Shown: one piece after another, positions 1-46,110 of the stretch
How positions within the stretch are numbered: position 1 is the stretch's first letter
How the letters are laid out: each line of letters starts with the position of its first letter
Assembly: GCA_006226965.1 (NCBI GenBank)
Contig: SBGQ01000039.1
Location: 1 to 46,110, forward strand
Reading direction: 5' to 3'
Length of the DNA: 46,110 nt
From: a bacterium
Lineage (GTDB): Bacteria > Bacteroidota > Rhodothermia > Balneolales > M1805
The notes under the pieces: generated by a model
The model's database searches: none
What the model was told of the DNA's origin: nothing
The model's input: the letters and a program-made list of their open reading frames with translations, nothing else
Made by a program: the position numbers and the translations under genes

Positions 1-60
1 GGAATGGTTTTTGGTTTTGCATTATTGAAATTGTGGAAAGTTAAAGGGGAAGCCTACTAA
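1..60 (+). CDS. 3' end of a probable rhomboid-family membrane protein (partial)
   Basis: Only the last 19 codons and the TAA stop lie in the window. They read GMVFGFALLKLWK followed by KGEAY, a short hydrophobic segment with a basic end, as in the last membrane helix of a rhomboid protease. The stop codon overlaps the start of the next gene by one base (TAATG), so the two are translationally coupled. Tandem rhomboid genes are common in Bacteroidota. The identity is inferred from context and this short tail, and any small membrane protein would fit. Confidence 0.45.
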   Translation, partial: GMVFGFALLKLWKVKGEAY

Positions 61-944
61 TGCCGGGATTCGGTAATTCATATCATTCATTTGGCACATC
101 ATTTCGAATGCAACCAATTGCCATTCGGAATATTATTGCGATTACAGTTATCAGTTACATTCTACAACTGTTAATAACTCCCTACACAGCTGCATTGGCA
201 TTTATTCCTGATTGGTGGATTACACTCACACAACCTTGGCGAGTAGTTACCTATCTGTTTCTTCACGGAAATTTCTTTCACATCTTGTTCAATATGCTGT
301 GGTTATTCTGGATGGGAAAAGCTATTGAAATGGAAGTTGGTCCGCGTACATTTTCATCGTTATACTTTTTAAGTGGAATCGGCGGAGCGCTAATAAATTT
401 AGTGTTAGCTGCTGTGTTGGGTACAACACCTGTTGTTGGTGCATCCGGTGCCGTTTATGGTGTTATGGTTGCCTTTGCTATGTTTCATCCCAATGCTCCG
501 ATTATGCTGTTCCTGTTACCGCCGCTTCCGGCTAAATATGTAATTGGCGGTATGATATTCATAGATGTGCTATTAGTAGGTGATAAATCAGCAGTTGCCA
601 GAGGTGTTCATATTGGCGGTGCTTTAATCGGATTTTTGTTAAGCAGTGCAATAATAAAAGGCAAGTCAATAAGTGGCTGGGTCGATTTTTTGATGTATTA
701 CTATGTTCGTGTCGAGAATATTTTTAAATACATTTTTTCAACATCAAAAGGATTGGGTCAATCCAAACAAAAAGGTTCTAAGCCTAGAAATCCCAATATG
801 CGTGCCGTTCAGGATGTAGAAATAATTGAAGAAGTCGATCAAAATGAATTAGACCGTATCTTGGATAAGATTGCCCATTCCGGCTATGAAGCGCTAACAT
901 CAGAAGAAAAGCGCATTTTATTTGAAATGAGTAAAAGAAGTTAA
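60..944 (+). CDS. Rhomboid-family intramembrane serine protease
   Basis: This is a polytopic inner-membrane protein of 294 aa that should cleave transmembrane segments of membrane substrates. The catalytic dyad is visible: Ser129 in GASG (127-130) and His184 in RGVHIGG. The HGNFFHILFNM stretch at 69-79 matches the conserved HxxxxHxxxN element of bacterial rhomboids. About six hydrophobic helices cover residues 20-200. The last 45 residues are soluble and carry a DRILDKI...GYEALTSEEKRILF pattern, the small C-terminal domain often found on Bacteroidota rhomboids (DUF6576-like). The ATG overlaps the previous stop by one base, and ispG follows after 9 bp, so all three are probably co-transcribed. 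The substrate cannot be predicted. Confidence 0.9.
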   Translation: MPGFGNSYHSFGTSFRMQPIAIRNIIAITVISYILQLLITPYTAALAFIPDWWITLTQPWRVVTYLFLHGNFFHILFNMLWLFWMGKAIEMEVGPRTFSSLYFLSGIGGALINLVLAAVLGTTPVVGASGAVYGVMVAFAMFHPNAPIMLFLLPPLPAKYVIGGMIFIDVLLVGDKSAVARGVHIGGALIGFLLSSAIIKGKSISGWVDFLMYYYVRVENIFKYIFSTSKGLGQSKQKGSKPRNPNMRAVQDVEIIEEVDQNELDRILDKIAHSGYEALTSEEKRILFEMSKRS

Positions 945-953
945 AATCAACCT

Positions 954-2189
954 ATGAGTACCCTTATTAATCCCATCTCTCGTCGTGTTTCAAAACAAGT
1001 TTTCGTTGGAAATGTAGCTGTTGGCGGCGGAGCGCCGGTAGTAGTACAATCTATGACCAATACAGATACCGCAGATATAGACGATACGGTGAAGCAAATT
1101 ATTCAATTACATGATGCCGGGTCAGAAGTGGTTCGAATCACCGTAAATAATAAAGAAGCAGCTGCAGCGGTGCCTTATATCATGGAAAAGCTCGACAAAA
1201 AAAATGTTGAGGTTCCCGTAGTCGGCGATTTCCATTACAATGGACATATGTTATTAACTCAATTTCCTGAGACAGCAAAAGCCTTATCAAAATATCGTAT
1301 TAATCCAGGAAACACAGGAACACGTGAACGCGATAAAAACTTTTGTACCATAATTGAGCAGGCAATAAAATACGATAAACCTGTTCGTATTGGTGTGAAT
1401 TGGGGAAGTTTAGATCAGCAATTATTAGCTGAGAAAATGGATACAAATAACGCTTTACTCGAGCCAAAATCATCCAAAGAAGTGATGATTGATACGATGA
1501 TAGAGTCTGCACTTCGTTCAACGGCATTGGCAGAAGAAGTAGGTTTAGCATCAAACAAAATTATAGTAAGCTGTAAGATTTCAGGTGTTCAAGATTTAAT
1601 TACCGTTTACACTCGTTTAGCATCAGTTTGCGATTACCCTTTGCACTTAGGTTTAACTGAAGCCGGAATGGGAATGAAAGGTATTGTGGCTAGTTCTACG
1701 GCACTTGCAGTTATTCTTCAACAAGGAATAGGTGATACAATCAGAGTTTCATTAACACCTGAGCCAAACGGAGACAGAGCCTTAGAAGTTCGTGTTGCTC
1801 AACAAATTTTGCAAAGCTTAGGATTGCGAAGCTTTTTGCCGCAAGTGACTTCCTGTCCGGGTTGCGGAAGAACGAAGAGTACTTATTTCCAAGAACTTGC
1901 AGATGAAATCCAAACGTACATTGTTGAAATGATGCCTATTTGGAGACAAATTTATCCGGGTGTTGAAGAAATGAACGTTGCGGTAATGGGTTGTGTAGTT
2001 AATGGCCCGGGTGAATCAAAGCATGCAAATATCGGGATTTCTTTACCGGGTACTTTCGAAGAACCCAAAGCGCCGGTTTATGTTGATGGTGAACATGTAA
2101 CAACACTAACGGGTGAGGGAATCGGTAAGCGATTTAAAGCAATGTTAGAAGATTACATTATTAGCAGATACGCAATTCGTAGCTTATAA
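954..2189 (+). CDS. ispG: 4-hydroxy-3-methylbut-2-enyl diphosphate synthase (MEP pathway)
   Basis: IspG (GcpE) converts methylerythritol cyclodiphosphate to HMBPP, the penultimate MEP-pathway step, with a [4Fe-4S] cluster. The three cluster cysteines are visible: two in [10 protein letters not shown] and one in [10 protein letters not shown] near the C terminus. The N-terminal TIM-barrel begins with [11 protein letters not shown]. At 411 aa it is longer than the E. coli enzyme (372 aa). The extra residues lie around [19 protein letters not shown], as in the 410-430 aa enzymes of alpha- and betaproteobacteria. It lacks the large insert of the ~600-aa type usual in Bacteroidia and chlamydiae. 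It lies 9 bp downstream of the rhomboid gene, probably in the same operon. The function is secure; the subtype is unusual for an FCB genome. Confidence 0.96.
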
Positions 2190-2342
2190 ACGAGGATTTT
2201 CAGGGATTTTGTGTTGTGATTGATTCTCAGCAAGAATTATTTACAAAGATGTGTCAACACTTTTCATGCTTTTCTCTAGATTAGTTTTACTACAGAAAAT
2301 TCCCGGATGTATGAAACAATTAATAAAAACTAATTATTGAAA

Positions 2343-3557
2343 TTAGCTTTTAACCACGTTTAATAATAAGGTTGTTCCTTTTCCTACTGCTGAATCCCAG
2401 CTTAAATGGGCATCTATGGTTGAGGCACGGTGAGCCATATTTAACAAACCGTTCCCGCCTTCGAGATAATGTTTACTACGGTTTTCTTCTACTTCCTGCA
2501 TATCAAAACCTTTACCGTCATCTTTTAAAATGACTGTCATTGAATGCTCATTTGCAGTTCCGGAAAGTGAAATTGTAGCAGGATTTCCGTGTACCACTGC
2601 ATTTTGAATAGCTTCCTGCATTATGCGATAAATGGTAATGTATTGGAATTCAACACCTTGCCACGTATCAATATTCAAATCAACAATAAGGCGAATCGGT
2701 TTTTCAGATGCATCAATCTGACGATTAGCAACAATTTCCAAAGCGTGTGCGAGTCCGAAGTGTTGCAAACTCATCGGTTTTAAATCTTCCATGATCTGGC
2801 GGATTTCACGGCTTAGCTCATCTAATTCTTCTAAGGTTTGCAACGCTGTTTCAACGGTATCTTCACTGGTTGATTGATGCTTTTTATGCTGTAATTTGCG
2901 CATGGTAGTGCTAATCAAACCCAAGATATGGTCGTGAAGTTCTCTGGCAATTCGAGCCCGTTCTTCTTCAACTCCCTTCGCAAATGCTAAAGCTGCTTCT
3001 TTTTCACGCCGCTGACGCTCCTGAGCCAACTGACGCTCGCGTTTTACCATTTCTTCTGTAAGACGTTGTCTTTCAAGCGCAATTGCGGCCTGATGAGCAA
3101 GTGCTTCAAGAAGACTCAAATCATCATCCGTAAAAATTTTACCATCAATTTTGTTGATGACCTGTAAAACACCAATGTTTTGATTTGCATTAACACATAA
3201 AGGGACACAAATCAAACTTTGGGTATAAAAATCTTTTTCAATTAGATCGCCGCGAAAACGCTTGTCGGCTTTTGCGTCATTTATAATGAGTGCTTTTTGG
3301 TTTTGCCAAACCCAACCGGCAATACCTTCAGCATCAGGAATTCGCATGCCGGAAATTTTGGTACTAGCCGACCCTGTCGGATATTGAATAATGAGTTCTT
3401 TACTCTCTTCATCGTGTAAAATTAAAGAACTGGCTTCGCCGCTTAAGATGGTTTTGGCACTTTCCATAATTTCTCTTAACAACTCATCCGTTTTAGTTGC
3501 AGAGTTTATACGAGCCGTTAATTGTAAAAGTAATTGAGTACTTTCCTGTTGATTCAT
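2343..3557 (-). CDS. GAF-domain sensor histidine kinase (HisKA_3/NarL-type)
   Basis: This is a soluble two-component sensor kinase with no membrane segment. It has an N-terminal GAF domain (about residues 15-165 from the chosen start), a charged coiled coil rich in RERQLAQERQRR, a HisKA_3 dimerisation/phosphoacceptor segment EERARIARELHDHILG (His of RELHDH is the acceptor), and a HATPase domain with an N box (EAIQNAVVHG), a G1 box (DDGKGFD) and a G2 box (GNGLLNM). Kinases of this class usually pair with NarL/LuxR-type regulators, but none is adjacent. The frame is open to 3608, but the ATG at 3557 starts a natural MNQQEST...LLLQLTARI sequence and leaves room for a promoter before the divergent TonB gene. 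The signal sensed is unknown. Confidence 0.87.
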   Translation of the reverse strand: MNQQESTQLLLQLTARINSATKTDELLREIMESAKTILSGEASSLILHDEESKELIIQYPTGSASTKISGMRIPDAEGIAGWVWQNQKALIINDAKADKRFRGDLIEKDFYTQSLICVPLCVNANQNIGVLQVINKIDGKIFTDDDLSLLEALAHQAAIALERQRLTEEMVKRERQLAQERQRREKEAALAFAKGVEEERARIARELHDHILGLISTTMRKLQHKKHQSTSEDTVETALQTLEELDELSREIRQIMEDLKPMSLQHFGLAHALEIVANRQIDASEKPIRLIVDLNIDTWQGVEFQYITIYRIMQEAIQNAVVHGNPATISLSGTANEHSMTVILKDDGKGFDMQEVEENRSKHYLEGGNGLLNMAHRASTIDAHLSWDSAVGKGTTLLLNVVKS

Positions 3558-3596
3558 AGTTTGCTTAGAATTTAAAATAGCGACATTGCCTACAGA

Positions 3597-3608
3597 ATGA
3601 TTAATCAT
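3597..3608. other. 12-bp palindrome holding two opposed ATG codons
   Basis: The sequence ATGATTAATCAT is its own reverse complement. It contains the first in-frame ATG of the TonB receptor on the plus strand and the longest-frame ATG of the histidine kinase on the minus strand. Both proteins would begin MINH. If both starts were used the genes would overlap by 12 bp. Later starts (kinase at 3557; receptor perhaps from TTG at 3654) would leave about 100 bp for divergent promoters and make this a candidate regulatory dyad. The palindrome is observed; the function is not known. Confidence 0.4.
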
Positions 3609-5636
3609 TTAGTTTCAAAACACAAATCAGTAATTAAAATATACCCTAACATATTGATTTCACATAAGATTAGGGCGGGTGTAAAGCACAGTTTATTCAT
3701 AATTGTTGGTCTGTTACTGTCGTTTTCACAAGTTTTTGCACAAGATACAGTTCGATATCAGGCACAAGGCGTGCTTATTCAATCTTCGGCATTTCGTTTT
3801 GATAGTGTTTTTTCTGCAACTACTCGCGTTAATCTTTCTCAGACTCAACAACTTAGTTCCAGAAATACACAACTCGAAGATTTCCTTCGTTTTGTTCCAG
3901 GGGTAATCGCATCAGATCGGCAAAATCTTTCGGTGGGTGAACGATTTAGTATTCGAGGTAGCGGATGGCAATCGGCGTTTGGTGTTCGGGGTGTTCAGGT
4001 GTTTTATGAAGATTTGCCGCTTACCACTTTGGATGGACAAACCATGATGGAATTGATTGATCCCCAGCGAGTTACTGATATAAACGTGTTCAAAGGGGCA
4101 TCATCGGCATATTTCGGAAACAGCAGCGGCGGCGCCATTCAATTCCGAGGAGATTTTCAGAATGGGAGTATGATTTCTGCAAAATATGGAGCCTATAACA
4201 CCGGAAGTTTGTCGGGTTTGTGGACAGATATTTCAAAATCAGGAAACGCCGTTCAGATTTCAAATTCGATAACGGCACAAAGCGGGTATCGAAATCACTC
4301 AGAAGCGGTTTTATATCGATTGGGTATTCATCAGAAAAAAGAAATCGGGAATCAGGTATTGAGTATGCAGGCGTATACGATTATTAGCCCTGAGATGAAT
4401 AATCCGGGTTCCTTAACTCGTTCCCAGTTCGACGAAAATCCCCGTTTGGCAAATGCATTTAATGTTGCTCAAAACGCCGGTAAACAATTGATACATTCCG
4501 CTTTTCAAGTGAAAATCGAAGATCATGATGTATGGTCAGTGCGTTTATTTACACATTTGCGCTCGATGGAAAATCCGTTGTCGTATGCTTGGATTGGTCT
4601 GAAACGTGTGTATTCAGGCGCAAAATGGGATTATACAATTCATCGGGATTTGAGCGAGTTTATGTTTTTTGGTGATGTGGGTTTCCAGCATGATGACCGA
4701 AAAAATTTTGTGAATAACGCTGGATATAAAGGAGATTTGACGCTCTCACAACAAGAGCAAATTAAAAATATCGGCTTGGGATTTTCATTGAAAAAGTTTT
4801 TGGGAAATCAGTGGAGAAGCGAATTTACAACCCGATTAGATGCGAACGAATATCAGTTAAATGATTTCTTCTTTGATGATGGTGAACAATCAGGAAATCG
4901 TTTGTTTATGATACCGGCCATTTCGCTGGTTTTATTTAAAGAGATGGGAAAGTGGACTTGGAATAACTCTGTTCGAACATCTTATGATTTGCCGACAACA
5001 ACAGAATTGGTAAATCGAGTCGACGGTTTATCAGGGTTTAACCCAAATTTAAAGCCTGAATTGAATTATCAATTTGAAACAGGAATATCAACACGAAACA
5101 CCGTTTATCAATCCAATTTAAGCCTGTTTTTTACAAAAGTGAAACAGGTTAAAATGGGTTCAGAATCAATACTTCAGCCGGGAAGAACGGTTTATGAAAA
5201 CTCCAGCTCAGGAATATTTTGGGGTTCAGAGTTTTCCGGTCGAGCAGTTATATCAAATACTGAATTCAGATGGGTACTAAATTCAATTTTTTCTCAGTTT
5301 GATGATGATTCAGGCAGTTTTGAAGTTCCCGGCTTGCCGACTATAAATGGGTTATTTGCAAGTTCTTATATAACAGACTCTTTTGTTTTAAGTGCTGAAT
5401 CACAATTTCAAAGTTCTCAATGGCTCAATCAATCTAACTCCGATAAAAACAAAGCATGGATAGTCTTTCACGCACAGGTTGATTATCAATTTAAACGGGC
5501 GACCGCGTTCGTTCGGATTCATAATTTGTTGGATACTTCCTACGCATCAAGCGTTAGTATAAATGCAAATGGCGGACGTTATTTTGATCCGGCTATGGAA
5601 CGTAGTGTTTGGACAGGAGTTCGTTTTAAACTATAA
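3597..5636 (+). CDS. TonB-dependent outer-membrane receptor
   Basis: This is a 679-aa ligand-gated outer-membrane channel that should take up a siderophore, metal complex or other nutrient using TonB energy. A signal peptide is seen at about residues 28-49 (KHSLFIIVGLLLSFSQVFAQ). A plug domain at about 70-175 includes LEDFLRFVPGV, RFSIRGSG, VQVFYEDLPL and VFKGASSAYFGNSSGGAI. The rest is an alternating-aromatic beta-barrel ending RSVWTGVRFKL. The stretch before the signal peptide is unusually long. A TTG start at 3654 (residue 20) would shorten it and move the gene clear of the divergent kinase, but no SD-like site decides between them. The stop overlaps the convergent lipoprotein gene by 6 bp. 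No ligand can be assigned from sequence. Confidence 0.9.
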   Translation: MINHLVSKHKSVIKIYPNILISHKIRAGVKHSLFIIVGLLLSFSQVFAQDTVRYQAQGVLIQSSAFRFDSVFSATTRVNLSQTQQLSSRNTQLEDFLRFVPGVIASDRQNLSVGERFSIRGSGWQSAFGVRGVQVFYEDLPLTTLDGQTMMELIDPQRVTDINVFKGASSAYFGNSSGGAIQFRGDFQNGSMISAKYGAYNTGSLSGLWTDISKSGNAVQISNSITAQSGYRNHSEAVLYRLGIHQKKEIGNQVLSMQAYTIISPEMNNPGSLTRSQFDENPRLANAFNVAQNAGKQLIHSAFQVKIEDHDVWSVRLFTHLRSMENPLSYAWIGLKRVYSGAKWDYTIHRDLSEFMFFGDVGFQHDDRKNFVNNAGYKGDLTLSQQEQIKNIGLGFSLKKFLGNQWRSEFTTRLDANEYQLNDFFFDDGEQSGNRLFMIPAISLVLFKEMGKWTWNNSVRTSYDLPTTTELVNRVDGLSGFNPNLKPELNYQFETGISTRNTVYQSNLSLFFTKVKQVKMGSESILQPGRTVYENSSSGIFWGSEFSGRAVISNTEFRWVLNSIFSQFDDDSGSFEVPGLPTINGLFASSYITDSFVLSAESQFQSSQWLNQSNSDKNKAWIVFHAQVDYQFKRATAFVRIHNLLDTSYASSVSINANGGRYFDPAMERSVWTGVRFKL

Positions 5637-7055
5637 AGCACCTGATTCTTTGAGTACTTTTTCTAAGTTTAAACTGGCTTTAACATCATCAAAACGGGCA
5701 ATTTTTCCATTGGGGTCAATTAGAACAACTAATGGAATTCCACCGCCACGATATTGCTTGAAAAGTGAATTTTCGAACTCCTTTCCGCCATATAGCTGTA
5801 TCCAAGGTAAATCCAGTCTGGAAATTGTTCCGTTCCAAACGTCTTTTTCCGCATCAAGACCAATTCCGATAAATTCGATTTTAGAATGATCTAGCTTCTT
5901 GTAAAGGGTCTTCATATGTGGAAACTCTTCTAAACATGGAGAACACCAGCTTGCCCAAAAATCAAGAAAAACATACTTGCCCTTGAAATGGCTAAGTTTC
6001 AGAGTGTCGCCTTTCTCATTTGGAAAGGCAAAATCAAAAGCAGCCTGCCCCGGTTGAACGCGTTTAATTTGTTTGTGAAAATTAATCACGAAATTGGAAT
6101 AGTCAGGATAAGAATCCATCCATTTTTGTACGAAGCGAATCATAGATTTTTCCGCGTCTTTAAAATTACCTTCGCCTAAACGCTCTGCTACCAAATACAT
6201 TTCAGTTAGAGCTTGAGCCTTATCATCCTCAATAAATTGCAGGATTTCAATTCTTCGCTTATTTAGTGCTTCATAAGCAAGGCGATTCACATCATAAATG
6301 GAAGTTTCTTTGCCAAAAATACGACGAACAGAATCAGCTATTCCGAAACTATGTGCCCATGCGTTCGTGAAATTTCTGGATCCGGCAACCTGATTTTCTA
6401 AGCTTTTGCGGCTAAAAAAATGTGCGTTTTGCGCAGATTGAATGACAGCTTTACGAATGGTTTCCGCTTCTTTTTGATTTAATGATGCGCGAAAAATCCA
6501 GTCTAACCTTGCAACAAGCCAATCACCCAAGGCTTGCCAGTATAGAAATTCGTAAGGAGTGCCGGATAAAACAGCTTTTCTGTTAGACTGAATATCATCT
6601 AAAATGCGTAAATACGCAGATGGCTCACCTTTTAAAAATGCGGGTTTATCTCTGTTTAATGCTGCTAATAAAGGTTTTTCAGAGCGTTTTAAATCGTAAT
6701 ATGTTTCTAAAAGTCCGGCTGGATAGCCTTCGATAACAAACATGGAATCCGGGTTTGCGCGTAAAATTGTGACAGATAATCGGCTCTTTCCATCCAAATA
6801 AAGTGGCAATTCGCCATCAGAAGTTTTTAACGTTACTAATCTTGGAACCTGACTTTGATTGACATAAGAAATGGGTTCATCTTTTTTAATAGATACTGAT
6901 TCAGTGATTTTCGGAGCATATTTATAATGAACTGGTTTGCTTTCTAGGATTATTTCTGTTGGTTGATCGGGCTCAAAAGTAAAGCGAATAACTTGCCCGT
7001 TTGGAATATTACAGGAGGTTAAAACCAGAAGAAAAACAGGAATCAGATATTTCAT
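5631..7055 (-). CDS. TlpA-like thioredoxin lipoprotein
   Basis: This is a periplasm-facing lipoprotein of 474 aa with a C-terminal thioredoxin/TlpA fold. The lipoprotein signal is MKYLIPVFLLVLTSC, with Cys15 as the lipidation residue. Residues 20-340 form a domain I do not recognise precisely, resembling the N-terminal regions of Bacteroidota TlpA-like proteins. The redox site is FWASWCSPC (Cys371, Cys374), preceded by GKYVFLDF and followed by the cis-proline in GGGIP (Pro441). It probably acts in periplasmic disulfide exchange or cytochrome maturation. A second protein of the same plan is encoded at 18968-20569. The gene is convergent with the TonB receptor and overlaps its last codons by 6 bp. 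Confidence 0.87.
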   Translation of the reverse strand: MKYLIPVFLLVLTSCNIPNGQVIRFTFEPDQPTEIILESKPVHYKYAPKITESVSIKKDEPISYVNQSQVPRLVTLKTSDGELPLYLDGKSRLSVTILRANPDSMFVIEGYPAGLLETYYDLKRSEKPLLAALNRDKPAFLKGEPSAYLRILDDIQSNRKAVLSGTPYEFLYWQALGDWLVARLDWIFRASLNQKEAETIRKAVIQSAQNAHFFSRKSLENQVAGSRNFTNAWAHSFGIADSVRRIFGKETSIYDVNRLAYEALNKRRIEILQFIEDDKAQALTEMYLVAERLGEGNFKDAEKSMIRFVQKWMDSYPDYSNFVINFHKQIKRVQPGQAAFDFAFPNEKGDTLKLSHFKGKYVFLDFWASWCSPCLEEFPHMKTLYKKLDHSKIEFIGIGLDAEKDVWNGTISRLDLPWIQLYGGKEFENSLFKQYRGGGIPLVVLIDPNGKIARFDDVKASLNLEKVLKESGAL

Positions 7056-7124
7056 AGATACAAAATTGGTTGCCTAAACTTACTGAATAATGTTCTTTTG
7101 TGCTTTTTGTTGTTCAAATCGGAG

Positions 7125-7155
7125 TTGAATTTTAAATTATACGTATCTATATTTG
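7125..7155 (+). promoter_or_regulatory. Bacteroidota-type promoter of the arsR-copA operon
   Basis: TATATTTG at 7148-7155 matches the Bacteroidota -7 element TAnnTTTG. A GTTG at 7124-7127 lies about 20 bp upstream, near where the TTTG -33 element is expected. The -7 box overlaps the left arm of the operator at 7151-7170, so repressor binding should exclude RNA polymerase. The transcript would start about 20-25 bp before the ATG at 7184. This is a motif match only. Confidence 0.55.
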
Positions 7156-7170
7156 AACAAATGTTCAAAT
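7151..7170. promoter_or_regulatory. ArsR/SmtB-type operator (inverted repeat)
   Basis: This is a perfect inverted repeat with 8-bp arms, ATTTGAAC and GTTCAAAT, separated by AAAT. The TGAAC...GTTCA core is that of ArsR/SmtB-family operators. It lies 13 bp upstream of the ATG of the ArsR-type gene and overlaps the -7 box, as expected for autoregulation. A looser TTCAA...TTGAA pair occurs at 7113-7129 and could be a second, weaker site. Confidence 0.75.
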
Positions 7171-7183
7171 AATCAATTACAAA

Positions 7184-7561
7184 ATGGAAAAGCACGATTA
7201 TCCGGAATGCTGCGATATCAATAAGGTTGAGCAGTTGAAAAAAAACATGTTAGATAATTCCATATTGCAGTTAATGACCGATTTGTTTTCCAGTTTAGGA
7301 GATGAAAATCGTTTAAAAATGGTGATTGCTTTATCAAAATCGGAATTATGCGTACACGAATTGGCTCTGACGGTAGATTCGACAACTTCAGCAGTTTCTC
7401 ATCAATTAAGAAAATTACGCGATCGTGGAATTGTAACCTCTCGCAGAGATGGACAGGTAAAATACTATACGCTTAGTGATGAGCGTATTCGCCAAATGCT
7501 TGACATTGTAATTGATTTTGAATCTGTACAAAAAGAATCTGAAATGGTGGAAAAAGTATGA
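7184..7561 (+). CDS. ArsR/SmtB-family metal-sensing repressor
   Basis: This is a 125-aa winged-helix repressor that should leave its operator when it binds metal. Visible features are DENRLKMVIAL (helix 2), the metal-box segment ELCVHEL, the recognition helix STTSAVSHQLRKLRDRGIV and the wing RRDGQVKYYTL. The metal box is close to the ELCVCDL motif of CadC/ArsR, with His replacing the second Cys. The N terminus has CC in YPECCDI, so a CadC-like site built from the N-terminal cysteines plus Cys and His of the metal box is plausible. The stop overlaps the ATPase start by 4 bp (ATGA), so the two are coupled. The inducing metal is probably Cu(I), Cd(II), Zn(II) or Pb(II). Confidence 0.92.
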   Translation: MEKHDYPECCDINKVEQLKKNMLDNSILQLMTDLFSSLGDENRLKMVIALSKSELCVHELALTVDSTTSAVSHQLRKLRDRGIVTSRRDGQVKYYTLSDERIRQMLDIVIDFESVQKESEMVEKV

Positions 7562-9927
7562 AAGTGATTAGTATCCCGGTAAAAGGAATGGATTGTGCTT
7601 CCTGTGCCAGAACCGTAGAAAAAGTAGTTAAAGCTAATCCCGGAATTGAATCAGTAGATGTAAACGTAGCGGCTGAAAGCGCAAAAATTAGTTTTGATGA
7701 ATCAGCTGTAGCAGTAAAAAAATTGATCGAATCTATCGAAAACTCTGGTTATCAAGTGCCATTGCAAAAAACACGATTTTCTGTACAAGATATGGATTGC
7801 GCATCATGTGTTAAAAGTATTGAAACGTGGGTTTCAGCCTTAGACGGAGTTACTCAGGTTGATGTGAATTTTGGTGCAAAATGGGTAACAATAGAGCATG
7901 ACTTAAATGCAATTACACCTCTTCGTCTTCAAAAAGAAATAAAAGACATCGGTTATACACCGGTTGCCGAAGAAGACAATAAAGAGCAAGAATTGGTTGA
8001 GCAAAAGATTTATCGAAGCTATCAGCAGCGTTTAACTATTGCCATAGTAGCGACATTGCCCGTTTTTGTTGTGTCTATGTTTATGCTAGAATTTCCGGGT
8101 CACGAATGGATGCAGTTCCTATTAAGTACTGTGGTGGTATTTGGCGCCGGACGCGGTTTTTTTAAATCAGGGTATTATTCCTTGAAAGCCGGTGCGCCGA
8201 ATATGGACGTTTTGGTTTCAATCGGAGCAAGTACGGCGTATTTCTATTCTGCAATAGCTGTGTTATTTCCTCAATTATTTACTGATTTTGGGCAAGAACC
8301 GCATTTATATTTCGAAACAGCTGCTACAATCGTAACACTGATTTTAACAGGTAATTTGTTAGAAAAACGAGCAACCGCAAGAACTTCAGATAGTTTGAAG
8401 AAGTTGATTGGTTTACAGCCCAAAACGGCTCTTGTTAAACGTGGTGAACAATTTGAAGAAGAAGAAATCGAATTGATTTCTGTTGGTGAATTCATTCAAG
8501 TTCGTCCCGGAGAACGGGTTCCGCTTGATGGTAAAATCGTTTCCGGTAAAAGTTCAGTTGATCAATCTATGTTAACGGGAGAATCTATCCCGGTAGATGT
8601 GTTAGAAGGTGATACTGTGTTGGCGGGATCGATCAATAAAGCCGGAAGTTTTGTTTTCAAAGTGGAAAAAGCCAATGCAGAAACAACTCTTAGCCGAATT
8701 ATTCAACTTGTAAAAGAGGCCAATGGTACAAAAGCACCGATTCAACGCTTAGCTGATAAAGTAAGTGCTTGGTTTGTACCGACTGTACTCGGCATAGCTT
8801 TGCTAACTTTTATTGTCTGGTTCTTTTTTGTTGATGTTGAGTTTGCGTTCAGATATGCAATAATGACTTCAGTAGCCGTAATGATTATCGCTTGTCCTTG
8901 TGCGATGGGTTTAGCTGCACCAACTGCTGTAATGGTAGGAATAGGCCGAGGCGCAGAAAACGGAATTTTGATTCGCGGTGGTGAAGCACTTGAGAAATTG
9001 CATGAAGTTGATACCATTGTTCTGGATAAAACTGGAACGATAACAACCGGTGAAATCAAAGTTCAATCGGTAATAACATTAAATGGAGTGGCTGAGGATG
9101 AATTGCTTCGATTGGCAGCTTCTGCTGAGTTGCCTAGTGAACACCCCGTTGGCAAAAGTGTAGTTCAGTTTGCTAGAAAAAAAGGTCTTGAATTGACTCA
9201 GCCTCTTGAGTTTAGTAGCGAACCTGGGGTTGGTGTTACGGCAAAAATTGAAGACAAAATCATTCGGGTTAAGAAACTTGAAAAATCTCCGGAGCAGTTC
9301 AAAAACAATTACGGAACAAGTATTCAAGTACTTATTGATGATAAAGAGTCGGCATATATTCAGCTTTCAGACCAAATTCGCTCTGATTCAAAAGATGCAA
9401 TACAGCGCTTGCAATCGTTTGGCTTAGAAGTAATTATGCTTACAGGAGATAACGATGTAACGGCACAGGCAATTGCAAAACAAGCCGGAATAACTTCTGT
9501 AATCAGTAATGTGTTACCGCATGAAAAAGCTGCTGAAATTGATAAATTGGCTGCTCAGGGGAAAAAAGTAGCTATGGTAGGAGACGGAATAAACGATGCT
9601 CCGTCTTTGGCAAAAGCACATGTTGGAATTGCGATGGGTCAAGGAACCGATATTGCACTTGAATCGAGTGATGTTATCTTACAGAGAGAATCTTTATCAC
9701 AGATTTCAGATGCAATAGGTTTGTCGCGGCAAACCGTTCGAACAATCAAGCAAAATTTGTTCTGGGCGTTCTTTTATAATACCGCTGCCATTCCAGTTGC
9801 AGCGGGAGTTTTATATCCCGGATTTGGCATACTTTTAAGTCCGATGATTGGTGCCGCAACAATGGCGTTTAGCGACATTTTTGTAATTGGGAACTCTATC
9901 TTGTTGAAATTCAAGCAATTACGCTAA
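7558..9927 (+). CDS. copA: P1B-type heavy-metal ATPase, copper exporter-like
   Basis: This inner-membrane pump of 789 aa should export monovalent copper (or silver) from the cytoplasm. It has two N-terminal HMA domains with GMDCASC (Cys13, Cys16) and DMDCASC (Cys81, Cys84), the actuator loop MLTGESIPV (TGE at 340-342), the transport motif CPC (446-448), phosphorylated Asp490 in DKTGT, the HP motif (529-530) and GDGINDAP near 675-682. The helix after the ATP domain has YN (740-741), and the last helix has M769 and S772. These are the P1B-1 (Cu+) ligand positions. Two details are off: the HMA motif is GMDC rather than GMTC, and Asp773 stands where a second Ser is usual. The gene is coupled to the ArsR-type repressor. 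Copper is the best guess, and a broader range is possible. Confidence 0.93.
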   Translation: MKVISIPVKGMDCASCARTVEKVVKANPGIESVDVNVAAESAKISFDESAVAVKKLIESIENSGYQVPLQKTRFSVQDMDCASCVKSIETWVSALDGVTQVDVNFGAKWVTIEHDLNAITPLRLQKEIKDIGYTPVAEEDNKEQELVEQKIYRSYQQRLTIAIVATLPVFVVSMFMLEFPGHEWMQFLLSTVVVFGAGRGFFKSGYYSLKAGAPNMDVLVSIGASTAYFYSAIAVLFPQLFTDFGQEPHLYFETAATIVTLILTGNLLEKRATARTSDSLKKLIGLQPKTALVKRGEQFEEEEIELISVGEFIQVRPGERVPLDGKIVSGKSSVDQSMLTGESIPVDVLEGDTVLAGSINKAGSFVFKVEKANAETTLSRIIQLVKEANGTKAPIQRLADKVSAWFVPTVLGIALLTFIVWFFFVDVEFAFRYAIMTSVAVMIIACPCAMGLAAPTAVMVGIGRGAENGILIRGGEALEKLHEVDTIVLDKTGTITTGEIKVQSVITLNGVAEDELLRLAASAELPSEHPVGKSVVQFARKKGLELTQPLEFSSEPGVGVTAKIEDKIIRVKKLEKSPEQFKNNYGTSIQVLIDDKESAYIQLSDQIRSDSKDAIQRLQSFGLEVIMLTGDNDVTAQAIAKQAGITSVISNVLPHEKAAEIDKLAAQGKKVAMVGDGINDAPSLAKAHVGIAMGQGTDIALESSDVILQRESLSQISDAIGLSRQTVRTIKQNLFWAFFYNTAAIPVAAGVLYPGFGILLSPMIGAATMAFSDIFVIGNSILLKFKQLR

Positions 9928-9986
9928 TGTTAAATCTTGCTTCCATGTGTAGATGTTAAAAGTGGGTATGCTTACCTTTTCTGCAC

Positions 9987-10628
9987 ATGGAAACTGCTAT
10001 TTTATTGAAAGGCTTGATTGCCGGAATCACCATTGCTATACCGGTAGGCCCTGTTAACCTGATTTGCATTCAACGCACAATAAATGATGGTCATGCCCGC
10101 GGACTCGTTTCCGGTTTAGGTGCTGCGCTTGCTGATACATTATATGGCTTCATTGCCGGTTTCGGGTTAACCTTAGTATCACAATTTTTATTTGAAAACT
10201 TACCTGTGCTCAAAATTGCAGGTGGTTTAGTTATTATAGCATTAGCATTACGCGTGCTGTCTGCAAAGCCCAAAATCATTCGGAAAAATCAGGAGATAAG
10301 TACAAAAAGCCTTTGGAGTGCATTTACATCAACCTTTGCAATCACCTTGACAAATCCGCTTACTATAATGGCATTTATTGGGATTTTTGCGGGACTAGGA
10401 CTTGATAATCATTCAACAAACTCCAACTCTTCACTAATATTAATAGCAGGCGTGTTTTCCGGATCTCTTCTTTGGTGGGTTTCGTTAAGTACGTTTGTTG
10501 ATCGAATCAGGCACAAACTCAGCCCAAGAATGATTCATTATTTCAACAGAGCATCTGGCGTCATTATTCTTCTTTTTGGGATTGGTTTAATCATCACTAC
10601 TGCCTTAGAGTTTACACACTCAGTGTAG
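9987..10628 (+). CDS. LysE/RhtB-family transporter
   Basis: This is a 213-aa inner-membrane protein with about six hydrophobic helices. It starts GLIAGITIAIPVGPVNLICI, the conserved N-terminal helix of the LysE/RhtB amino-acid exporter superfamily, followed by GLGAALADTLYG. The substrate is unknown; members export amino acids or divalent cations. It lies 59 bp downstream of the copA-like gene on the same strand, so it may be read from the same promoter, though metal export by it is only a guess. Confidence 0.8.
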   Translation: METAILLKGLIAGITIAIPVGPVNLICIQRTINDGHARGLVSGLGAALADTLYGFIAGFGLTLVSQFLFENLPVLKIAGGLVIIALALRVLSAKPKIIRKNQEISTKSLWSAFTSTFAITLTNPLTIMAFIGIFAGLGLDNHSTNSNSSLILIAGVFSGSLLWWVSLSTFVDRIRHKLSPRMIHYFNRASGVIILLFGIGLIITTALEFTHSV

Positions 10629-10792
10629 TAAAAATAGTACAGCTGAGTTTTTTCTATAAATAGGCGATTCGTCTTTAAATGGATTAAAAGCAGGTTGGTA
10701 CTGTGGAGTTGCACATTTTTTTGGGATTTCATCCGATGAAGTAAGATTGGCATTTTACATGCGTCTAGTCTCTGTGAATTAATGAGACTACT

Positions 10793-11242
10793 ATGAATAT
10801 TTTAATCATCATAACAGCTTGTATCGTTTTTTATGTGGTGGCAAACATCATGCACCATTACGCACAGAGAGATACGAATCAATTATTGTTGAAAGCAGTT
10901 TCTTCCGGTTCTTATACCGTTGTTGAAGAAATCATCAAACAACAACCGAATATCAACGTTTGCAATCAAGAGAAAGAAACTCCTTTAATGATTGCATCAA
11001 GAAAAGGTTATTTATCTATTGCTGAACTATTGGTTATGGCAGGTGCAGATATCAATGCAACATGTACAAGCGGTACAACTGCATTAATGGTAGCATCAAA
11101 AGAAGGTCATACAGAAATTGTTGAATTGCTTTTAAAATTTGGTGCCAGCACACGTAAAATGTCGAAAAAAGGATGGACAGCATCCATGTTGGCATCAGCT
11201 TATGGAAATGAAAGAGCAAAGACATTGTTGGCTTCATCCTAA
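10793..11242 (+). CDS. Membrane-anchored ankyrin-repeat protein
   Basis: This is a 149-aa protein with an N-terminal hydrophobic helix (about residues 2-20, MNILIIITACIVFYVVANIM) and then about four ankyrin repeats. The clearest two are TPLMIASRKGYLSIAELLVM and TALMVASKEGHTEIVELLLK. The repeats probably mediate protein binding on one face of the inner membrane; the partner is unknown. The gene stands alone: it has 164 bp of its own upstream and a strong terminator 38 bp after its stop. Confidence 0.82.
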   Translation: MNILIIITACIVFYVVANIMHHYAQRDTNQLLLKAVSSGSYTVVEEIIKQQPNINVCNQEKETPLMIASRKGYLSIAELLVMAGADINATCTSGTTALMVASKEGHTEIVELLLKFGASTRKMSKKGWTASMLASAYGNERAKTLLASS

Positions 11243-11280
11243 GAAGCACATAAGAATCTCCCTAAGATCAATAATGAGCG

Positions 11281-11317
11281 AAGAGGCTATCCTGTGAAAT
11301 GGATAGCCTCTTTTTTT
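11281..11317 (+). terminator. Rho-independent terminator after the ankyrin gene
   Basis: A perfect 12-bp stem (AAGAGGCTATCC, 11281-11292, with GGATAGCCTCTT, 11301-11312) closes an 8-nt loop and runs into seven T residues at 11311-11317. It separates the ankyrin gene from lepA. Confidence 0.92.
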
Positions 11318-11363
11318 ATATACACATAGCTCGGAGTCATTATTCAAATTCGTTGGTTTTTCG

Positions 11364-11371
11364 TATTTTTG
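11364..11371 (+). promoter_or_regulatory. Candidate -7 box upstream of lepA
   Basis: TATTTTTG fits the Bacteroidota -7 consensus TAnnTTTG and lies 45 bp before the lepA ATG, just after the upstream terminator. No clear TTTG is found at the -33 position, so the call rests on one element and its location. Confidence 0.35.
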
Positions 11372-11416
11372 CGCTCATTTTAAACCAAAATCTCGTTTTC
11401 AACCACAACCCAGTAC

Positions 11417-13213
11417 ATGAAAAACATCAGAAATTTTTGCATCATTGCTCATATTGACCATGGTAAGTCCACTTTGGCCGATAGATTATTAGAACGTACA
11501 GGTGCAATTACCGAAAGAGAGATGCAGAATCAGGTATTGGACGACATGGACTTAGAGCGTGAACGTGGTATTACAATCAAGAGTCACGCAATTAAAATGG
11601 ATTACATGAGTCGCGATGGTGAGAAGTATCATTTTAACTTAATTGATACTCCCGGACACGTTGACTTTGCCTATGAAGTATCCCGTGCGTTAAAAGCTTG
11701 TGAAGGAGCTCTATTAATTGTTGATGCGAGCCAAGGTGTAGAAGCCCAAACCTTATCGAATTTATATCAGGCTATTGATCAAAATCTTGAAATTATTCCT
11801 GTTTTAAACAAAATTGATTTACCTGGTGCTATGGTTGAAGAAGTAGCTAAGCAGGTAATGGATATTTTGGGGTGTAAAAGAGAAGAAATCATTCCTGTAT
11901 CCGGTAAAACTGGTTTAGGTGTTGATGATTTATTGGAAGAAATTGTTAAACGAATTCCTGCGCCGACTGGCGACCCGAGTAAACCGGCTCAAGCCCTAAT
12001 TTTTGATTCCGTATTTAATGCCTATCGTGGTTCAGTGGTTTATGTTCGTATGATGCACGGAACACTGAAAAAAGGTGATAAGATGCGTTTCATGCAAACA
12101 GGTAAAGAATACGATGCGGAAGAAGTCGGTTATTTAAGATTGAAGAATGACCCGCAAGCAAGTTTATCAGCTGGTGAAGTTGGGTACATTATCGGTAGCG
12201 TTAAGTCTATTCAAGACACAAAAGTTGGTGATACGATAACCACTGTAAAGAATGCCGCACCAAATCCGATTCCGGGTTATAAAGAAGTAAAACCAATGGT
12301 TTTCTCCGGTATTTATCCAACCCGTTCTGATGATTTTGAAGATTTACGTACCGCTTTAGAAAAATTACAGTTAAACGATGCTTCGTTAACGTTTTCACCC
12401 GAGACATCTGCCGCATTAGGTTTTGGTTTCCGCGCCGGATTCTTAGGAATGCTTCACATGGAAATCATTCAGGAGCGTTTAGATCGGGAATTTAACATGG
12501 ATATCATCACAACGGTGCCAAACGTTAAATTTGATGTTCAGTTAACTGACGGGGAAGTGCAAACTGTTGAAAACCCGTCGCAAATGCCAGATCGTGGTAT
12601 CATCCAAGAAATTTATGAGCCTTACATCAAAGCGCAGATAATCACACCTACCGAATACATTGGCGCTATTATGAAGCTATGTCAGGATAGACGTGGAGTG
12701 TACATTAATACACAATATTTGGATACCACTCGTGTTGATTTATCCTATGAATTACCGCTCGCAGAAATCGTATTCGATTTTTATGATAAATTAAAAAGTA
12801 TCAGTCGTGGCTATGCTTCGTTGGACTACGAAATTATTGACAACCGTGAAGGAGAACTCGTTAAGTTGGACATCATGCTGAACGGTGAACCGGTTGATGC
12901 GTTTTCAACAATCGTGCATAAAGACAAGGCATACGAATGGGGACGTAAATTATGCGGTAAATTGCGTGAATTAATCCCAAGACAAATGTTTGAAATTGCC
13001 GTTCAGGCTGCAATTGGTAATAAAGTTATTGCCAGAGAAACCATTAAAGCTCTTAGAAAAGACGTATTAGCTAAATGTTACGGTGGTGACATTTCTCGTA
13101 AACGTAAACTTTTAGAAAAACAAAAAGAGGGTAAGAAACGTATGAAGCAGGTTGGAAGTGTTGAAATTCCACAAGAAGCCTTCCTGGCCGTCTTATCCAT
13201 GGATCAATCATAA
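11417..13213 (+). CDS. lepA: Elongation factor 4 (LepA), ribosome back-translocase GTPase
   Basis: LepA is a ribosome-binding GTPase related to EF-G and affects translation and ribosome assembly under stress. The 598-aa length is typical. The N terminus has the G1 loop [10 protein letters not shown], switch [10 protein letters not shown] and the G4 motif NKID, followed by translational-GTPase domain II and the LepA-specific C-terminal domain ([37 protein letters not shown]). It starts a three-gene run with a secreted protein (5-bp gap) and lepB (2-bp gap); lepA-lepB linkage is widespread in bacteria. Confidence 0.98.
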
Positions 13214-13218
13214 TAGGT

Positions 13219-13836
13219 ATGTTCAAAAAACAACTAGTACTTTTTTTAACACTGTTTTGTTCAATATTAACAACGGATGTATTTGCACAGGGTGTATTTG
13301 CTGCTCCAATCATCAAGAAAGTTGACCACACTAATCGGGAAGATTTTCAATTAAGATTTGAAAGTATAAAATGGACTGGCGCCGGTTTGTACGAAAAGAC
13401 TCCAATAGATTACATTCCGACAATGGAGTTACGCGCCAGACTTCAAAAAGTATTTGGCAATCCGACCCAAAAACTGGAAGACTTAGTCGATAAAAAAGAT
13501 TTTCGTCCGGGTGAATGTATTCAGTTCGAATATTGGTTCGTGGTAAACGATTCCATCCCAATGATGATTTTAGATGTTGACGGGCCTTTTGCAAACGGTT
13601 TAACGTATGGCGGGGCATCACGTTATATCGATTTAATGCCTGAAGTTAAACGTACACTAAGCAAAATGCTTTTAGATGCAAAAGAATTAGCTGAATTTGA
13701 TGATTACTTTTATTCTCCGGAAGATGACCGTTTATCTTGGTATCGAATTGCTTATAAAAACGGAGAATTTGTAAATAAAAAAATCGATAAACCTGCGGGA
13801 TTTAGAGAAATTGTTTTTGATAATAAAAGGAGATAA
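13219..13836 (+). CDS. Secreted protein of unknown function between lepA and lepB
   Basis: I do not recognise a family. The 205-aa product starts with a clear signal peptide (MFKKQLVLFLTLFCSILTTDVFAQ; cleavage probably after VFA or AQ). The mature part is soluble and mixed-charge, with FRPGECIQFEYWFVVND, DVDGPFANGLTYGGASRYIDLMP and DRLSWYRIAYKNGEFVNK. It has no cysteine pair, metal motif or membrane helix. It lies 5 bp after lepA and 2 bp before lepB, so all three are expressed together, and the protein should be exported to the periplasm or beyond. It may be a lineage-specific insertion in the lepA-lepB operon. Confidence 0.75.
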   Translation: MFKKQLVLFLTLFCSILTTDVFAQGVFAAPIIKKVDHTNREDFQLRFESIKWTGAGLYEKTPIDYIPTMELRARLQKVFGNPTQKLEDLVDKKDFRPGECIQFEYWFVVNDSIPMMILDVDGPFANGLTYGGASRYIDLMPEVKRTLSKMLLDAKELAEFDDYFYSPEDDRLSWYRIAYKNGEFVNKKIDKPAGFREIVFDNKRR

Positions 13837-13838
13837 GC

Positions 13839-14939
13839 GTGGCCGATAATTCCAAAAAGCCAATGTCAAATCGTGCTCAACGGAGAAGAGTAAAGAAGCA
13901 AGACGTTATTGAGAATGATAAAGCAAAAAAATGGGCAAAAGAGTGGTTAGATGCGCTTGTATTTGCAGGAATAGCAGCTTTAATCATTCGTCAGTTTATA
14001 TTTGGTGCGTTTAGAATACCTACTCCATCAATGGAGAAAAGTTTACTTGTTGGTGATTTTTTGATTGTTTCTAAAATCAATTACGGGCCAAGAACGCCCA
14101 TGAGTATTGCATTTCCTTTCACAAGCTGGCACATTCCAAACGTAACATTGCCTTGGTTTCGAATTCCAAGTTTTGATTCCATAAAAAGAAATGATGTGGT
14201 AGTATTTAACTACCCAATGGAAGAAAAAGTTATTTCGCAAAAAGAGCATTACATCAAACGTTTGGTTGGAATGCCCGGTGATACACTTGAGCTGGTTACA
14301 AAAACACTGTTTGTAAATGGTGATACGGCTTATGCTACTGTTCATAACGAATATGAACATGAAGTTTTTGTTGGTGAAAATCTTCGCTTAAATGATACAA
14401 GAGTGAGAGAAATTGGCGGGGAAATTAACAGAATGAGTTCCCCTAACAGTTACATTGTAAATATGACAGAGGAAGTTGCTGGATTAATCTCTACATGGCC
14501 AGGTGTCGATTCCGTGAAAAAATTTACATTGGCGCCAAATTTTAGAGAAAGAGGGATGAATCAATTTGTATATGCAAGTGGAATTGAAGGTAACAGAGAT
14601 AATTTCCCACCGATAGTTATTCCTTTTAAAGGTCAGAAAGTTACTTTAACAGATAAAAACTGGACTTATTATTACGATATCATTACCAGATACGAAGGTA
14701 ATGAGATGAGAAGAGCAGGCGATCGTTTTGTAATCAATGGGAAATCAACCAATGAATATGAAATACAGCAGGACTATTACTTTATGATGGGCGATAACCG
14801 TGATAACAGTTTAGATTCTCGTTATTGGGGTTTTGTACCTGATGACCATATAGTTGGTGAGGCGTTTATGATTTATTTCAGTATTGATCATAACTCATGG
14901 TTACCGCGTTTGGAAAGAACATTTAATATCATCCGATAA
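13839..14939 (+). CDS. lepB: Signal peptidase I
   Basis: This inner-membrane serine protease removes signal peptides from exported proteins. The 366-aa form has a short charged N terminus, one hydrophobic helix at about 36-56, catalytic Ser64 in PTPSMEKSL and catalytic Lys140 in HYIKRLVGMPGD. The late box is YFMMGDNRDNSLDSRYWGFV. The region between the Lys and that box is about 170 residues longer than in a minimal enzyme, as in many Bacteroidota-related LepB proteins. Translation starts at GTG, preceded by an SD-like AAAGGAG six bases upstream, which supports this start. It is the last gene of the lepA run and is followed at once by a terminator. Confidence 0.96.
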   Translation: MADNSKKPMSNRAQRRRVKKQDVIENDKAKKWAKEWLDALVFAGIAALIIRQFIFGAFRIPTPSMEKSLLVGDFLIVSKINYGPRTPMSIAFPFTSWHIPNVTLPWFRIPSFDSIKRNDVVVFNYPMEEKVISQKEHYIKRLVGMPGDTLELVTKTLFVNGDTAYATVHNEYEHEVFVGENLRLNDTRVREIGGEINRMSSPNSYIVNMTEEVAGLISTWPGVDSVKKFTLAPNFRERGMNQFVYASGIEGNRDNFPPIVIPFKGQKVTLTDKNWTYYYDIITRYEGNEMRRAGDRFVINGKSTNEYEIQQDYYFMMGDNRDNSLDSRYWGFVPDDHIVGEAFMIYFSIDHNSWLPRLERTFNIIR

Positions 14940-14968
14940 AAAAAGCCGCAATTAGCGGCTTTTTTTTA
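14938..14968. terminator. Bidirectional terminator between lepB and the carboxyltransferase gene
   Basis: GCCGC and GCGGC (14945-14949 and 14955-14959) form a stem with an AATTA loop. An A run on the left (14938-14944) and a T run on the right extend the pairing and give a U tract on both strands. It lies between convergent genes and can serve both. Confidence 0.9.
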
Positions 14969-14984
14969 TACAAGTTAAATGAGT

Positions 14985-16532
14985 TTAAAGCGGTAGGTTA
15001 TCGTGTTTTTTTCTTGGAACTGAATCCACTTTGGTTTGGATAACTTCAAATGCTTTAATGAGTTTATCACGTGTTTCACTCGGATAAATCACATCATCAA
15101 TAAAACCTCGTTCAGCGGCGCGATATGGATTACCAAATTTCTCTTGATAATCTTCTTCGAGAGCTTTTTGTGTTGCTTCTGCATCTTCAGCAGTTGAAAT
15201 TTCATTTTTGAAGATGATTTCAACAGCGCCTTTAACACCCATTACCGCGATTTCAGCAGTTGGCCATGCAATATTGTAGTCAGCGCGAATATGTTTTGAG
15301 TTCATAACATCATAGGCACCGCCATATGCTTTACGAGTAATAACCGTCACTTTTGGTACAGTTGCTTCGCAGAATGCATATAAGAGTTTTGCACCGTGTT
15401 TAATAATTCCGCCCCATTCCTGATCCGTTCCCGGTAAGAATCCAGGAACGTCTTCAAATACAACGAGTGGAATATTGAAGGCATCACAGAAGCGAACAAA
15501 ACGTGCTGCTTTGGCACTGGCATTAATATCTAAGCAACCGGCTAAGGATAATGGCTGATTTGCCACAATTCCCACACTACGCCCGTCTAAACGAGCAAAA
15601 CCAACAATAATATTATCGGCGTAATGCGGATGGATTTCGAAGAAACTGTTTTCATCCATAATTCCTGCAATAACCTCGTGCATATCATAAGGTTTATTTG
15701 CGTTTTCAGGAACTAAGGTGTCTAAGGCATCAGCTTTAGCTTTTGCAGGTGCTTTAGAGGCTTGTTTTGGGGACTTTTCTTCGCAGTTTTGCGGTAAATA
15801 CGTCATTAATGAACGAATGGCGTTTAAACAGCTAACATCGTTTTCACAAGCTCTGTGCGCAACACCTGATTTGGTATTGTGCGCCATTGCGCCGCCCAAC
15901 TCTTCACTGGTCACTTCTTCATGAGTTACGGTTTTCACCACATTCGGGCCAGTTACAAACATGAAACTTGTGTTCTTAACCATAAAGGTGAAGTCGGTGA
16001 TTGCAGGTGAGTAAACGGCACCACCGGCACAAGGACCCATAATTGCAGAAATCTGAGGAATTACTCCTGATGCCATGCTGTTTCTCCAGAAAACTTCTGC
16101 GTAACCGCCTAACGATGCTACACCTTCCTGAATACGAGCGCCTCCTGAATCATTTAAACCGATAATCGGTACGCCGTTTTTCATGGCTAAATCCATGATT
16201 TTTACCATTTTTTCAGCGTGAGTTTCTGAAAGTGAACCACCGAAAACGGTAAAATCTTGTGAGAACACATAAACCGGACGTCCGTTAATTTTTCCAAATC
16301 CGGTTACAATACCATCACCCAAGTATTTCTGTTTATCTAGGCCAAAATCACTGGAGCGATGTTTTACAAATGCATCAATTTCAACAAATGTACCTTTATC
16401 TAACAGAATGTCGATTCTCTCTCTGGCAGTGAGCTTTCCCTGAGCATGTTGCTTCTCTTTTCGCTTTTCTCCACCGCCTAAAAGCGCTTCCCTACGAAGA
16501 GCTTCTAATTTTTCAACTTTAGAAAGTGCCAT
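14985..16532 (-). CDS. Acyl-CoA carboxylase beta subunit (propionyl-CoA carboxylase type)
   Basis: This 515-aa carboxyltransferase subunit moves CO2 from carboxybiotin to an acyl-CoA, most likely propionyl-CoA. The N-terminal half has [30 protein letters not shown] and [11 protein letters not shown]; the C-terminal half has [23 protein letters not shown] and [11 protein letters not shown]. Length and motifs match PccB/MmdA proteins. No biotin carboxylase, biotin carrier, epimerase or mutase is encoded nearby, so a role as the alpha subunit of a decarboxylase such as methylmalonyl-CoA decarboxylase cannot be excluded. It is downstream of, and 12 bp from, a long acidic protein on the same strand, which suggests joint transcription. 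Confidence 0.93.
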
Positions 16533-16544
16533 AATTATCTCTGA

Positions 16545-18275
16545 TTAAGGATGTTTACTTAAAAAATGATTTTGTAGTCGGTCTACAAATTCTATACATG
16601 TATCTGAAAGTGGGTCTATCATACCAACCCTAATGATTTCGTCTTTAACATATCGGGAAACATCTTCCCAATATTCAAAGGTAGAAATATCGTCAACGGC
16701 TTGAACATATGCGTTCTGGTCGCCGCCAAATAAATCGGAAATAAATTCGTCTTCCATGTCTTGCATTACGGAAACCAATTCATCGAAATCAGAAGTGTCT
16801 TGTTCAGCATCTTCATCATACACCAAATGTTCATCTTCTTCGGATTCTGATTCCGGCGATTCATCATGGCTGACAAATCGTTTCCAAAACGGAACGTCTT
16901 CTTGTGATTTGATTTTATCAGCTAAAGATGGTTCTTCCTGAACTTTACCAACTTTTTTGTAAATCGGTTGGTCGTCTTCGTCTGGAAGGGAATGAGCAGA
17001 ATGTGTATCACTTATAGTTTCTGATTTTTCATCTTCGTGAGACATTTTTGTTTCGTCTTCGTCTTCATTCACATCTTCATCGTCAGTTTCTTCATAATAG
17101 GATGTGCTGTCTTCGAAACCTTCATCGATTAGTTCGTCTTCTTCGTTTACTTCAAAAACAATACTGGTTTTACGTTCGTCCCAGTTAGATTCTGTTTCGT
17201 CTAAATCACTTTCGTCTTCAACATCAGCAAGAACATCGGTTTCTATTTCTGATTCTTCTGCTTCATCAGAAAACGGTTCTTTTTCAAAAACTTCTTGTTC
17301 TTCTTCACGGTTAACCTCCCATGATTCATCCGTTGCAGGCTCTTGTTCAACAGTCGGTTCATCCGGTTCTATGTTTAATTCTGCCTCAGAATCATCCAAA
17401 CCCCAAGCACGGACTTTGCCTATTGAGACTTCCTCAACGGTTTCTTCAACATGAACAATAGTTGTTTCGTTTTCTATTTCTTGAGTTTCTTCTTTATAGG
17501 AATAGTGCGATTTGGTCTCGAAAATTTCTTCTTCCGGATTAAACTCTTCAATTCCGTCTAACTCAGGAAGAGATAAAATTTCGATAAAACGAGTTCTGTT
17601 GATATCGTTCTTTTCTTTGTCGAAATAATCAGCCCAACGATTTCGGCCTTTATCCACAAAAAACTGTCTAAATACTTCCGCTTCAATTTTATCACCCAAA
17701 AGAATAAACAGGGAATCGAACAATTGGGCCCAATTTAACGGAGTATATTTTTCAGTGAGTTTACTATCAACCTGAGTTAAAATTTCTTTTGCTTTTGTTT
17801 TTGATAGACTAGCTAATTGCTTTCTATGCATGTATTTAACCAAAGTATTTGGCAAATAGGGATAGACTGTTACATATGATGCAGCCTGACGTAATTCTTC
17901 TAAAGTGAGTTCATTAGCCGGTCCAAAAATTAAATCAGCCATATTTTTTCTGGGCTGAATCAATAATTCCAAGACATCAGAAACGGCAACTTCGATTACA
18001 CTCCTGGCAAATGGCTGCGGTAAGCGAACTTGTTCATGAATAGCTTTGATGAAATTATCCCAACTAATCTCAACATTTGAAGAATTCATGTTTGCCCAGT
18101 CGGTACTTGGAGGAACAATGGAATCGGCTAGATTTTTACGTAATTCTAATTCCATACGGCTGATTATAAAGCCGGGAAGTTGGAAATCGTGCAAATCTGA
18201 GATGGAATAATAAGCTTTAGATTCCGGTAATTTTGAAACTAAACGTCTGGTTACTTCTTCAATTAAATGTTGCAT
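16545..18275 (-). CDS. Long acidic protein of unknown function, co-directional with the carboxyltransferase
   Basis: I do not recognise a family. The 576-aa protein has three parts. Residues 1 to about 235 look globular and alpha-helical (LPGFIISRMELELRK, RSVIEVAVSDVLELLIQP, NWAQLFDSLFILLGDKIEAE). About 240-515 is a low-complexity tract dominated by Glu and Asp, surely disordered. About 515-576 is a second conserved-looking end (STFEYWEDVSRYVKDEIIRVG, DTCIEFVDRLQNHF). There is no signal peptide or membrane helix, so it is cytoplasmic. It ends 12 bp before the carboxyltransferase start. The acidic middle could tether the two ends or bind basic partners; that is inference. Confidence 0.8.
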   Translation of the reverse strand: MQHLIEEVTRRLVSKLPESKAYYSISDLHDFQLPGFIISRMELELRKNLADSIVPPSTDWANMNSSNVEISWDNFIKAIHEQVRLPQPFARSVIEVAVSDVLELLIQPRKNMADLIFGPANELTLEELRQAASYVTVYPYLPNTLVKYMHRKQLASLSKTKAKEILTQVDSKLTEKYTPLNWAQLFDSLFILLGDKIEAEVFRQFFVDKGRNRWADYFDKEKNDINRTRFIEILSLPELDGIEEFNPEEEIFETKSHYSYKEETQEIENETTIVHVEETVEEVSIGKVRAWGLDDSEAELNIEPDEPTVEQEPATDESWEVNREEEQEVFEKEPFSDEAEESEIETDVLADVEDESDLDETESNWDERKTSIVFEVNEEDELIDEGFEDSTSYYEETDDEDVNEDEDETKMSHEDEKSETISDTHSAHSLPDEDDQPIYKKVGKVQEEPSLADKIKSQEDVPFWKRFVSHDESPESESEEDEHLVYDEDAEQDTSDFDELVSVMQDMEDEFISDLFGGDQNAYVQAVDDISTFEYWEDVSRYVKDEIIRVGMIDPLSDTCIEFVDRLQNHFLSKHP

Positions 18276-18354
18276 AGCTGCTTTTTATGCCACTAATGAA
18301 CTTTATAGCGGTATTTGTTTGTAATGCGCTCATCAGCTGCGTAAATTCGCACCG

Positions 18355-18975
18355 ATGATTCAGCTTGAAGTTAAGGATTTAGTTAAACGTTTTGGAAAGA
18401 AAATCATCCTGAATGGGGTGAATTTCTCAGTTTCATCAGGTGTGTTTGGAATAGCAGGAAGTAACGGCAGCGGAAAATCTACGTTGTTACGTTGTCTGAG
18501 TTATTTGATGACTCCAACCAAAGGTGAAATTAACTGGAAATCGGGTTCAACTACTCTCGATAAAACCTTGTTTAAACAGTATTTGGGTTATGCAGCACCC
18601 TATTTGAATCTCTATGCGGAGTTTTCAGCAAAAGAGAATCTCGCTTTTCATGCTAAATTGAAGGGGATTGAGCAGAAAGATTTATCGCATACGATTGAAG
18701 AATTTGCCCGCTTAGCGGATGTTCGCTTTTCATTAGATCAGGCTTACGGCTCACTGTCGTCAGGGCAGCAGCAACGTGTTAAGTTGTTGAGTGCATTTGC
18801 CTTACAACCCAAAATTGTTTTTTTGGATGAACCCGGTACAAATTTGGATGAAGCCGGAAATGCAGCAGTTCGAAACTTAATAGAACTGGCGAGAAAAGAA
18901 GAGGTACTCGTTTTACTCGCCAGTAATGATGCTCAGGAATTAGATTTGTGCGATTCGGTTCACTCGCTTAATTGA
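18355..18975 (+). CDS. ABC transporter ATP-binding protein, CcmA-like
   Basis: This is a 206-aa nucleotide-binding subunit with a Walker A GSNGSGKST (35-43), the signature LSSGQ (134-138) and a Walker B IVFLDEP (154-160). It is short, like the heme-exporter ATPase CcmA, and the N-terminal wording (LVKRFGKKIILNGVNFSV) also fits that group, but many small export ATPases look alike. No permease gene is nearby: the next gene is convergent and overlaps its 3' end by 8 bp, so its membrane partner must be encoded elsewhere. Confidence 0.85.
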   Translation: MIQLEVKDLVKRFGKKIILNGVNFSVSSGVFGIAGSNGSGKSTLLRCLSYLMTPTKGEINWKSGSTTLDKTLFKQYLGYAAPYLNLYAEFSAKENLAFHAKLKGIEQKDLSHTIEEFARLADVRFSLDQAYGSLSSGQQQRVKLLSAFALQPKIVFLDEPGTNLDEAGNAAVRNLIELARKEEVLVLLASNDAQELDLCDSVHSLN

Positions 18976-20569
18976 GAAAACGAGCTAGGGTTTTTCTCAA
19001 ACTTGGGCCTCTTAATTGCACACCCATTGCTACAATTTTACCTTCCGGGTTAATTAAAATAGGTTTTGGAATACCGCTTACTTCGTAACGTTGCGCTAAT
19101 TCATTTTGGAAACCGCCGTCAACGAAAGTATGTAACCAAGGCATTGGGTAGCGGTCTTTTCTGAATGATTTTACATCATCAGCTGATTCATCAAAAGAAA
19201 GACTCAAGATTTCGAATTTATCTGATTTGAACTCTTTATACACGTCGTGTAAGGTGTCCATTTCTTGTAAGCAGGGTCCGCACCAAGTAGCCCAGAAGTC
19301 GAGCATGATGTATTTTCCGGCAAACTGAGAGTTGCTAAAAGTTGCTTTTCCATCTAGTGATGCCACTGAAAAAGATGGTGCAATTGTGCCGCTTTGAACT
19401 TTGTTTTGCGGATTGTACTGATATTTGGCGTATTCAACGAATTGGGATTGCGGGAAATCAGCTAAGAGTTTGTTGTAAAAATGAGTACGCATCTCAGAGT
19501 TTAGTACTTCATCAGCTACAACAAAACCATGATAGGTTGAGGCTTCACGAATACCTGCATTAGCATGTTTTGCACTCATTTCTTTTAAGAATTCCAATTT
19601 CTTTGATGCATCCTGTACATAATCCATCGCTTGGAAAACGGCATAAGTATTTAAACTCCATAATGAGTTTTCAGGCCCCAATTCCATTACTATGTTTTCG
19701 ATGTTTGCAGAAGTTTCGCCTGGGTATTCATTCAATTTGAGGTCTAACCATCCAATTAAAGCGATGCCTTTTTCGTTGATGTCGGAAGCTTGGCTGAGTT
19801 TACTTTTAATTGGAGCTGCAAGTGCTTCCCAATCGATATTAATGGTTTCAGATTGCGACATATATTGTTGAATATACGCTGCTGTTAAGGCAGAACGATT
19901 GTTAGCCAATAGTTTATAGGTGTCGGCATTGGCTTGAATAAACGCACTCGAACTGTGTAAAGCAGAAACGGTTTTTGCAGGTGTTGTATCCGGCGTGAAA
20001 ATGATATCAACAACGGGTTCGTTTGAATAGATGATGGATTCGAAATATCCGGCATCAAAATAATCAAACGTGTCTTGTTTAGTTCCAACAACCGGACGCT
20101 GGTCAGGAGTTACACCCATTACCTGATAGCGAACTTCGCCGTTCTGAACCGGAACTTGTGCAATAAAAGTCCCGTTTTCAGCTTCGCGCATTTGCATGGC
20201 TTGTTGAGGATTATATCCGTTAAAGCTTCCGATTAAAAATGGCGGGAAAAGAATAAGATGTTGCGCTTTTGCGAGGTTGATGTGAACGGTTTCATTTTCA
20301 GATGATGTAAACAAAACGGTTTCGAGTGTTTCGTGCTCCGGAGCAGCAACAGTAAGTGTATAAATTGAATTCGGCTCTAAATCCAGTTTGAAATCGGGAG
20401 AAACTAATTTTAAATCAACGATTTGAGTGTTGTCTTTTTTTACAATGATTTCAGAAAATTTGATGTTTTCAGGTTTTTCAAGTTCTACTGTTCCTTTTAT
20501 CTGAATTCCTGATTTTGAGCCGCAAGAAAGTAAAAAGAGTAGAAGAATAGAAAGGGGGTATTTGAACAT
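18968..20569 (-). CDS. TlpA-like thioredoxin lipoprotein (second copy)
   Basis: This is a 533-aa lipoprotein facing the periplasm. The lipoprotein signal MFKYPLSILLLFLLSC puts lipidation at Cys16. Residues 20-130 resemble the beta-rich N-terminal domain (DUF4369-like) of Bacteroidota thiol-disulfide proteins, with a helical middle. The C-terminal thioredoxin fold has FWATWCGPC (Cys430, Cys433) and a cis-proline in SGIPKPI (Pro501). The frame stays open to 20689, but the ATG at 20569 begins a perfect lipoprotein signal and has AGAGGA seven bases upstream, so I use it. It should work in periplasmic thiol redox chemistry. It shares the plan of the protein at 5631-7055 but has little obvious similarity outside the thioredoxin part. 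Confidence 0.88.
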   Translation of the reverse strand: MFKYPLSILLLFLLSCGSKSGIQIKGTVELEKPENIKFSEIIVKKDNTQIVDLKLVSPDFKLDLEPNSIYTLTVAAPEHETLETVLFTSSENETVHINLAKAQHLILFPPFLIGSFNGYNPQQAMQMREAENGTFIAQVPVQNGEVRYQVMGVTPDQRPVVGTKQDTFDYFDAGYFESIIYSNEPVVDIIFTPDTTPAKTVSALHSSSAFIQANADTYKLLANNRSALTAAYIQQYMSQSETINIDWEALAAPIKSKLSQASDINEKGIALIGWLDLKLNEYPGETSANIENIVMELGPENSLWSLNTYAVFQAMDYVQDASKKLEFLKEMSAKHANAGIREASTYHGFVVADEVLNSEMRTHFYNKLLADFPQSQFVEYAKYQYNPQNKVQSGTIAPSFSVASLDGKATFSNSQFAGKYIMLDFWATWCGPCLQEMDTLHDVYKEFKSDKFEILSLSFDESADDVKSFRKDRYPMPWLHTFVDGGFQNELAQRYEVSGIPKPILINPEGKIVAMGVQLRGPSLRKTLARFLN

Positions 20570-20687
20570 GCTGTCCTCTAATTTTAAAAATTTCGGCGAA
20601 AATATACGTATTTTTGCCGCCCTTGAACGGTAACCAATGTCACACATAAGTCCGTTTAACAGTTCATAACCTTTTTTATCGCATTTC

Positions 20688-21338
20688 ATGGGCAGAAAAA
20701 AACTCGAACGATATCAGCAAGTTAAAACGCTCCCGAATTATTACGATTTATTGACGGCTCCCAAAAAGAATTGGAACGAATGGGCATTCAAAAAAGAGCA
20801 GCCTATTGTGTTGGAATTGGGTTGCGGTTATGGCGAATATGTTGTGAATTTAGCTAAACTGTACCCTCAGAAGAATTTTTTAGGCGTTGATGTAAAAGCC
20901 GAACGCATGTTCATCGGTTTGAAAGATGTAAATGAGAATGAATTGGGAAATGCCGCTTTTTTTAGAGCGCCGATACAATTTTTGCCGGATTTTTTTAATC
21001 AGGCAGAGGTTGATGAACTTTGGATTACGTTCCCTGACCCATTCTTAAAAGAGAAAAAACACCGAAGACGTTTAACATCGGCATATTTTTTAGGTGTGTA
21101 TCGAAAGTTTTTAAAACCGGGCGGAATTATCAATTTTAAAACGGATTGCGATCCTTTATTTGAATACACCGAAGAAGTTTTCGCAGAAGAAGGTGATGCG
21201 ATTGAGATTTTATTTAAATCGTATGATTTGTATAACGATGCTCAAGCAAAACCTGAATGGCTGATTCCGACACGTTACGAAAAAATGTACCAAGAGCGTG
21301 GCGTTCCGATTAAATACGTTCAGTTTAGATTGAAATAG
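20688..21338 (+). CDS. trmB: tRNA (guanine-N7-)-methyltransferase
   Basis: TrmB makes m7G46 in the tRNA variable loop using S-adenosylmethionine. The 216-aa sequence has the SAM-binding motif VLELGCGYGEYVVNLA, the acidic post-I residue in FLGVDVKAERM, the family hallmark ITFPDPFLKEKKHRRRL (usually FPDPWPKxRHxKRR) and GGIINFKTD. It stands alone between a divergent lipoprotein gene and a repeat-bearing spacer, and is a cytoplasmic housekeeping enzyme. Confidence 0.95.
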   Translation: MGRKKLERYQQVKTLPNYYDLLTAPKKNWNEWAFKKEQPIVLELGCGYGEYVVNLAKLYPQKNFLGVDVKAERMFIGLKDVNENELGNAAFFRAPIQFLPDFFNQAEVDELWITFPDPFLKEKKHRRRLTSAYFLGVYRKFLKPGGIINFKTDCDPLFEYTEEVFAEEGDAIEILFKSYDLYNDAQAKPEWLIPTRYEKMYQERGVPIKYVQFRLK

Positions 21339-21354
21339 GGGTTTAACTATTTAC

Positions 21355-21456
21355 AGCTTTGCGGCGAAAGCCGTAATCTAAACATCCCTGAAACGTGTAT
21401 AGCGAAGCGTATTTATAAATTTAGTTGTTTGTGATACCGTTTTGCAAGGGCATGAC
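21355..21456 (+). repeat. REPIN-like unit 1 (degenerate)
   Basis: Two hairpins of 8-nt arm, 4-nt loop and 8-nt arm lie 54 nt apart: the left at 21355-21378 (arms TTTGCGGC and GCCGTAAT, loop GAAA) and the right at 21433-21456 (core ATACCGTT...GGGCAT, ending TGAC). Both have mismatches. The spacer carries AGCGAAGCGTAT, also present in units 4 and 5, which shows common descent. The unit sits just after trmB and could end its transcript weakly. Confidence 0.6.
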
Positions 21457-21538
21457 AAACAGCTTCTTAGATGTACAGAGTAATAATAGCGAGGAAATTC
21501 TCGACTAAATCTTCAAAAGAGAAAATGAAAACTCTTAA

Positions 21539-22120
21539 TTAATGAGATTTCTTAACCAATTTTGGCCCGAACCAAAGCCAAAGTCCTGTAAAGCTTAAGA
21601 TGAGTAATCCAATCCCCAAGAGATTCATACTAAAAAGTTTAAAGCCTTCAGAAATAATAGAGCCGTCGTGTAAACGCTCAATCCAATCTGCATTTCGTTG
21701 CGAAACAGATAAAACCTTTCCGGTGCTCAGTTCTAATTGAACCTCCCAATCATCATTTTTAAATAAAACTTTTACCATTCCTTTTTTTGGACGAACATCC
21801 ATTCTATCGATTATTGGTTGATTGATGCCTTCTTCCGCCAAAGTTCGTTCTGCAATGGATTTAAGCTCATCTAAAGACAACCAATTCTTAGAATCGTTTT
21901 GCTCAATGTGATGTTTATCATTCGGTTGAAGCCAATCGGATTGCTTTTTCCAGCTTAGCAGGATTCCTGTTATCGAGGAAATCAGAATAAAAAGAAACAA
22001 GGAGATGCCGACATAACGATGCCACGGACGGGTTTGCCGAAGTGAGCGAACATAAGGTCGAGGCTGTTTAGAATGCATGGCTGAAAGTACAATATTCAGC
22101 TTGTTTTCTTTACTAAGCAA
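21539..22120 (-). CDS. PepSY-associated transmembrane protein
   Basis: This is an inner-membrane protein of up to 193 aa with two hydrophobic helices. The first is in PWHRYVGISLFLFILISSITGILLSWKK (about 48 residues in), and the second is near the C terminus (LFSMNLLGIGLLILSFTGLWLWFG). The loop between them, about 100 residues on the periplasmic side, has a PepSY-like LSLDELKSIAERTL...VQLELSTGKVLSVSQR pattern. Such proteins often accompany iron or TonB uptake systems, but none is adjacent. A second Met at residue 15 (22078) is an equally good start. Confidence 0.8.
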   Translation of the reverse strand: MLSKENKLNIVLSAMHSKQPRPYVRSLRQTRPWHRYVGISLFLFILISSITGILLSWKKQSDWLQPNDKHHIEQNDSKNWLSLDELKSIAERTLAEEGINQPIIDRMDVRPKKGMVKVLFKNDDWEVQLELSTGKVLSVSQRNADWIERLHDGSIISEGFKLFSMNLLGIGLLILSFTGLWLWFGPKLVKKSH

Positions 22121-22233
22121 ACGTTAAAGCTTGTTAGAAACCATAAAAAACGATGGTTTCTGTATAAAAGAAATCATCCAATAAATTGCGAAACTTATTA
22201 CTTTCAGGCGAAATTAGATTCAGAAATAAATTT

Positions 22234-22635
22234 ATGGCAAGCATTTTTACTCGCATCATAAACGGTGAAATCCCCTGTTACAAAATCGCAGAAAATGAGC
22301 ATTGTTTTGCATTTTTAGATATTAGTCCAATCGCTAAAGGTCATACATTGGTAGTACCCAAAAAAGAAATTGATTACCTGTTTGATGTAGATGATGAGAC
22401 CCTGCATCACATGATTTCGTTTGCCAAACCAATCGCCAAAGCATTAGATAAAGCTTTCGGAGCCATCAGAACGGGAATTATTGTAGAAGGCTTGTTAGTA
22501 CCTCATGCGCATATTCATTTAGTTCCGATTTATTCAGAATCGCAGGTCGTTGCTTTGGGACATCACAAAGAAGAAATCAGCAAAGAAGAAATGGCCGCCA
22601 TTGCAGAAGCGGTGCGAAAGGAGTTAAACGGATGA
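22234..22635 (+). CDS. HIT-family nucleotide hydrolase (HINT/PKCI type)
   Basis: This is a 133-aa histidine-triad protein expected to hydrolyse nucleoside phosphoramidates or dinucleoside polyphosphates. The triad is visible in PHAHIHLVPI near residue 92, and the N-terminal SIFTRIINGEIPCYKIAE and GHTLVVPKKE are typical of the family. The frame is open to 22186, but the ATG at 22234 gives the standard MASIFTRII start. The stop overlaps the aroQ start by 4 bp (ATGA), so it begins a coupled run with aroQ and the flippase gene. Confidence 0.93.
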   Translation: MASIFTRIINGEIPCYKIAENEHCFAFLDISPIAKGHTLVVPKKEIDYLFDVDDETLHHMISFAKPIAKALDKAFGAIRTGIIVEGLLVPHAHIHLVPIYSESQVVALGHHKEEISKEEMAAIAEAVRKELNG

Positions 22636-23075
22636 GGATTTTTGTATTAAACGGCCCGAATTTAAACATGCTTGGTAAGCGCGATCCTGCTCAATATGGT
22701 TCACAAACCTGGGATGATATCGCACAGTTATTGATTAAAACTTTTCCAGCACATCAGTTTGCCTTCTTTCAAAGTAACCATGAAGGTGAAATTATTGAGC
22801 AATTACATGAATTGGTACACCAGCCTGAGGCGGAAGGATTTATCGGGAATTTTGGCGGTTATACACATACTTCCGTTGCCATCCGCGATGCTTTAGATAT
22901 GTTGAAAATCCCAAAAATTGAAGTGCATCTTTCTAATATTCATGCTCGCGAGGCATTTCGCCATACTTCACTTACCGCTGCAGTGTGTAATGGTTTAATT
23001 TCAGGTTTTGGTGCTCAGAGTTATGTTTTAGGGGTTCGTGCTTTGGAAGAAATTCATAAATCCAATAAAGGATAA
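22632..23075 (+). CDS. aroQ: Type II 3-dehydroquinate dehydratase
   Basis: This enzyme performs the third step of the shikimate pathway, 3-dehydroquinate to 3-dehydroshikimate, as a dodecamer of small subunits. At 147 aa it has the normal length. Catalytic features are LNGPNLNMLGKRDPAQYG (Arg and the Tyr of YG), FFQSNHEGEIIEQLHE, NFGGYTHTSVAIRDAL (usually NxGAYTHTS) and VHLSNIHAREAFRHTS with the catalytic His. It overlaps the HIT gene by 4 bp and ends 2 bp before the flippase start. Confidence 0.96.
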   Translation: MRIFVLNGPNLNMLGKRDPAQYGSQTWDDIAQLLIKTFPAHQFAFFQSNHEGEIIEQLHELVHQPEAEGFIGNFGGYTHTSVAIRDALDMLKIPKIEVHLSNIHAREAFRHTSLTAAVCNGLISGFGAQSYVLGVRALEEIHKSNKG

Positions 23076-23077
23076 AC

Positions 23078-24433
23078 TTGGCAAGACTTCGTCAATTGGC
23101 CAGCGATACCGTTCTGTATGGAATTAGTACGGTTGTTTCGCGTTTTCTAAACTACTTATTGGTTCCGTTTTATACGAAGTTTTTCGATCCGGCAGCTTAC
23201 GGAATTATTGGGCTGATTTACGGAGCAATGATATTCCTGAATGTTTTATTCACGTTCGGAATGGAATCAACTTATTTACGATACGGAGCAGAGGAAGCCG
23301 ATCGAAAACGTGTATACACGCAGCTGCAGTCTTTGGTCTTTTGGGCTTCATTAATCTTAGGTGCTCTGTTTTTTGTTGGTTCACCAATCGTAAAGCCACT
23401 AATATCATTAGAAACGGACAGCTTTCATCTCTATGAGATGATGATTGGTATTATTGTATTAGATGCGTGGTCTGTAATTCCGTTTGCTCAGCTACGACTT
23501 GAAAGAAAAGCGTTGTGGTTCATGATTTTACGCGTTTCAAACGTGTTGATTAATGTCGGGTTGAACTTGTATTTGGTGGTGCAAAAAGGGATGGGTTTGG
23601 AAGCCGTTTTAATTAGTAATGCAGTAGCCTCACTTGTTACCACACTAGCCGTTTGGGCGTTGAATACACCCAAATTGACTCTTCGCTTAGAGTCTGATTT
23701 CATCAAAAAATCGCTGACTTTTGGGCTGCCTTACATTCCTGCCGGCTTGGGATATGCGATAAACGAAGTGTTGGACCGTTTTTTGATTAATGCAATGAGC
23801 CCCGCAGATATAGAAAAAATGTATGGCTTGGGAGTGACGGCGGAACAACTGACGGGGATTTATAACGCTTGTTATAAGTTGGGGATTTTTATGATGCTGT
23901 TTATTCAGATGTTCAGAATGGCATGGCAACCGTTTTATATGTCGCATCATAAAGATGAACAAGCGAAATCGATGTTTTCAAAAAGCTTTTTGGCTATAAA
24001 TGGTGTCGCGGCACTATTAGTTTTGGGGATTGGTTTTTTCAAAGCAGAAATAGCAGCCATTCGAATTCCGTATTTAGATGCCTATTTAATCGGTGAAGTG
24101 TATTGGTCAGGCTTGAGCATTGTACCTTATTTGCTGATTGCCTATTGGTTTCAGTTGTGGTACACACATTTAACCGCCGGAATTGTATTGGCTGAAAAAA
24201 CGAGCATTTTACCGAAAGCAACTTTAATCGGGGCAGGAGTTACCTTAGTCGCAAACGTGATTCTATTGCCATTTTATGGCTTAAATGGTGCGGCTTGGGC
24301 TACCTTACTTAGTTACGGAACCATGGCTTATTATATGTTGTACCAATCATCAAAATATTATCCGGTTGTTTATCCTTGGAAATCGATGACAGCTTTAATT
24401 ATCGGTGTATTAACTTTATTTGTCTTGTTTTAA
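23078..24433 (+). CDS. Wzx-type polysaccharide flippase (MOP superfamily)
   Basis: This is a 451-aa inner-membrane protein with about 12-14 hydrophobic helices. It should flip lipid-linked oligosaccharides to the periplasmic face. The N terminus, RLRQLASDTVLYGISTVVSRFLNYLLVPFYTKFF, is the standard opening of oligosaccharide flippases. The start is TTG at 23078, two bases after the aroQ stop, and the upstream AAAGGAT is a fair SD-like site. No glycosyltransferase or polymerase gene is adjacent, so the substrate (O-antigen, capsule or exopolysaccharide) is open. Confidence 0.88.
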   Translation: MARLRQLASDTVLYGISTVVSRFLNYLLVPFYTKFFDPAAYGIIGLIYGAMIFLNVLFTFGMESTYLRYGAEEADRKRVYTQLQSLVFWASLILGALFFVGSPIVKPLISLETDSFHLYEMMIGIIVLDAWSVIPFAQLRLERKALWFMILRVSNVLINVGLNLYLVVQKGMGLEAVLISNAVASLVTTLAVWALNTPKLTLRLESDFIKKSLTFGLPYIPAGLGYAINEVLDRFLINAMSPADIEKMYGLGVTAEQLTGIYNACYKLGIFMMLFIQMFRMAWQPFYMSHHKDEQAKSMFSKSFLAINGVAALLVLGIGFFKAEIAAIRIPYLDAYLIGEVYWSGLSIVPYLLIAYWFQLWYTHLTAGIVLAEKTSILPKATLIGAGVTLVANVILLPFYGLNGAAWATLLSYGTMAYYMLYQSSKYYPVVYPWKSMTALIIGVLTLFVLF

Positions 24434-24518
24434 TCTGCTCTAGATGAAATAGCTCAAAAAAAGTGTTTCAAGCAGATAGACTAAGCCGTTTCCTGAAGCT
24501 GAAACTAGTTTTTTAGAT

Positions 24519-26555
24519 CTATTTTCTTTTGAAAATCAAGAAAGATAAATCGTCTTCTATTGTATCTAGTGGAGCGAAAGAATCTAAGTCTTTTAAAATG
24601 GCATCAATAACTTCATCGCTGTTTTTTTTGGAGTGCGAACGAATTACTTCTTGTAAACGATCGTAACCGTATTCTTCCTCTTCGGAATTTTTATGCTCAA
24701 TAATTCCATCAGAAACTAAGACCAATAACGAATCTTTGTGCAATTCAGGTAAATCTATTTCATCGAATTCGGCGCGTTTAATGGCGCCTAATGGTAAGCC
24801 GGGTTGGGTTATTAATTGAGTTGAGTTCGTTTTAGAATCCCACAGAACAATATCCGGCATGGCAGCGGTCGACATTCTAAAGCGGCTGTTTTTCAAATGA
24901 AGTAAGCGCATAGCCATATTCATTCGATTGGGGCGAATTTCATGTATACCTTTATTTAGCTTTTCCATGAGCATATTTAAGGTATCTGTGCTCATAAAAG
25001 TTAGCGCAGTTTTAGAAATGGTTACCATTACGCCAGCAGATAAACCGTGACCGGAAGCATCACCAAAAGCAATTAATAAGCTATTGTCATCTTGTGGAAA
25101 GAAATCATAATAATCACCACCTACTTCAGTAGCAGTTTTCATGTACATCGAAACATCGTAGTCATCAAGAAACGGTGGAATTTTTGGAAGCATAGCCGTT
25201 TGCATGGTTCTGGCTTGCTCTAATTCTTGTGTTTTCCGTTGATTTTCAGTTTCAATAGCTTTTGCCTGGATTTCAGCGGCGTGTGCTTGTAATTCAGCTG
25301 TTTTTGCACGGAATTCAGCTTGTTCTGCTCGCATTGTTTCTTTTAGCTGAGCATTTTTAGCTTTTTCAGCTTCGAACGTAATCAACTTAATTCGATCAGC
25401 TAAGGCAAATGATATTAATATCGCTTCCAAACCACCGGCAACAAAATGTGATTTTATCAAAAATTGGATATAGGGTATTATTTGCAGAGATGTGAGAAAG
25501 TTGATAAAAACGGCTACCAGCAGGAATCCTTTAGACAATAAGAAAAAACGTGCCGGTTTATATCCTTGTTTGAGTTTTAACAGTGATGCTATAAAACTCA
25601 CAATGATAACCACTAAAAGAAGTAAAGTGGCAATAGATGCGAATTTTTGATAAAGCCCAAATAAGGTGAGAATGCTGGAGATGAAATAAAATAGTGCAGC
25701 GCCAAGGAGTGTGTAATGGATTTTTGGAAGCCCATTTTTGGTTTCTAGAAATCGTGCTGTGAAAAAGATACTCCAAGCCGATCCAAAATAAAGGCTAAAT
25801 CGATGGATAGAATTAGTGTAAGCCGTAAACGGTTCCCAAATATATTGTGCGCCTAATCCACTTAAAGCTAAAACCACAATCATATAAAAAAGCTGACTGG
25901 CGAAGAATACGAGGTAATTTGTATCCTTAATAACGCCAAATATTACCACATTATAAAGAATCGAAAATAATAAAACGCCTATCAGTAAGGCGTAATAGGG
26001 CGTATACTTATAATATTCTTTGAATATAGAATTCGGCTTTGCAATTACGAATTCAGGTGCTAAAACGCCTTTTGTGCTCACTAAAACATAAAACGTGTTT
26101 TTCCCCGGATAAATAGTAGCAGGTATGTAAATATCATCAATTTGATATGGGCGATTTGTAATAGAAATTTTAGCGCCGGATTCAGTTTGGGCAATTACAC
26201 TGTCATCTTGATTAACCTGATAAAGGTCAATCGAGTGAGTCATACTGTTGCCTAGAAAAATTGCCCGTTCAATAGGTTTATCGCCAGAGTTCATTAAACT
26301 GATTTTAAACCAATAAGGTGTGCCAGTAAAGCCAAACACAGGGCGTTGATTAGTTATTTTTGTAAATGAGGTGTCGTTCAATTGAAGAACGGAATGGAAA
26401 TCTAATAATCTATCGGTGTCGGCTTTGTAGATGAGAGAGGATGTCAGATTTTGAGTTTCCAAATCAGAATTAAAGGACACAATGTCTCCTGCTTCTGCAT
26501 TAAGAAACCCCCATACTTGTAAAAGTATTACTACTGCCAACAATGTGTATTTCAT
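24519..26555 (-). CDS. 7TMR-DISM sensor with SpoIIE-type PP2C phosphatase domain
   Basis: This is a 678-aa membrane receptor whose output is a serine phosphatase. A signal peptide (about 1-22) is followed by a periplasmic 7TMR-DISMED2-like domain (about 40-175), seven hydrophobic helices (about 185-385), an Ala/Glu-rich coiled coil (about 388-450) and a PP2C/SpoIIE domain. The metal-binding acidic residues are present: EVGGDYYDFF (Asp481, Asp484), FGDASGHG (Asp499), VSDG (Asp616) and DD at 668-669. By analogy with SpoIIE/RsbU it should dephosphorylate a STAS anti-sigma antagonist, and one is encoded in the operon that diverges from it 276 bp away. The periplasmic ligand is unknown. Confidence 0.92.
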   Translation of the reverse strand: MKYTLLAVVILLQVWGFLNAEAGDIVSFNSDLETQNLTSSLIYKADTDRLLDFHSVLQLNDTSFTKITNQRPVFGFTGTPYWFKISLMNSGDKPIERAIFLGNSMTHSIDLYQVNQDDSVIAQTESGAKISITNRPYQIDDIYIPATIYPGKNTFYVLVSTKGVLAPEFVIAKPNSIFKEYYKYTPYYALLIGVLLFSILYNVVIFGVIKDTNYLVFFASQLFYMIVVLALSGLGAQYIWEPFTAYTNSIHRFSLYFGSAWSIFFTARFLETKNGLPKIHYTLLGAALFYFISSILTLFGLYQKFASIATLLLLVVIIVSFIASLLKLKQGYKPARFFLLSKGFLLVAVFINFLTSLQIIPYIQFLIKSHFVAGGLEAILISFALADRIKLITFEAEKAKNAQLKETMRAEQAEFRAKTAELQAHAAEIQAKAIETENQRKTQELEQARTMQTAMLPKIPPFLDDYDVSMYMKTATEVGGDYYDFFPQDDNSLLIAFGDASGHGLSAGVMVTISKTALTFMSTDTLNMLMEKLNKGIHEIRPNRMNMAMRLLHLKNSRFRMSTAAMPDIVLWDSKTNSTQLITQPGLPLGAIKRAEFDEIDLPELHKDSLLVLVSDGIIEHKNSEEEEYGYDRLQEVIRSHSKKNSDEVIDAILKDLDSFAPLDTIEDDLSFLIFKRK

Positions 26556-26831
26556 GAACTAACTATCCCTAAATGAGTTGTTCGATACGTTAATTAATAC
26601 GTATCTAAATCTCCTAAAAGCGTACCATACAATGTTTAGGCAATTTACACGATTCGAAGTGATAATCCACAAATAAAATTTGTTAATTATTGACTTAAGC
26701 AAAGATTGCAGATTCCTAAAAACTTGGATTTCGATGTTTTATTTATGGTTAAAATTCCGCATTATCAAAGAGTATATTGTTGATTCTAAAATCAACAATA
26801 AAGCAGATTTAACAAGGGTTAATTCGATTTT
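26556..26831. promoter_or_regulatory. Divergent regulatory region of the partner-switching module
   Basis: This 276-bp gap must hold the promoters of both the SpoIIE gene (minus) and the kinase-STAS-cyclase operon (plus). Two dyads are visible: a perfect one at 26775-26800, listed separately, and GATACGT...ACGTATC at 26584-26605 with an AT-rich 8-bp centre, 29 bp from the SpoIIE start. No perfect TAnnTTTG box was found; TATATTGT at 26773-26780 is the nearest match on the plus strand. Confidence 0.45.
26775..26800. promoter_or_regulatory. Perfect 11-bp inverted repeat upstream of the kinase gene
   Basis: The arms TATTGTTGATT (26775-26785) and AATCAACAATA (26790-26800) are perfectly complementary and flank CTAA. 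The element ends 31 bp before the ATG of the RsbW-type gene. It could be an operator or a hairpin in the leader; no T run follows, so it is not a terminator. It does not resemble the genome-wide repeat hairpins of this window. Confidence 0.6.
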
Positions 26832-27254
26832 ATGTCGCAAAAAATTAAACTATCCATGACCTTGCCCTGCATTGCAGATATTGAAACGGTTGCACATGCA
26901 GGTCTGGAACGAATTGGGACGGAGGGGAAAATACCTCAAGACAAGTTGGAAGAAGCCAAAATGCTTGTCAATGAGGCAATTATTAATGCAATTGAGCATG
27001 CACAAACCAAGAAAAATCAACTTAAAATTGAATTCGAACTTTCAAAAACGGAACTGTTAATCTTTGTTCGCGATTATGGTGCCGGGTTCGATGTTTCTCT
27101 TGTGGATGACCCCAATATTGATGAGAAAATTACAGGTGATTACAAGCGTGGTTGGGGTATAAAACTCATGCAAACCTTATCCGACGATTTTAAAATTGAG
27201 TCCGGCAAAGGCGGGACCAAAATCTACATGTACTTACACTTAAATCAAGCCTAG
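26832..27254 (+). CDS. Anti-sigma-factor-type serine kinase (RsbW/SpoIIAB-like)
   Basis: This is a 140-aa GHKL ATPase that should phosphorylate a STAS antagonist and bind a target such as a sigma factor. The ATP site is complete: N box EAIINAIEHA (48-57), G1 box DYGAGFD (81-87) and G2 box RGWGIKLM (106-113). It has no other domain and no membrane segment. It is followed 6 bp later by a STAS gene, its expected substrate, and is divergent from the phosphatase gene. No sigma factor is encoded nearby, so the target may be elsewhere, or the regulated partner may be the cyclase in the same operon. Confidence 0.92.
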   Translation: MSQKIKLSMTLPCIADIETVAHAGLERIGTEGKIPQDKLEEAKMLVNEAIINAIEHAQTKKNQLKIEFELSKTELLIFVRDYGAGFDVSLVDDPNIDEKITGDYKRGWGIKLMQTLSDDFKIESGKGGTKIYMYLHLNQA

Positions 27255-27260
27255 CAAAAT

Positions 27261-27599
27261 ATGAGTCAAGATTTCACATTGACCTCTTCAGTAGTAAATA
27301 ATTTTTTGGTTATTGAAACAAACGGATATATCAATATCAATGGTGGAGAAACCATCGCTGAAGAAGCCTACAAATTTATAGACCAGGGAATTACTAAAGT
27401 GGTTCTAAACTTGGAACAATCTCGAGTTGTAAATTCCATCGGTATTTCCATTTTAATTGAAATTATTGAGCGTTTACAGGAAGTTGGCGGGCAATTGTAC
27501 TTTACCAATCTCACCCCAACTATCGAAAAAACATTCACCATTATGGGATTGTTTAAATACGCACAAAAAGCTGCTACCAGCAAAGATATAACAGGTTAA
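27261..27599 (+). CDS. STAS-domain anti-sigma antagonist (RsbV/SpoIIAA-like)
   Basis: This 112-aa single STAS domain should bind the upstream kinase when unphosphorylated. The likely phosphoacceptor is Ser59 in VVNSIGISIL; the usual motif is D-S-[ST]-G, and here it reads N-S-I-G, so the Asp is replaced by Asn. The conserved ITKVVLNLEQSRVVNSIG strand-helix junction and the C-terminal FTIMGL match the family. It lies 6 bp after the kinase gene and 1 bp before the cyclase gene, in a tight operon. Confidence 0.92.
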   Translation: MSQDFTLTSSVVNNFLVIETNGYININGGETIAEEAYKFIDQGITKVVLNLEQSRVVNSIGISILIEIIERLQEVGGQLYFTNLTPTIEKTFTIMGLFKYAQKAATSKDITG

Positions 27600-27600
27600 A

Positions 27601-29061
27601 ATGGACTCAGAGCTTCAACGATTTCAGCTTTTTACCGAGCAAATAAAAGAAATTAACGAGCTTATTAATTCAGAAATCCATTTTTTATCAAAGCTTGAAG
27701 AAGTATTATTCCGAATTGCCGGATTTATTAATGCTTCTTCAGGCTTTTTACATTTAGAATACGGGAATAAGTCGTTTTTATATTCATACGGACTATCCAG
27801 CTCTTCTGAATTGCAGTTTATCTTACGTTATCAGCAGGAATCGGATGTTGCACCCTTGTTTATTTCATTAATCGATTCTGAAATACATGATACATTAGAG
27901 CTGCCAATTAAAGTTCACGATGCTGAACTTGGTACTCTATTTTTTGTGAATAAAGAAACTCGAAAAGGAGTAGGGGATTTTGAGCCGATAGACCACTCAT
28001 TAATCAAAGTTACAACGCAACAGATAGGTATTGCGCTAGAACGTTTAGATCATATTTTGCTTCAAAAAGAACTATTGGAGCTTAATCATTCCATATTGAA
28101 TTCAACCTCAAGTGCCATTGTAGCTACCGATGCGGAATTGAATATTCTCTTGGCAAATGAAAAAGCAGAAGAGTGGTTTAAATCTACGAATTCAGAGCGA
28201 TTAGTAAATTTGTTTGATGGAATACCGGTAAGTAGTCAAGTTCGTCGGTTTATTCATGAAGTTGTTGAAAAACAACAAGCTATGGCAGCTGAAGGGCTTG
28301 TGCTTTCTGCATCAAACCCGAGATTATTAAAGGTGTTTGCAAGCCCGATAAAAACTCGTGTAGATGAGGGTAAAGACTTGACCGGATTTGTGTTTTCGTT
28401 CGATGATATAACCGAATTCAACCGAATGAAAGATACGTTTACACGTTATGTCAGCAAAGATGTACTGGAATATATTACTTCGACAAAAGGCTCAGCCAGA
28501 TTAGGCGGAACAAAACGTAGTTCAGCAATTTTCTTTAGTGATATTCGCGGTTTTACAAGTTATTCAGAGAAAAACTCACCGGAGGAAGTGGTCGAAACGC
28601 TCAATCAATATTTTAATATGATGATTGGGTGCATCTATGAAGAAGGCGGACAAGTTGATAAGTTGGTCGGAGACGAAATTATGGCGGTTTTCTATGAAGA
28701 AAAAGGATTGCCGCACCCTTCCGTTCGAGCTGTTGACGCTGCAAAAATTATGCGTGAACGTTTGGAAATGTTCAATCAATTCAGAGAAGAACAAGGATTA
28801 CAGCCTTTATATTTTGGGGTTGGAATTAATTATGGGGATGTGATTTGCGGAAATATCGGTTCGTTTGATAGAATGGATTACACCGTTATTGGAGATGTTG
28901 TAAATACAGCGGCACGTTTATGTTCATCAGCAGGAAAAGACGAAATTTTAATATCTGAATCGGTTAAACAACACTTGCAAAGTACTGCAGAAATACAAGT
29001 GCTAAAACCGCTATCAGTAAAAGGGAAAGTTGAACCGCTACAAGTGTATAGCGTGATTTAG
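27601..29061 (+). CDS. GAF/PAS-domain class III adenylate cyclase
   Basis: This is a cytoplasmic 486-aa nucleotide cyclase. Residues 25-150 look like a GAF domain and 160-275 like a PAS domain (NSTSSAIVATDAELNILLAN), followed by a linker helix NRMKDTFTRYVSKDVLEYI and the catalytic domain from about 300. Metal-binding Asp314 (FSDIRGFT) and Asp358 (GDEIMAVF), adenine-specifying Lys354 and Asp426 (MDYTVIG), and transition-state Asn435 and Arg439 (GDVVNTAARL) are all present. It is therefore predicted to be active and ATP-specific, making cAMP. It starts one base after the STAS stop, which links second-messenger output to the partner switch. Confidence 0.93.
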   Translation: MDSELQRFQLFTEQIKEINELINSEIHFLSKLEEVLFRIAGFINASSGFLHLEYGNKSFLYSYGLSSSSELQFILRYQQESDVAPLFISLIDSEIHDTLELPIKVHDAELGTLFFVNKETRKGVGDFEPIDHSLIKVTTQQIGIALERLDHILLQKELLELNHSILNSTSSAIVATDAELNILLANEKAEEWFKSTNSERLVNLFDGIPVSSQVRRFIHEVVEKQQAMAAEGLVLSASNPRLLKVFASPIKTRVDEGKDLTGFVFSFDDITEFNRMKDTFTRYVSKDVLEYITSTKGSARLGGTKRSSAIFFSDIRGFTSYSEKNSPEEVVETLNQYFNMMIGCIYEEGGQVDKLVGDEIMAVFYEEKGLPHPSVRAVDAAKIMRERLEMFNQFREEQGLQPLYFGVGINYGDVICGNIGSFDRMDYTVIGDVVNTAARLCSSAGKDEILISESVKQHLQSTAEIQVLKPLSVKGKVEPLQVYSVI

Positions 29062-29194
29062 ATTGCGGTTTTCACTTCGTTGTGCTTTCGTATCACCGAA
29101 AAACAAGTAAACAACAGACATTTCGAAATAGGTTTTCAGAAGATTTACACATAACTGTATCTGTAGAATAACCTTGATATATAATCCTATATTC

Positions 29195-29227
29195 AAAAAA
29201 AAAGCCCCTTGTAAGACCAAGAGGCTT
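29195..29227 (-). terminator. Rho-independent terminator of pgk
   Basis: On the minus strand AAGCCTCTTG pairs with CAAGGGGCTT (one G-U pair) around a 6-nt loop, followed by a run of T residues (the A run at 29195-29203 on the plus strand). It lies 24 bp after the pgk stop. Confidence 0.9.
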
Positions 29228-29250
29228 ATAAGAAATTCAAAAAGTAGAAT

Positions 29251-30444
29251 CTATTTTTCAGTGAGTGAAGCAATGCCCGGAAGTACTTTTCCTTCCAAGT
29301 ATTCCAAACTAGCACCGCCACCGGTTGAAACGTGAGTTACTTCATCGCTTAAGCCTGCTTTTTTGATAGCTGCTGCAGAATCGCCGCCACCGATTATGGT
29401 AATTGCACCTGCTTTAGTTGCATCAGCCATAGCTTGGGCAACAGCAAACGTACCTTTTGCAAAGTTATCCATTTCAAACACACCCATCGGTCCGTTCCAT
29501 AAAACGGTTTTTGCTGTACGAACGGTTTCAGAGAATAATTCAGCTGATTTCGGGCCGATGTCTAAAGCCATCCAACCGTCTTCAATTCCGTCTTCTTCTA
29601 CCGTTTTATGAGCCGCATCGTTACTAAATTCCTGAGATACAACAGAATCAACAGGTAATAATAATTTCACGCCTTTAGCTTCTGCTTTGGCAATCAATTC
29701 TTTCGCTAAGTCGATTTTATCTTCTTCCAATAACGACTTTCCGATTGGCAACCCTTTTGCTTTGTAGAACGTGTAGGTCATACCGCCGCCAATGATGATG
29801 GCGTCTACTTTATTTATCAGGTTTTCGATAACACCGATTTTATCTGATACTTTTGCGCCGCCTAATACGGCAACAAACGGACGCGCAGGGCTATTCACGG
29901 CTTCTTCCAAATACTTGATTTCTTTCTCAATTAAGAATCCGGCAACAGCAGGTTTTAAATAATCGGTAACGCCGGCAACAGATGAATGTGCACGGTGAGA
30001 TGAACCGAAAGCATCATTCACAAAAACATCTGCTAATTCTGCGAATTGTTTGGAAAGTGCCTCATCATTTTTGGTTTCACCTTTGTAGAAACGAACGTTT
30101 TCCAAAACTACGATTTCTCCCGGTTTTGCCTGAGCAATAACAGCTTTGGCTTTTTCTCCGACCGCTTCTTCTGAAAAATACACCTTGGTTTTTACCAACG
30201 TAGCCAGATGGTCAGCTACCGGTTTTAAAGAATATTCCGGATCAGGGCCATCTTTCGGGCGACCAAAGTGTGAACTTAAAATTAACGTAGCGCCTTTTTC
30301 GGTTATAAAATTGATACTCTTTAGTGCTTCAACGATACGGTTATCATCAGTAATCACTCCATTTTTGTAAGGAACGTTGAAGTCAACACGCATGAGGACT
30401 TTCTTACCAGCCACATCCACATCGTGTAAAGTTAGTTTTGCCAT
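29251..30444 (-). CDS. pgk: Phosphoglycerate kinase
   Basis: This glycolytic enzyme transfers the acyl phosphate of 1,3-bisphosphoglycerate to ADP. The 397-aa length is standard. The N-terminal substrate-binding segment [32 protein letters not shown] and [14 protein letters not shown] are present, as are the C-terminal nucleotide-binding motifs [19 protein letters not shown] and [15 protein letters not shown]. It is monocistronic, with its own terminator. Confidence 0.98.
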
Positions 30445-30896
30445 AATTGAACCCTATTTAAGATTTCAGTTGTTTATGACTGAAAATACAAGTTTTCGGG
30501 CGCTTGATGACGGAAATGTTTGTGGATTTTGTGTGAATGATTGGAAGCGTTTTGTTTGATTTCGGATTTCGGATTTCGGATTTCGCTTCGCGGTTCTGCG
30601 CTACGCTTCGAATCGGATTTTTGATTTTTGATGGTTGATGGTTGATTTAGAGTTTTGAAAAATTTTGAGCATAAAGCCGTCTTACTCCTGAGAATCAGAG
30701 AATATCACAGAAAATGAACAGAAGAGGGTTGGGAGCAGGATTCCGAACGCTTTTAAGATTCCGGTACTCAAAAACTTTAGACATTGATGTCAACAAGAAA
30801 GGGGAAAGGTGATATCAATACGAATCCTAAATAAACATCAAGTTCATAACAGTCATGCATTCGTAGCATCTAAGTCTAATTTCGTAACTTTGGTGT
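30445..30896. other. 452-bp spacer with short tandem repeats
   Basis: No gene is seen. At about 30558-30586 the unit GGATTTC is repeated, then follows a TTCGC/GCGCTACGCTTCG tract. At about 30617-30650 there are two copies of GATTTTT and two of GATGGTT. These look like simple tandem repeats, not a CRISPR: there are no regular spacers. The rest is AT-rich. The left end must carry the pgk promoter and the right end the dus promoter. Confidence 0.6.
30885..30892 (+). promoter_or_regulatory. Candidate -7 box immediately before dus (possible leaderless start)
   Basis: TAACTTTG fits TAnnTTTG and ends 4 bp before the ATG at 30897. If used, transcription would start at or next to the start codon and the mRNA would be leaderless. 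No convincing -33 TTTG lies about 20 bp upstream, so this is tentative. Confidence 0.3.
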
Positions 30897-31901
30897 ATGC
30901 AAATAGCCCATATCAACCTAGGTGAAAAACCTGTCGTATTAGCCCCAATGGAGGATGTAACCGATCATCCATTCCGATTAATGTGTAAACGCAAGGGCGC
31001 CAGTGTCGTTTATACCGAATTCATCAGCTCGGAAGGGCTCATCCGCGAAGCCAATAAATCGATGCACAAACTCACCTTTGTTGAGGAAGAGCGTCCGTTT
31101 GCCATTCAAATTTTTGGCGGTGATGAAGAAGTAATGGCAGGTGCAACAAAAGTGGCTGTTGATGCCAATCCTGATTTTATCGACATCAACTTTGGCTGTC
31201 CGGTTTACAAAGTAGTGAATAAAAATGCCGGTGCTGCCTGTCTTCGTGATATTGGTTTGATGGAGCGTATGGCAGGAATGGTTGTTGATGCAGCCGGAGA
31301 TTATCCTGTTACGGTGAAAACCCGACTAGGCTGGGATGATAATTCCATTCGCATAAATGAAGTAGCTTTGATGTTGCAATCTCTCGGTATTAAAACCTTA
31401 ACCGTTCATGCAAGAACTCGTGCACAGGGCTACAAAGGCGAAGCGCGTTGGGAATATTTAAAAGCTTTAAAAAACACTCCCGGTTTGCATATCCCAATTA
31501 TCGGGAATGGTGATGTAACCACTCCCCAAGACGCAAAACGTATGTTTGATGAAACAGGTGTGGATGGGGTGATGATTGGTCGAGCAGCTATCGGAAACCC
31601 TTGGATTTTTGAGCAAACGAAACACTTTATGTCAACGGGTGAACTTTTACCTGAACCGAATCTGCAAGAACGTCTACATATTTGTGCTGAACAATTAAAG
31701 GCCAGTGTTGAACATCACGGTGAACAATATGGTGTTATTATGATGAAGAAACATTACGGAAATTACTTGAAAGGTATTCGCAATGGGAAACATCTTCGCA
31801 TTGCTTTGATGGAATACAAAGAAATGAATCCGATTTTGGAATTGTTATCTAGTTTTACTGATGAAATTCCTGATTCTTTTGCGGTTCCGGTTGTAGGTTA
31901 G
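30897..31901 (+). CDS. tRNA-dihydrouridine synthase (DusB-like)
   Basis: This flavin-dependent enzyme reduces uridines in tRNA to dihydrouridine. The 334-aa TIM-barrel has the FMN-binding start VVLAPMEDVTDHPFR, the substrate Cys in INFGCPVYKV (Cys101), TVKTRLGWD, LTVHARTRAQGYKG and the phosphate-binding IGNGDVTTPQDAKRM and VDGVMIGRAAIGNPW. This matches the DusB group, although the exact target position cannot be read from the sequence. It stands alone, followed by a repeat-rich spacer. Confidence 0.93.
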   Translation: MQIAHINLGEKPVVLAPMEDVTDHPFRLMCKRKGASVVYTEFISSEGLIREANKSMHKLTFVEEERPFAIQIFGGDEEVMAGATKVAVDANPDFIDINFGCPVYKVVNKNAGAACLRDIGLMERMAGMVVDAAGDYPVTVKTRLGWDDNSIRINEVALMLQSLGIKTLTVHARTRAQGYKGEARWEYLKALKNTPGLHIPIIGNGDVTTPQDAKRMFDETGVDGVMIGRAAIGNPWIFEQTKHFMSTGELLPEPNLQERLHICAEQLKASVEHHGEQYGVIMMKKHYGNYLKGIRNGKHLRIALMEYKEMNPILELLSSFTDEIPDSFAVPVVG

Positions 31902-31977
31902 TAAATCTTACGGCCTCTAATTTTACGAGCTAGTTACGTGCTTTTATTATTTCATTGCGTATCACTTCGCAGCCCCT

Positions 31978-32084
31978 GCTGTGTCCTCGTATGAGAGAAT
32001 CTTGTACCATTTGCGAATGGTTAGCACTTATGGATTCTACATAAATATTAAACGACATGAGACTCCCGTATGCACGGGAGTGAC
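31978..32084. repeat. REPIN-like unit 2
   Basis: A degenerate left hairpin (31978-32001; right arm GAGAGAAT) and a perfect right hairpin at 32061-32084 (arms ACTCCCGT and ACGGGAGT, loop ATGC, flank TGAC) are separated by 59 nt. The spacer contains GAATGGTTAGCACTTATGG and TAAATATTAAACGA, shared with units 3 and 7. Confidence 0.85.
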
Positions 32085-32181
32085 AAGGTGTGATTAATTG
32101 ACATAATTAATCTCTAAAGTTTTATGAGTATTGAATCTCCCACTGAAGAACCCATCGTCATTCCCTCGAATGAGGGAATCT
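32083..32181 (+). repeat. 99-bp block repeated inverted at 46012-46110
   Basis: This block runs from the end of unit 2 through the linker and the left hairpin of unit 3. It is identical, except at position 32169, to the reverse complement of 46012-46110, which is cut by the window end. The linker holds its own dyad, GATTAATT (32092-32099) and AATTAATC (32105-32112). Confidence 0.95.
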
Positions 32182-32262
32182 CCAACGATTTACGAATGGT
32201 TAACGCTTATGGATTCTGTAAAATCCCAAATAACATGAGATGCCCGTATTCACGGGCATGAC
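32157..32262. repeat. REPIN-like unit 3
   Basis: Left hairpin 32157-32180 (GTC flank, arms ATTCCCTC and GAGGGAAT, loop GAAT) and right hairpin 32239-32262 (arms ATGCCCGT and ACGGGCAT, loop ATTC, flank TGAC) are both perfect and 58 nt apart. The two hairpins have different arm sequences but the same geometry and point outwards. Confidence 0.9.
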
Positions 32263-32324
32263 GGAAGTTTTTGACAATGGTATCTAAGGTTTTTTACGTA
32301 CCGAAATCCAGACACTGGAACACC

Positions 32325-32430
32325 ATCATTGCGGCAAAAACCGAAATCTGGTATCTCATAAAAACGCATTTAGCGAAGCGTACTTTTGATTGATTGCCCG
32401 TTTCTAGATGCCGTTTTTCAACGGCATGAC
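32325..32430. repeat. REPIN-like unit 4
   Basis: Left hairpin 32325-32348 (arms ATTGCGGC and ACCGAAAT with two non-Watson-Crick positions, loop AAAA) and perfect right hairpin 32407-32430 (arms ATGCCGTT and AACGGCAT, loop TTTC, flank TGAC) are 58 nt apart. The spacer has TTTAGCGAAGCGTA, linking it to units 1 and 5. Confidence 0.85.
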
Positions 32431-32503
32431 TGCTTTTTCGTTCACAAATCGTTACATCATTACATCAACTAATCATCTCATCAACTCATCAACTCATCAA
32501 AAA

Positions 32504-33025
32504 TCAGTTTCCAAGCCCCCAGTCTAACCGCCTCCTGTTTTCATTACCTCTGTTTTTGAAAATATAGGTTACCGGAATGCCCACACTAAAACCTGCTCCT
32601 GCGAATATGGCGGCGGTCGTTAAATTTACTGTTGGGTTATTTTCAGATAAAAACGGTCTGTTGGTTTTTCCTAGTAAGCCTGAGTTATAGAGAACAAATC
32701 CTAATGCATACCCGGAAATGAATCCAACTCCGGCACCTAAAACCCGGCTTCGATATCCGATTTTATAAACCTCTTGTATCGGGACTGATAATACCTCTTT
32801 CATCGATCTATCCGAGTACCAGGTAACCCTTTGTTTATTGTAATGAACATAATACCCGGGATTATAGACATAATCATTTTTGTACATATACGTCGGTGTT
32901 CCGCCATGCCAATCAATAGTACGAACGGGTTCAAGCCGTAATGTTAAATCTTCAACATAGATAGATTTTGTACATGCAGATGCACTAATAATCAAAACAA
33001 AAAATAGAACGGCGATTTTCTTCAC
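32504..33025 (-). CDS. Small lipoprotein of unknown function
   Basis: I do not recognise a family. The 173-aa product begins MKKIAVLFFVLIISASAC, a clear lipoprotein signal with Cys18. Residues 20-85 are polar and Tyr-rich (YNPGYYVHYNKQRVTWYSD). Two Gly/Ala-rich hydrophobic segments follow (about 96-116, VLGAGVGFISGYALGFVLY; about 137-155, AAIFAGAGFSVGIPVTYIF), which resemble glycine-zipper membrane segments. It is probably anchored in the outer membrane facing the periplasm. Its stop borders the CATCAACT repeats, and repeat-bearing DNA flanks both sides. Confidence 0.75.
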   Translation of the reverse strand: MKKIAVLFFVLIISASACTKSIYVEDLTLRLEPVRTIDWHGGTPTYMYKNDYVYNPGYYVHYNKQRVTWYSDRSMKEVLSVPIQEVYKIGYRSRVLGAGVGFISGYALGFVLYNSGLLGKTNRPFLSENNPTVNLTTAAIFAGAGFSVGIPVTYIFKNRGNENRRRLDWGLGN

Positions 33026-33311
33026 ATTTGAAGATAAGGATTTTGCAAATTCTGCTGTTGGTTGATGTCTGTGTGTGTTGCTTACTGATAAAAACCGATA
33101 TTGCTAGAATTTCAGCAAGACAAACACATTTAGCTAGGCGTGTTTTTTTGTCATTGCGGCGCAAATCCAGACATCTCCTGAAAACGTGTGCAGCAAAGCG
33201 TAAATATAAACTTGGTAGCTGATTATCGCATGCCGTTTTGCATTGGCATGAACCGAATCAGAATTGAAGCTATTATACAATTTCGCTGCGCTACGCCTTC
33301 GGTGTTATCAA
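33026..33311. other. 286-bp spacer carrying REPIN-like unit 5
   Basis: No convincing gene. ACATTTAGCTAGGCGTG at about 33126-33142 is a partial second copy of the unit spacer, just before unit 5 (33150-33252). A CGCTGCGCTACGCCTTCGG tract follows near 33283-33301, similar to the one at about 30586. Confidence 0.6.
33150..33252. repeat. REPIN-like unit 5 (degenerate)
   Basis: The left edge has the GTCATTGCGGC start of unit 4. The spacer has AGCAAAGCGTAAATATAAA, and the right hairpin at 33229-33252 has ATGCCGTT, a 4-nt loop and ATTGGCAT followed by GAAC instead of GAC. The stems have mismatches, so this is an old copy. Confidence 0.6.
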
Positions 33312-34766
33312 CTATTTATCCTGATACAACGCTTTCTGTTTTTCAGCAAATGGAGCTTTATCCTCTTTAAACTGGAGTTGTTCCGGCATAATGGTCAACG
33401 TATATAACACATTCGAGAACGACTCATAAAAACGTTCGATATATCCGTAATCCAAATCATCGGCTTCATCACTCGGCTGATGGTAATAGGCATTTATGGT
33501 TTCATCAAAGGCATTAAAACCCAACGAAAACGTGGCACTAGGAACACCTTTATTGCTGAACGAAATATTATCACTACGAACAAACAGATTTAATTTAGGA
33601 TCCGGATCCGGATGATATGTTAAACCCATCGCTTCCAATGGCTTAATCAGTAACGAATCTTGTTTATAATAATCCAGACCAACAAAAGTAACGATTGAGG
33701 TATCATTATAACCCGCACCGTCTAAGTTTAGGTTAAAAAACGTTTTTTCGAGTGGCAATACCGGATTTTCAGCATAATACTTACTACCCAACAAACCTTT
33801 TTCTTCGCCGGTTAAGGCCACAAATAAAACCGAACGCTTAGGATTTAACTTTTTGAGCACTTTGGCACCTGCCAACAAAGCAACTGCTCCAACGGCATTA
33901 TCCCGTGCACCGTTAAAAATTGAATCTTCATCAGCTTTTGCACCGGTTTTGTAGCCAACATGATCGTAATGAGCCGTTACCAGTACAAATTCATCTCTTA
34001 GTTTGGCATCATTCCCCGGTAAATAAGCCACTACATTAGCGTCGTCAATCGGCTTCTGCTCTTCCATTTCGATAGCGAATGAAATCGCCTTCTCACTTTT
34101 TAGTAATTTCTTTTGAGCATCGGTTAATACCACACAAATGTGCGGAATACTGCTTTGCACTTCGGTCATTAGTATTTGTCCGGCGAAATAACCGAAATAA
34201 TTTTTCCATGCAAAACCCTCAGGTAACACTTCAACATAAGCTTTTGCTCCGGCTTCTTCGAATTTCATTTTGAGTTCATCAGAAGACGTCAGGAAATTCA
34301 TTACCCCCTTTTCGATTTTACTACCTTTATTGATAATTACGGCGTCTTTATAAGCTCCTGACGTAGCTTTATTTTCATCAAATGAATCAACAACAATAGA
34401 TTTTGCTGAGAATTGGGCAGATTTACCGGAACGTGCAAAAAAGTCGTCCAGAGTAATTTTTAGTTTTGAATTTAGTACGATACTTGCCTGTACGGCTTTT
34501 GGTCTGTTATAAAAGCTGATGTTTTGTTTGTAACTCGTTAATCCCGGAGCATGATTTAGACCCAATTTTTCGAATTCTTGAGATAAATAATCTGCTGCTT
34601 TATGCACGCCCTCACTGCCGAGAGCTCTGCCTAAGAGTTCATCAGAAGCTAAATATTCAATTGCCGGCTTAAAATCAGATTCATTTATGTTTTTTTTGAT
34701 GATTTCTTCCGGTTTTGCGCAAGATGCTAACAAAATGGACAAGCTAAGCCATGTAGTTTTTTTCAT
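33312..34766 (-). CDS. M28-family zinc aminopeptidase lipoprotein
   Basis: This is a 484-aa secreted metallopeptidase. The lipoprotein signal MKKTTWLSLSILLASC gives Cys16. A PA-like domain (about 120-235) precedes the M28 catalytic domain with TAHYDHVG (His266, with Asp268 conserved), the bridging Asp289 in NGARDNAVG, TGEEKGLLGSKYY (Glu321 catalytic, Glu322 metal), Asp349 in LNLDGAG and His429 in YYHQPSDEADDL. All five zinc ligands and the general base are present, so it should be an active aminopeptidase releasing N-terminal residues from peptides at the cell envelope. It is monocistronic. Confidence 0.92.
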   Translation of the reverse strand: MKKTTWLSLSILLASCAKPEEIIKKNINESDFKPAIEYLASDELLGRALGSEGVHKAADYLSQEFEKLGLNHAPGLTSYKQNISFYNRPKAVQASIVLNSKLKITLDDFFARSGKSAQFSAKSIVVDSFDENKATSGAYKDAVIINKGSKIEKGVMNFLTSSDELKMKFEEAGAKAYVEVLPEGFAWKNYFGYFAGQILMTEVQSSIPHICVVLTDAQKKLLKSEKAISFAIEMEEQKPIDDANVVAYLPGNDAKLRDEFVLVTAHYDHVGYKTGAKADEDSIFNGARDNAVGAVALLAGAKVLKKLNPKRSVLFVALTGEEKGLLGSKYYAENPVLPLEKTFFNLNLDGAGYNDTSIVTFVGLDYYKQDSLLIKPLEAMGLTYHPDPDPKLNLFVRSDNISFSNKGVPSATFSLGFNAFDETINAYYHQPSDEADDLDYGYIERFYESFSNVLYTLTIMPEQLQFKEDKAPFAEKQKALYQDK

Positions 34767-34885
34767 AGAAGGTATAATGTCTGACGGTTGTTTTTGAAGT
34801 TTGAGGATACCGATTTTGATTGAAAAAATATAATTTGATGAAATGATGAAATGATGAAGTAATGATGTGAAAACGGTATCCGGGA

Positions 34886-34925
34886 AACTAGGGCTCCCAG
34901 TTCTAAAAGGATGGGAGCCCTAGTT
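34886..34925. repeat. Perfect 14-bp inverted repeat, AACTAGG-type
   Basis: Arms AACTAGGGCTCCCA and TGGGAGCCCTAGTT are perfectly complementary around a 12-nt loop. Neither strand has a proper T run after it, so it is not a standard terminator. Its ends (AACTAGG...CCTAGTT) are shared with the palindrome at 35010-35034, and GGGAAACTAG recurs at 41770-41779. Confidence 0.75.
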
Positions 34926-34939
34926 AAAAATGATTCCAA

Positions 34940-34963
34940 AATGCCGTTATTTATTAGCATGGG
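34940..34963 (+). repeat. Degenerate solo repeat hairpin
   Basis: ATGCCGTT, a 4-nt loop and ATTAGCAT have the 8-4-8 geometry of the REPIN-like hairpins with two mismatches. No left partner was found 80 bp upstream. It may be a solo remnant. Confidence 0.35.
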
Positions 34964-35009
34964 GCATATCTATTTTTTTTTTGCATACCCATTGAAACAA
35001 AAGTAGCAG

Positions 35010-35034
35010 AACTAGGAAATTGAATTTCCTAGTT
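35010..35034. promoter_or_regulatory. 25-bp perfect palindrome just before the DUF2490 gene
   Basis: AACTAGGAAATT and AATTTCCTAGTT flank a single G. The palindrome ends 6 bp before the ATG at 35041, where it could act as an operator or mask the start in mRNA. It shares its outer AACTAGG ends with the hairpin at 34886-34925. Confidence 0.6.
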
Positions 35035-35040
35035 TTAGAT

Positions 35041-35739
35041 ATGGTTTTCAACATCTCAATTATCAGACAGCAACTTCTAGTACTTGCATTTGCCATATTT
35101 GGGCTTCATCGAATAACGTTCGCCCAGCAATCTGGCGTACATCAACAAAGAACGTGGACACAATTTTATATAAACACGGCTCTTACCGGGTCTCTCTATA
35201 GTTATTCAGATTTCGGATTTCGTTTCGATGATGGTTTTTCCAATCACTACCAATCCTTTTTACGAACAGCGTTGGGTTACAGATTATCAAATAACGGCAG
35301 ATTGGGTATCGGGTACGCCTATTTCAATAATGATGATAATACCGGTTATGAACATCGGATATTTCAGGATGGAAATCTGCAAAATAAATGGGGTGAAATT
35401 GAACTAAAACACCGCTTACGTATAGAAGAACGCTTTTTTTTCGGTAATAAAGATTTGCAACATTTGAGAGTACGATACCAAATTGCCTATCGGCCGAAAT
35501 GGTTTTCTAAAGACGGCTACACCCTATTCGGAGATTTTTCTGATGAACTCATGTTTGCTTTTGGAAGTCAAACAGCATCACACCACATCGATCAAAACAG
35601 AGTGTACTCCGGTCTGAAAGTTGAAACCAATTATTCATCAGTCTTGATGGGATATCAATTCACATGTATACCAGGTTTGAAGAAATCAAATTCAATAATA
35701 GACCATATTGTTCGTGTAGGATTAGCAATTAAAATCTAA
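35041..35739 (+). CDS. DUF2490-family outer-membrane beta-barrel protein
   Basis: This is a 232-aa protein with a signal peptide (about 1-28, ending ITFAQQ) and an alternating beta-strand pattern. The DUF2490 landmarks are present: the central ELKHRLRIEERFFF, LRVRYQIAYRP, a Glu near FSDELMFAFG and the late IDQNRVYSGL...VLMGYQF. It should form a small outer-membrane barrel of unknown role. The frame reaches back to a TTG at 35020 inside a palindrome, but the ATG at 35041 gives a normal signal peptide and is preferred. Confidence 0.82.
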   Translation: MVFNISIIRQQLLVLAFAIFGLHRITFAQQSGVHQQRTWTQFYINTALTGSLYSYSDFGFRFDDGFSNHYQSFLRTALGYRLSNNGRLGIGYAYFNNDDNTGYEHRIFQDGNLQNKWGEIELKHRLRIEERFFFGNKDLQHLRVRYQIAYRPKWFSKDGYTLFGDFSDELMFAFGSQTASHHIDQNRVYSGLKVETNYSSVLMGYQFTCIPGLKKSNSIIDHIVRVGLAIKI

Positions 35740-35899
35740 TTTCAGACGATTTGAATACTTCAACGTTAATCTATGTTAAAAGGACAGTGATTGCGTACTG
35801 TTTTGTAAAAAATAACAAGATGTTTATCTAAAGGAGTGATAATCCCGAATTTGCTTGTTAAACTTAGCGGCCTTTTCATTCGAGATTTAGTAAAAGTAT

Positions 35900-36976
35900 A
35901 TGACGAACAGAACGAAGTTAGCAGCATTAGTAGGTGTCACAGTTGTAGCCGCAGTAGCCTTATTTTGGCCTAGTATTAATCAAGAAGCTAAAGTATTAAT
36001 TCCGGCTCCGGTTGTATCGAATAACGGGAGCGGAGTCTTACCGGTTGATGTCTCCGTTGTATCGGAAGAGTTTTTAGCCAACGAAATCAGAACAACGGGA
36101 ACATTGTTAGCTAGTGAAGAAACAGCTTTGTTTTCTGAATCGAGCGGTAAAGTGACGGATATTTATTTTAAAGAAGGTCAGCAGGTAAAAAAAGGAACGT
36201 TACTCATCAAGTTAAATGATAAAGATTTAGTTGCACAGCTCGACCGCATCAAAATCGAAAAAGAATTTGCTGATAAAACCATGGAACGCCAAAAACTTTT
36301 GTTTGAAAAAGGCGGCATTTCCAGAGAACAATACGACCAAGCGCAAAACCGAGTCAATATTTTACAAGCTCAGGTTGATGAAACCATTGCAAAAATCGAA
36401 AAAACAGAAGTTCGTGCACCTTTTGACGGAATTGTAGGTCTTCGACAAATTAGTCCGGGAGCGTATTTAACGCCAAGTATTCAAACCGCAAGTATTCAGA
36501 ATTTAGATGTGCTTAATCTCGAGTTTTCTATTCCTGAGAAATATTTCAACGTAGTTAAAGCCGGCGATACCATTCAGTTTACCGTATCAAACAATGAACT
36601 AGCCTATTCCGCTGAGATTTATGCCGTTGAGCCGCAAATTGATATTAACACAAGAACGGTAGTGATGCGTGCTCATTTTAATAATAAAGAGGCAAAACTG
36701 TTACCGGGTTTGTTTGCCTACATCCGATACACTATCGAAAGTATAAATAATGCCATTTTGGTGCCGTCTCAATCCATTGTTCCTGAGTTAAAAGGACAAA
36801 AAGTATATGTAATACGTGGCGGTTTAGTAGATGAAAAACCTGTTGAAACCGGTATGAGAACCGATCAACACGTTCAGGTTACGAAAGGTTTGGCAGCGGG
36901 CGATTCGGTAATTACAACCGGTATTCTGCAAATTCGAAAAGGAATGCCTATACAAGTTCGAAAAATTGTTAAGTAA
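35900..36976 (+). CDS. RND efflux periplasmic adaptor (membrane fusion protein)
   Basis: This 358-aa HlyD/AcrA-family adaptor bridges the inner-membrane RND pump and the outer-membrane channel. An N-terminal signal/anchor helix (about 8-24) is followed by the lipoyl half-motif with DIYFKEGQQVKKGTLLIKL, a short helical hairpin (about 110-160) and the second lipoyl half RAPFDGIVGLRQISPGAYL. Beta-barrel and membrane-proximal domains follow to the C terminus. The short hairpin indicates a compact adaptor, as in MexH-like systems. It is the first gene of the efflux set; the pump gene starts 317 bp downstream. Confidence 0.93.
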   Translation: MTNRTKLAALVGVTVVAAVALFWPSINQEAKVLIPAPVVSNNGSGVLPVDVSVVSEEFLANEIRTTGTLLASEETALFSESSGKVTDIYFKEGQQVKKGTLLIKLNDKDLVAQLDRIKIEKEFADKTMERQKLLFEKGGISREQYDQAQNRVNILQAQVDETIAKIEKTEVRAPFDGIVGLRQISPGAYLTPSIQTASIQNLDVLNLEFSIPEKYFNVVKAGDTIQFTVSNNELAYSAEIYAVEPQIDINTRTVVMRAHFNNKEAKLLPGLFAYIRYTIESINNAILVPSQSIVPELKGQKVYVIRGGLVDEKPVETGMRTDQHVQVTKGLAAGDSVITTGILQIRKGMPIQVRKIVK

Positions 36977-37293
36977 ATGTTCGAACTATTTTCTTAGAAA
37001 GATTAAGAAAAATTAAACTTTTTACCTTGTCAAAGATTGCTCATGTATTTTCGAAAACACATTCAAACAAACACTAAACATCCCCTGGGAGTACGGTTTG
37101 AAAGCCTATTCCCTAATCCATTGAAGGGCTGTTTCGATAGCGGTTACATAAAAGCATTTTTTGAGTTTTGTTCTAATTATGCTGATAAGTCTGTTTTCGA
37201 ATCAGCCTTTTTTTATATCCCATCTCCGAAACAAGGTTTAGTAGTTTCTCCTCAACCGATTTATACACACATTCAGCTAAGTGGAATTAGAAT
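36977..37293. other. 317-bp gap inside the RND operon
   Basis: The adaptor and pump genes are normally within a few bases of each other, but here they are 317 bp apart. An 86-codon frame (37037-37297) crosses the gap, but its product (many Phe, Pro and Ser; no known motif; overlap with the pump start) is not convincing. No repeat hairpin, terminator or dyad longer than about 6 bp was noticed. The gap could be insertion debris or hold a second promoter. Confidence 0.5.
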
Positions 37294-40200
37294 ATGAGTT
37301 TATCCTCCATAAGTATTGAACGTCCGGTTTTAGCAACGGTAATGTCTATTACCATAATTCTTTTCGGGATTATCGGATTTACCTATTTGGGAATTCGTGA
37401 ATATCCGTCCGTTGACCAACCAATTGTTACTGTTTCAACGAGTTATGTTGGTGCTAATGCCGATGTTATTGAATCTCAGATTACGGAACCTTTAGAAGAA
37501 TCCATTAACGGTATTTCGGGTATTCGTTCTCTAACTTCTGTTTCTCGTGAAGGTAGAAGTACAATCACTATCGAATTTGAGTTGGAAATCGACATTGACA
37601 ATGCAGCGAATGATGTGCGGGATAAAGTTTCACGAGCTATTAGCAATTTACCGCCGGATATCGAGAATCCGATAGTTTCAAAAGCAGATGCCGATGCTCA
37701 ACCAATTGTGTTTTTGAATGTAAAAAGCGACAGCAGAAACACATTAGAGCTTACCGACTTAGCTATTAACACATTTAAAGAGCGCTTGCAAACCATTTCC
37801 GGTGTTAGCGCAGTTCAGATTTGGGGTGAAAAAAAATACTCCATGCGTTTATGGCTAGATCCGGTTCGTTTACAAGCGTATAAAGTAACTCCGATTGAAG
37901 TTCGAAATGCATTAACCCGCGAAAATGTGGAATTACCATCGGGTCGAGTTGAAGGGAATAATACCGAGCTTACTGTTCGTACTGTTGGCCGATTATATAC
38001 CATCGAGGACTTTAATAATTTAATTATCCGCGAAGAAAACGGGCGTGTTATTCGTCTTCGTGATGTAGGTTATGCACTTCTTGGCCCTGAAAACGAACGA
38101 ACTGTTTTAAAACGTGATGGAATTCCGATGGTTGGCGTGGTTTTAGTTCCGCAACCGGGCGCGAACAATATTGCTATCGCCGATGAATTTTATGCACGTG
38201 TTGAACAAATCAAAAAAGATTTACCGTCCGATATTGAATTAGGCGTCGGTTTTGATATCACCAAATACATTCGCCAGTCAATCAGCGAAGTGCAGGAAAC
38301 CATTTTTACGGCTTTCCTATTAGTAGTAGCCATTATTTTTATGTTTTTACGAGATTGGAGAACAACCATCATTCCGGTAATTGTGATTCCTATTTCGTTG
38401 ATTGGCGCGTTCTTCATTATGTATATAGCCGGGTTTTCGATTAACGTGTTAACCTTGTTGGCAATCGTACTCGCGATTGGTCTGGTTGTGGACGATGCTA
38501 TTGTGGTTATGGAAAACATCTACTCCAAGATTGAAAGCGGAATTGCTCCTCTGCAAGCTGCTATGCAGGGAAGTAAAGAGATTTTCTTTGCCGTGGTTTC
38601 TACTACGGTTGCTCTAGCTGCTGTATTCTTACCGGTAATTTTCTTGCAGGGTTTAACCGGGCGCTTATTCCGTGAATTCGGAATTGTAATTGCCGCTTCT
38701 GTAATTATTTCGTCGTTTGTGGCTTTAACGCTCAGCCCTATGTTGTGTAGCCGCATCTTAAAACACAGAGCAAAACAACCGTTTTTATATGAGTTGACTG
38801 AACCCTTTTTCGTTTGGATAAACGCGAAATATGAGTCGTCGCTTTTATTGTTTATGCGACGAATTTGGCCGGCATTCTTTGTAATTGTGGCTTCAATTGT
38901 CGGAATCGTATTCTTGGTTAAAAAAGTACCGTCAGAATTATCGCCGTTAGAAGACAGAGGAAGTGTACGTGTGTATGCTACTGCGCCGGAAGGAGCTACT
39001 TTCGAATACATGGATTATTACATGGATAAAGTGGTTCAATTGGTTAAACGTACCGTTCCTGAGTTAGATGGCTTAATTACAGTTACCAGCCCGGGATTTG
39101 GCGCATCAAGTTCTGTAAACTCCGGTTTTGCCCGTCTTATTTTAGTTGATAAGGAACTTCGTGAACGAACACAGCAAGAAGTTGTAGATCAGCTCTCGAA
39201 AGATATTTCTGTATTGTCGGAAGCCAGATCTTTCGTTTCACAAGAGCAATCTATTGGTAACAGACGCGGGGGTTTGCCTGTTCAATTCGTAATTCAGGCA
39301 CCGAATTTTGAAAAATTAAAAGACGTAATTCCTGCCTTCTTGGAAAAAGCGAATGCACACCCAAGCTTGAATTTCGTGGACATCAACCTGAAATTCAATA
39401 AACCGGAAATCCAATTAGATATCGACCGTGAAAAAGCGAGAAGTTTAGGTGTTTCTGTGTTAGATATTGCACAAACTTTGCAATTGGCGTATTCAGGTCA
39501 ACGTTTTGGTTATTTCATCAAAGATGGAAAACAATATCAAGTTATTGGTCAGGTTGAGCGACAATTCCGTGACGCTCCGCTCGATTTACGTTCGCTTTCG
39601 GTAAAAAATGCCAACGGAGAACTTATTCAGTTAGATAACCTTGTTCGACTTACCGAGCAAAGTAGTCCGCCTGCATTATTCCGTTTCGACCGCTATGTTT
39701 CTGCAACCGTTTCCGCTGGTTTGGCACCGGGTAAAACTTTAGGTGAAGGCATAGAGGCCATGCGAGCAGTTGCAGATCAGGTTCTGGATGATAGTTTTAC
39801 AACCGCATTAGACGGAACAAGCCGAGATTTTGCTGAGAGTTCCAGTTCTTTATTATTCGCCTTCTTGTTGGCTCTTATTTTGATTTATTTAGTTCTCGCT
39901 GCGCAATTTGAGAGCTTCCGCGACCCGCTCATCATTTTTATTACAGTGCCTTTGGCTCTTGCCGGCGCTTTCGGTTCTCTTTGGTTATTCGATCAAACAC
40001 TGAACATTTTCTCTCAAATCGGGATTATTATGTTGATAGGTTTAGTAACCAAGAACGGAATTTTGTTGGTAGAATTTGCCAATCAAAGAAAAGAAGCCGG
40101 ATTATCGGTTCGTGAAGCCGCTATTGATGCAGCTAAATCACGTTTTCGTCCGATTTTGATGACCAGCTTGAGTACCGTTTTAGGTATTCTGCCGATTGCT

Positions 40201-40356
40201 TTAGCCTTGGGCGCGGGTGCGGAAAGTCGAGTTTCCATGGGTATTGCGGTAATTGGCGGACTTGTTTTTGCCAGTTTGTTAACACTGTATGTGATTCCGC
40301 CGATTTACACGCTTCTTTCAAAAGAGTTGAAAAGTGCATCTTCAACAGCAGCATGA
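37294..40356 (+). CDS. RND-family multidrug efflux pump (AcrB/MdtB-like)
   Basis: This 1020-aa inner-membrane proton antiporter exports drugs or other hydrophobic compounds as a trimer. It opens SLSSISIERPVLATVMSITIILFG and has two large periplasmic loops (about 40-335 and 560-860) and 12 helices. The proton-relay aspartates in helix 4 are Asp400 and Asp401 (GLVVDDAIVVMENI), and a conserved Lys is seen in helix 10 (GLVTKNGILLVEFANQ). The length and these residues place it in the HAE-1 group rather than the metal-exporting CusA group. The stop overlaps the OMF gene by 4 bp. Confidence 0.96.
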   Translation: MSLSSISIERPVLATVMSITIILFGIIGFTYLGIREYPSVDQPIVTVSTSYVGANADVIESQITEPLEESINGISGIRSLTSVSREGRSTITIEFELEIDIDNAANDVRDKVSRAISNLPPDIENPIVSKADADAQPIVFLNVKSDSRNTLELTDLAINTFKERLQTISGVSAVQIWGEKKYSMRLWLDPVRLQAYKVTPIEVRNALTRENVELPSGRVEGNNTELTVRTVGRLYTIEDFNNLIIREENGRVIRLRDVGYALLGPENERTVLKRDGIPMVGVVLVPQPGANNIAIADEFYARVEQIKKDLPSDIELGVGFDITKYIRQSISEVQETIFTAFLLVVAIIFMFLRDWRTTIIPVIVIPISLIGAFFIMYIAGFSINVLTLLAIVLAIGLVVDDAIVVMENIYSKIESGIAPLQAAMQGSKEIFFAVVSTTVALAAVFLPVIFLQGLTGRLFREFGIVIAASVIISSFVALTLSPMLCSRILKHRAKQPFLYELTEPFFVWINAKYESSLLLFMRRIWPAFFVIVASIVGIVFLVKKVPSELSPLEDRGSVRVYATAPEGATFEYMDYYMDKVVQLVKRTVPELDGLITVTSPGFGASSSVNSGFARLILVDKELRERTQQEVVDQLSKDISVLSEARSFVSQEQSIGNRRGGLPVQFVIQAPNFEKLKDVIPAFLEKANAHPSLNFVDINLKFNKPEIQLDIDREKARSLGVSVLDIAQTLQLAYSGQRFGYFIKDGKQYQVIGQVERQFRDAPLDLRSLSVKNANGELIQLDNLVRLTEQSSPPALFRFDRYVSATVSAGLAPGKTLGEGIEAMRAVADQVLDDSFTTALDGTSRDFAESSSSLLFAFLLALILIYLVLAAQFESFRDPLIIFITVPLALAGAFGSLWLFDQTLNIFSQIGIIMLIGLVTKNGILLVEFANQRKEAGLSVREAAIDAAKSRFRPILMTSLSTVLGILPIALALGAGAESRVSMGIAVIGGLVFASLLTLYVIPPIYTLLSKELKSASSTAA

Positions 40357-41702
40357 GACGTAAGATGATGAATAGAATGAGTACGAAAAACGTGAACAGG
40401 TTTGTATTACTAGTAAGCTTACTATGTGCCGGATTGGTAACTACGAGCAAGGCACAAGATACCTTGAGTTATCAAAAAGCACTTGAATTAGCCTTAAAAA
40501 ACAATTTTGGAATAAAATCGGTTCGGATTACATCGCAAATAGCAGAAAATGATGCTTCTTTTGGGAATGCCGGCTTTTTACCTGATATAAACGTGACTGC
40601 CTTACAATCTAAAAGTTCTACGGATACCGATATGGAATTTGCTACGGGTGGAACGATTAACCGAAAAGGTGCTGAGGCTACACAATTCAACGCAAGTGCA
40701 AATCTTAACTGGACTTTATTTGACGGTTTCAGAATGTTTATCCAATACGATAGACTCAAAACCATGAAGGAAGCGGAAAAACAAGCCTTGTATGCACAAA
40801 TAAATACTACTTTATCTCAGGTCTCCATCACATACAATCAAATAAACAGGATAAAAGAATCGCTGGATTTGTTAGCTGAAACGATTGCGATTTCGCGCGA
40901 ACGTCTTCAATTGGAACAGAATAAATTGATTATCGGAACGGGCAGCGAGTTAGAAGTTTATCAGGCAAAAACAGATTTAAACGCAGATACTTCGGCGTAT
41001 ATGCGTCAGGTTATTCAATATCAAACCGTAAAAAATCAATTGGTTGAGCAATTAGCATTAACTCCGGGCGTCGATTTTGAAGTGAGTGATTATTGGAAAG
41101 ACCCTGTTTTACCGGAATTGGCTGAGTTAGCTGATGTTGCAAGAAATCAAAACCCGGATGTGAAGCGTCAGACCTTGTTACATAAAGACCAGCAACTTGC
41201 TTTAAAATCAGTAAAAGCGGAATATTATCCTGAGTTGGATTTTAATTTGGGATATACCTACACCGACCAGGAGTCGGAAGCGAGTCAGGTTAAGTTTCTA
41301 ACATCGAACGGATATAATTACAATCTAACGGCAAGATTTAACCTGTTTCAGGGTTTTAATCAATCCAGAAGAATTCAAAATGCGAAGTTGCTAGAACGCT
41401 TGAATAAAGAGTCTTTGCAACAGGTTCAGTTGCAATTAGAAACGGCAGTGTATACAACTTGGCAGTCATTACAGGAAGCAACATCTATCTATAATTTGGA
41501 AGAATCTAATTTTGAGTTTGCTCAAAAGACCTTAGATATAAGTCGTGAAAAATATAATCAAGGTTTGATTTCTGCGGTTGAGTTTCGGGAAGCGCAACGG
41601 AATTGGGTAAATGCCAGATTGCGTTTGCTCAATGCTGAATATGATGTTCGAATCAATCAGGTTGATTTGATGAGACTTGCCGGGAAGTTCGTTCGAGAAT
41701 AG
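40353..41702 (+). CDS. TolC-family outer-membrane efflux channel
   Basis: This 449-aa outer-membrane factor completes the tripartite pump. The signal peptide is about residues 16-34 (RFVLLVSLLCAGLVTTSKAQ). The mature protein begins DTLSYQKALELALKNNFGIK, the usual repeat start, and consists of two homologous long-helix halves (about 50-240 and 255-449), each containing a beta hairpin for the barrel. The start overlaps the pump stop (ATGA), so the two are translationally coupled. Several Met codons near the N terminus (residues 5, 6 and 9) are alternative starts. Confidence 0.94.
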   Translation: MRRKMMNRMSTKNVNRFVLLVSLLCAGLVTTSKAQDTLSYQKALELALKNNFGIKSVRITSQIAENDASFGNAGFLPDINVTALQSKSSTDTDMEFATGGTINRKGAEATQFNASANLNWTLFDGFRMFIQYDRLKTMKEAEKQALYAQINTTLSQVSITYNQINRIKESLDLLAETIAISRERLQLEQNKLIIGTGSELEVYQAKTDLNADTSAYMRQVIQYQTVKNQLVEQLALTPGVDFEVSDYWKDPVLPELAELADVARNQNPDVKRQTLLHKDQQLALKSVKAEYYPELDFNLGYTYTDQESEASQVKFLTSNGYNYNLTARFNLFQGFNQSRRIQNAKLLERLNKESLQQVQLQLETAVYTTWQSLQEATSIYNLEESNFEFAQKTLDISREKYNQGLISAVEFREAQRNWVNARLRLLNAEYDVRINQVDLMRLAGKFVRE

Positions 41703-42029
41703 CAACTTGCGCTGAGTTAATGGTGCATTTTGATTGTTTGACTAATGATTGCAGCCATATCCGCTTTTTGGGAAACTAGTTCAAAATGTGTTTCTGCTCT
41801 TCTCTATGTTTTATGGGTCATGCCCGTGAATACGGGCATCTCGTACGATTTATGAAGTAATTATTGCTCAGAAACTAATCAAACTTGTAAATAATTGGAG
41901 ACTCCCGCTTTCGCGAGAGTGACAGAGTGTTTATGGGGATATGCTGTTGTAAAACGACACCCAGCATCATTCCAGCAACAATCCCACACATCATCATTTC
42001 AACCATCAAAAATCCGTATTATTCTGCCC
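41703..42029. other. 327-bp spacer carrying REPIN-like unit 6
   Basis: Unit 6 occupies 41817-41923. GGGAAACTAGTTC near 41770 resembles the hairpin edge at 34883-34890. A weak solo hairpin of the same geometry may sit at 41940-41963 (ATGCTGTT...AACGACAC). Toward the right end, CATCATTTCAACCATCA is a simple-sequence tract. The adenosyltransferase promoter should lie between 41964 and 42029, but no clear box was seen. Confidence 0.6.
41817..41923. repeat. REPIN-like unit 6
   Basis: Left hairpin 41817-41840 (GTC flank, perfect arms ATGCCCGT and ACGGGCAT, loop GAAT) and right hairpin 41900-41923 (arms ACTCCCGC and GCGAGAGT, one mismatch, loop TTTC, flank TGAC) are 59 nt apart. The spacer is only partly similar to that of units 2, 3 and 7 (CGTACGATTTATGAA). 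Confidence 0.85.
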
Positions 42030-42572
42030 ATGAAAATCTATACGAAGAATGGCGATAAAGGCGTAACCTCTTTGTTTGGCGGTGAGAAAGTTCTAAAGAA
42101 TCACGCGCGTATTGAAGCCTACGGTACAGTTGACGAATTAAACTCAGTTCTTGGAGTGATACACTCATTTGAACCGATTGAATACATCAAAGAGAAATTA
42201 ACCGCCATCCAAAAAGAGCTGTTTGTAATCGGAGCTGATTTAGCTACACCCAACTCGAAAAAGTCGCATGTGGTTCGAATCAATGAAGTATCCATAGCGA
42301 ATATGGAATCCTATATTGACGAAATGGACGCCGAGTTACCCGCATTAACCACGTTTATTTTACCGTCGGGCACTCAAGCGGCAACTCAGCTACACGTTGC
42401 AAGAACGGTTTGCCGTAGAGCAGAACGCGCTGTTTTATCTGCTATGCATTCAGAGGAAATCAATCCGCTTGTCTTGCAATATCTGAATCGATTATCTGAT
42501 TTATTCTTTGTTATGGCACGATTCGAAAACTTCAAAAAGAACCAAGAAGAAACCCGCTGGTTACCGGATTAA
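42030..42572 (+). CDS. ATP:cob(I)alamin adenosyltransferase (PduO type)
   Basis: This enzyme attaches adenosine to cob(I)alamin to make coenzyme B12. The 180-aa helical bundle starts MKIYTKNGDKGVTSLFGGEKV, the ATP-binding signature of the PduO family, and has AYGTVDELNSVLG and VARTVCRRAERAVLS. The frame runs upstream to 41895 inside a repeat hairpin, so the ATG at 42030 is the credible start. B12-dependent enzymes are not encoded in the window; the carboxyltransferase at 14985 could feed methylmalonyl-CoA mutase elsewhere. The TAA overlaps the next ATG by one base. Confidence 0.94.
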   Translation: MKIYTKNGDKGVTSLFGGEKVLKNHARIEAYGTVDELNSVLGVIHSFEPIEYIKEKLTAIQKELFVIGADLATPNSKKSHVVRINEVSIANMESYIDEMDAELPALTTFILPSGTQAATQLHVARTVCRRAERAVLSAMHSEEINPLVLQYLNRLSDLFFVMARFENFKKNQEETRWLPD

Positions 42573-44545
42573 TGGCTTTATCAACCAAACACAAAAAGTT
42601 TATTGATGAAAATCGTACCAAATGGAATACGAAACAACTCGCTGATAAAATCAGTCAGTCTGTGGAGGAAGTACAAGCGTATTTAGATGAAAACACCCTG
42701 CCTGAAATCAGTTCATCAAAAGCAAAATGGTTTACCCTAATTGCTGTAAGTATTCCGATTGTATTCTTTTTTGCTCTTGAGTTAGGTTTACGTCTGGCGA
42801 ATTATAAAGGTGACTTAAGTTTATTTATTGTCGCTGAAAGTCTGAATCGTGAATATACATTCCCCAACCCTAATTATGCCAAACGTTACTTTTTTAATAC
42901 AGCCGTTGTACCTAATCCGGGTAAAGACGCTTTTCTAACTCAAAAACCCGCTAACGGGTTTAGAGTTTTTGCATTAGGCGGGTCATCAGCCGCCGGTTAT
43001 CCGTATATGTCTAATGTAAGGTTCACTAAATATGCAGAATTAGCTCTGAAAGATGTATTGCCTGATAAGTATGTGGAAGTGGTGAACTTAGGCACATCAG
43101 CTATTAATACATATACATTGTATGATCAGGTTGATGAAGTTTTAGAGCAAAAACCGGACGCTATTTTTATCTATGCCGGACACAATGAATTTTACGGTGC
43201 TTTAGGTGTTGCGTCCTCTGAAAGTTTGGGCGCGTTCCCTGCTTTTGTACGTATGTACCTCGGCATTCAGCGGTTAAAAACCTTTTTGTTGTTGCGCGAT
43301 GTAATTACTTGGATTATGGCACAAGTACAAGGTGAACCGCATAAGTCCGGTACGCTGATGGAACAAGTTGTTCGTGAACAGGAAATTCCGTTAGAAAGCG
43401 ACTTATACCAATTAGGGAAAATTCAGTTTGAGAGTAACATGATGGCTATCGTTTCCAAATTTAGAAGCCATGGAATACCCGTCTATATTTCCAGTTTGGC
43501 ATCCAATCAAAAAGATCAAAAGCCTTTTATTTCATCTGAAAGTGCAAAAAATCCTAAAGCAATCGACATATATCATCAAGCGCAGGTAGCTTTTTCAAAA
43601 GGTAATATTCAACTAGCTGATTCTCTGTTTACTTTTGCTAAAGATTTAGATGCACTTCGCTTTAGAGCCAGTTCCGAGTTTAATACACTTATTAAAGAAA
43701 TGGCTGAAAAAACCGGTTCTGTGTATGTATCAGCTGAAGAAGATTTCAAAGAAAAATCGCCGAATGGAATAATTGGTAACGAGCTCATGTTAGAGCATTT
43801 ACACCCGAATGTTGACGGATACTCAACGTTAGGAAAGTCTTTCGTTGATGTGTTTTTATTAAGCCCTCCGAAAAACTTACGTGTGAATCGCACAAATTTG
43901 AGGGATTGGACATATTACAATGAACATGTATATGTAACTGATTTTGACAAAACGATAGCTGAAATTAAACTCCTCAGATTAAAGTCGGGTTGGCCGTTTG
44001 TTCAAAAGAATGAGTACAAAAATGTGATTATTTATAAACCCGAAACGATTGCTGACAGCCTCGCTTTAGATGTTGTGGAGAATAAAATAACCCTAGAAGA
44101 GGCTAAAGTTAAACTTGCAGAAACATATACAAAAAGGCGTCAGATTGATAAGGCTATTCATGAATATCTAAGCATTATTGTTGACATTCCATACAGTGCT
44201 TCTGCTTATGTATTTGTTGGGAAATTATATATCGACAGTAATCGGTTAGATAAGGCCGAACCGTTTCTTGAGATTGCAAACCGTTTAGATGCGAATGCCT
44301 TTACCAAAAAAATGCTGGGCGCCATCAAAATTGATAAAAAAGAGTACGAGTCTGGCATTCGATATTTAAAAGAATCTATTCAGTTAAACCCCAAAGATCC
44401 GCAGGCATTGTATAATCTTGCCGGCGGGTATGCTTTAAACCGTCAGTTTAAAGAAGCTAAAGAAACGGCTGAAAAAGTAAAGGAAATAAATCCTAACTAT
44501 CCGGGTTTAATGAGCTTAATCAACCAATTAAAAAACATAAAATAA
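42572..44545 (+). CDS. Membrane-anchored SGNH/GDSL hydrolase with TPR repeats
   Basis: This is a 657-aa protein with a short cytoplasmic N-terminal helix-rich part (1-50), one membrane helix (about 53-72) and an extracytoplasmic SGNH hydrolase domain. Block I has Ser138 in GGSSAAG, block II Gly174 in GTSAIN, block III Asn205 in GHNEFYG, and the late His lies in EHLHPN (409-411). A short TPR-like insert occurs near 330-365, and at least three TPR units follow at about 520-650 (YVFVGKLYIDSNRLDKAEPFL, LGAIKIDKKEYESGI, LYNLAGGYALNRQFKEAKE). It may act on acyl or acetyl groups of envelope polymers. It is coupled to the adenosyltransferase gene and lies 14 bp before glmM. Confidence 0.85.
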   Translation: MALSTKHKKFIDENRTKWNTKQLADKISQSVEEVQAYLDENTLPEISSSKAKWFTLIAVSIPIVFFFALELGLRLANYKGDLSLFIVAESLNREYTFPNPNYAKRYFFNTAVVPNPGKDAFLTQKPANGFRVFALGGSSAAGYPYMSNVRFTKYAELALKDVLPDKYVEVVNLGTSAINTYTLYDQVDEVLEQKPDAIFIYAGHNEFYGALGVASSESLGAFPAFVRMYLGIQRLKTFLLLRDVITWIMAQVQGEPHKSGTLMEQVVREQEIPLESDLYQLGKIQFESNMMAIVSKFRSHGIPVYISSLASNQKDQKPFISSESAKNPKAIDIYHQAQVAFSKGNIQLADSLFTFAKDLDALRFRASSEFNTLIKEMAEKTGSVYVSAEEDFKEKSPNGIIGNELMLEHLHPNVDGYSTLGKSFVDVFLLSPPKNLRVNRTNLRDWTYYNEHVYVTDFDKTIAEIKLLRLKSGWPFVQKNEYKNVIIYKPETIADSLALDVVENKITLEEAKVKLAETYTKRRQIDKAIHEYLSIIVDIPYSASAYVFVGKLYIDSNRLDKAEPFLEIANRLDANAFTKKMLGAIKIDKKEYESGIRYLKESIQLNPKDPQALYNLAGGYALNRQFKEAKETAEKVKEINPNYPGLMSLINQLKNIK

Positions 44546-44559
44546 GATATAGGTAACGT

Positions 44560-45903
44560 ATGGCATTAATGGTCAGTGTTTCGGGAATTCGAGGCATTTA
44601 CGGTGAAGATTTGCACCCTGAAAATTTAGTTCCGTTTACAGCGGCATTCGGAACTTGGGCTAAAAAAGGCAAAGTGGTAGTTGGGCGCGATTCTCGTGTC
44701 ACCGGCCCATTGGTTGAATCTATTGTAATTGCTACACTTAGAAGCGTTGGTTGCGATGTAATTTCGGTTGGAATAGCCCCGACTCCGACAGTTGCGATGA
44801 GCGTTTTAGAACATAAAGCCGCAGGCGCTATTATGATTAGCGCTTCGCACAATCCGGCGCAATGGAACGCTTTAAAAATGCTGAATGAAAAAAGCGAGTA
44901 TTTAGATAGTGAACAGGGCAAGGAAGTCATCAAGATTACACAGGAAAAATCCTATTCGTTTGTGGATTATAAATCAATGGGAAGTATTCTTGTTGATGAA
45001 AACGCTGTTCAAAAGCATATTGACGCCATTTTAGCACTCCCTTATATCGATGCAGATTTAATTCGCTCTAAGAAATTTCGAGTAGCCGTTGATGCCGTAA
45101 ATGGTGCGGGCTCTGAATCCATTCCTGCATTGCTAGTGGCTTTAGGTGTTGCTCATATTGAAAAATTGTATTGTACCCCGGATGGACTTTTCCCTCACAA
45201 TCCCGAGCCACTTCCCGAACATTTAAAGGATATTTGTGAATTAGTTCCCAAAGCAACATGCGATATTGGTGTTGTGGTTGACCCAGATGCCGACCGTTTG
45301 GCATTAGTTGATAATAATGGACGCTTTTTTGGTGAAGAATACACTTTGGCGGCAATTAACGATTTTTATTTGGCTAAATATCACGGTGATATCGCGGTGA
45401 ATTTGTCTTCATCTATGATTAATGACTGGGTGGCAAAGAAATACGGAATTGTTTGTCACCGCGCTGCAGTTGGCGAAATCAATGTGGTTAAGGTGATGCA
45501 GGCTAAGAATGTAGTAATGGGCGGCGAAGGAAACGGCGGCGTTATTAATCCTGATTTGCATTTTGGCCGAGATGGATTGGTTGGAATTGCCATGATGCTT
45601 CAGTTTATGGCTGAAAGCGGAAAAACTTCTGCTCAAATTCGAGATGATTTACCTACGTATTACATGGGTAAGTTTAAACTAGAGTTAGGCTCTGTTAATG
45701 CTGATGAAGCTTTAGAACAAGTAAAGAAAGCCTATGCTCAATATGAAATTAATCTGGTTGATGGTGTAAAGATTGTGATGCCTGACGGATGGATTCACCT
45801 TAGAAAATCGAACACGGAACCGATTATTCGTATTTATACCGAAGCTGATTCTCAGGAAAAAGCTAACAAATTGGCACAGCACGTCATGTCTTTAATGAAA
45901 TAA
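44560..45903 (+). CDS. glmM: Phosphoglucosamine mutase / phosphohexomutase
   Basis: This enzyme interconverts glucosamine-6-phosphate and glucosamine-1-phosphate for UDP-GlcNAc and cell-wall synthesis. The 447-aa sequence opens MVSVSGIRGIYGEDL. The phosphoserine loop is ISASHNP (Ser96), the Mg2+ loop DPDADRLALV (Asp241, 243, 245), the sugar loop GEGNGG, and the phosphate-binding loop RKSNTEPIIRIYTEA near the end. Phosphomannomutase/phosphoglucomutase relatives share these loops, so GlmM is the preferred but not the only reading. It is co-directional with the SGNH hydrolase (14-bp gap). Confidence 0.9.
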   Translation: MALMVSVSGIRGIYGEDLHPENLVPFTAAFGTWAKKGKVVVGRDSRVTGPLVESIVIATLRSVGCDVISVGIAPTPTVAMSVLEHKAAGAIMISASHNPAQWNALKMLNEKSEYLDSEQGKEVIKITQEKSYSFVDYKSMGSILVDENAVQKHIDAILALPYIDADLIRSKKFRVAVDAVNGAGSESIPALLVALGVAHIEKLYCTPDGLFPHNPEPLPEHLKDICELVPKATCDIGVVVDPDADRLALVDNNGRFFGEEYTLAAINDFYLAKYHGDIAVNLSSSMINDWVAKKYGIVCHRAAVGEINVVKVMQAKNVVMGGEGNGGVINPDLHFGRDGLVGIAMMLQFMAESGKTSAQIRDDLPTYYMGKFKLELGSVNADEALEQVKKAYAQYEINLVDGVKIVMPDGWIHLRKSNTEPIIRIYTEADSQEKANKLAQHVMSLMK

Positions 45904-45925
45904 TTCTGAAAAGACGTAAGGTATT

Positions 45926-46036
45926 GTCACTCCTGCGAATGCAGGAGCCTCATTTCGTTTAATATTTATGCAGAATCCATAAATAAGTGCTAACCATTCG
46001 TAAATAGTACAAGATTCCCTCATCCGAGGGAATGAC
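45926..46036. repeat. REPIN-like unit 7
   Basis: Left hairpin 45926-45949 (GTC flank, arms ACTCCTGC and GCAGGAGC, end mismatch, loop GAAT) and perfect right hairpin 46013-46036 (arms ATTCCCTC and GAGGGAAT, loop ATCC, flank TGAC) are 63 nt apart. Read on the minus strand it has the order and spacer of units 2 and 3. It lies 22 bp after the glmM stop and could help end that transcript. Confidence 0.85.
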
Positions 46037-46110
46037 GATGGGTTCTTCAGTGGGAGATTCAATACTCATAAAACTTTAGAGATTAATTATGTCAATTAAT
46101 CACACCTTGT
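46012..46110 (-). repeat. Inverted copy of the 99-bp block at 32083-32181
   Basis: The reverse complement of this segment matches 32083-32181 at 98 of 99 positions by direct reading; the only difference is in the hairpin loop. The copy reaches the window edge, so its true length is unknown. Confidence 0.95.

Follow-up and report, generated by a model that had tools for sequence, protein, structure and literature searches.

The question raised by this locus is to which kind of repetitive DNA seven short pairs of hairpins in one bacterial contig belong, and by what means their copies became dispersed. The window, i.e. the whole stretch of 46,110 nucleotides analysed here, is the entire contig C12 of a 3.78-Mb draft genome (184 contigs), and the nearest named relatives of a Dus protein from it belong to Balneolales and Balneolaceae (~70-75% identity). 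The original prediction had described seven REPIN-like units of two outward-facing hairpins each, and direct reading together with alignment recovered all seven where it had placed them. We suggest that they are very probably CGTC-1 type REPs in the form of head-to-head dimers, non-autonomous and dispersed, and represent a known kind of repeat in a new host. The features of the window are as follows:

21355..21456, + strand: unit 1, type-B dimer decayed on both sides (sequence; BLAST relation to the family of unit 4)
31973..32084, + strand: unit 2, type-A dimer (sequence, palindrome scan, model match)
32085..32156, no strand: 72-bp segment between units 2 and 3, with an inverted copy beyond unit 7 (inverted-repeat comparison)
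32157..32262, + strand: unit 3, best-preserved type-A dimer (sequence, palindrome scan, model match)
32325..32430, + strand: unit 4, type-B dimer (sequence, palindrome scan, BLAST)
33150..33252, + strand: unit 5, type-B dimer with the left hairpin decayed and part of it deleted (sequence)
41817..41923, + strand: unit 6, type-A dimer of palindromic form, model R1 matching both strands (sequence, model match)
45926..46036, - strand: unit 7, type-A dimer in reverse orientation, with unit 2 as its sister by spacer (sequence, model match, spacer tree)

Perfect palindromes with 8-nt arms and a 4-nt loop (8-4-8) occur eight times in the window, compared with 1.15 expected from Markov-resampled sequence. 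Six of them fall inside units (32062, 32160, 32240, 32408, 41820 and 46014), and the remaining two are AT-rich and look like chance. Among the 14 hairpins of the seven units six are perfect, two more have one mismatch (41901, 45929) and the remaining hairpins have decayed or take a different form. The geometry that had been called strictly conserved is real in these six hairpins, but the wording was too strong in view of the decayed ones and of the left end of unit 2 (31973-31997), an extended variant that is not 8-4-8. The full layout is seen in unit 3, which reads GTC-ATTCCCTC-GAAT-GAGGGAAT-CTC ... GAG-ATGCCCGT-ATTC-ACGGGCAT-GAC. The right hairpin of unit 2 is perfect (ACTCCCGT-ATGC-ACGGGAGT), as is that of unit 4 (ATGCCGTT-TTTC-AACGGCAT, then a T-run), whose left hairpin is decayed with two mismatches; unit 1 shows TTTGCGGC-GAAA-GCCGTAAT on the left and ATACCGTT-TTGC-AAGGGCAT on the right. 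An inverted pair of 128 nt (32083-32210 and 45983-46110, 95% identical) shows that flanking DNA, too, is common to the units at 32 kb and those at the end of the contig. No Rfam family matched in a search of the window. Between units 4 and 5 lies an ORF of 173 aa (32504-33025, minus strand) with no Pfam match.

The signature of the hairpin was derived from 93 hairpins that have a GTC tag and no more than one mismatch, some of which are near-copies within arrays. They had been selected by the GTC tag and the first base of the tail; neither the sequence of the loop nor the second base of the tail was used. A well-formed hairpin consists of YGTC, an 8-bp stem closed by a GNAN loop, and CTN, and the pair faces outward around a spacer. 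The base before GTC is C in 46 and T in 37 cases (C/T in 83/93), the loop is GNAN in 81/93, and the tail, which is unpaired, starts with CT in 91 of the 93. The constant asymmetric flank of the original prediction (G...GAC) does exist, although it is better written as YGTC outside and CTN inside the dimer. Perfect 8-bp stems come in 15 types, all with A as first base and with T, C or A as second. Whereas the loop length of four was preset by the scan in this genome, the 8-4 geometry emerged by itself in relatives, where stems of 8 or 9 and loops of 4 or 5 were allowed. All 22 intact dimers have two stems unlike each other. The strand preference in folding energy is small. GNAB and GNNA are exceptionally stable DNA tetraloops.

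That the arms vary together was confirmed on alignments that were not selected by pairing. For type A, with copies taken by BLAST, the covariation score over 16 pairs is 0.232 compared with 0.139 after shuffling (reached in 0/500 shuffles) and at most 0.082 in slid controls; 88.6% of the cells pair, and changes on both sides are found in 22 cells vs 6.7 in shuffles. Type B behaves similarly but more weakly (0.145 vs 0.094 shuffled, 1/500; slid at most 0.052), and G-U pairs are present in both alignments. Two paired changes within a single stem (ACTCCCGT / ACTCCTGC) separate units 2 and 7, which are sister copies on the spacer tree (support 100/99). On this tree, which as a whole is weakly supported, the main right-stem type needs about 4 switches. 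Much of the covariation can be traced to a few inherited stem types.

Both spacer subfamilies of the original prediction, type A (units 2, 3, 6 and 7) and type B (units 1, 4 and 5), turned out to be genome-wide families. BLAST with a 180-bp query from unit 3 hits 53 places in the genome, and a covariance model built from 26 type-A copies gives 86 matches, some of which count one place twice, once per strand, owing to the near-palindromic dimer. Unit 4 as BLAST query finds 29 type-B places. Counted by place and with unit 5 included there are 69 type-A and 30 type-B copies, i.e. about 99 elements in 62 clusters, 19 of which hold two to seven elements each. Some copies form tandem arrays with a period of ~117 bp on C145, 153 on C18, 181 on C169 and 267 (A plus B) on C41; as each array has its private period, local duplication after insertion is suggested. 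Dispersed copies are mostly 75-88% alike (BLAST, this genome), which argues against recent movement. As a side observation, single CGTC hairpins form head-to-tail tandem arrays at C84:160-704 (L224) and C41:28260-28513 (L167), with periods of ~78 and 73 bp, the usual form being the head-to-head dimer.

The two ends of the dimer differ in their surroundings. Among the aligned type-A copies about half, if not more, carry the extended left end (CGTCATTTCA...GTAGCACCTGCGGTGTCCTCGAATGAGGGAATCTC, in which the count of short repeats varies), and the variant of unit 2 is common to about 20 other copies. Folding of this end as one hairpin was rejected, as it was no better than in shuffled sequences. 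Outside the right ends, AGCTTTTTTCGTTC and a common flank are often present, which implies that some copies are part of larger composite repeats. The window segment 32431-32500 and many genomic right flanks share AGCTTTTTTCGTTCCCAAATC, followed by short repeats similar to ATCATTTCATC. Runs of at least four A within 14 nt outside GTC accompany 21/45 right-type hairpins vs a background of 12%. Among 22 intact dimers, target-site duplications did not exceed shuffled pairing. Regarding gene context, 17 clusters are convergent, 17 unidirectional, 7 divergent and 2 inside an ORF, with 19 near contig or segment ends; for each of the seven window units the 3' end of an adjacent gene is no more than about 110 bp away.

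These properties are closest to the CGTC-1 class, as described in the survey by Di Nocera, De Gregorio and Rocco (2013, PMC3733652). There, CGTC-1 REPs have the tag CGTC or TGTC, an 8-bp stem, a 4-nt loop and a 3-nt tail; they form mainly head-to-head dimers, in many families heterodimers, and lie near 3' ends, without association to transposase genes. The class includes dRS3 of Neisseria and RPE-6 of Rickettsia, and its hosts include Bacteroidetes and Chlorobi. The elements described here agree in the YGTC tag, the 8-bp stem starting with an A-T pair, the 4-nt loop and the presence of an unpaired 3-nt tail, as well as in being mostly intergenic head-to-head heterodimers with conserved spacers and no dedicated transposase. 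They deviate from that survey in several points: the tail is CTN instead of the CCA found in most, not all, CGTC repeats; T is often replaced by C or A at the second stem position; clusters (19/62) and tandem arrays are frequent, whereas clusters were rare in the survey; and about 20 type-A copies are extended on the left and form no 8-4-8 hairpin there. Balneolales are not among the hosts named in the sections of PMC3733652 considered here, and the present host would extend the range of the class.

The original prediction had raised mobilisation by RAYT transposases, established for paired inverted REPs of other bacteria, as a possible mechanism. Its architectural part stands: the REPs are paired in inverted orientation with their tags outside and occur in many copies across the genome, as in REPIN/RAYT systems with GTAG REPs, and the pairs enclose a conserved spacer and have compensatory stems. 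Read in this way the elements would be true REPINs, their CGTC hairpins being served in trans by a RAYT that is encoded in this genome or was lost. The genome does possess one RAYT-like gene. A search with PF01797, which finds a Y1 gene in 37/60 genomes, yielded none here; this result was misleading, since the more specific NF047646 recovered two fragments, each at the right end of its contig (C169:13221-13560 and C153:15310-15527, L307 and L308; E 8e-8 and 8e-6). One fragment matches positions 6-79 of the model and the other 69-133, in complementary parts, and the two have the 9 bases CATCACATG in common; by this 9-nt overlap they would apparently join as a single gene split across two contig ends. 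In the joined gene, short repeats and the palindrome GGTAGAACCATCACATGTGATGGTTCTACC would lie between the HUH half (NHVH) and the tyrosine half (YIIRNP). Provided that the two contig ends are adjacent, the RAYT of this genome thus appears to carry a GTAG-type palindrome (GGTAG...CTACC) inside the gene and in this respect resembles subclass 2.4 RAYTs, which contain GTAG-type REPs within the gene (PMC6006769). The palindrome has no other occurrence in the assembly, and no CGTC hairpin was found near either fragment. This speaks against RAYT mobilisation, as does the tag, which is YGTC and not the GTAG (GTRG) foot of REPIN/RAYT systems. In 15 repeat-bearing relatives the surroundings of 71 Y1 loci contain 9 CGTC-like hairpins in 116 kb and those of 37 further RAYT loci none in 72 kb, which amounts to 9 in about 187 kb around 108 genes. 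In a sole and ambiguous case (L303, G025 C1:503620-505210) a RAYT is situated between two outward-facing, head-to-head CGTC hairpins (at 500 and 1305); read by eye, the start of the dimer spacer seems to recur on both sides, which would fit a RAYT that landed in or beside dimers. Two other RAYTs of the order, both matching NF047646, have long terminal inverted repeats of their own with unrelated sequence (CCTCGTTCCGTAGCTC...). A match to NF047646 is present in 16/16 repeat-bearing but also in 24/44 repeat-free genomes (60 checked), a comparison confounded by family membership. The co-occurrence of Y1 genes and repeats (p 0.002 over the order) is ascribed to phylogeny since it loses significance within the main family (p 0.11). 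RAYT genes without flanking CGTC hairpins agree with PMC3733652, in which CGTC repeats are not tied to transposases. On this evidence we regard mobilisation by a RAYT acting on CGTC hairpins as decidedly unlikely.

Two further explanations were weighed. The elements could be structured RNAs at gene 3' ends, i.e. terminators or stabilisers of mRNA, whose stems are selected by RNA folding and whose copies are spread by recombination. The proximity of all window units to 3' ends, the few divergent copies in the genome, the G-U pairs in both alignments and the A-runs outside GTC, which correspond to a U-run after the stem in RNA, favour this explanation. It is at odds with the mirror-oriented ends, the sharp boundaries and the conserved, largely unpaired spacer, none of which a terminator needs; moreover, terminator-like sites in the region are not above shuffled sequence, and among the GNAN loops are GAAT and GCAT, neither of them a GNRA loop of RNA. 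This explanation is possible but unlikely. Alternatively, the dimers might be MITEs of a classical DDE insertion sequence with the hairpins as terminal inverted repeats. Their size of about 106 bp and their inverted ends fit, and as short, non-coding inverted repeats near genes they resemble NEMIS/Correia and ERIC, from which they differ in that each end is a separate hairpin, itself a palindrome, that the stems within a dimer are unlike each other and that no target-site duplication was found in the 22 dimers. The search for insertion sequences, which covered the Y1 and IS110 families, showed IS110 to be absent from this genome and from 14/15 repeat-bearing relatives. An origin as MITE is highly improbable, and IS110 was rejected as mobiliser because of this absence.

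It is likely that the CGTC dimers are moved by an enzyme acting in trans, which may be a RAYT, another HUH protein or something else. Such an enzyme would read tag, loop and tail, because these stay constant while the stem sequence varies freely, and its tolerance of any self-complementary stem would result in a fixed geometry with varying stems. The recognised part would be the hairpin formed by the single strand that reads YGTC-stem-GNAN-stem-CTN, and copies would be moved by binding of the folded hairpin and its asymmetric feet. In this genome the activity is probably old, and the arrays may have arisen later by local tandem duplication. For right ends with a T-run (nearly half) a side role as hairpin-plus-U-run 3' elements is plausible. 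Tentatively, a more specific proposal can be made, which we hold to be unlikely: a single-strand endonuclease would act on the dimers by recognising the GNAN DNA tetraloop together with the YGTC/CT feet, irrespective of the stem sequence, and it would come either from a RAYT lineage with changed foot specificity, of which L303 could be a rare trace, or be an undescribed enzyme shared by the repeat-bearing genera. No mobilising enzyme has been assigned to CGTC repeats since they became known in 2013, and finding it would settle the spread of one of the two large REP classes. For the present, the gain consists in a new host and a sharper signature, in which the parts to be read by any enzyme (tag, loop and tail) are told apart from the freely varying stem.

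The order allows a comparison in this respect, because close sister genera differ in the presence of the repeats. While the dimer model matches 8/60 genomes, including the one studied here, a 24-base pattern of the CGTC-1 hairpin matches 25/129 genomes of the order, namely this one and genomes from five genera, all in one other family. The reversed pattern, used as control, gave 0 matches in carriers and 1 match in one non-carrier genome. Dimers of the relatives keep the 8-4-8 geometry and the rule of unlike stems, with a length of 85-87 bp in three genomes and with different spacers, which suggests a conserved REP and a spacer subject to turnover. A few of the relatives' hairpins have CCA-like tails. 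At several of their loci (L135-L138, L141, L144) the dimer often contains, in place of one 8-4-8 hairpin, a longer bulged one of the ATTCCGGC...GCGGAAT type.

Follow-up and report, generated by a model that had tools for sequence, protein, structure and literature searches.

Partner switches are usually studied as regulators of sigma factors, and a few cases with a GGDEF cyclase are described. SiaABCD, HsbA-HsbD and BgrSTUWV-BgrR are partner switches with a diguanylate cyclase as output, and in SiaABCD the cyclase SiaD is activated by the unphosphorylated STAS-like protein (PMC8457831). Thus, the premise of the initial annotation that established partner switches release a sigma factor was too strong, since outputs other than sigma factors, some of them diguanylate cyclases, are known (PMC8457831). 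Evidence that outputs are exchangeable behind a regulatory segment is given in PMC12143880. In the passages considered, this paper on an exchangeable toolkit lists outputs of the PPM, histidine kinase and GGDEF types; class III cyclases are not named there. In the open-access literature searched, no case of a class III cyclase as output of a partner switch was found.

The window analyzed here comprises positions 1 to 46,110 of contig SBGQ01000039.1 (GCA_006226965.1; Balneolales, M1805). It contains a four-gene locus which is likely a partner-switching module with a class III adenylate cyclase instead of a sigma factor as output, the kinase-STAS pair controlling the cyclase. GGDEF cyclase outputs are already known; judged by the open-access literature searched, the class III output would be what is new here.

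Components of the locus

A 7TMR-DISM/SpoIIE phosphatase diverging from a kinase-STAS-cyclase operon was described in the initial annotation, and all four ORFs were recovered. The gene of the membrane-bound sensor phosphatase (24519..26555, minus strand) is separated by a divergent intergenic region of 276 bp (26556..26831) from the gene of an RsbW/SpoIIAB-like serine kinase of the GHKL type (26832..27254, plus strand). A stand-alone STAS protein (27261..27599, plus strand) and a GAF-helix-PAS-class III adenylate cyclase (27601..29061, plus strand) follow. Recalculation from the coordinates gave the same gaps as before, 6 bp between kinase and STAS and 1 bp between STAS and cyclase. The completeness of the catalytic residues of phosphatase, kinase and cyclase could likewise be confirmed by alignment and motif check. 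Matches to consensus promoters in the intergenic region were no more frequent than in shuffled sequences, and promoter and terminator scans around the operon gave nothing above chance.

For the phosphatase the Pfam domains 7TMR-DISMED2 (residues 43-171, E 4.5e-19), 7TMR-DISM_7TM (187-388, 7e-31) and, behind a helical linker, SpoIIE/PPM (489-677, 3e-31) were detected. The PPM metal motifs GGDYYD, GDASGHG, SDG and EDD are all present. The SiaA model was among the PDB and NCBIfam matches, as was 6k4e, whose name says no more than putative serine phosphatase.

The kinase was assigned to HATPase_c_2 (6e-19) and matched the RsbW structure 6m36 (E 3.9e-8). Its N-box (E48/N52), G1 (D81-G83-G85) and G2 (G107/G109) motifs are present. 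It resembles RsbW and SpoIIAB, yet it scores far below the NCBIfam equivalog cut-offs. The downstream protein belongs to Pfam STAS (PF01740, 1e-14). Its Ser59 (codon 27435-27437) aligns with Ser58 of SpoIIAA, with Asn instead of Asp as the preceding residue, and the motif NSIG (N58-S59-I60-G61) is invariant across 12 family members. By this alignment, Ser59 is the likely phosphorylation site.

The catalytic domain of the cyclase (28522..29034, plus strand; residues 308-478) was identified as Guanylate_cyc (1.7e-24) and matched the CyaB structure 3r5g with an E-value of 1.4e-29; PAS_9 was below threshold. All residues expected of a class III adenylate cyclase were found: the metal-binding pair D314/D358, the adenylate-type purine pair K354/T428, aligned with that of CyaB, and the transition-state residues N435/R439. 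They are invariant in 14 relatives. The predicted product is cAMP. Two structure models of moderate confidence (pLDDT 69 and 74) were used solely for the domain layout. A GAF segment at about residues 17-147 (27649..28041, plus strand) stays below the Pfam cut-off (E 0.17), but it is visible in the fold model and was detected by a profile built from relatives. A long helix connects GAF and PAS (residues 129-167; 27985..28101, plus strand) with moderate to low confidence in the fold model. On this model it is a candidate signalling coiled coil.

Gene order in other genomes

In 16 other genomes, of marine Balneola and marine Flavobacteriaceae/Bacteroidetes, the same kinase-STAS pair has a GAF/PAS class III cyclase gene behind it; in one of them the cyclase is cut by the contig end. 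At the loci with a complete cyclase, the gaps range from -7 to 25 bp. An isolated chance operon could be ruled out because the same gene order recurs in these 16 genomes. A related phosphatase lies near the genes in 15 of the 16; at the cyclase-type locus L144 none was tagged nearby. The relatives compared are all outside the source family. The expected conservation in relatives was confirmed for these 16 genomes, but it is not general. Most genomes of the source order are without the kinase-STAS pair. Among 245 genomes of the class, the STAS protein was present in eight, and in seven of these the cyclase lies behind it. The exception is G009, where neither a cyclase nor a GAF-SpoIIE protein lies directly downstream of the pair; its kinase is truncated at the end of the contig. 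For other cyclase homologues from the source order, own paralogues included, no kinase or STAS gene was found within 1.5 kb.

Furthermore, 24 loci were identified in which a tandem-GAF SpoIIE phosphatase takes the output position after the kinase-STAS pair. They belong to Ignavibacteria, sampled through a phylum-level draw only, Calditrichota and other Bacteroidota. The N-terminal segments of the cyclase and SpoIIE outputs are reciprocal best profile matches among the ORFs of all compared loci. The sequence comparison shows that cyclase and SpoIIE phosphatase have been exchanged as output domains behind a conserved GAF segment, the proposed receiver. A GAF profile of relatives only, with the window excluded, gave one match at E<=10 in the 3.8-Mb genome, the GAF segment of the window cyclase (E 6.9e-8). 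When only the phosphatase outputs were used to build the profile, this segment was again the sole place matched, weakly (E 0.01). A mere generic GAF likeness could be ruled out, since the profile matches nowhere else in the genome and 500 shuffled sequences scored far lower. The GAF sequence of the window is divergent.

Besides the output, the sensor is exchanged as well. The SpoIIE phosphatases found with the module belong to one clade, although their orientation, position and sensor domain vary, the latter being 7TMR-DISM or Reg_prop/Y_Y_Y. In the tree, the PPM domain of the window phosphatase falls among the sensor phosphatases from related modules and outside the clade of the output GAF-SpoIIE proteins. 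Grouping of window and B_prop phosphatases was compatible with the AU test (p 0.334), in contrast to grouping of window and GAF-SpoIIE proteins (p 1.5e-44). An AU test of the window together with all annotated prop-type phosphatases (p 1.7e-65) was set aside because truncated copies labelled "other" fall within that group. For the cyclase tree, one clade of window and type B cyclases was not rejected (AU p 0.227). In the kinase-STAS tree the window groups with the phosphatase-output type, but a single cyclase clade was not rejected (AU p 0.224). Single and double recruitment of the cyclase are both compatible with these trees.

Probable control of the cyclase

The conserved neighbourhood is evidence of a functional link; which proteins touch does not follow from it. 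As the output enzyme is exchanged behind the same sensor-like segment, the switch probably controls this enzyme directly. Control of the cyclase by the kinase-STAS pair, suggested by the initial annotation, is supported by the order in the 16 other genomes and by the GAF segment common to the phosphatase output of the sister family. We infer the following course. The kinase would phosphorylate Ser59 of the STAS protein, and stimulation of the 7TMR-DISM sensor would lead the membrane phosphatase to remove this phosphate. The kinase-STAS pair would act on the cyclase via the GAF segment, the putative docking or receiver site, and the long helix ahead of the PAS and catalytic domains. By analogy to SiaC-SiaD, unphosphorylated STAS may dock on the cyclase and thereby activate it. 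We lean towards this assignment of the docking part and its activating effect; wirings besides docking of STAS or kinase make up the remainder.

The kinase could also be the activator, as RsbT is for RsbU. Free kinase would dock on the GAF segment or the helix and turn the cyclase on, and dephosphorylated STAS would sequester the kinase and turn it off, a polarity opposite to that proposed above. The PPM phosphatase output of the sister family beside its STAS-kinase pair resembles RsbS-RsbT-RsbU, and control of a GGDEF cyclase by Moorella RsbT is cited in PMC12143880 and PMC4976288. Nevertheless, the kinase is RsbW- and SpoIIAB-like. No RsbU_N domain was found by Pfam on the window cyclase or the scanned sister output proteins, and no RsbR-like sensor STAS was found in the genome, whose four STAS matches all lie in frames of 114-122 aa. 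Activation by the kinase is possible, but we regard it as rather unlikely.

Less probable still is a conventional switch acting on a distant sigma factor, e.g. FliA, or another target, with the cyclase merely in the same operon so that cAMP and switch are co-expressed. Partner-switch genes may be located away from their sigma factor, the kinase is RsbW-like and the STAS protein SpoIIAA-like, and a FliA-type sigma factor is present in the genome. However, the three region-3 sigma factors of the genome are two RpoD-like proteins and this FliA, and no SigB-type factor is among them. The initial annotation was right in that no sigma factor is encoded at the locus: none was found in the window, nor near any cyclase-type locus. 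A distant target also leaves unexplained why the GAF segment, beyond a mere cyclase, is kept across two output enzymes.

It is very improbable that cAMP of the cyclase regulates kinase, phosphatase or operon expression while the switch acts elsewhere: with 19 cNMP-binding domains in the genome cAMP effectors are plentiful, but Pfam gives none in the four locus proteins, and in the sister modules the output enzyme, a phosphatase, does not produce cAMP, for which reason such feedback cannot be the logic common to both module types.

Returning to direct control of the output enzyme, we consider it reasonably probable that the kinase-STAS pair and the conserved GAF receiver form a portable control unit, which evolution has combined with two enzymes of unrelated families, one a PPM phosphatase and the other a class III adenylate cyclase. 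In the cyclase form serine phosphorylation would directly set the cAMP output, which would make the module the first case of a class III cyclase acting as effector of a partner switch. If this is true, one kinase-STAS and GAF unit serving phosphatase or class III cyclase links serine-phosphorylation switching to cAMP. The two-output family would be a natural domain-swap experiment for the communication of switch and output. The exchangeable toolkit, as proposed in PMC12143880, would be extended to class III cyclases.

Comparison with known systems

In RsbUVW and SpoIIE-SpoIIAA-SpoIIAB, the families of kinase, STAS protein and PPM phosphatase are the same as here. Their output is a sigma factor, whereas no cognate one was found near the window locus. 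With CyaB and CyaC the class III catalytic domain is shared; to our knowledge, neither is encoded in a kinase-STAS operon. The RsbRST-RsbU branch of stressosomes and Moorella MtG resemble the module in a kinase-STAS pair with PPM phosphatase or cyclase output (PMC12143880, PMC4976288). They use an RsbU_N domain and RsbR sensors, neither of which was found here. For HsbA-HsbD of P. aeruginosa and BgrSTUWV-BgrR of Sinorhizobium meliloti, control of a cyclase by the phosphorylation state of a true STAS protein is reported in work cited in PMC8457831; according to this citation, the outputs are GGDEF proteins. In SiaABCD of P. aeruginosa (PMC8457831), the genes of a sensor phosphatase, a kinase, a STAS-like protein and a nucleotide cyclase are also clustered, in that order. 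SiaC is a DUF1987 protein and SiaD a GGDEF diguanylate cyclase, whereas the partner in the window is a STAS protein of PF01740, the cyclase belongs to class III (Guanylate_cyc) and the proposed receiver is a GAF-helix-PAS segment.

Results

Components of the module

The four open reading frames described in the initial annotation were found at the same coordinates and on the same strands: a phosphatase (24519-26555, minus strand), a kinase (26832-27254, plus strand), a STAS protein (27261-27599, plus strand) and a class III cyclase (27601-29061, plus strand). The gaps are 276 bp (phosphatase/kinase), 6 bp (kinase/STAS) and 1 bp (STAS/cyclase), the last two as in the initial annotation. Pfam assigned 7TMR-DISMED2, 7TM and SpoIIE domains to the phosphatase, HATPase_c_2 to the kinase and STAS to the STAS protein; the class III cyclase was recognized together with a weak PAS match. 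In comparison with solved structures, the STAS protein matched SpoIIAA (2e-8), the kinase RsbW (4e-8), the cyclase CyaB and Cya2 (about 1e-29) and the phosphatase 6k4e (6.5e-7), deposited as putative serine phosphatase. Ser59 of the STAS protein aligns with Ser58 of SpoIIAA, with the preceding residue Asn instead of Asp. The catalytic residues of the cyclase (D314 and D358, K354 and T428, N435 and R439) are present, as annotated, and are invariant among 14 relatives. In one alignment the adenylate cyclase CyaB has the same K/T pair.

The window spans one complete contig. Its genome (3.78 Mb in 184 contigs) contains eight class III cyclases, seven SpoIIE domains, four STAS matches, three strong HATPase_c_2 kinases and 19 cNMP-binding domains. 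Region 3 occurs in three of its sigma factors, two RpoD-like proteins in tandem and one FliA, whose gene adjoins an FlhG-like gene. All are located elsewhere, and no sigma factor lies near the module, in line with the initial annotation. A second partner-switch cluster of a different family, STAS-kinase-SpoIIE with its own phosphatase, was located on another contig (L106, G000:C172, 7468-9989). Two lone STAS proteins (L108 and L110, G000:C44 and C118) stand in housekeeping surroundings, with genes named by eye: one beside a DNA ligase-like gene, the other between secretion-like and adenylosuccinate synthase-like genes.

Conservation of the gene order

The family STAS profile splits the 245 class genomes, among which the window genome is the sole member of its family, sharply, with eight at 160-171 bits and the rest at 52 bits or less. 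The expected conservation of gene order in relatives held for seven of these eight (the window genome and six Balneola genomes), where the cyclase lies directly behind STAS, but not for the eighth (G009:C163, L121). No STAS in the class is closer than that of this genome; amidohydrolase genes lie downstream, with neither cyclase nor SpoIIE behind STAS, and the contig starts inside the kinase gene, so the locus is seen only from there on. Thus, the kinase-STAS pair is patchy in the class, and where present it is usually accompanied by the cyclase. Neither the kinase nor the STAS gene was present within 1.5 kb of any other cyclase homologue retrieved from the order.

A scan of named genomes yielded 22 loci. 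Outside the window genome, kinase-STAS-cyclase recurs in 16 genomes, ten marine Flavobacteriaceae/Bacteroidetes and the six Balneola genomes; one of the 16 loci (L136) ends at a contig edge and was assigned to the cyclase type by its N-terminal segment. In Balneola the phosphatase is convergent with the cyclase, with a 4 bp overlap at the cyclase end. The marine Bacteroidetes have it upstream, at a distance of 1.4-4.1 kb and in the same orientation, and small lipoprotein-like genes stand in the interval; no phosphatase was tagged at L144. At three loci of this group (L130, L137, L139) the interval between phosphatase and kinase holds one to three repeated pairs of such genes (about 120 and 315 aa), the copy number differing among genomes.

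A further 23 genomes with family STAS came from a phylum sample of 395. At 24 loci (Ignavibacteria, Calditrichota, other Bacteroidota) the gene behind STAS encodes a protein of about 535 aa with a SpoIIE domain at its end, and a Reg_prop/Y_Y_Y-SpoIIE protein usually adjoins these clusters. All annotated kinase-STAS pairs of the two main types are therefore followed by one of two enzymes. Behind the kinase-STAS-GAF-SpoIIE genes of an ignavibacterial locus (L126:9497-13469) lie another kinase-STAS pair and an ECF-type sigma factor; this arrangement may be a two-step cascade. In family f22 of the phylum, more distant STAS relatives (L223, L225) have no family kinase next to them; the gene immediately in front encodes a response regulator-SpoIIE protein.

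Shared GAF segment, a proposed receiver

When the ORFs of all collected loci were compared by profile, the N-terminal regions of the cyclase and phosphatase outputs were each other's best match. Cyclase outputs were recovered at 1e-7 with the phosphatase-output profile, and phosphatase outputs at 1e-12 with the cyclase-output profile; the matching stretch is colinear. The second GAF contains the motif KESR-x-G-x3-F-x3-D. A profile of that second GAF made without any window sequence had a sole match in the whole window genome (E<=10), cyclase residues 17-147 (E 6.9e-8). A profile of phosphatase outputs alone hit the same single place weakly (E 0.01). For the GAF segment, the real sequence gave E 3.1e-10 against 0.034 for the best of 500 shuffles. 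Fold models of moderate confidence, taken for domain layout only, agree on that layout: in the cyclase a helix of about 39 residues joins GAF to PAS, followed by the catalytic domain; in the phosphatase output two GAF-like domains are followed by long helices and then PPM.

Phylogeny of phosphatase, kinase and STAS

In the tree the window phosphatase sits among sensor phosphatases from related modules, the nearest (38% identity) belonging to the other cyclase type (type B). A clade with the type B sensor phosphatases was not rejected (AU p 0.334); grouping with the output GAF-SpoIIE clade was (AU p 1.5e-44). The sensor has been exchanged, 7TMR-DISM in the window against Reg_prop/Y_Y_Y in the relatives. 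The phylogeny supports a link of the phosphatase to the module, short of proof, because two paralogues from the window genome also fall inside the wider clade.

Mean identities of window kinase and STAS were 47% and 53% to the phosphatase-output type, and lower, 35% and 43%, to the other cyclase type. Neither the kinase-STAS tree (AU p 0.224) nor the catalytic-domain tree (AU p 0.227) rejects a single origin of the cyclase association. Acquisition by one swap and two separate recruitments are both compatible with these trees.

Discussion

Computation gives the components with their residues, the gene order, the GAF common to both outputs and the exchanges of domains. From these we infer that the kinase-STAS pair controls the cyclase via its GAF-helix segment. 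A stimulus at the sensor would activate the phosphatase, which would dephosphorylate STAS; unphosphorylated STAS would dock on the cyclase and switch it on, presumably with production of cAMP. The precedent for favouring unphosphorylated STAS as docking partner is SiaC, which in its unphosphorylated form binds and activates the cyclase SiaD at the helical stalk (PMC8457831). The kinase might dock instead, as RsbT on RsbU, and the polarity would then be reversed; on the SiaC-SiaD analogy we consider docking by STAS the better candidate.

Partner switches with GGDEF outputs are already established (PMC8457831), so sigma-factor release, which the initial annotation took to be what established switches do, is too narrow a premise. 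In the open-access literature searched, no class III cyclase was found as partner-switch output. The kinase-STAS-cyclase family would extend the proposal of exchangeable outputs (PMC12143880) to class III cyclases.
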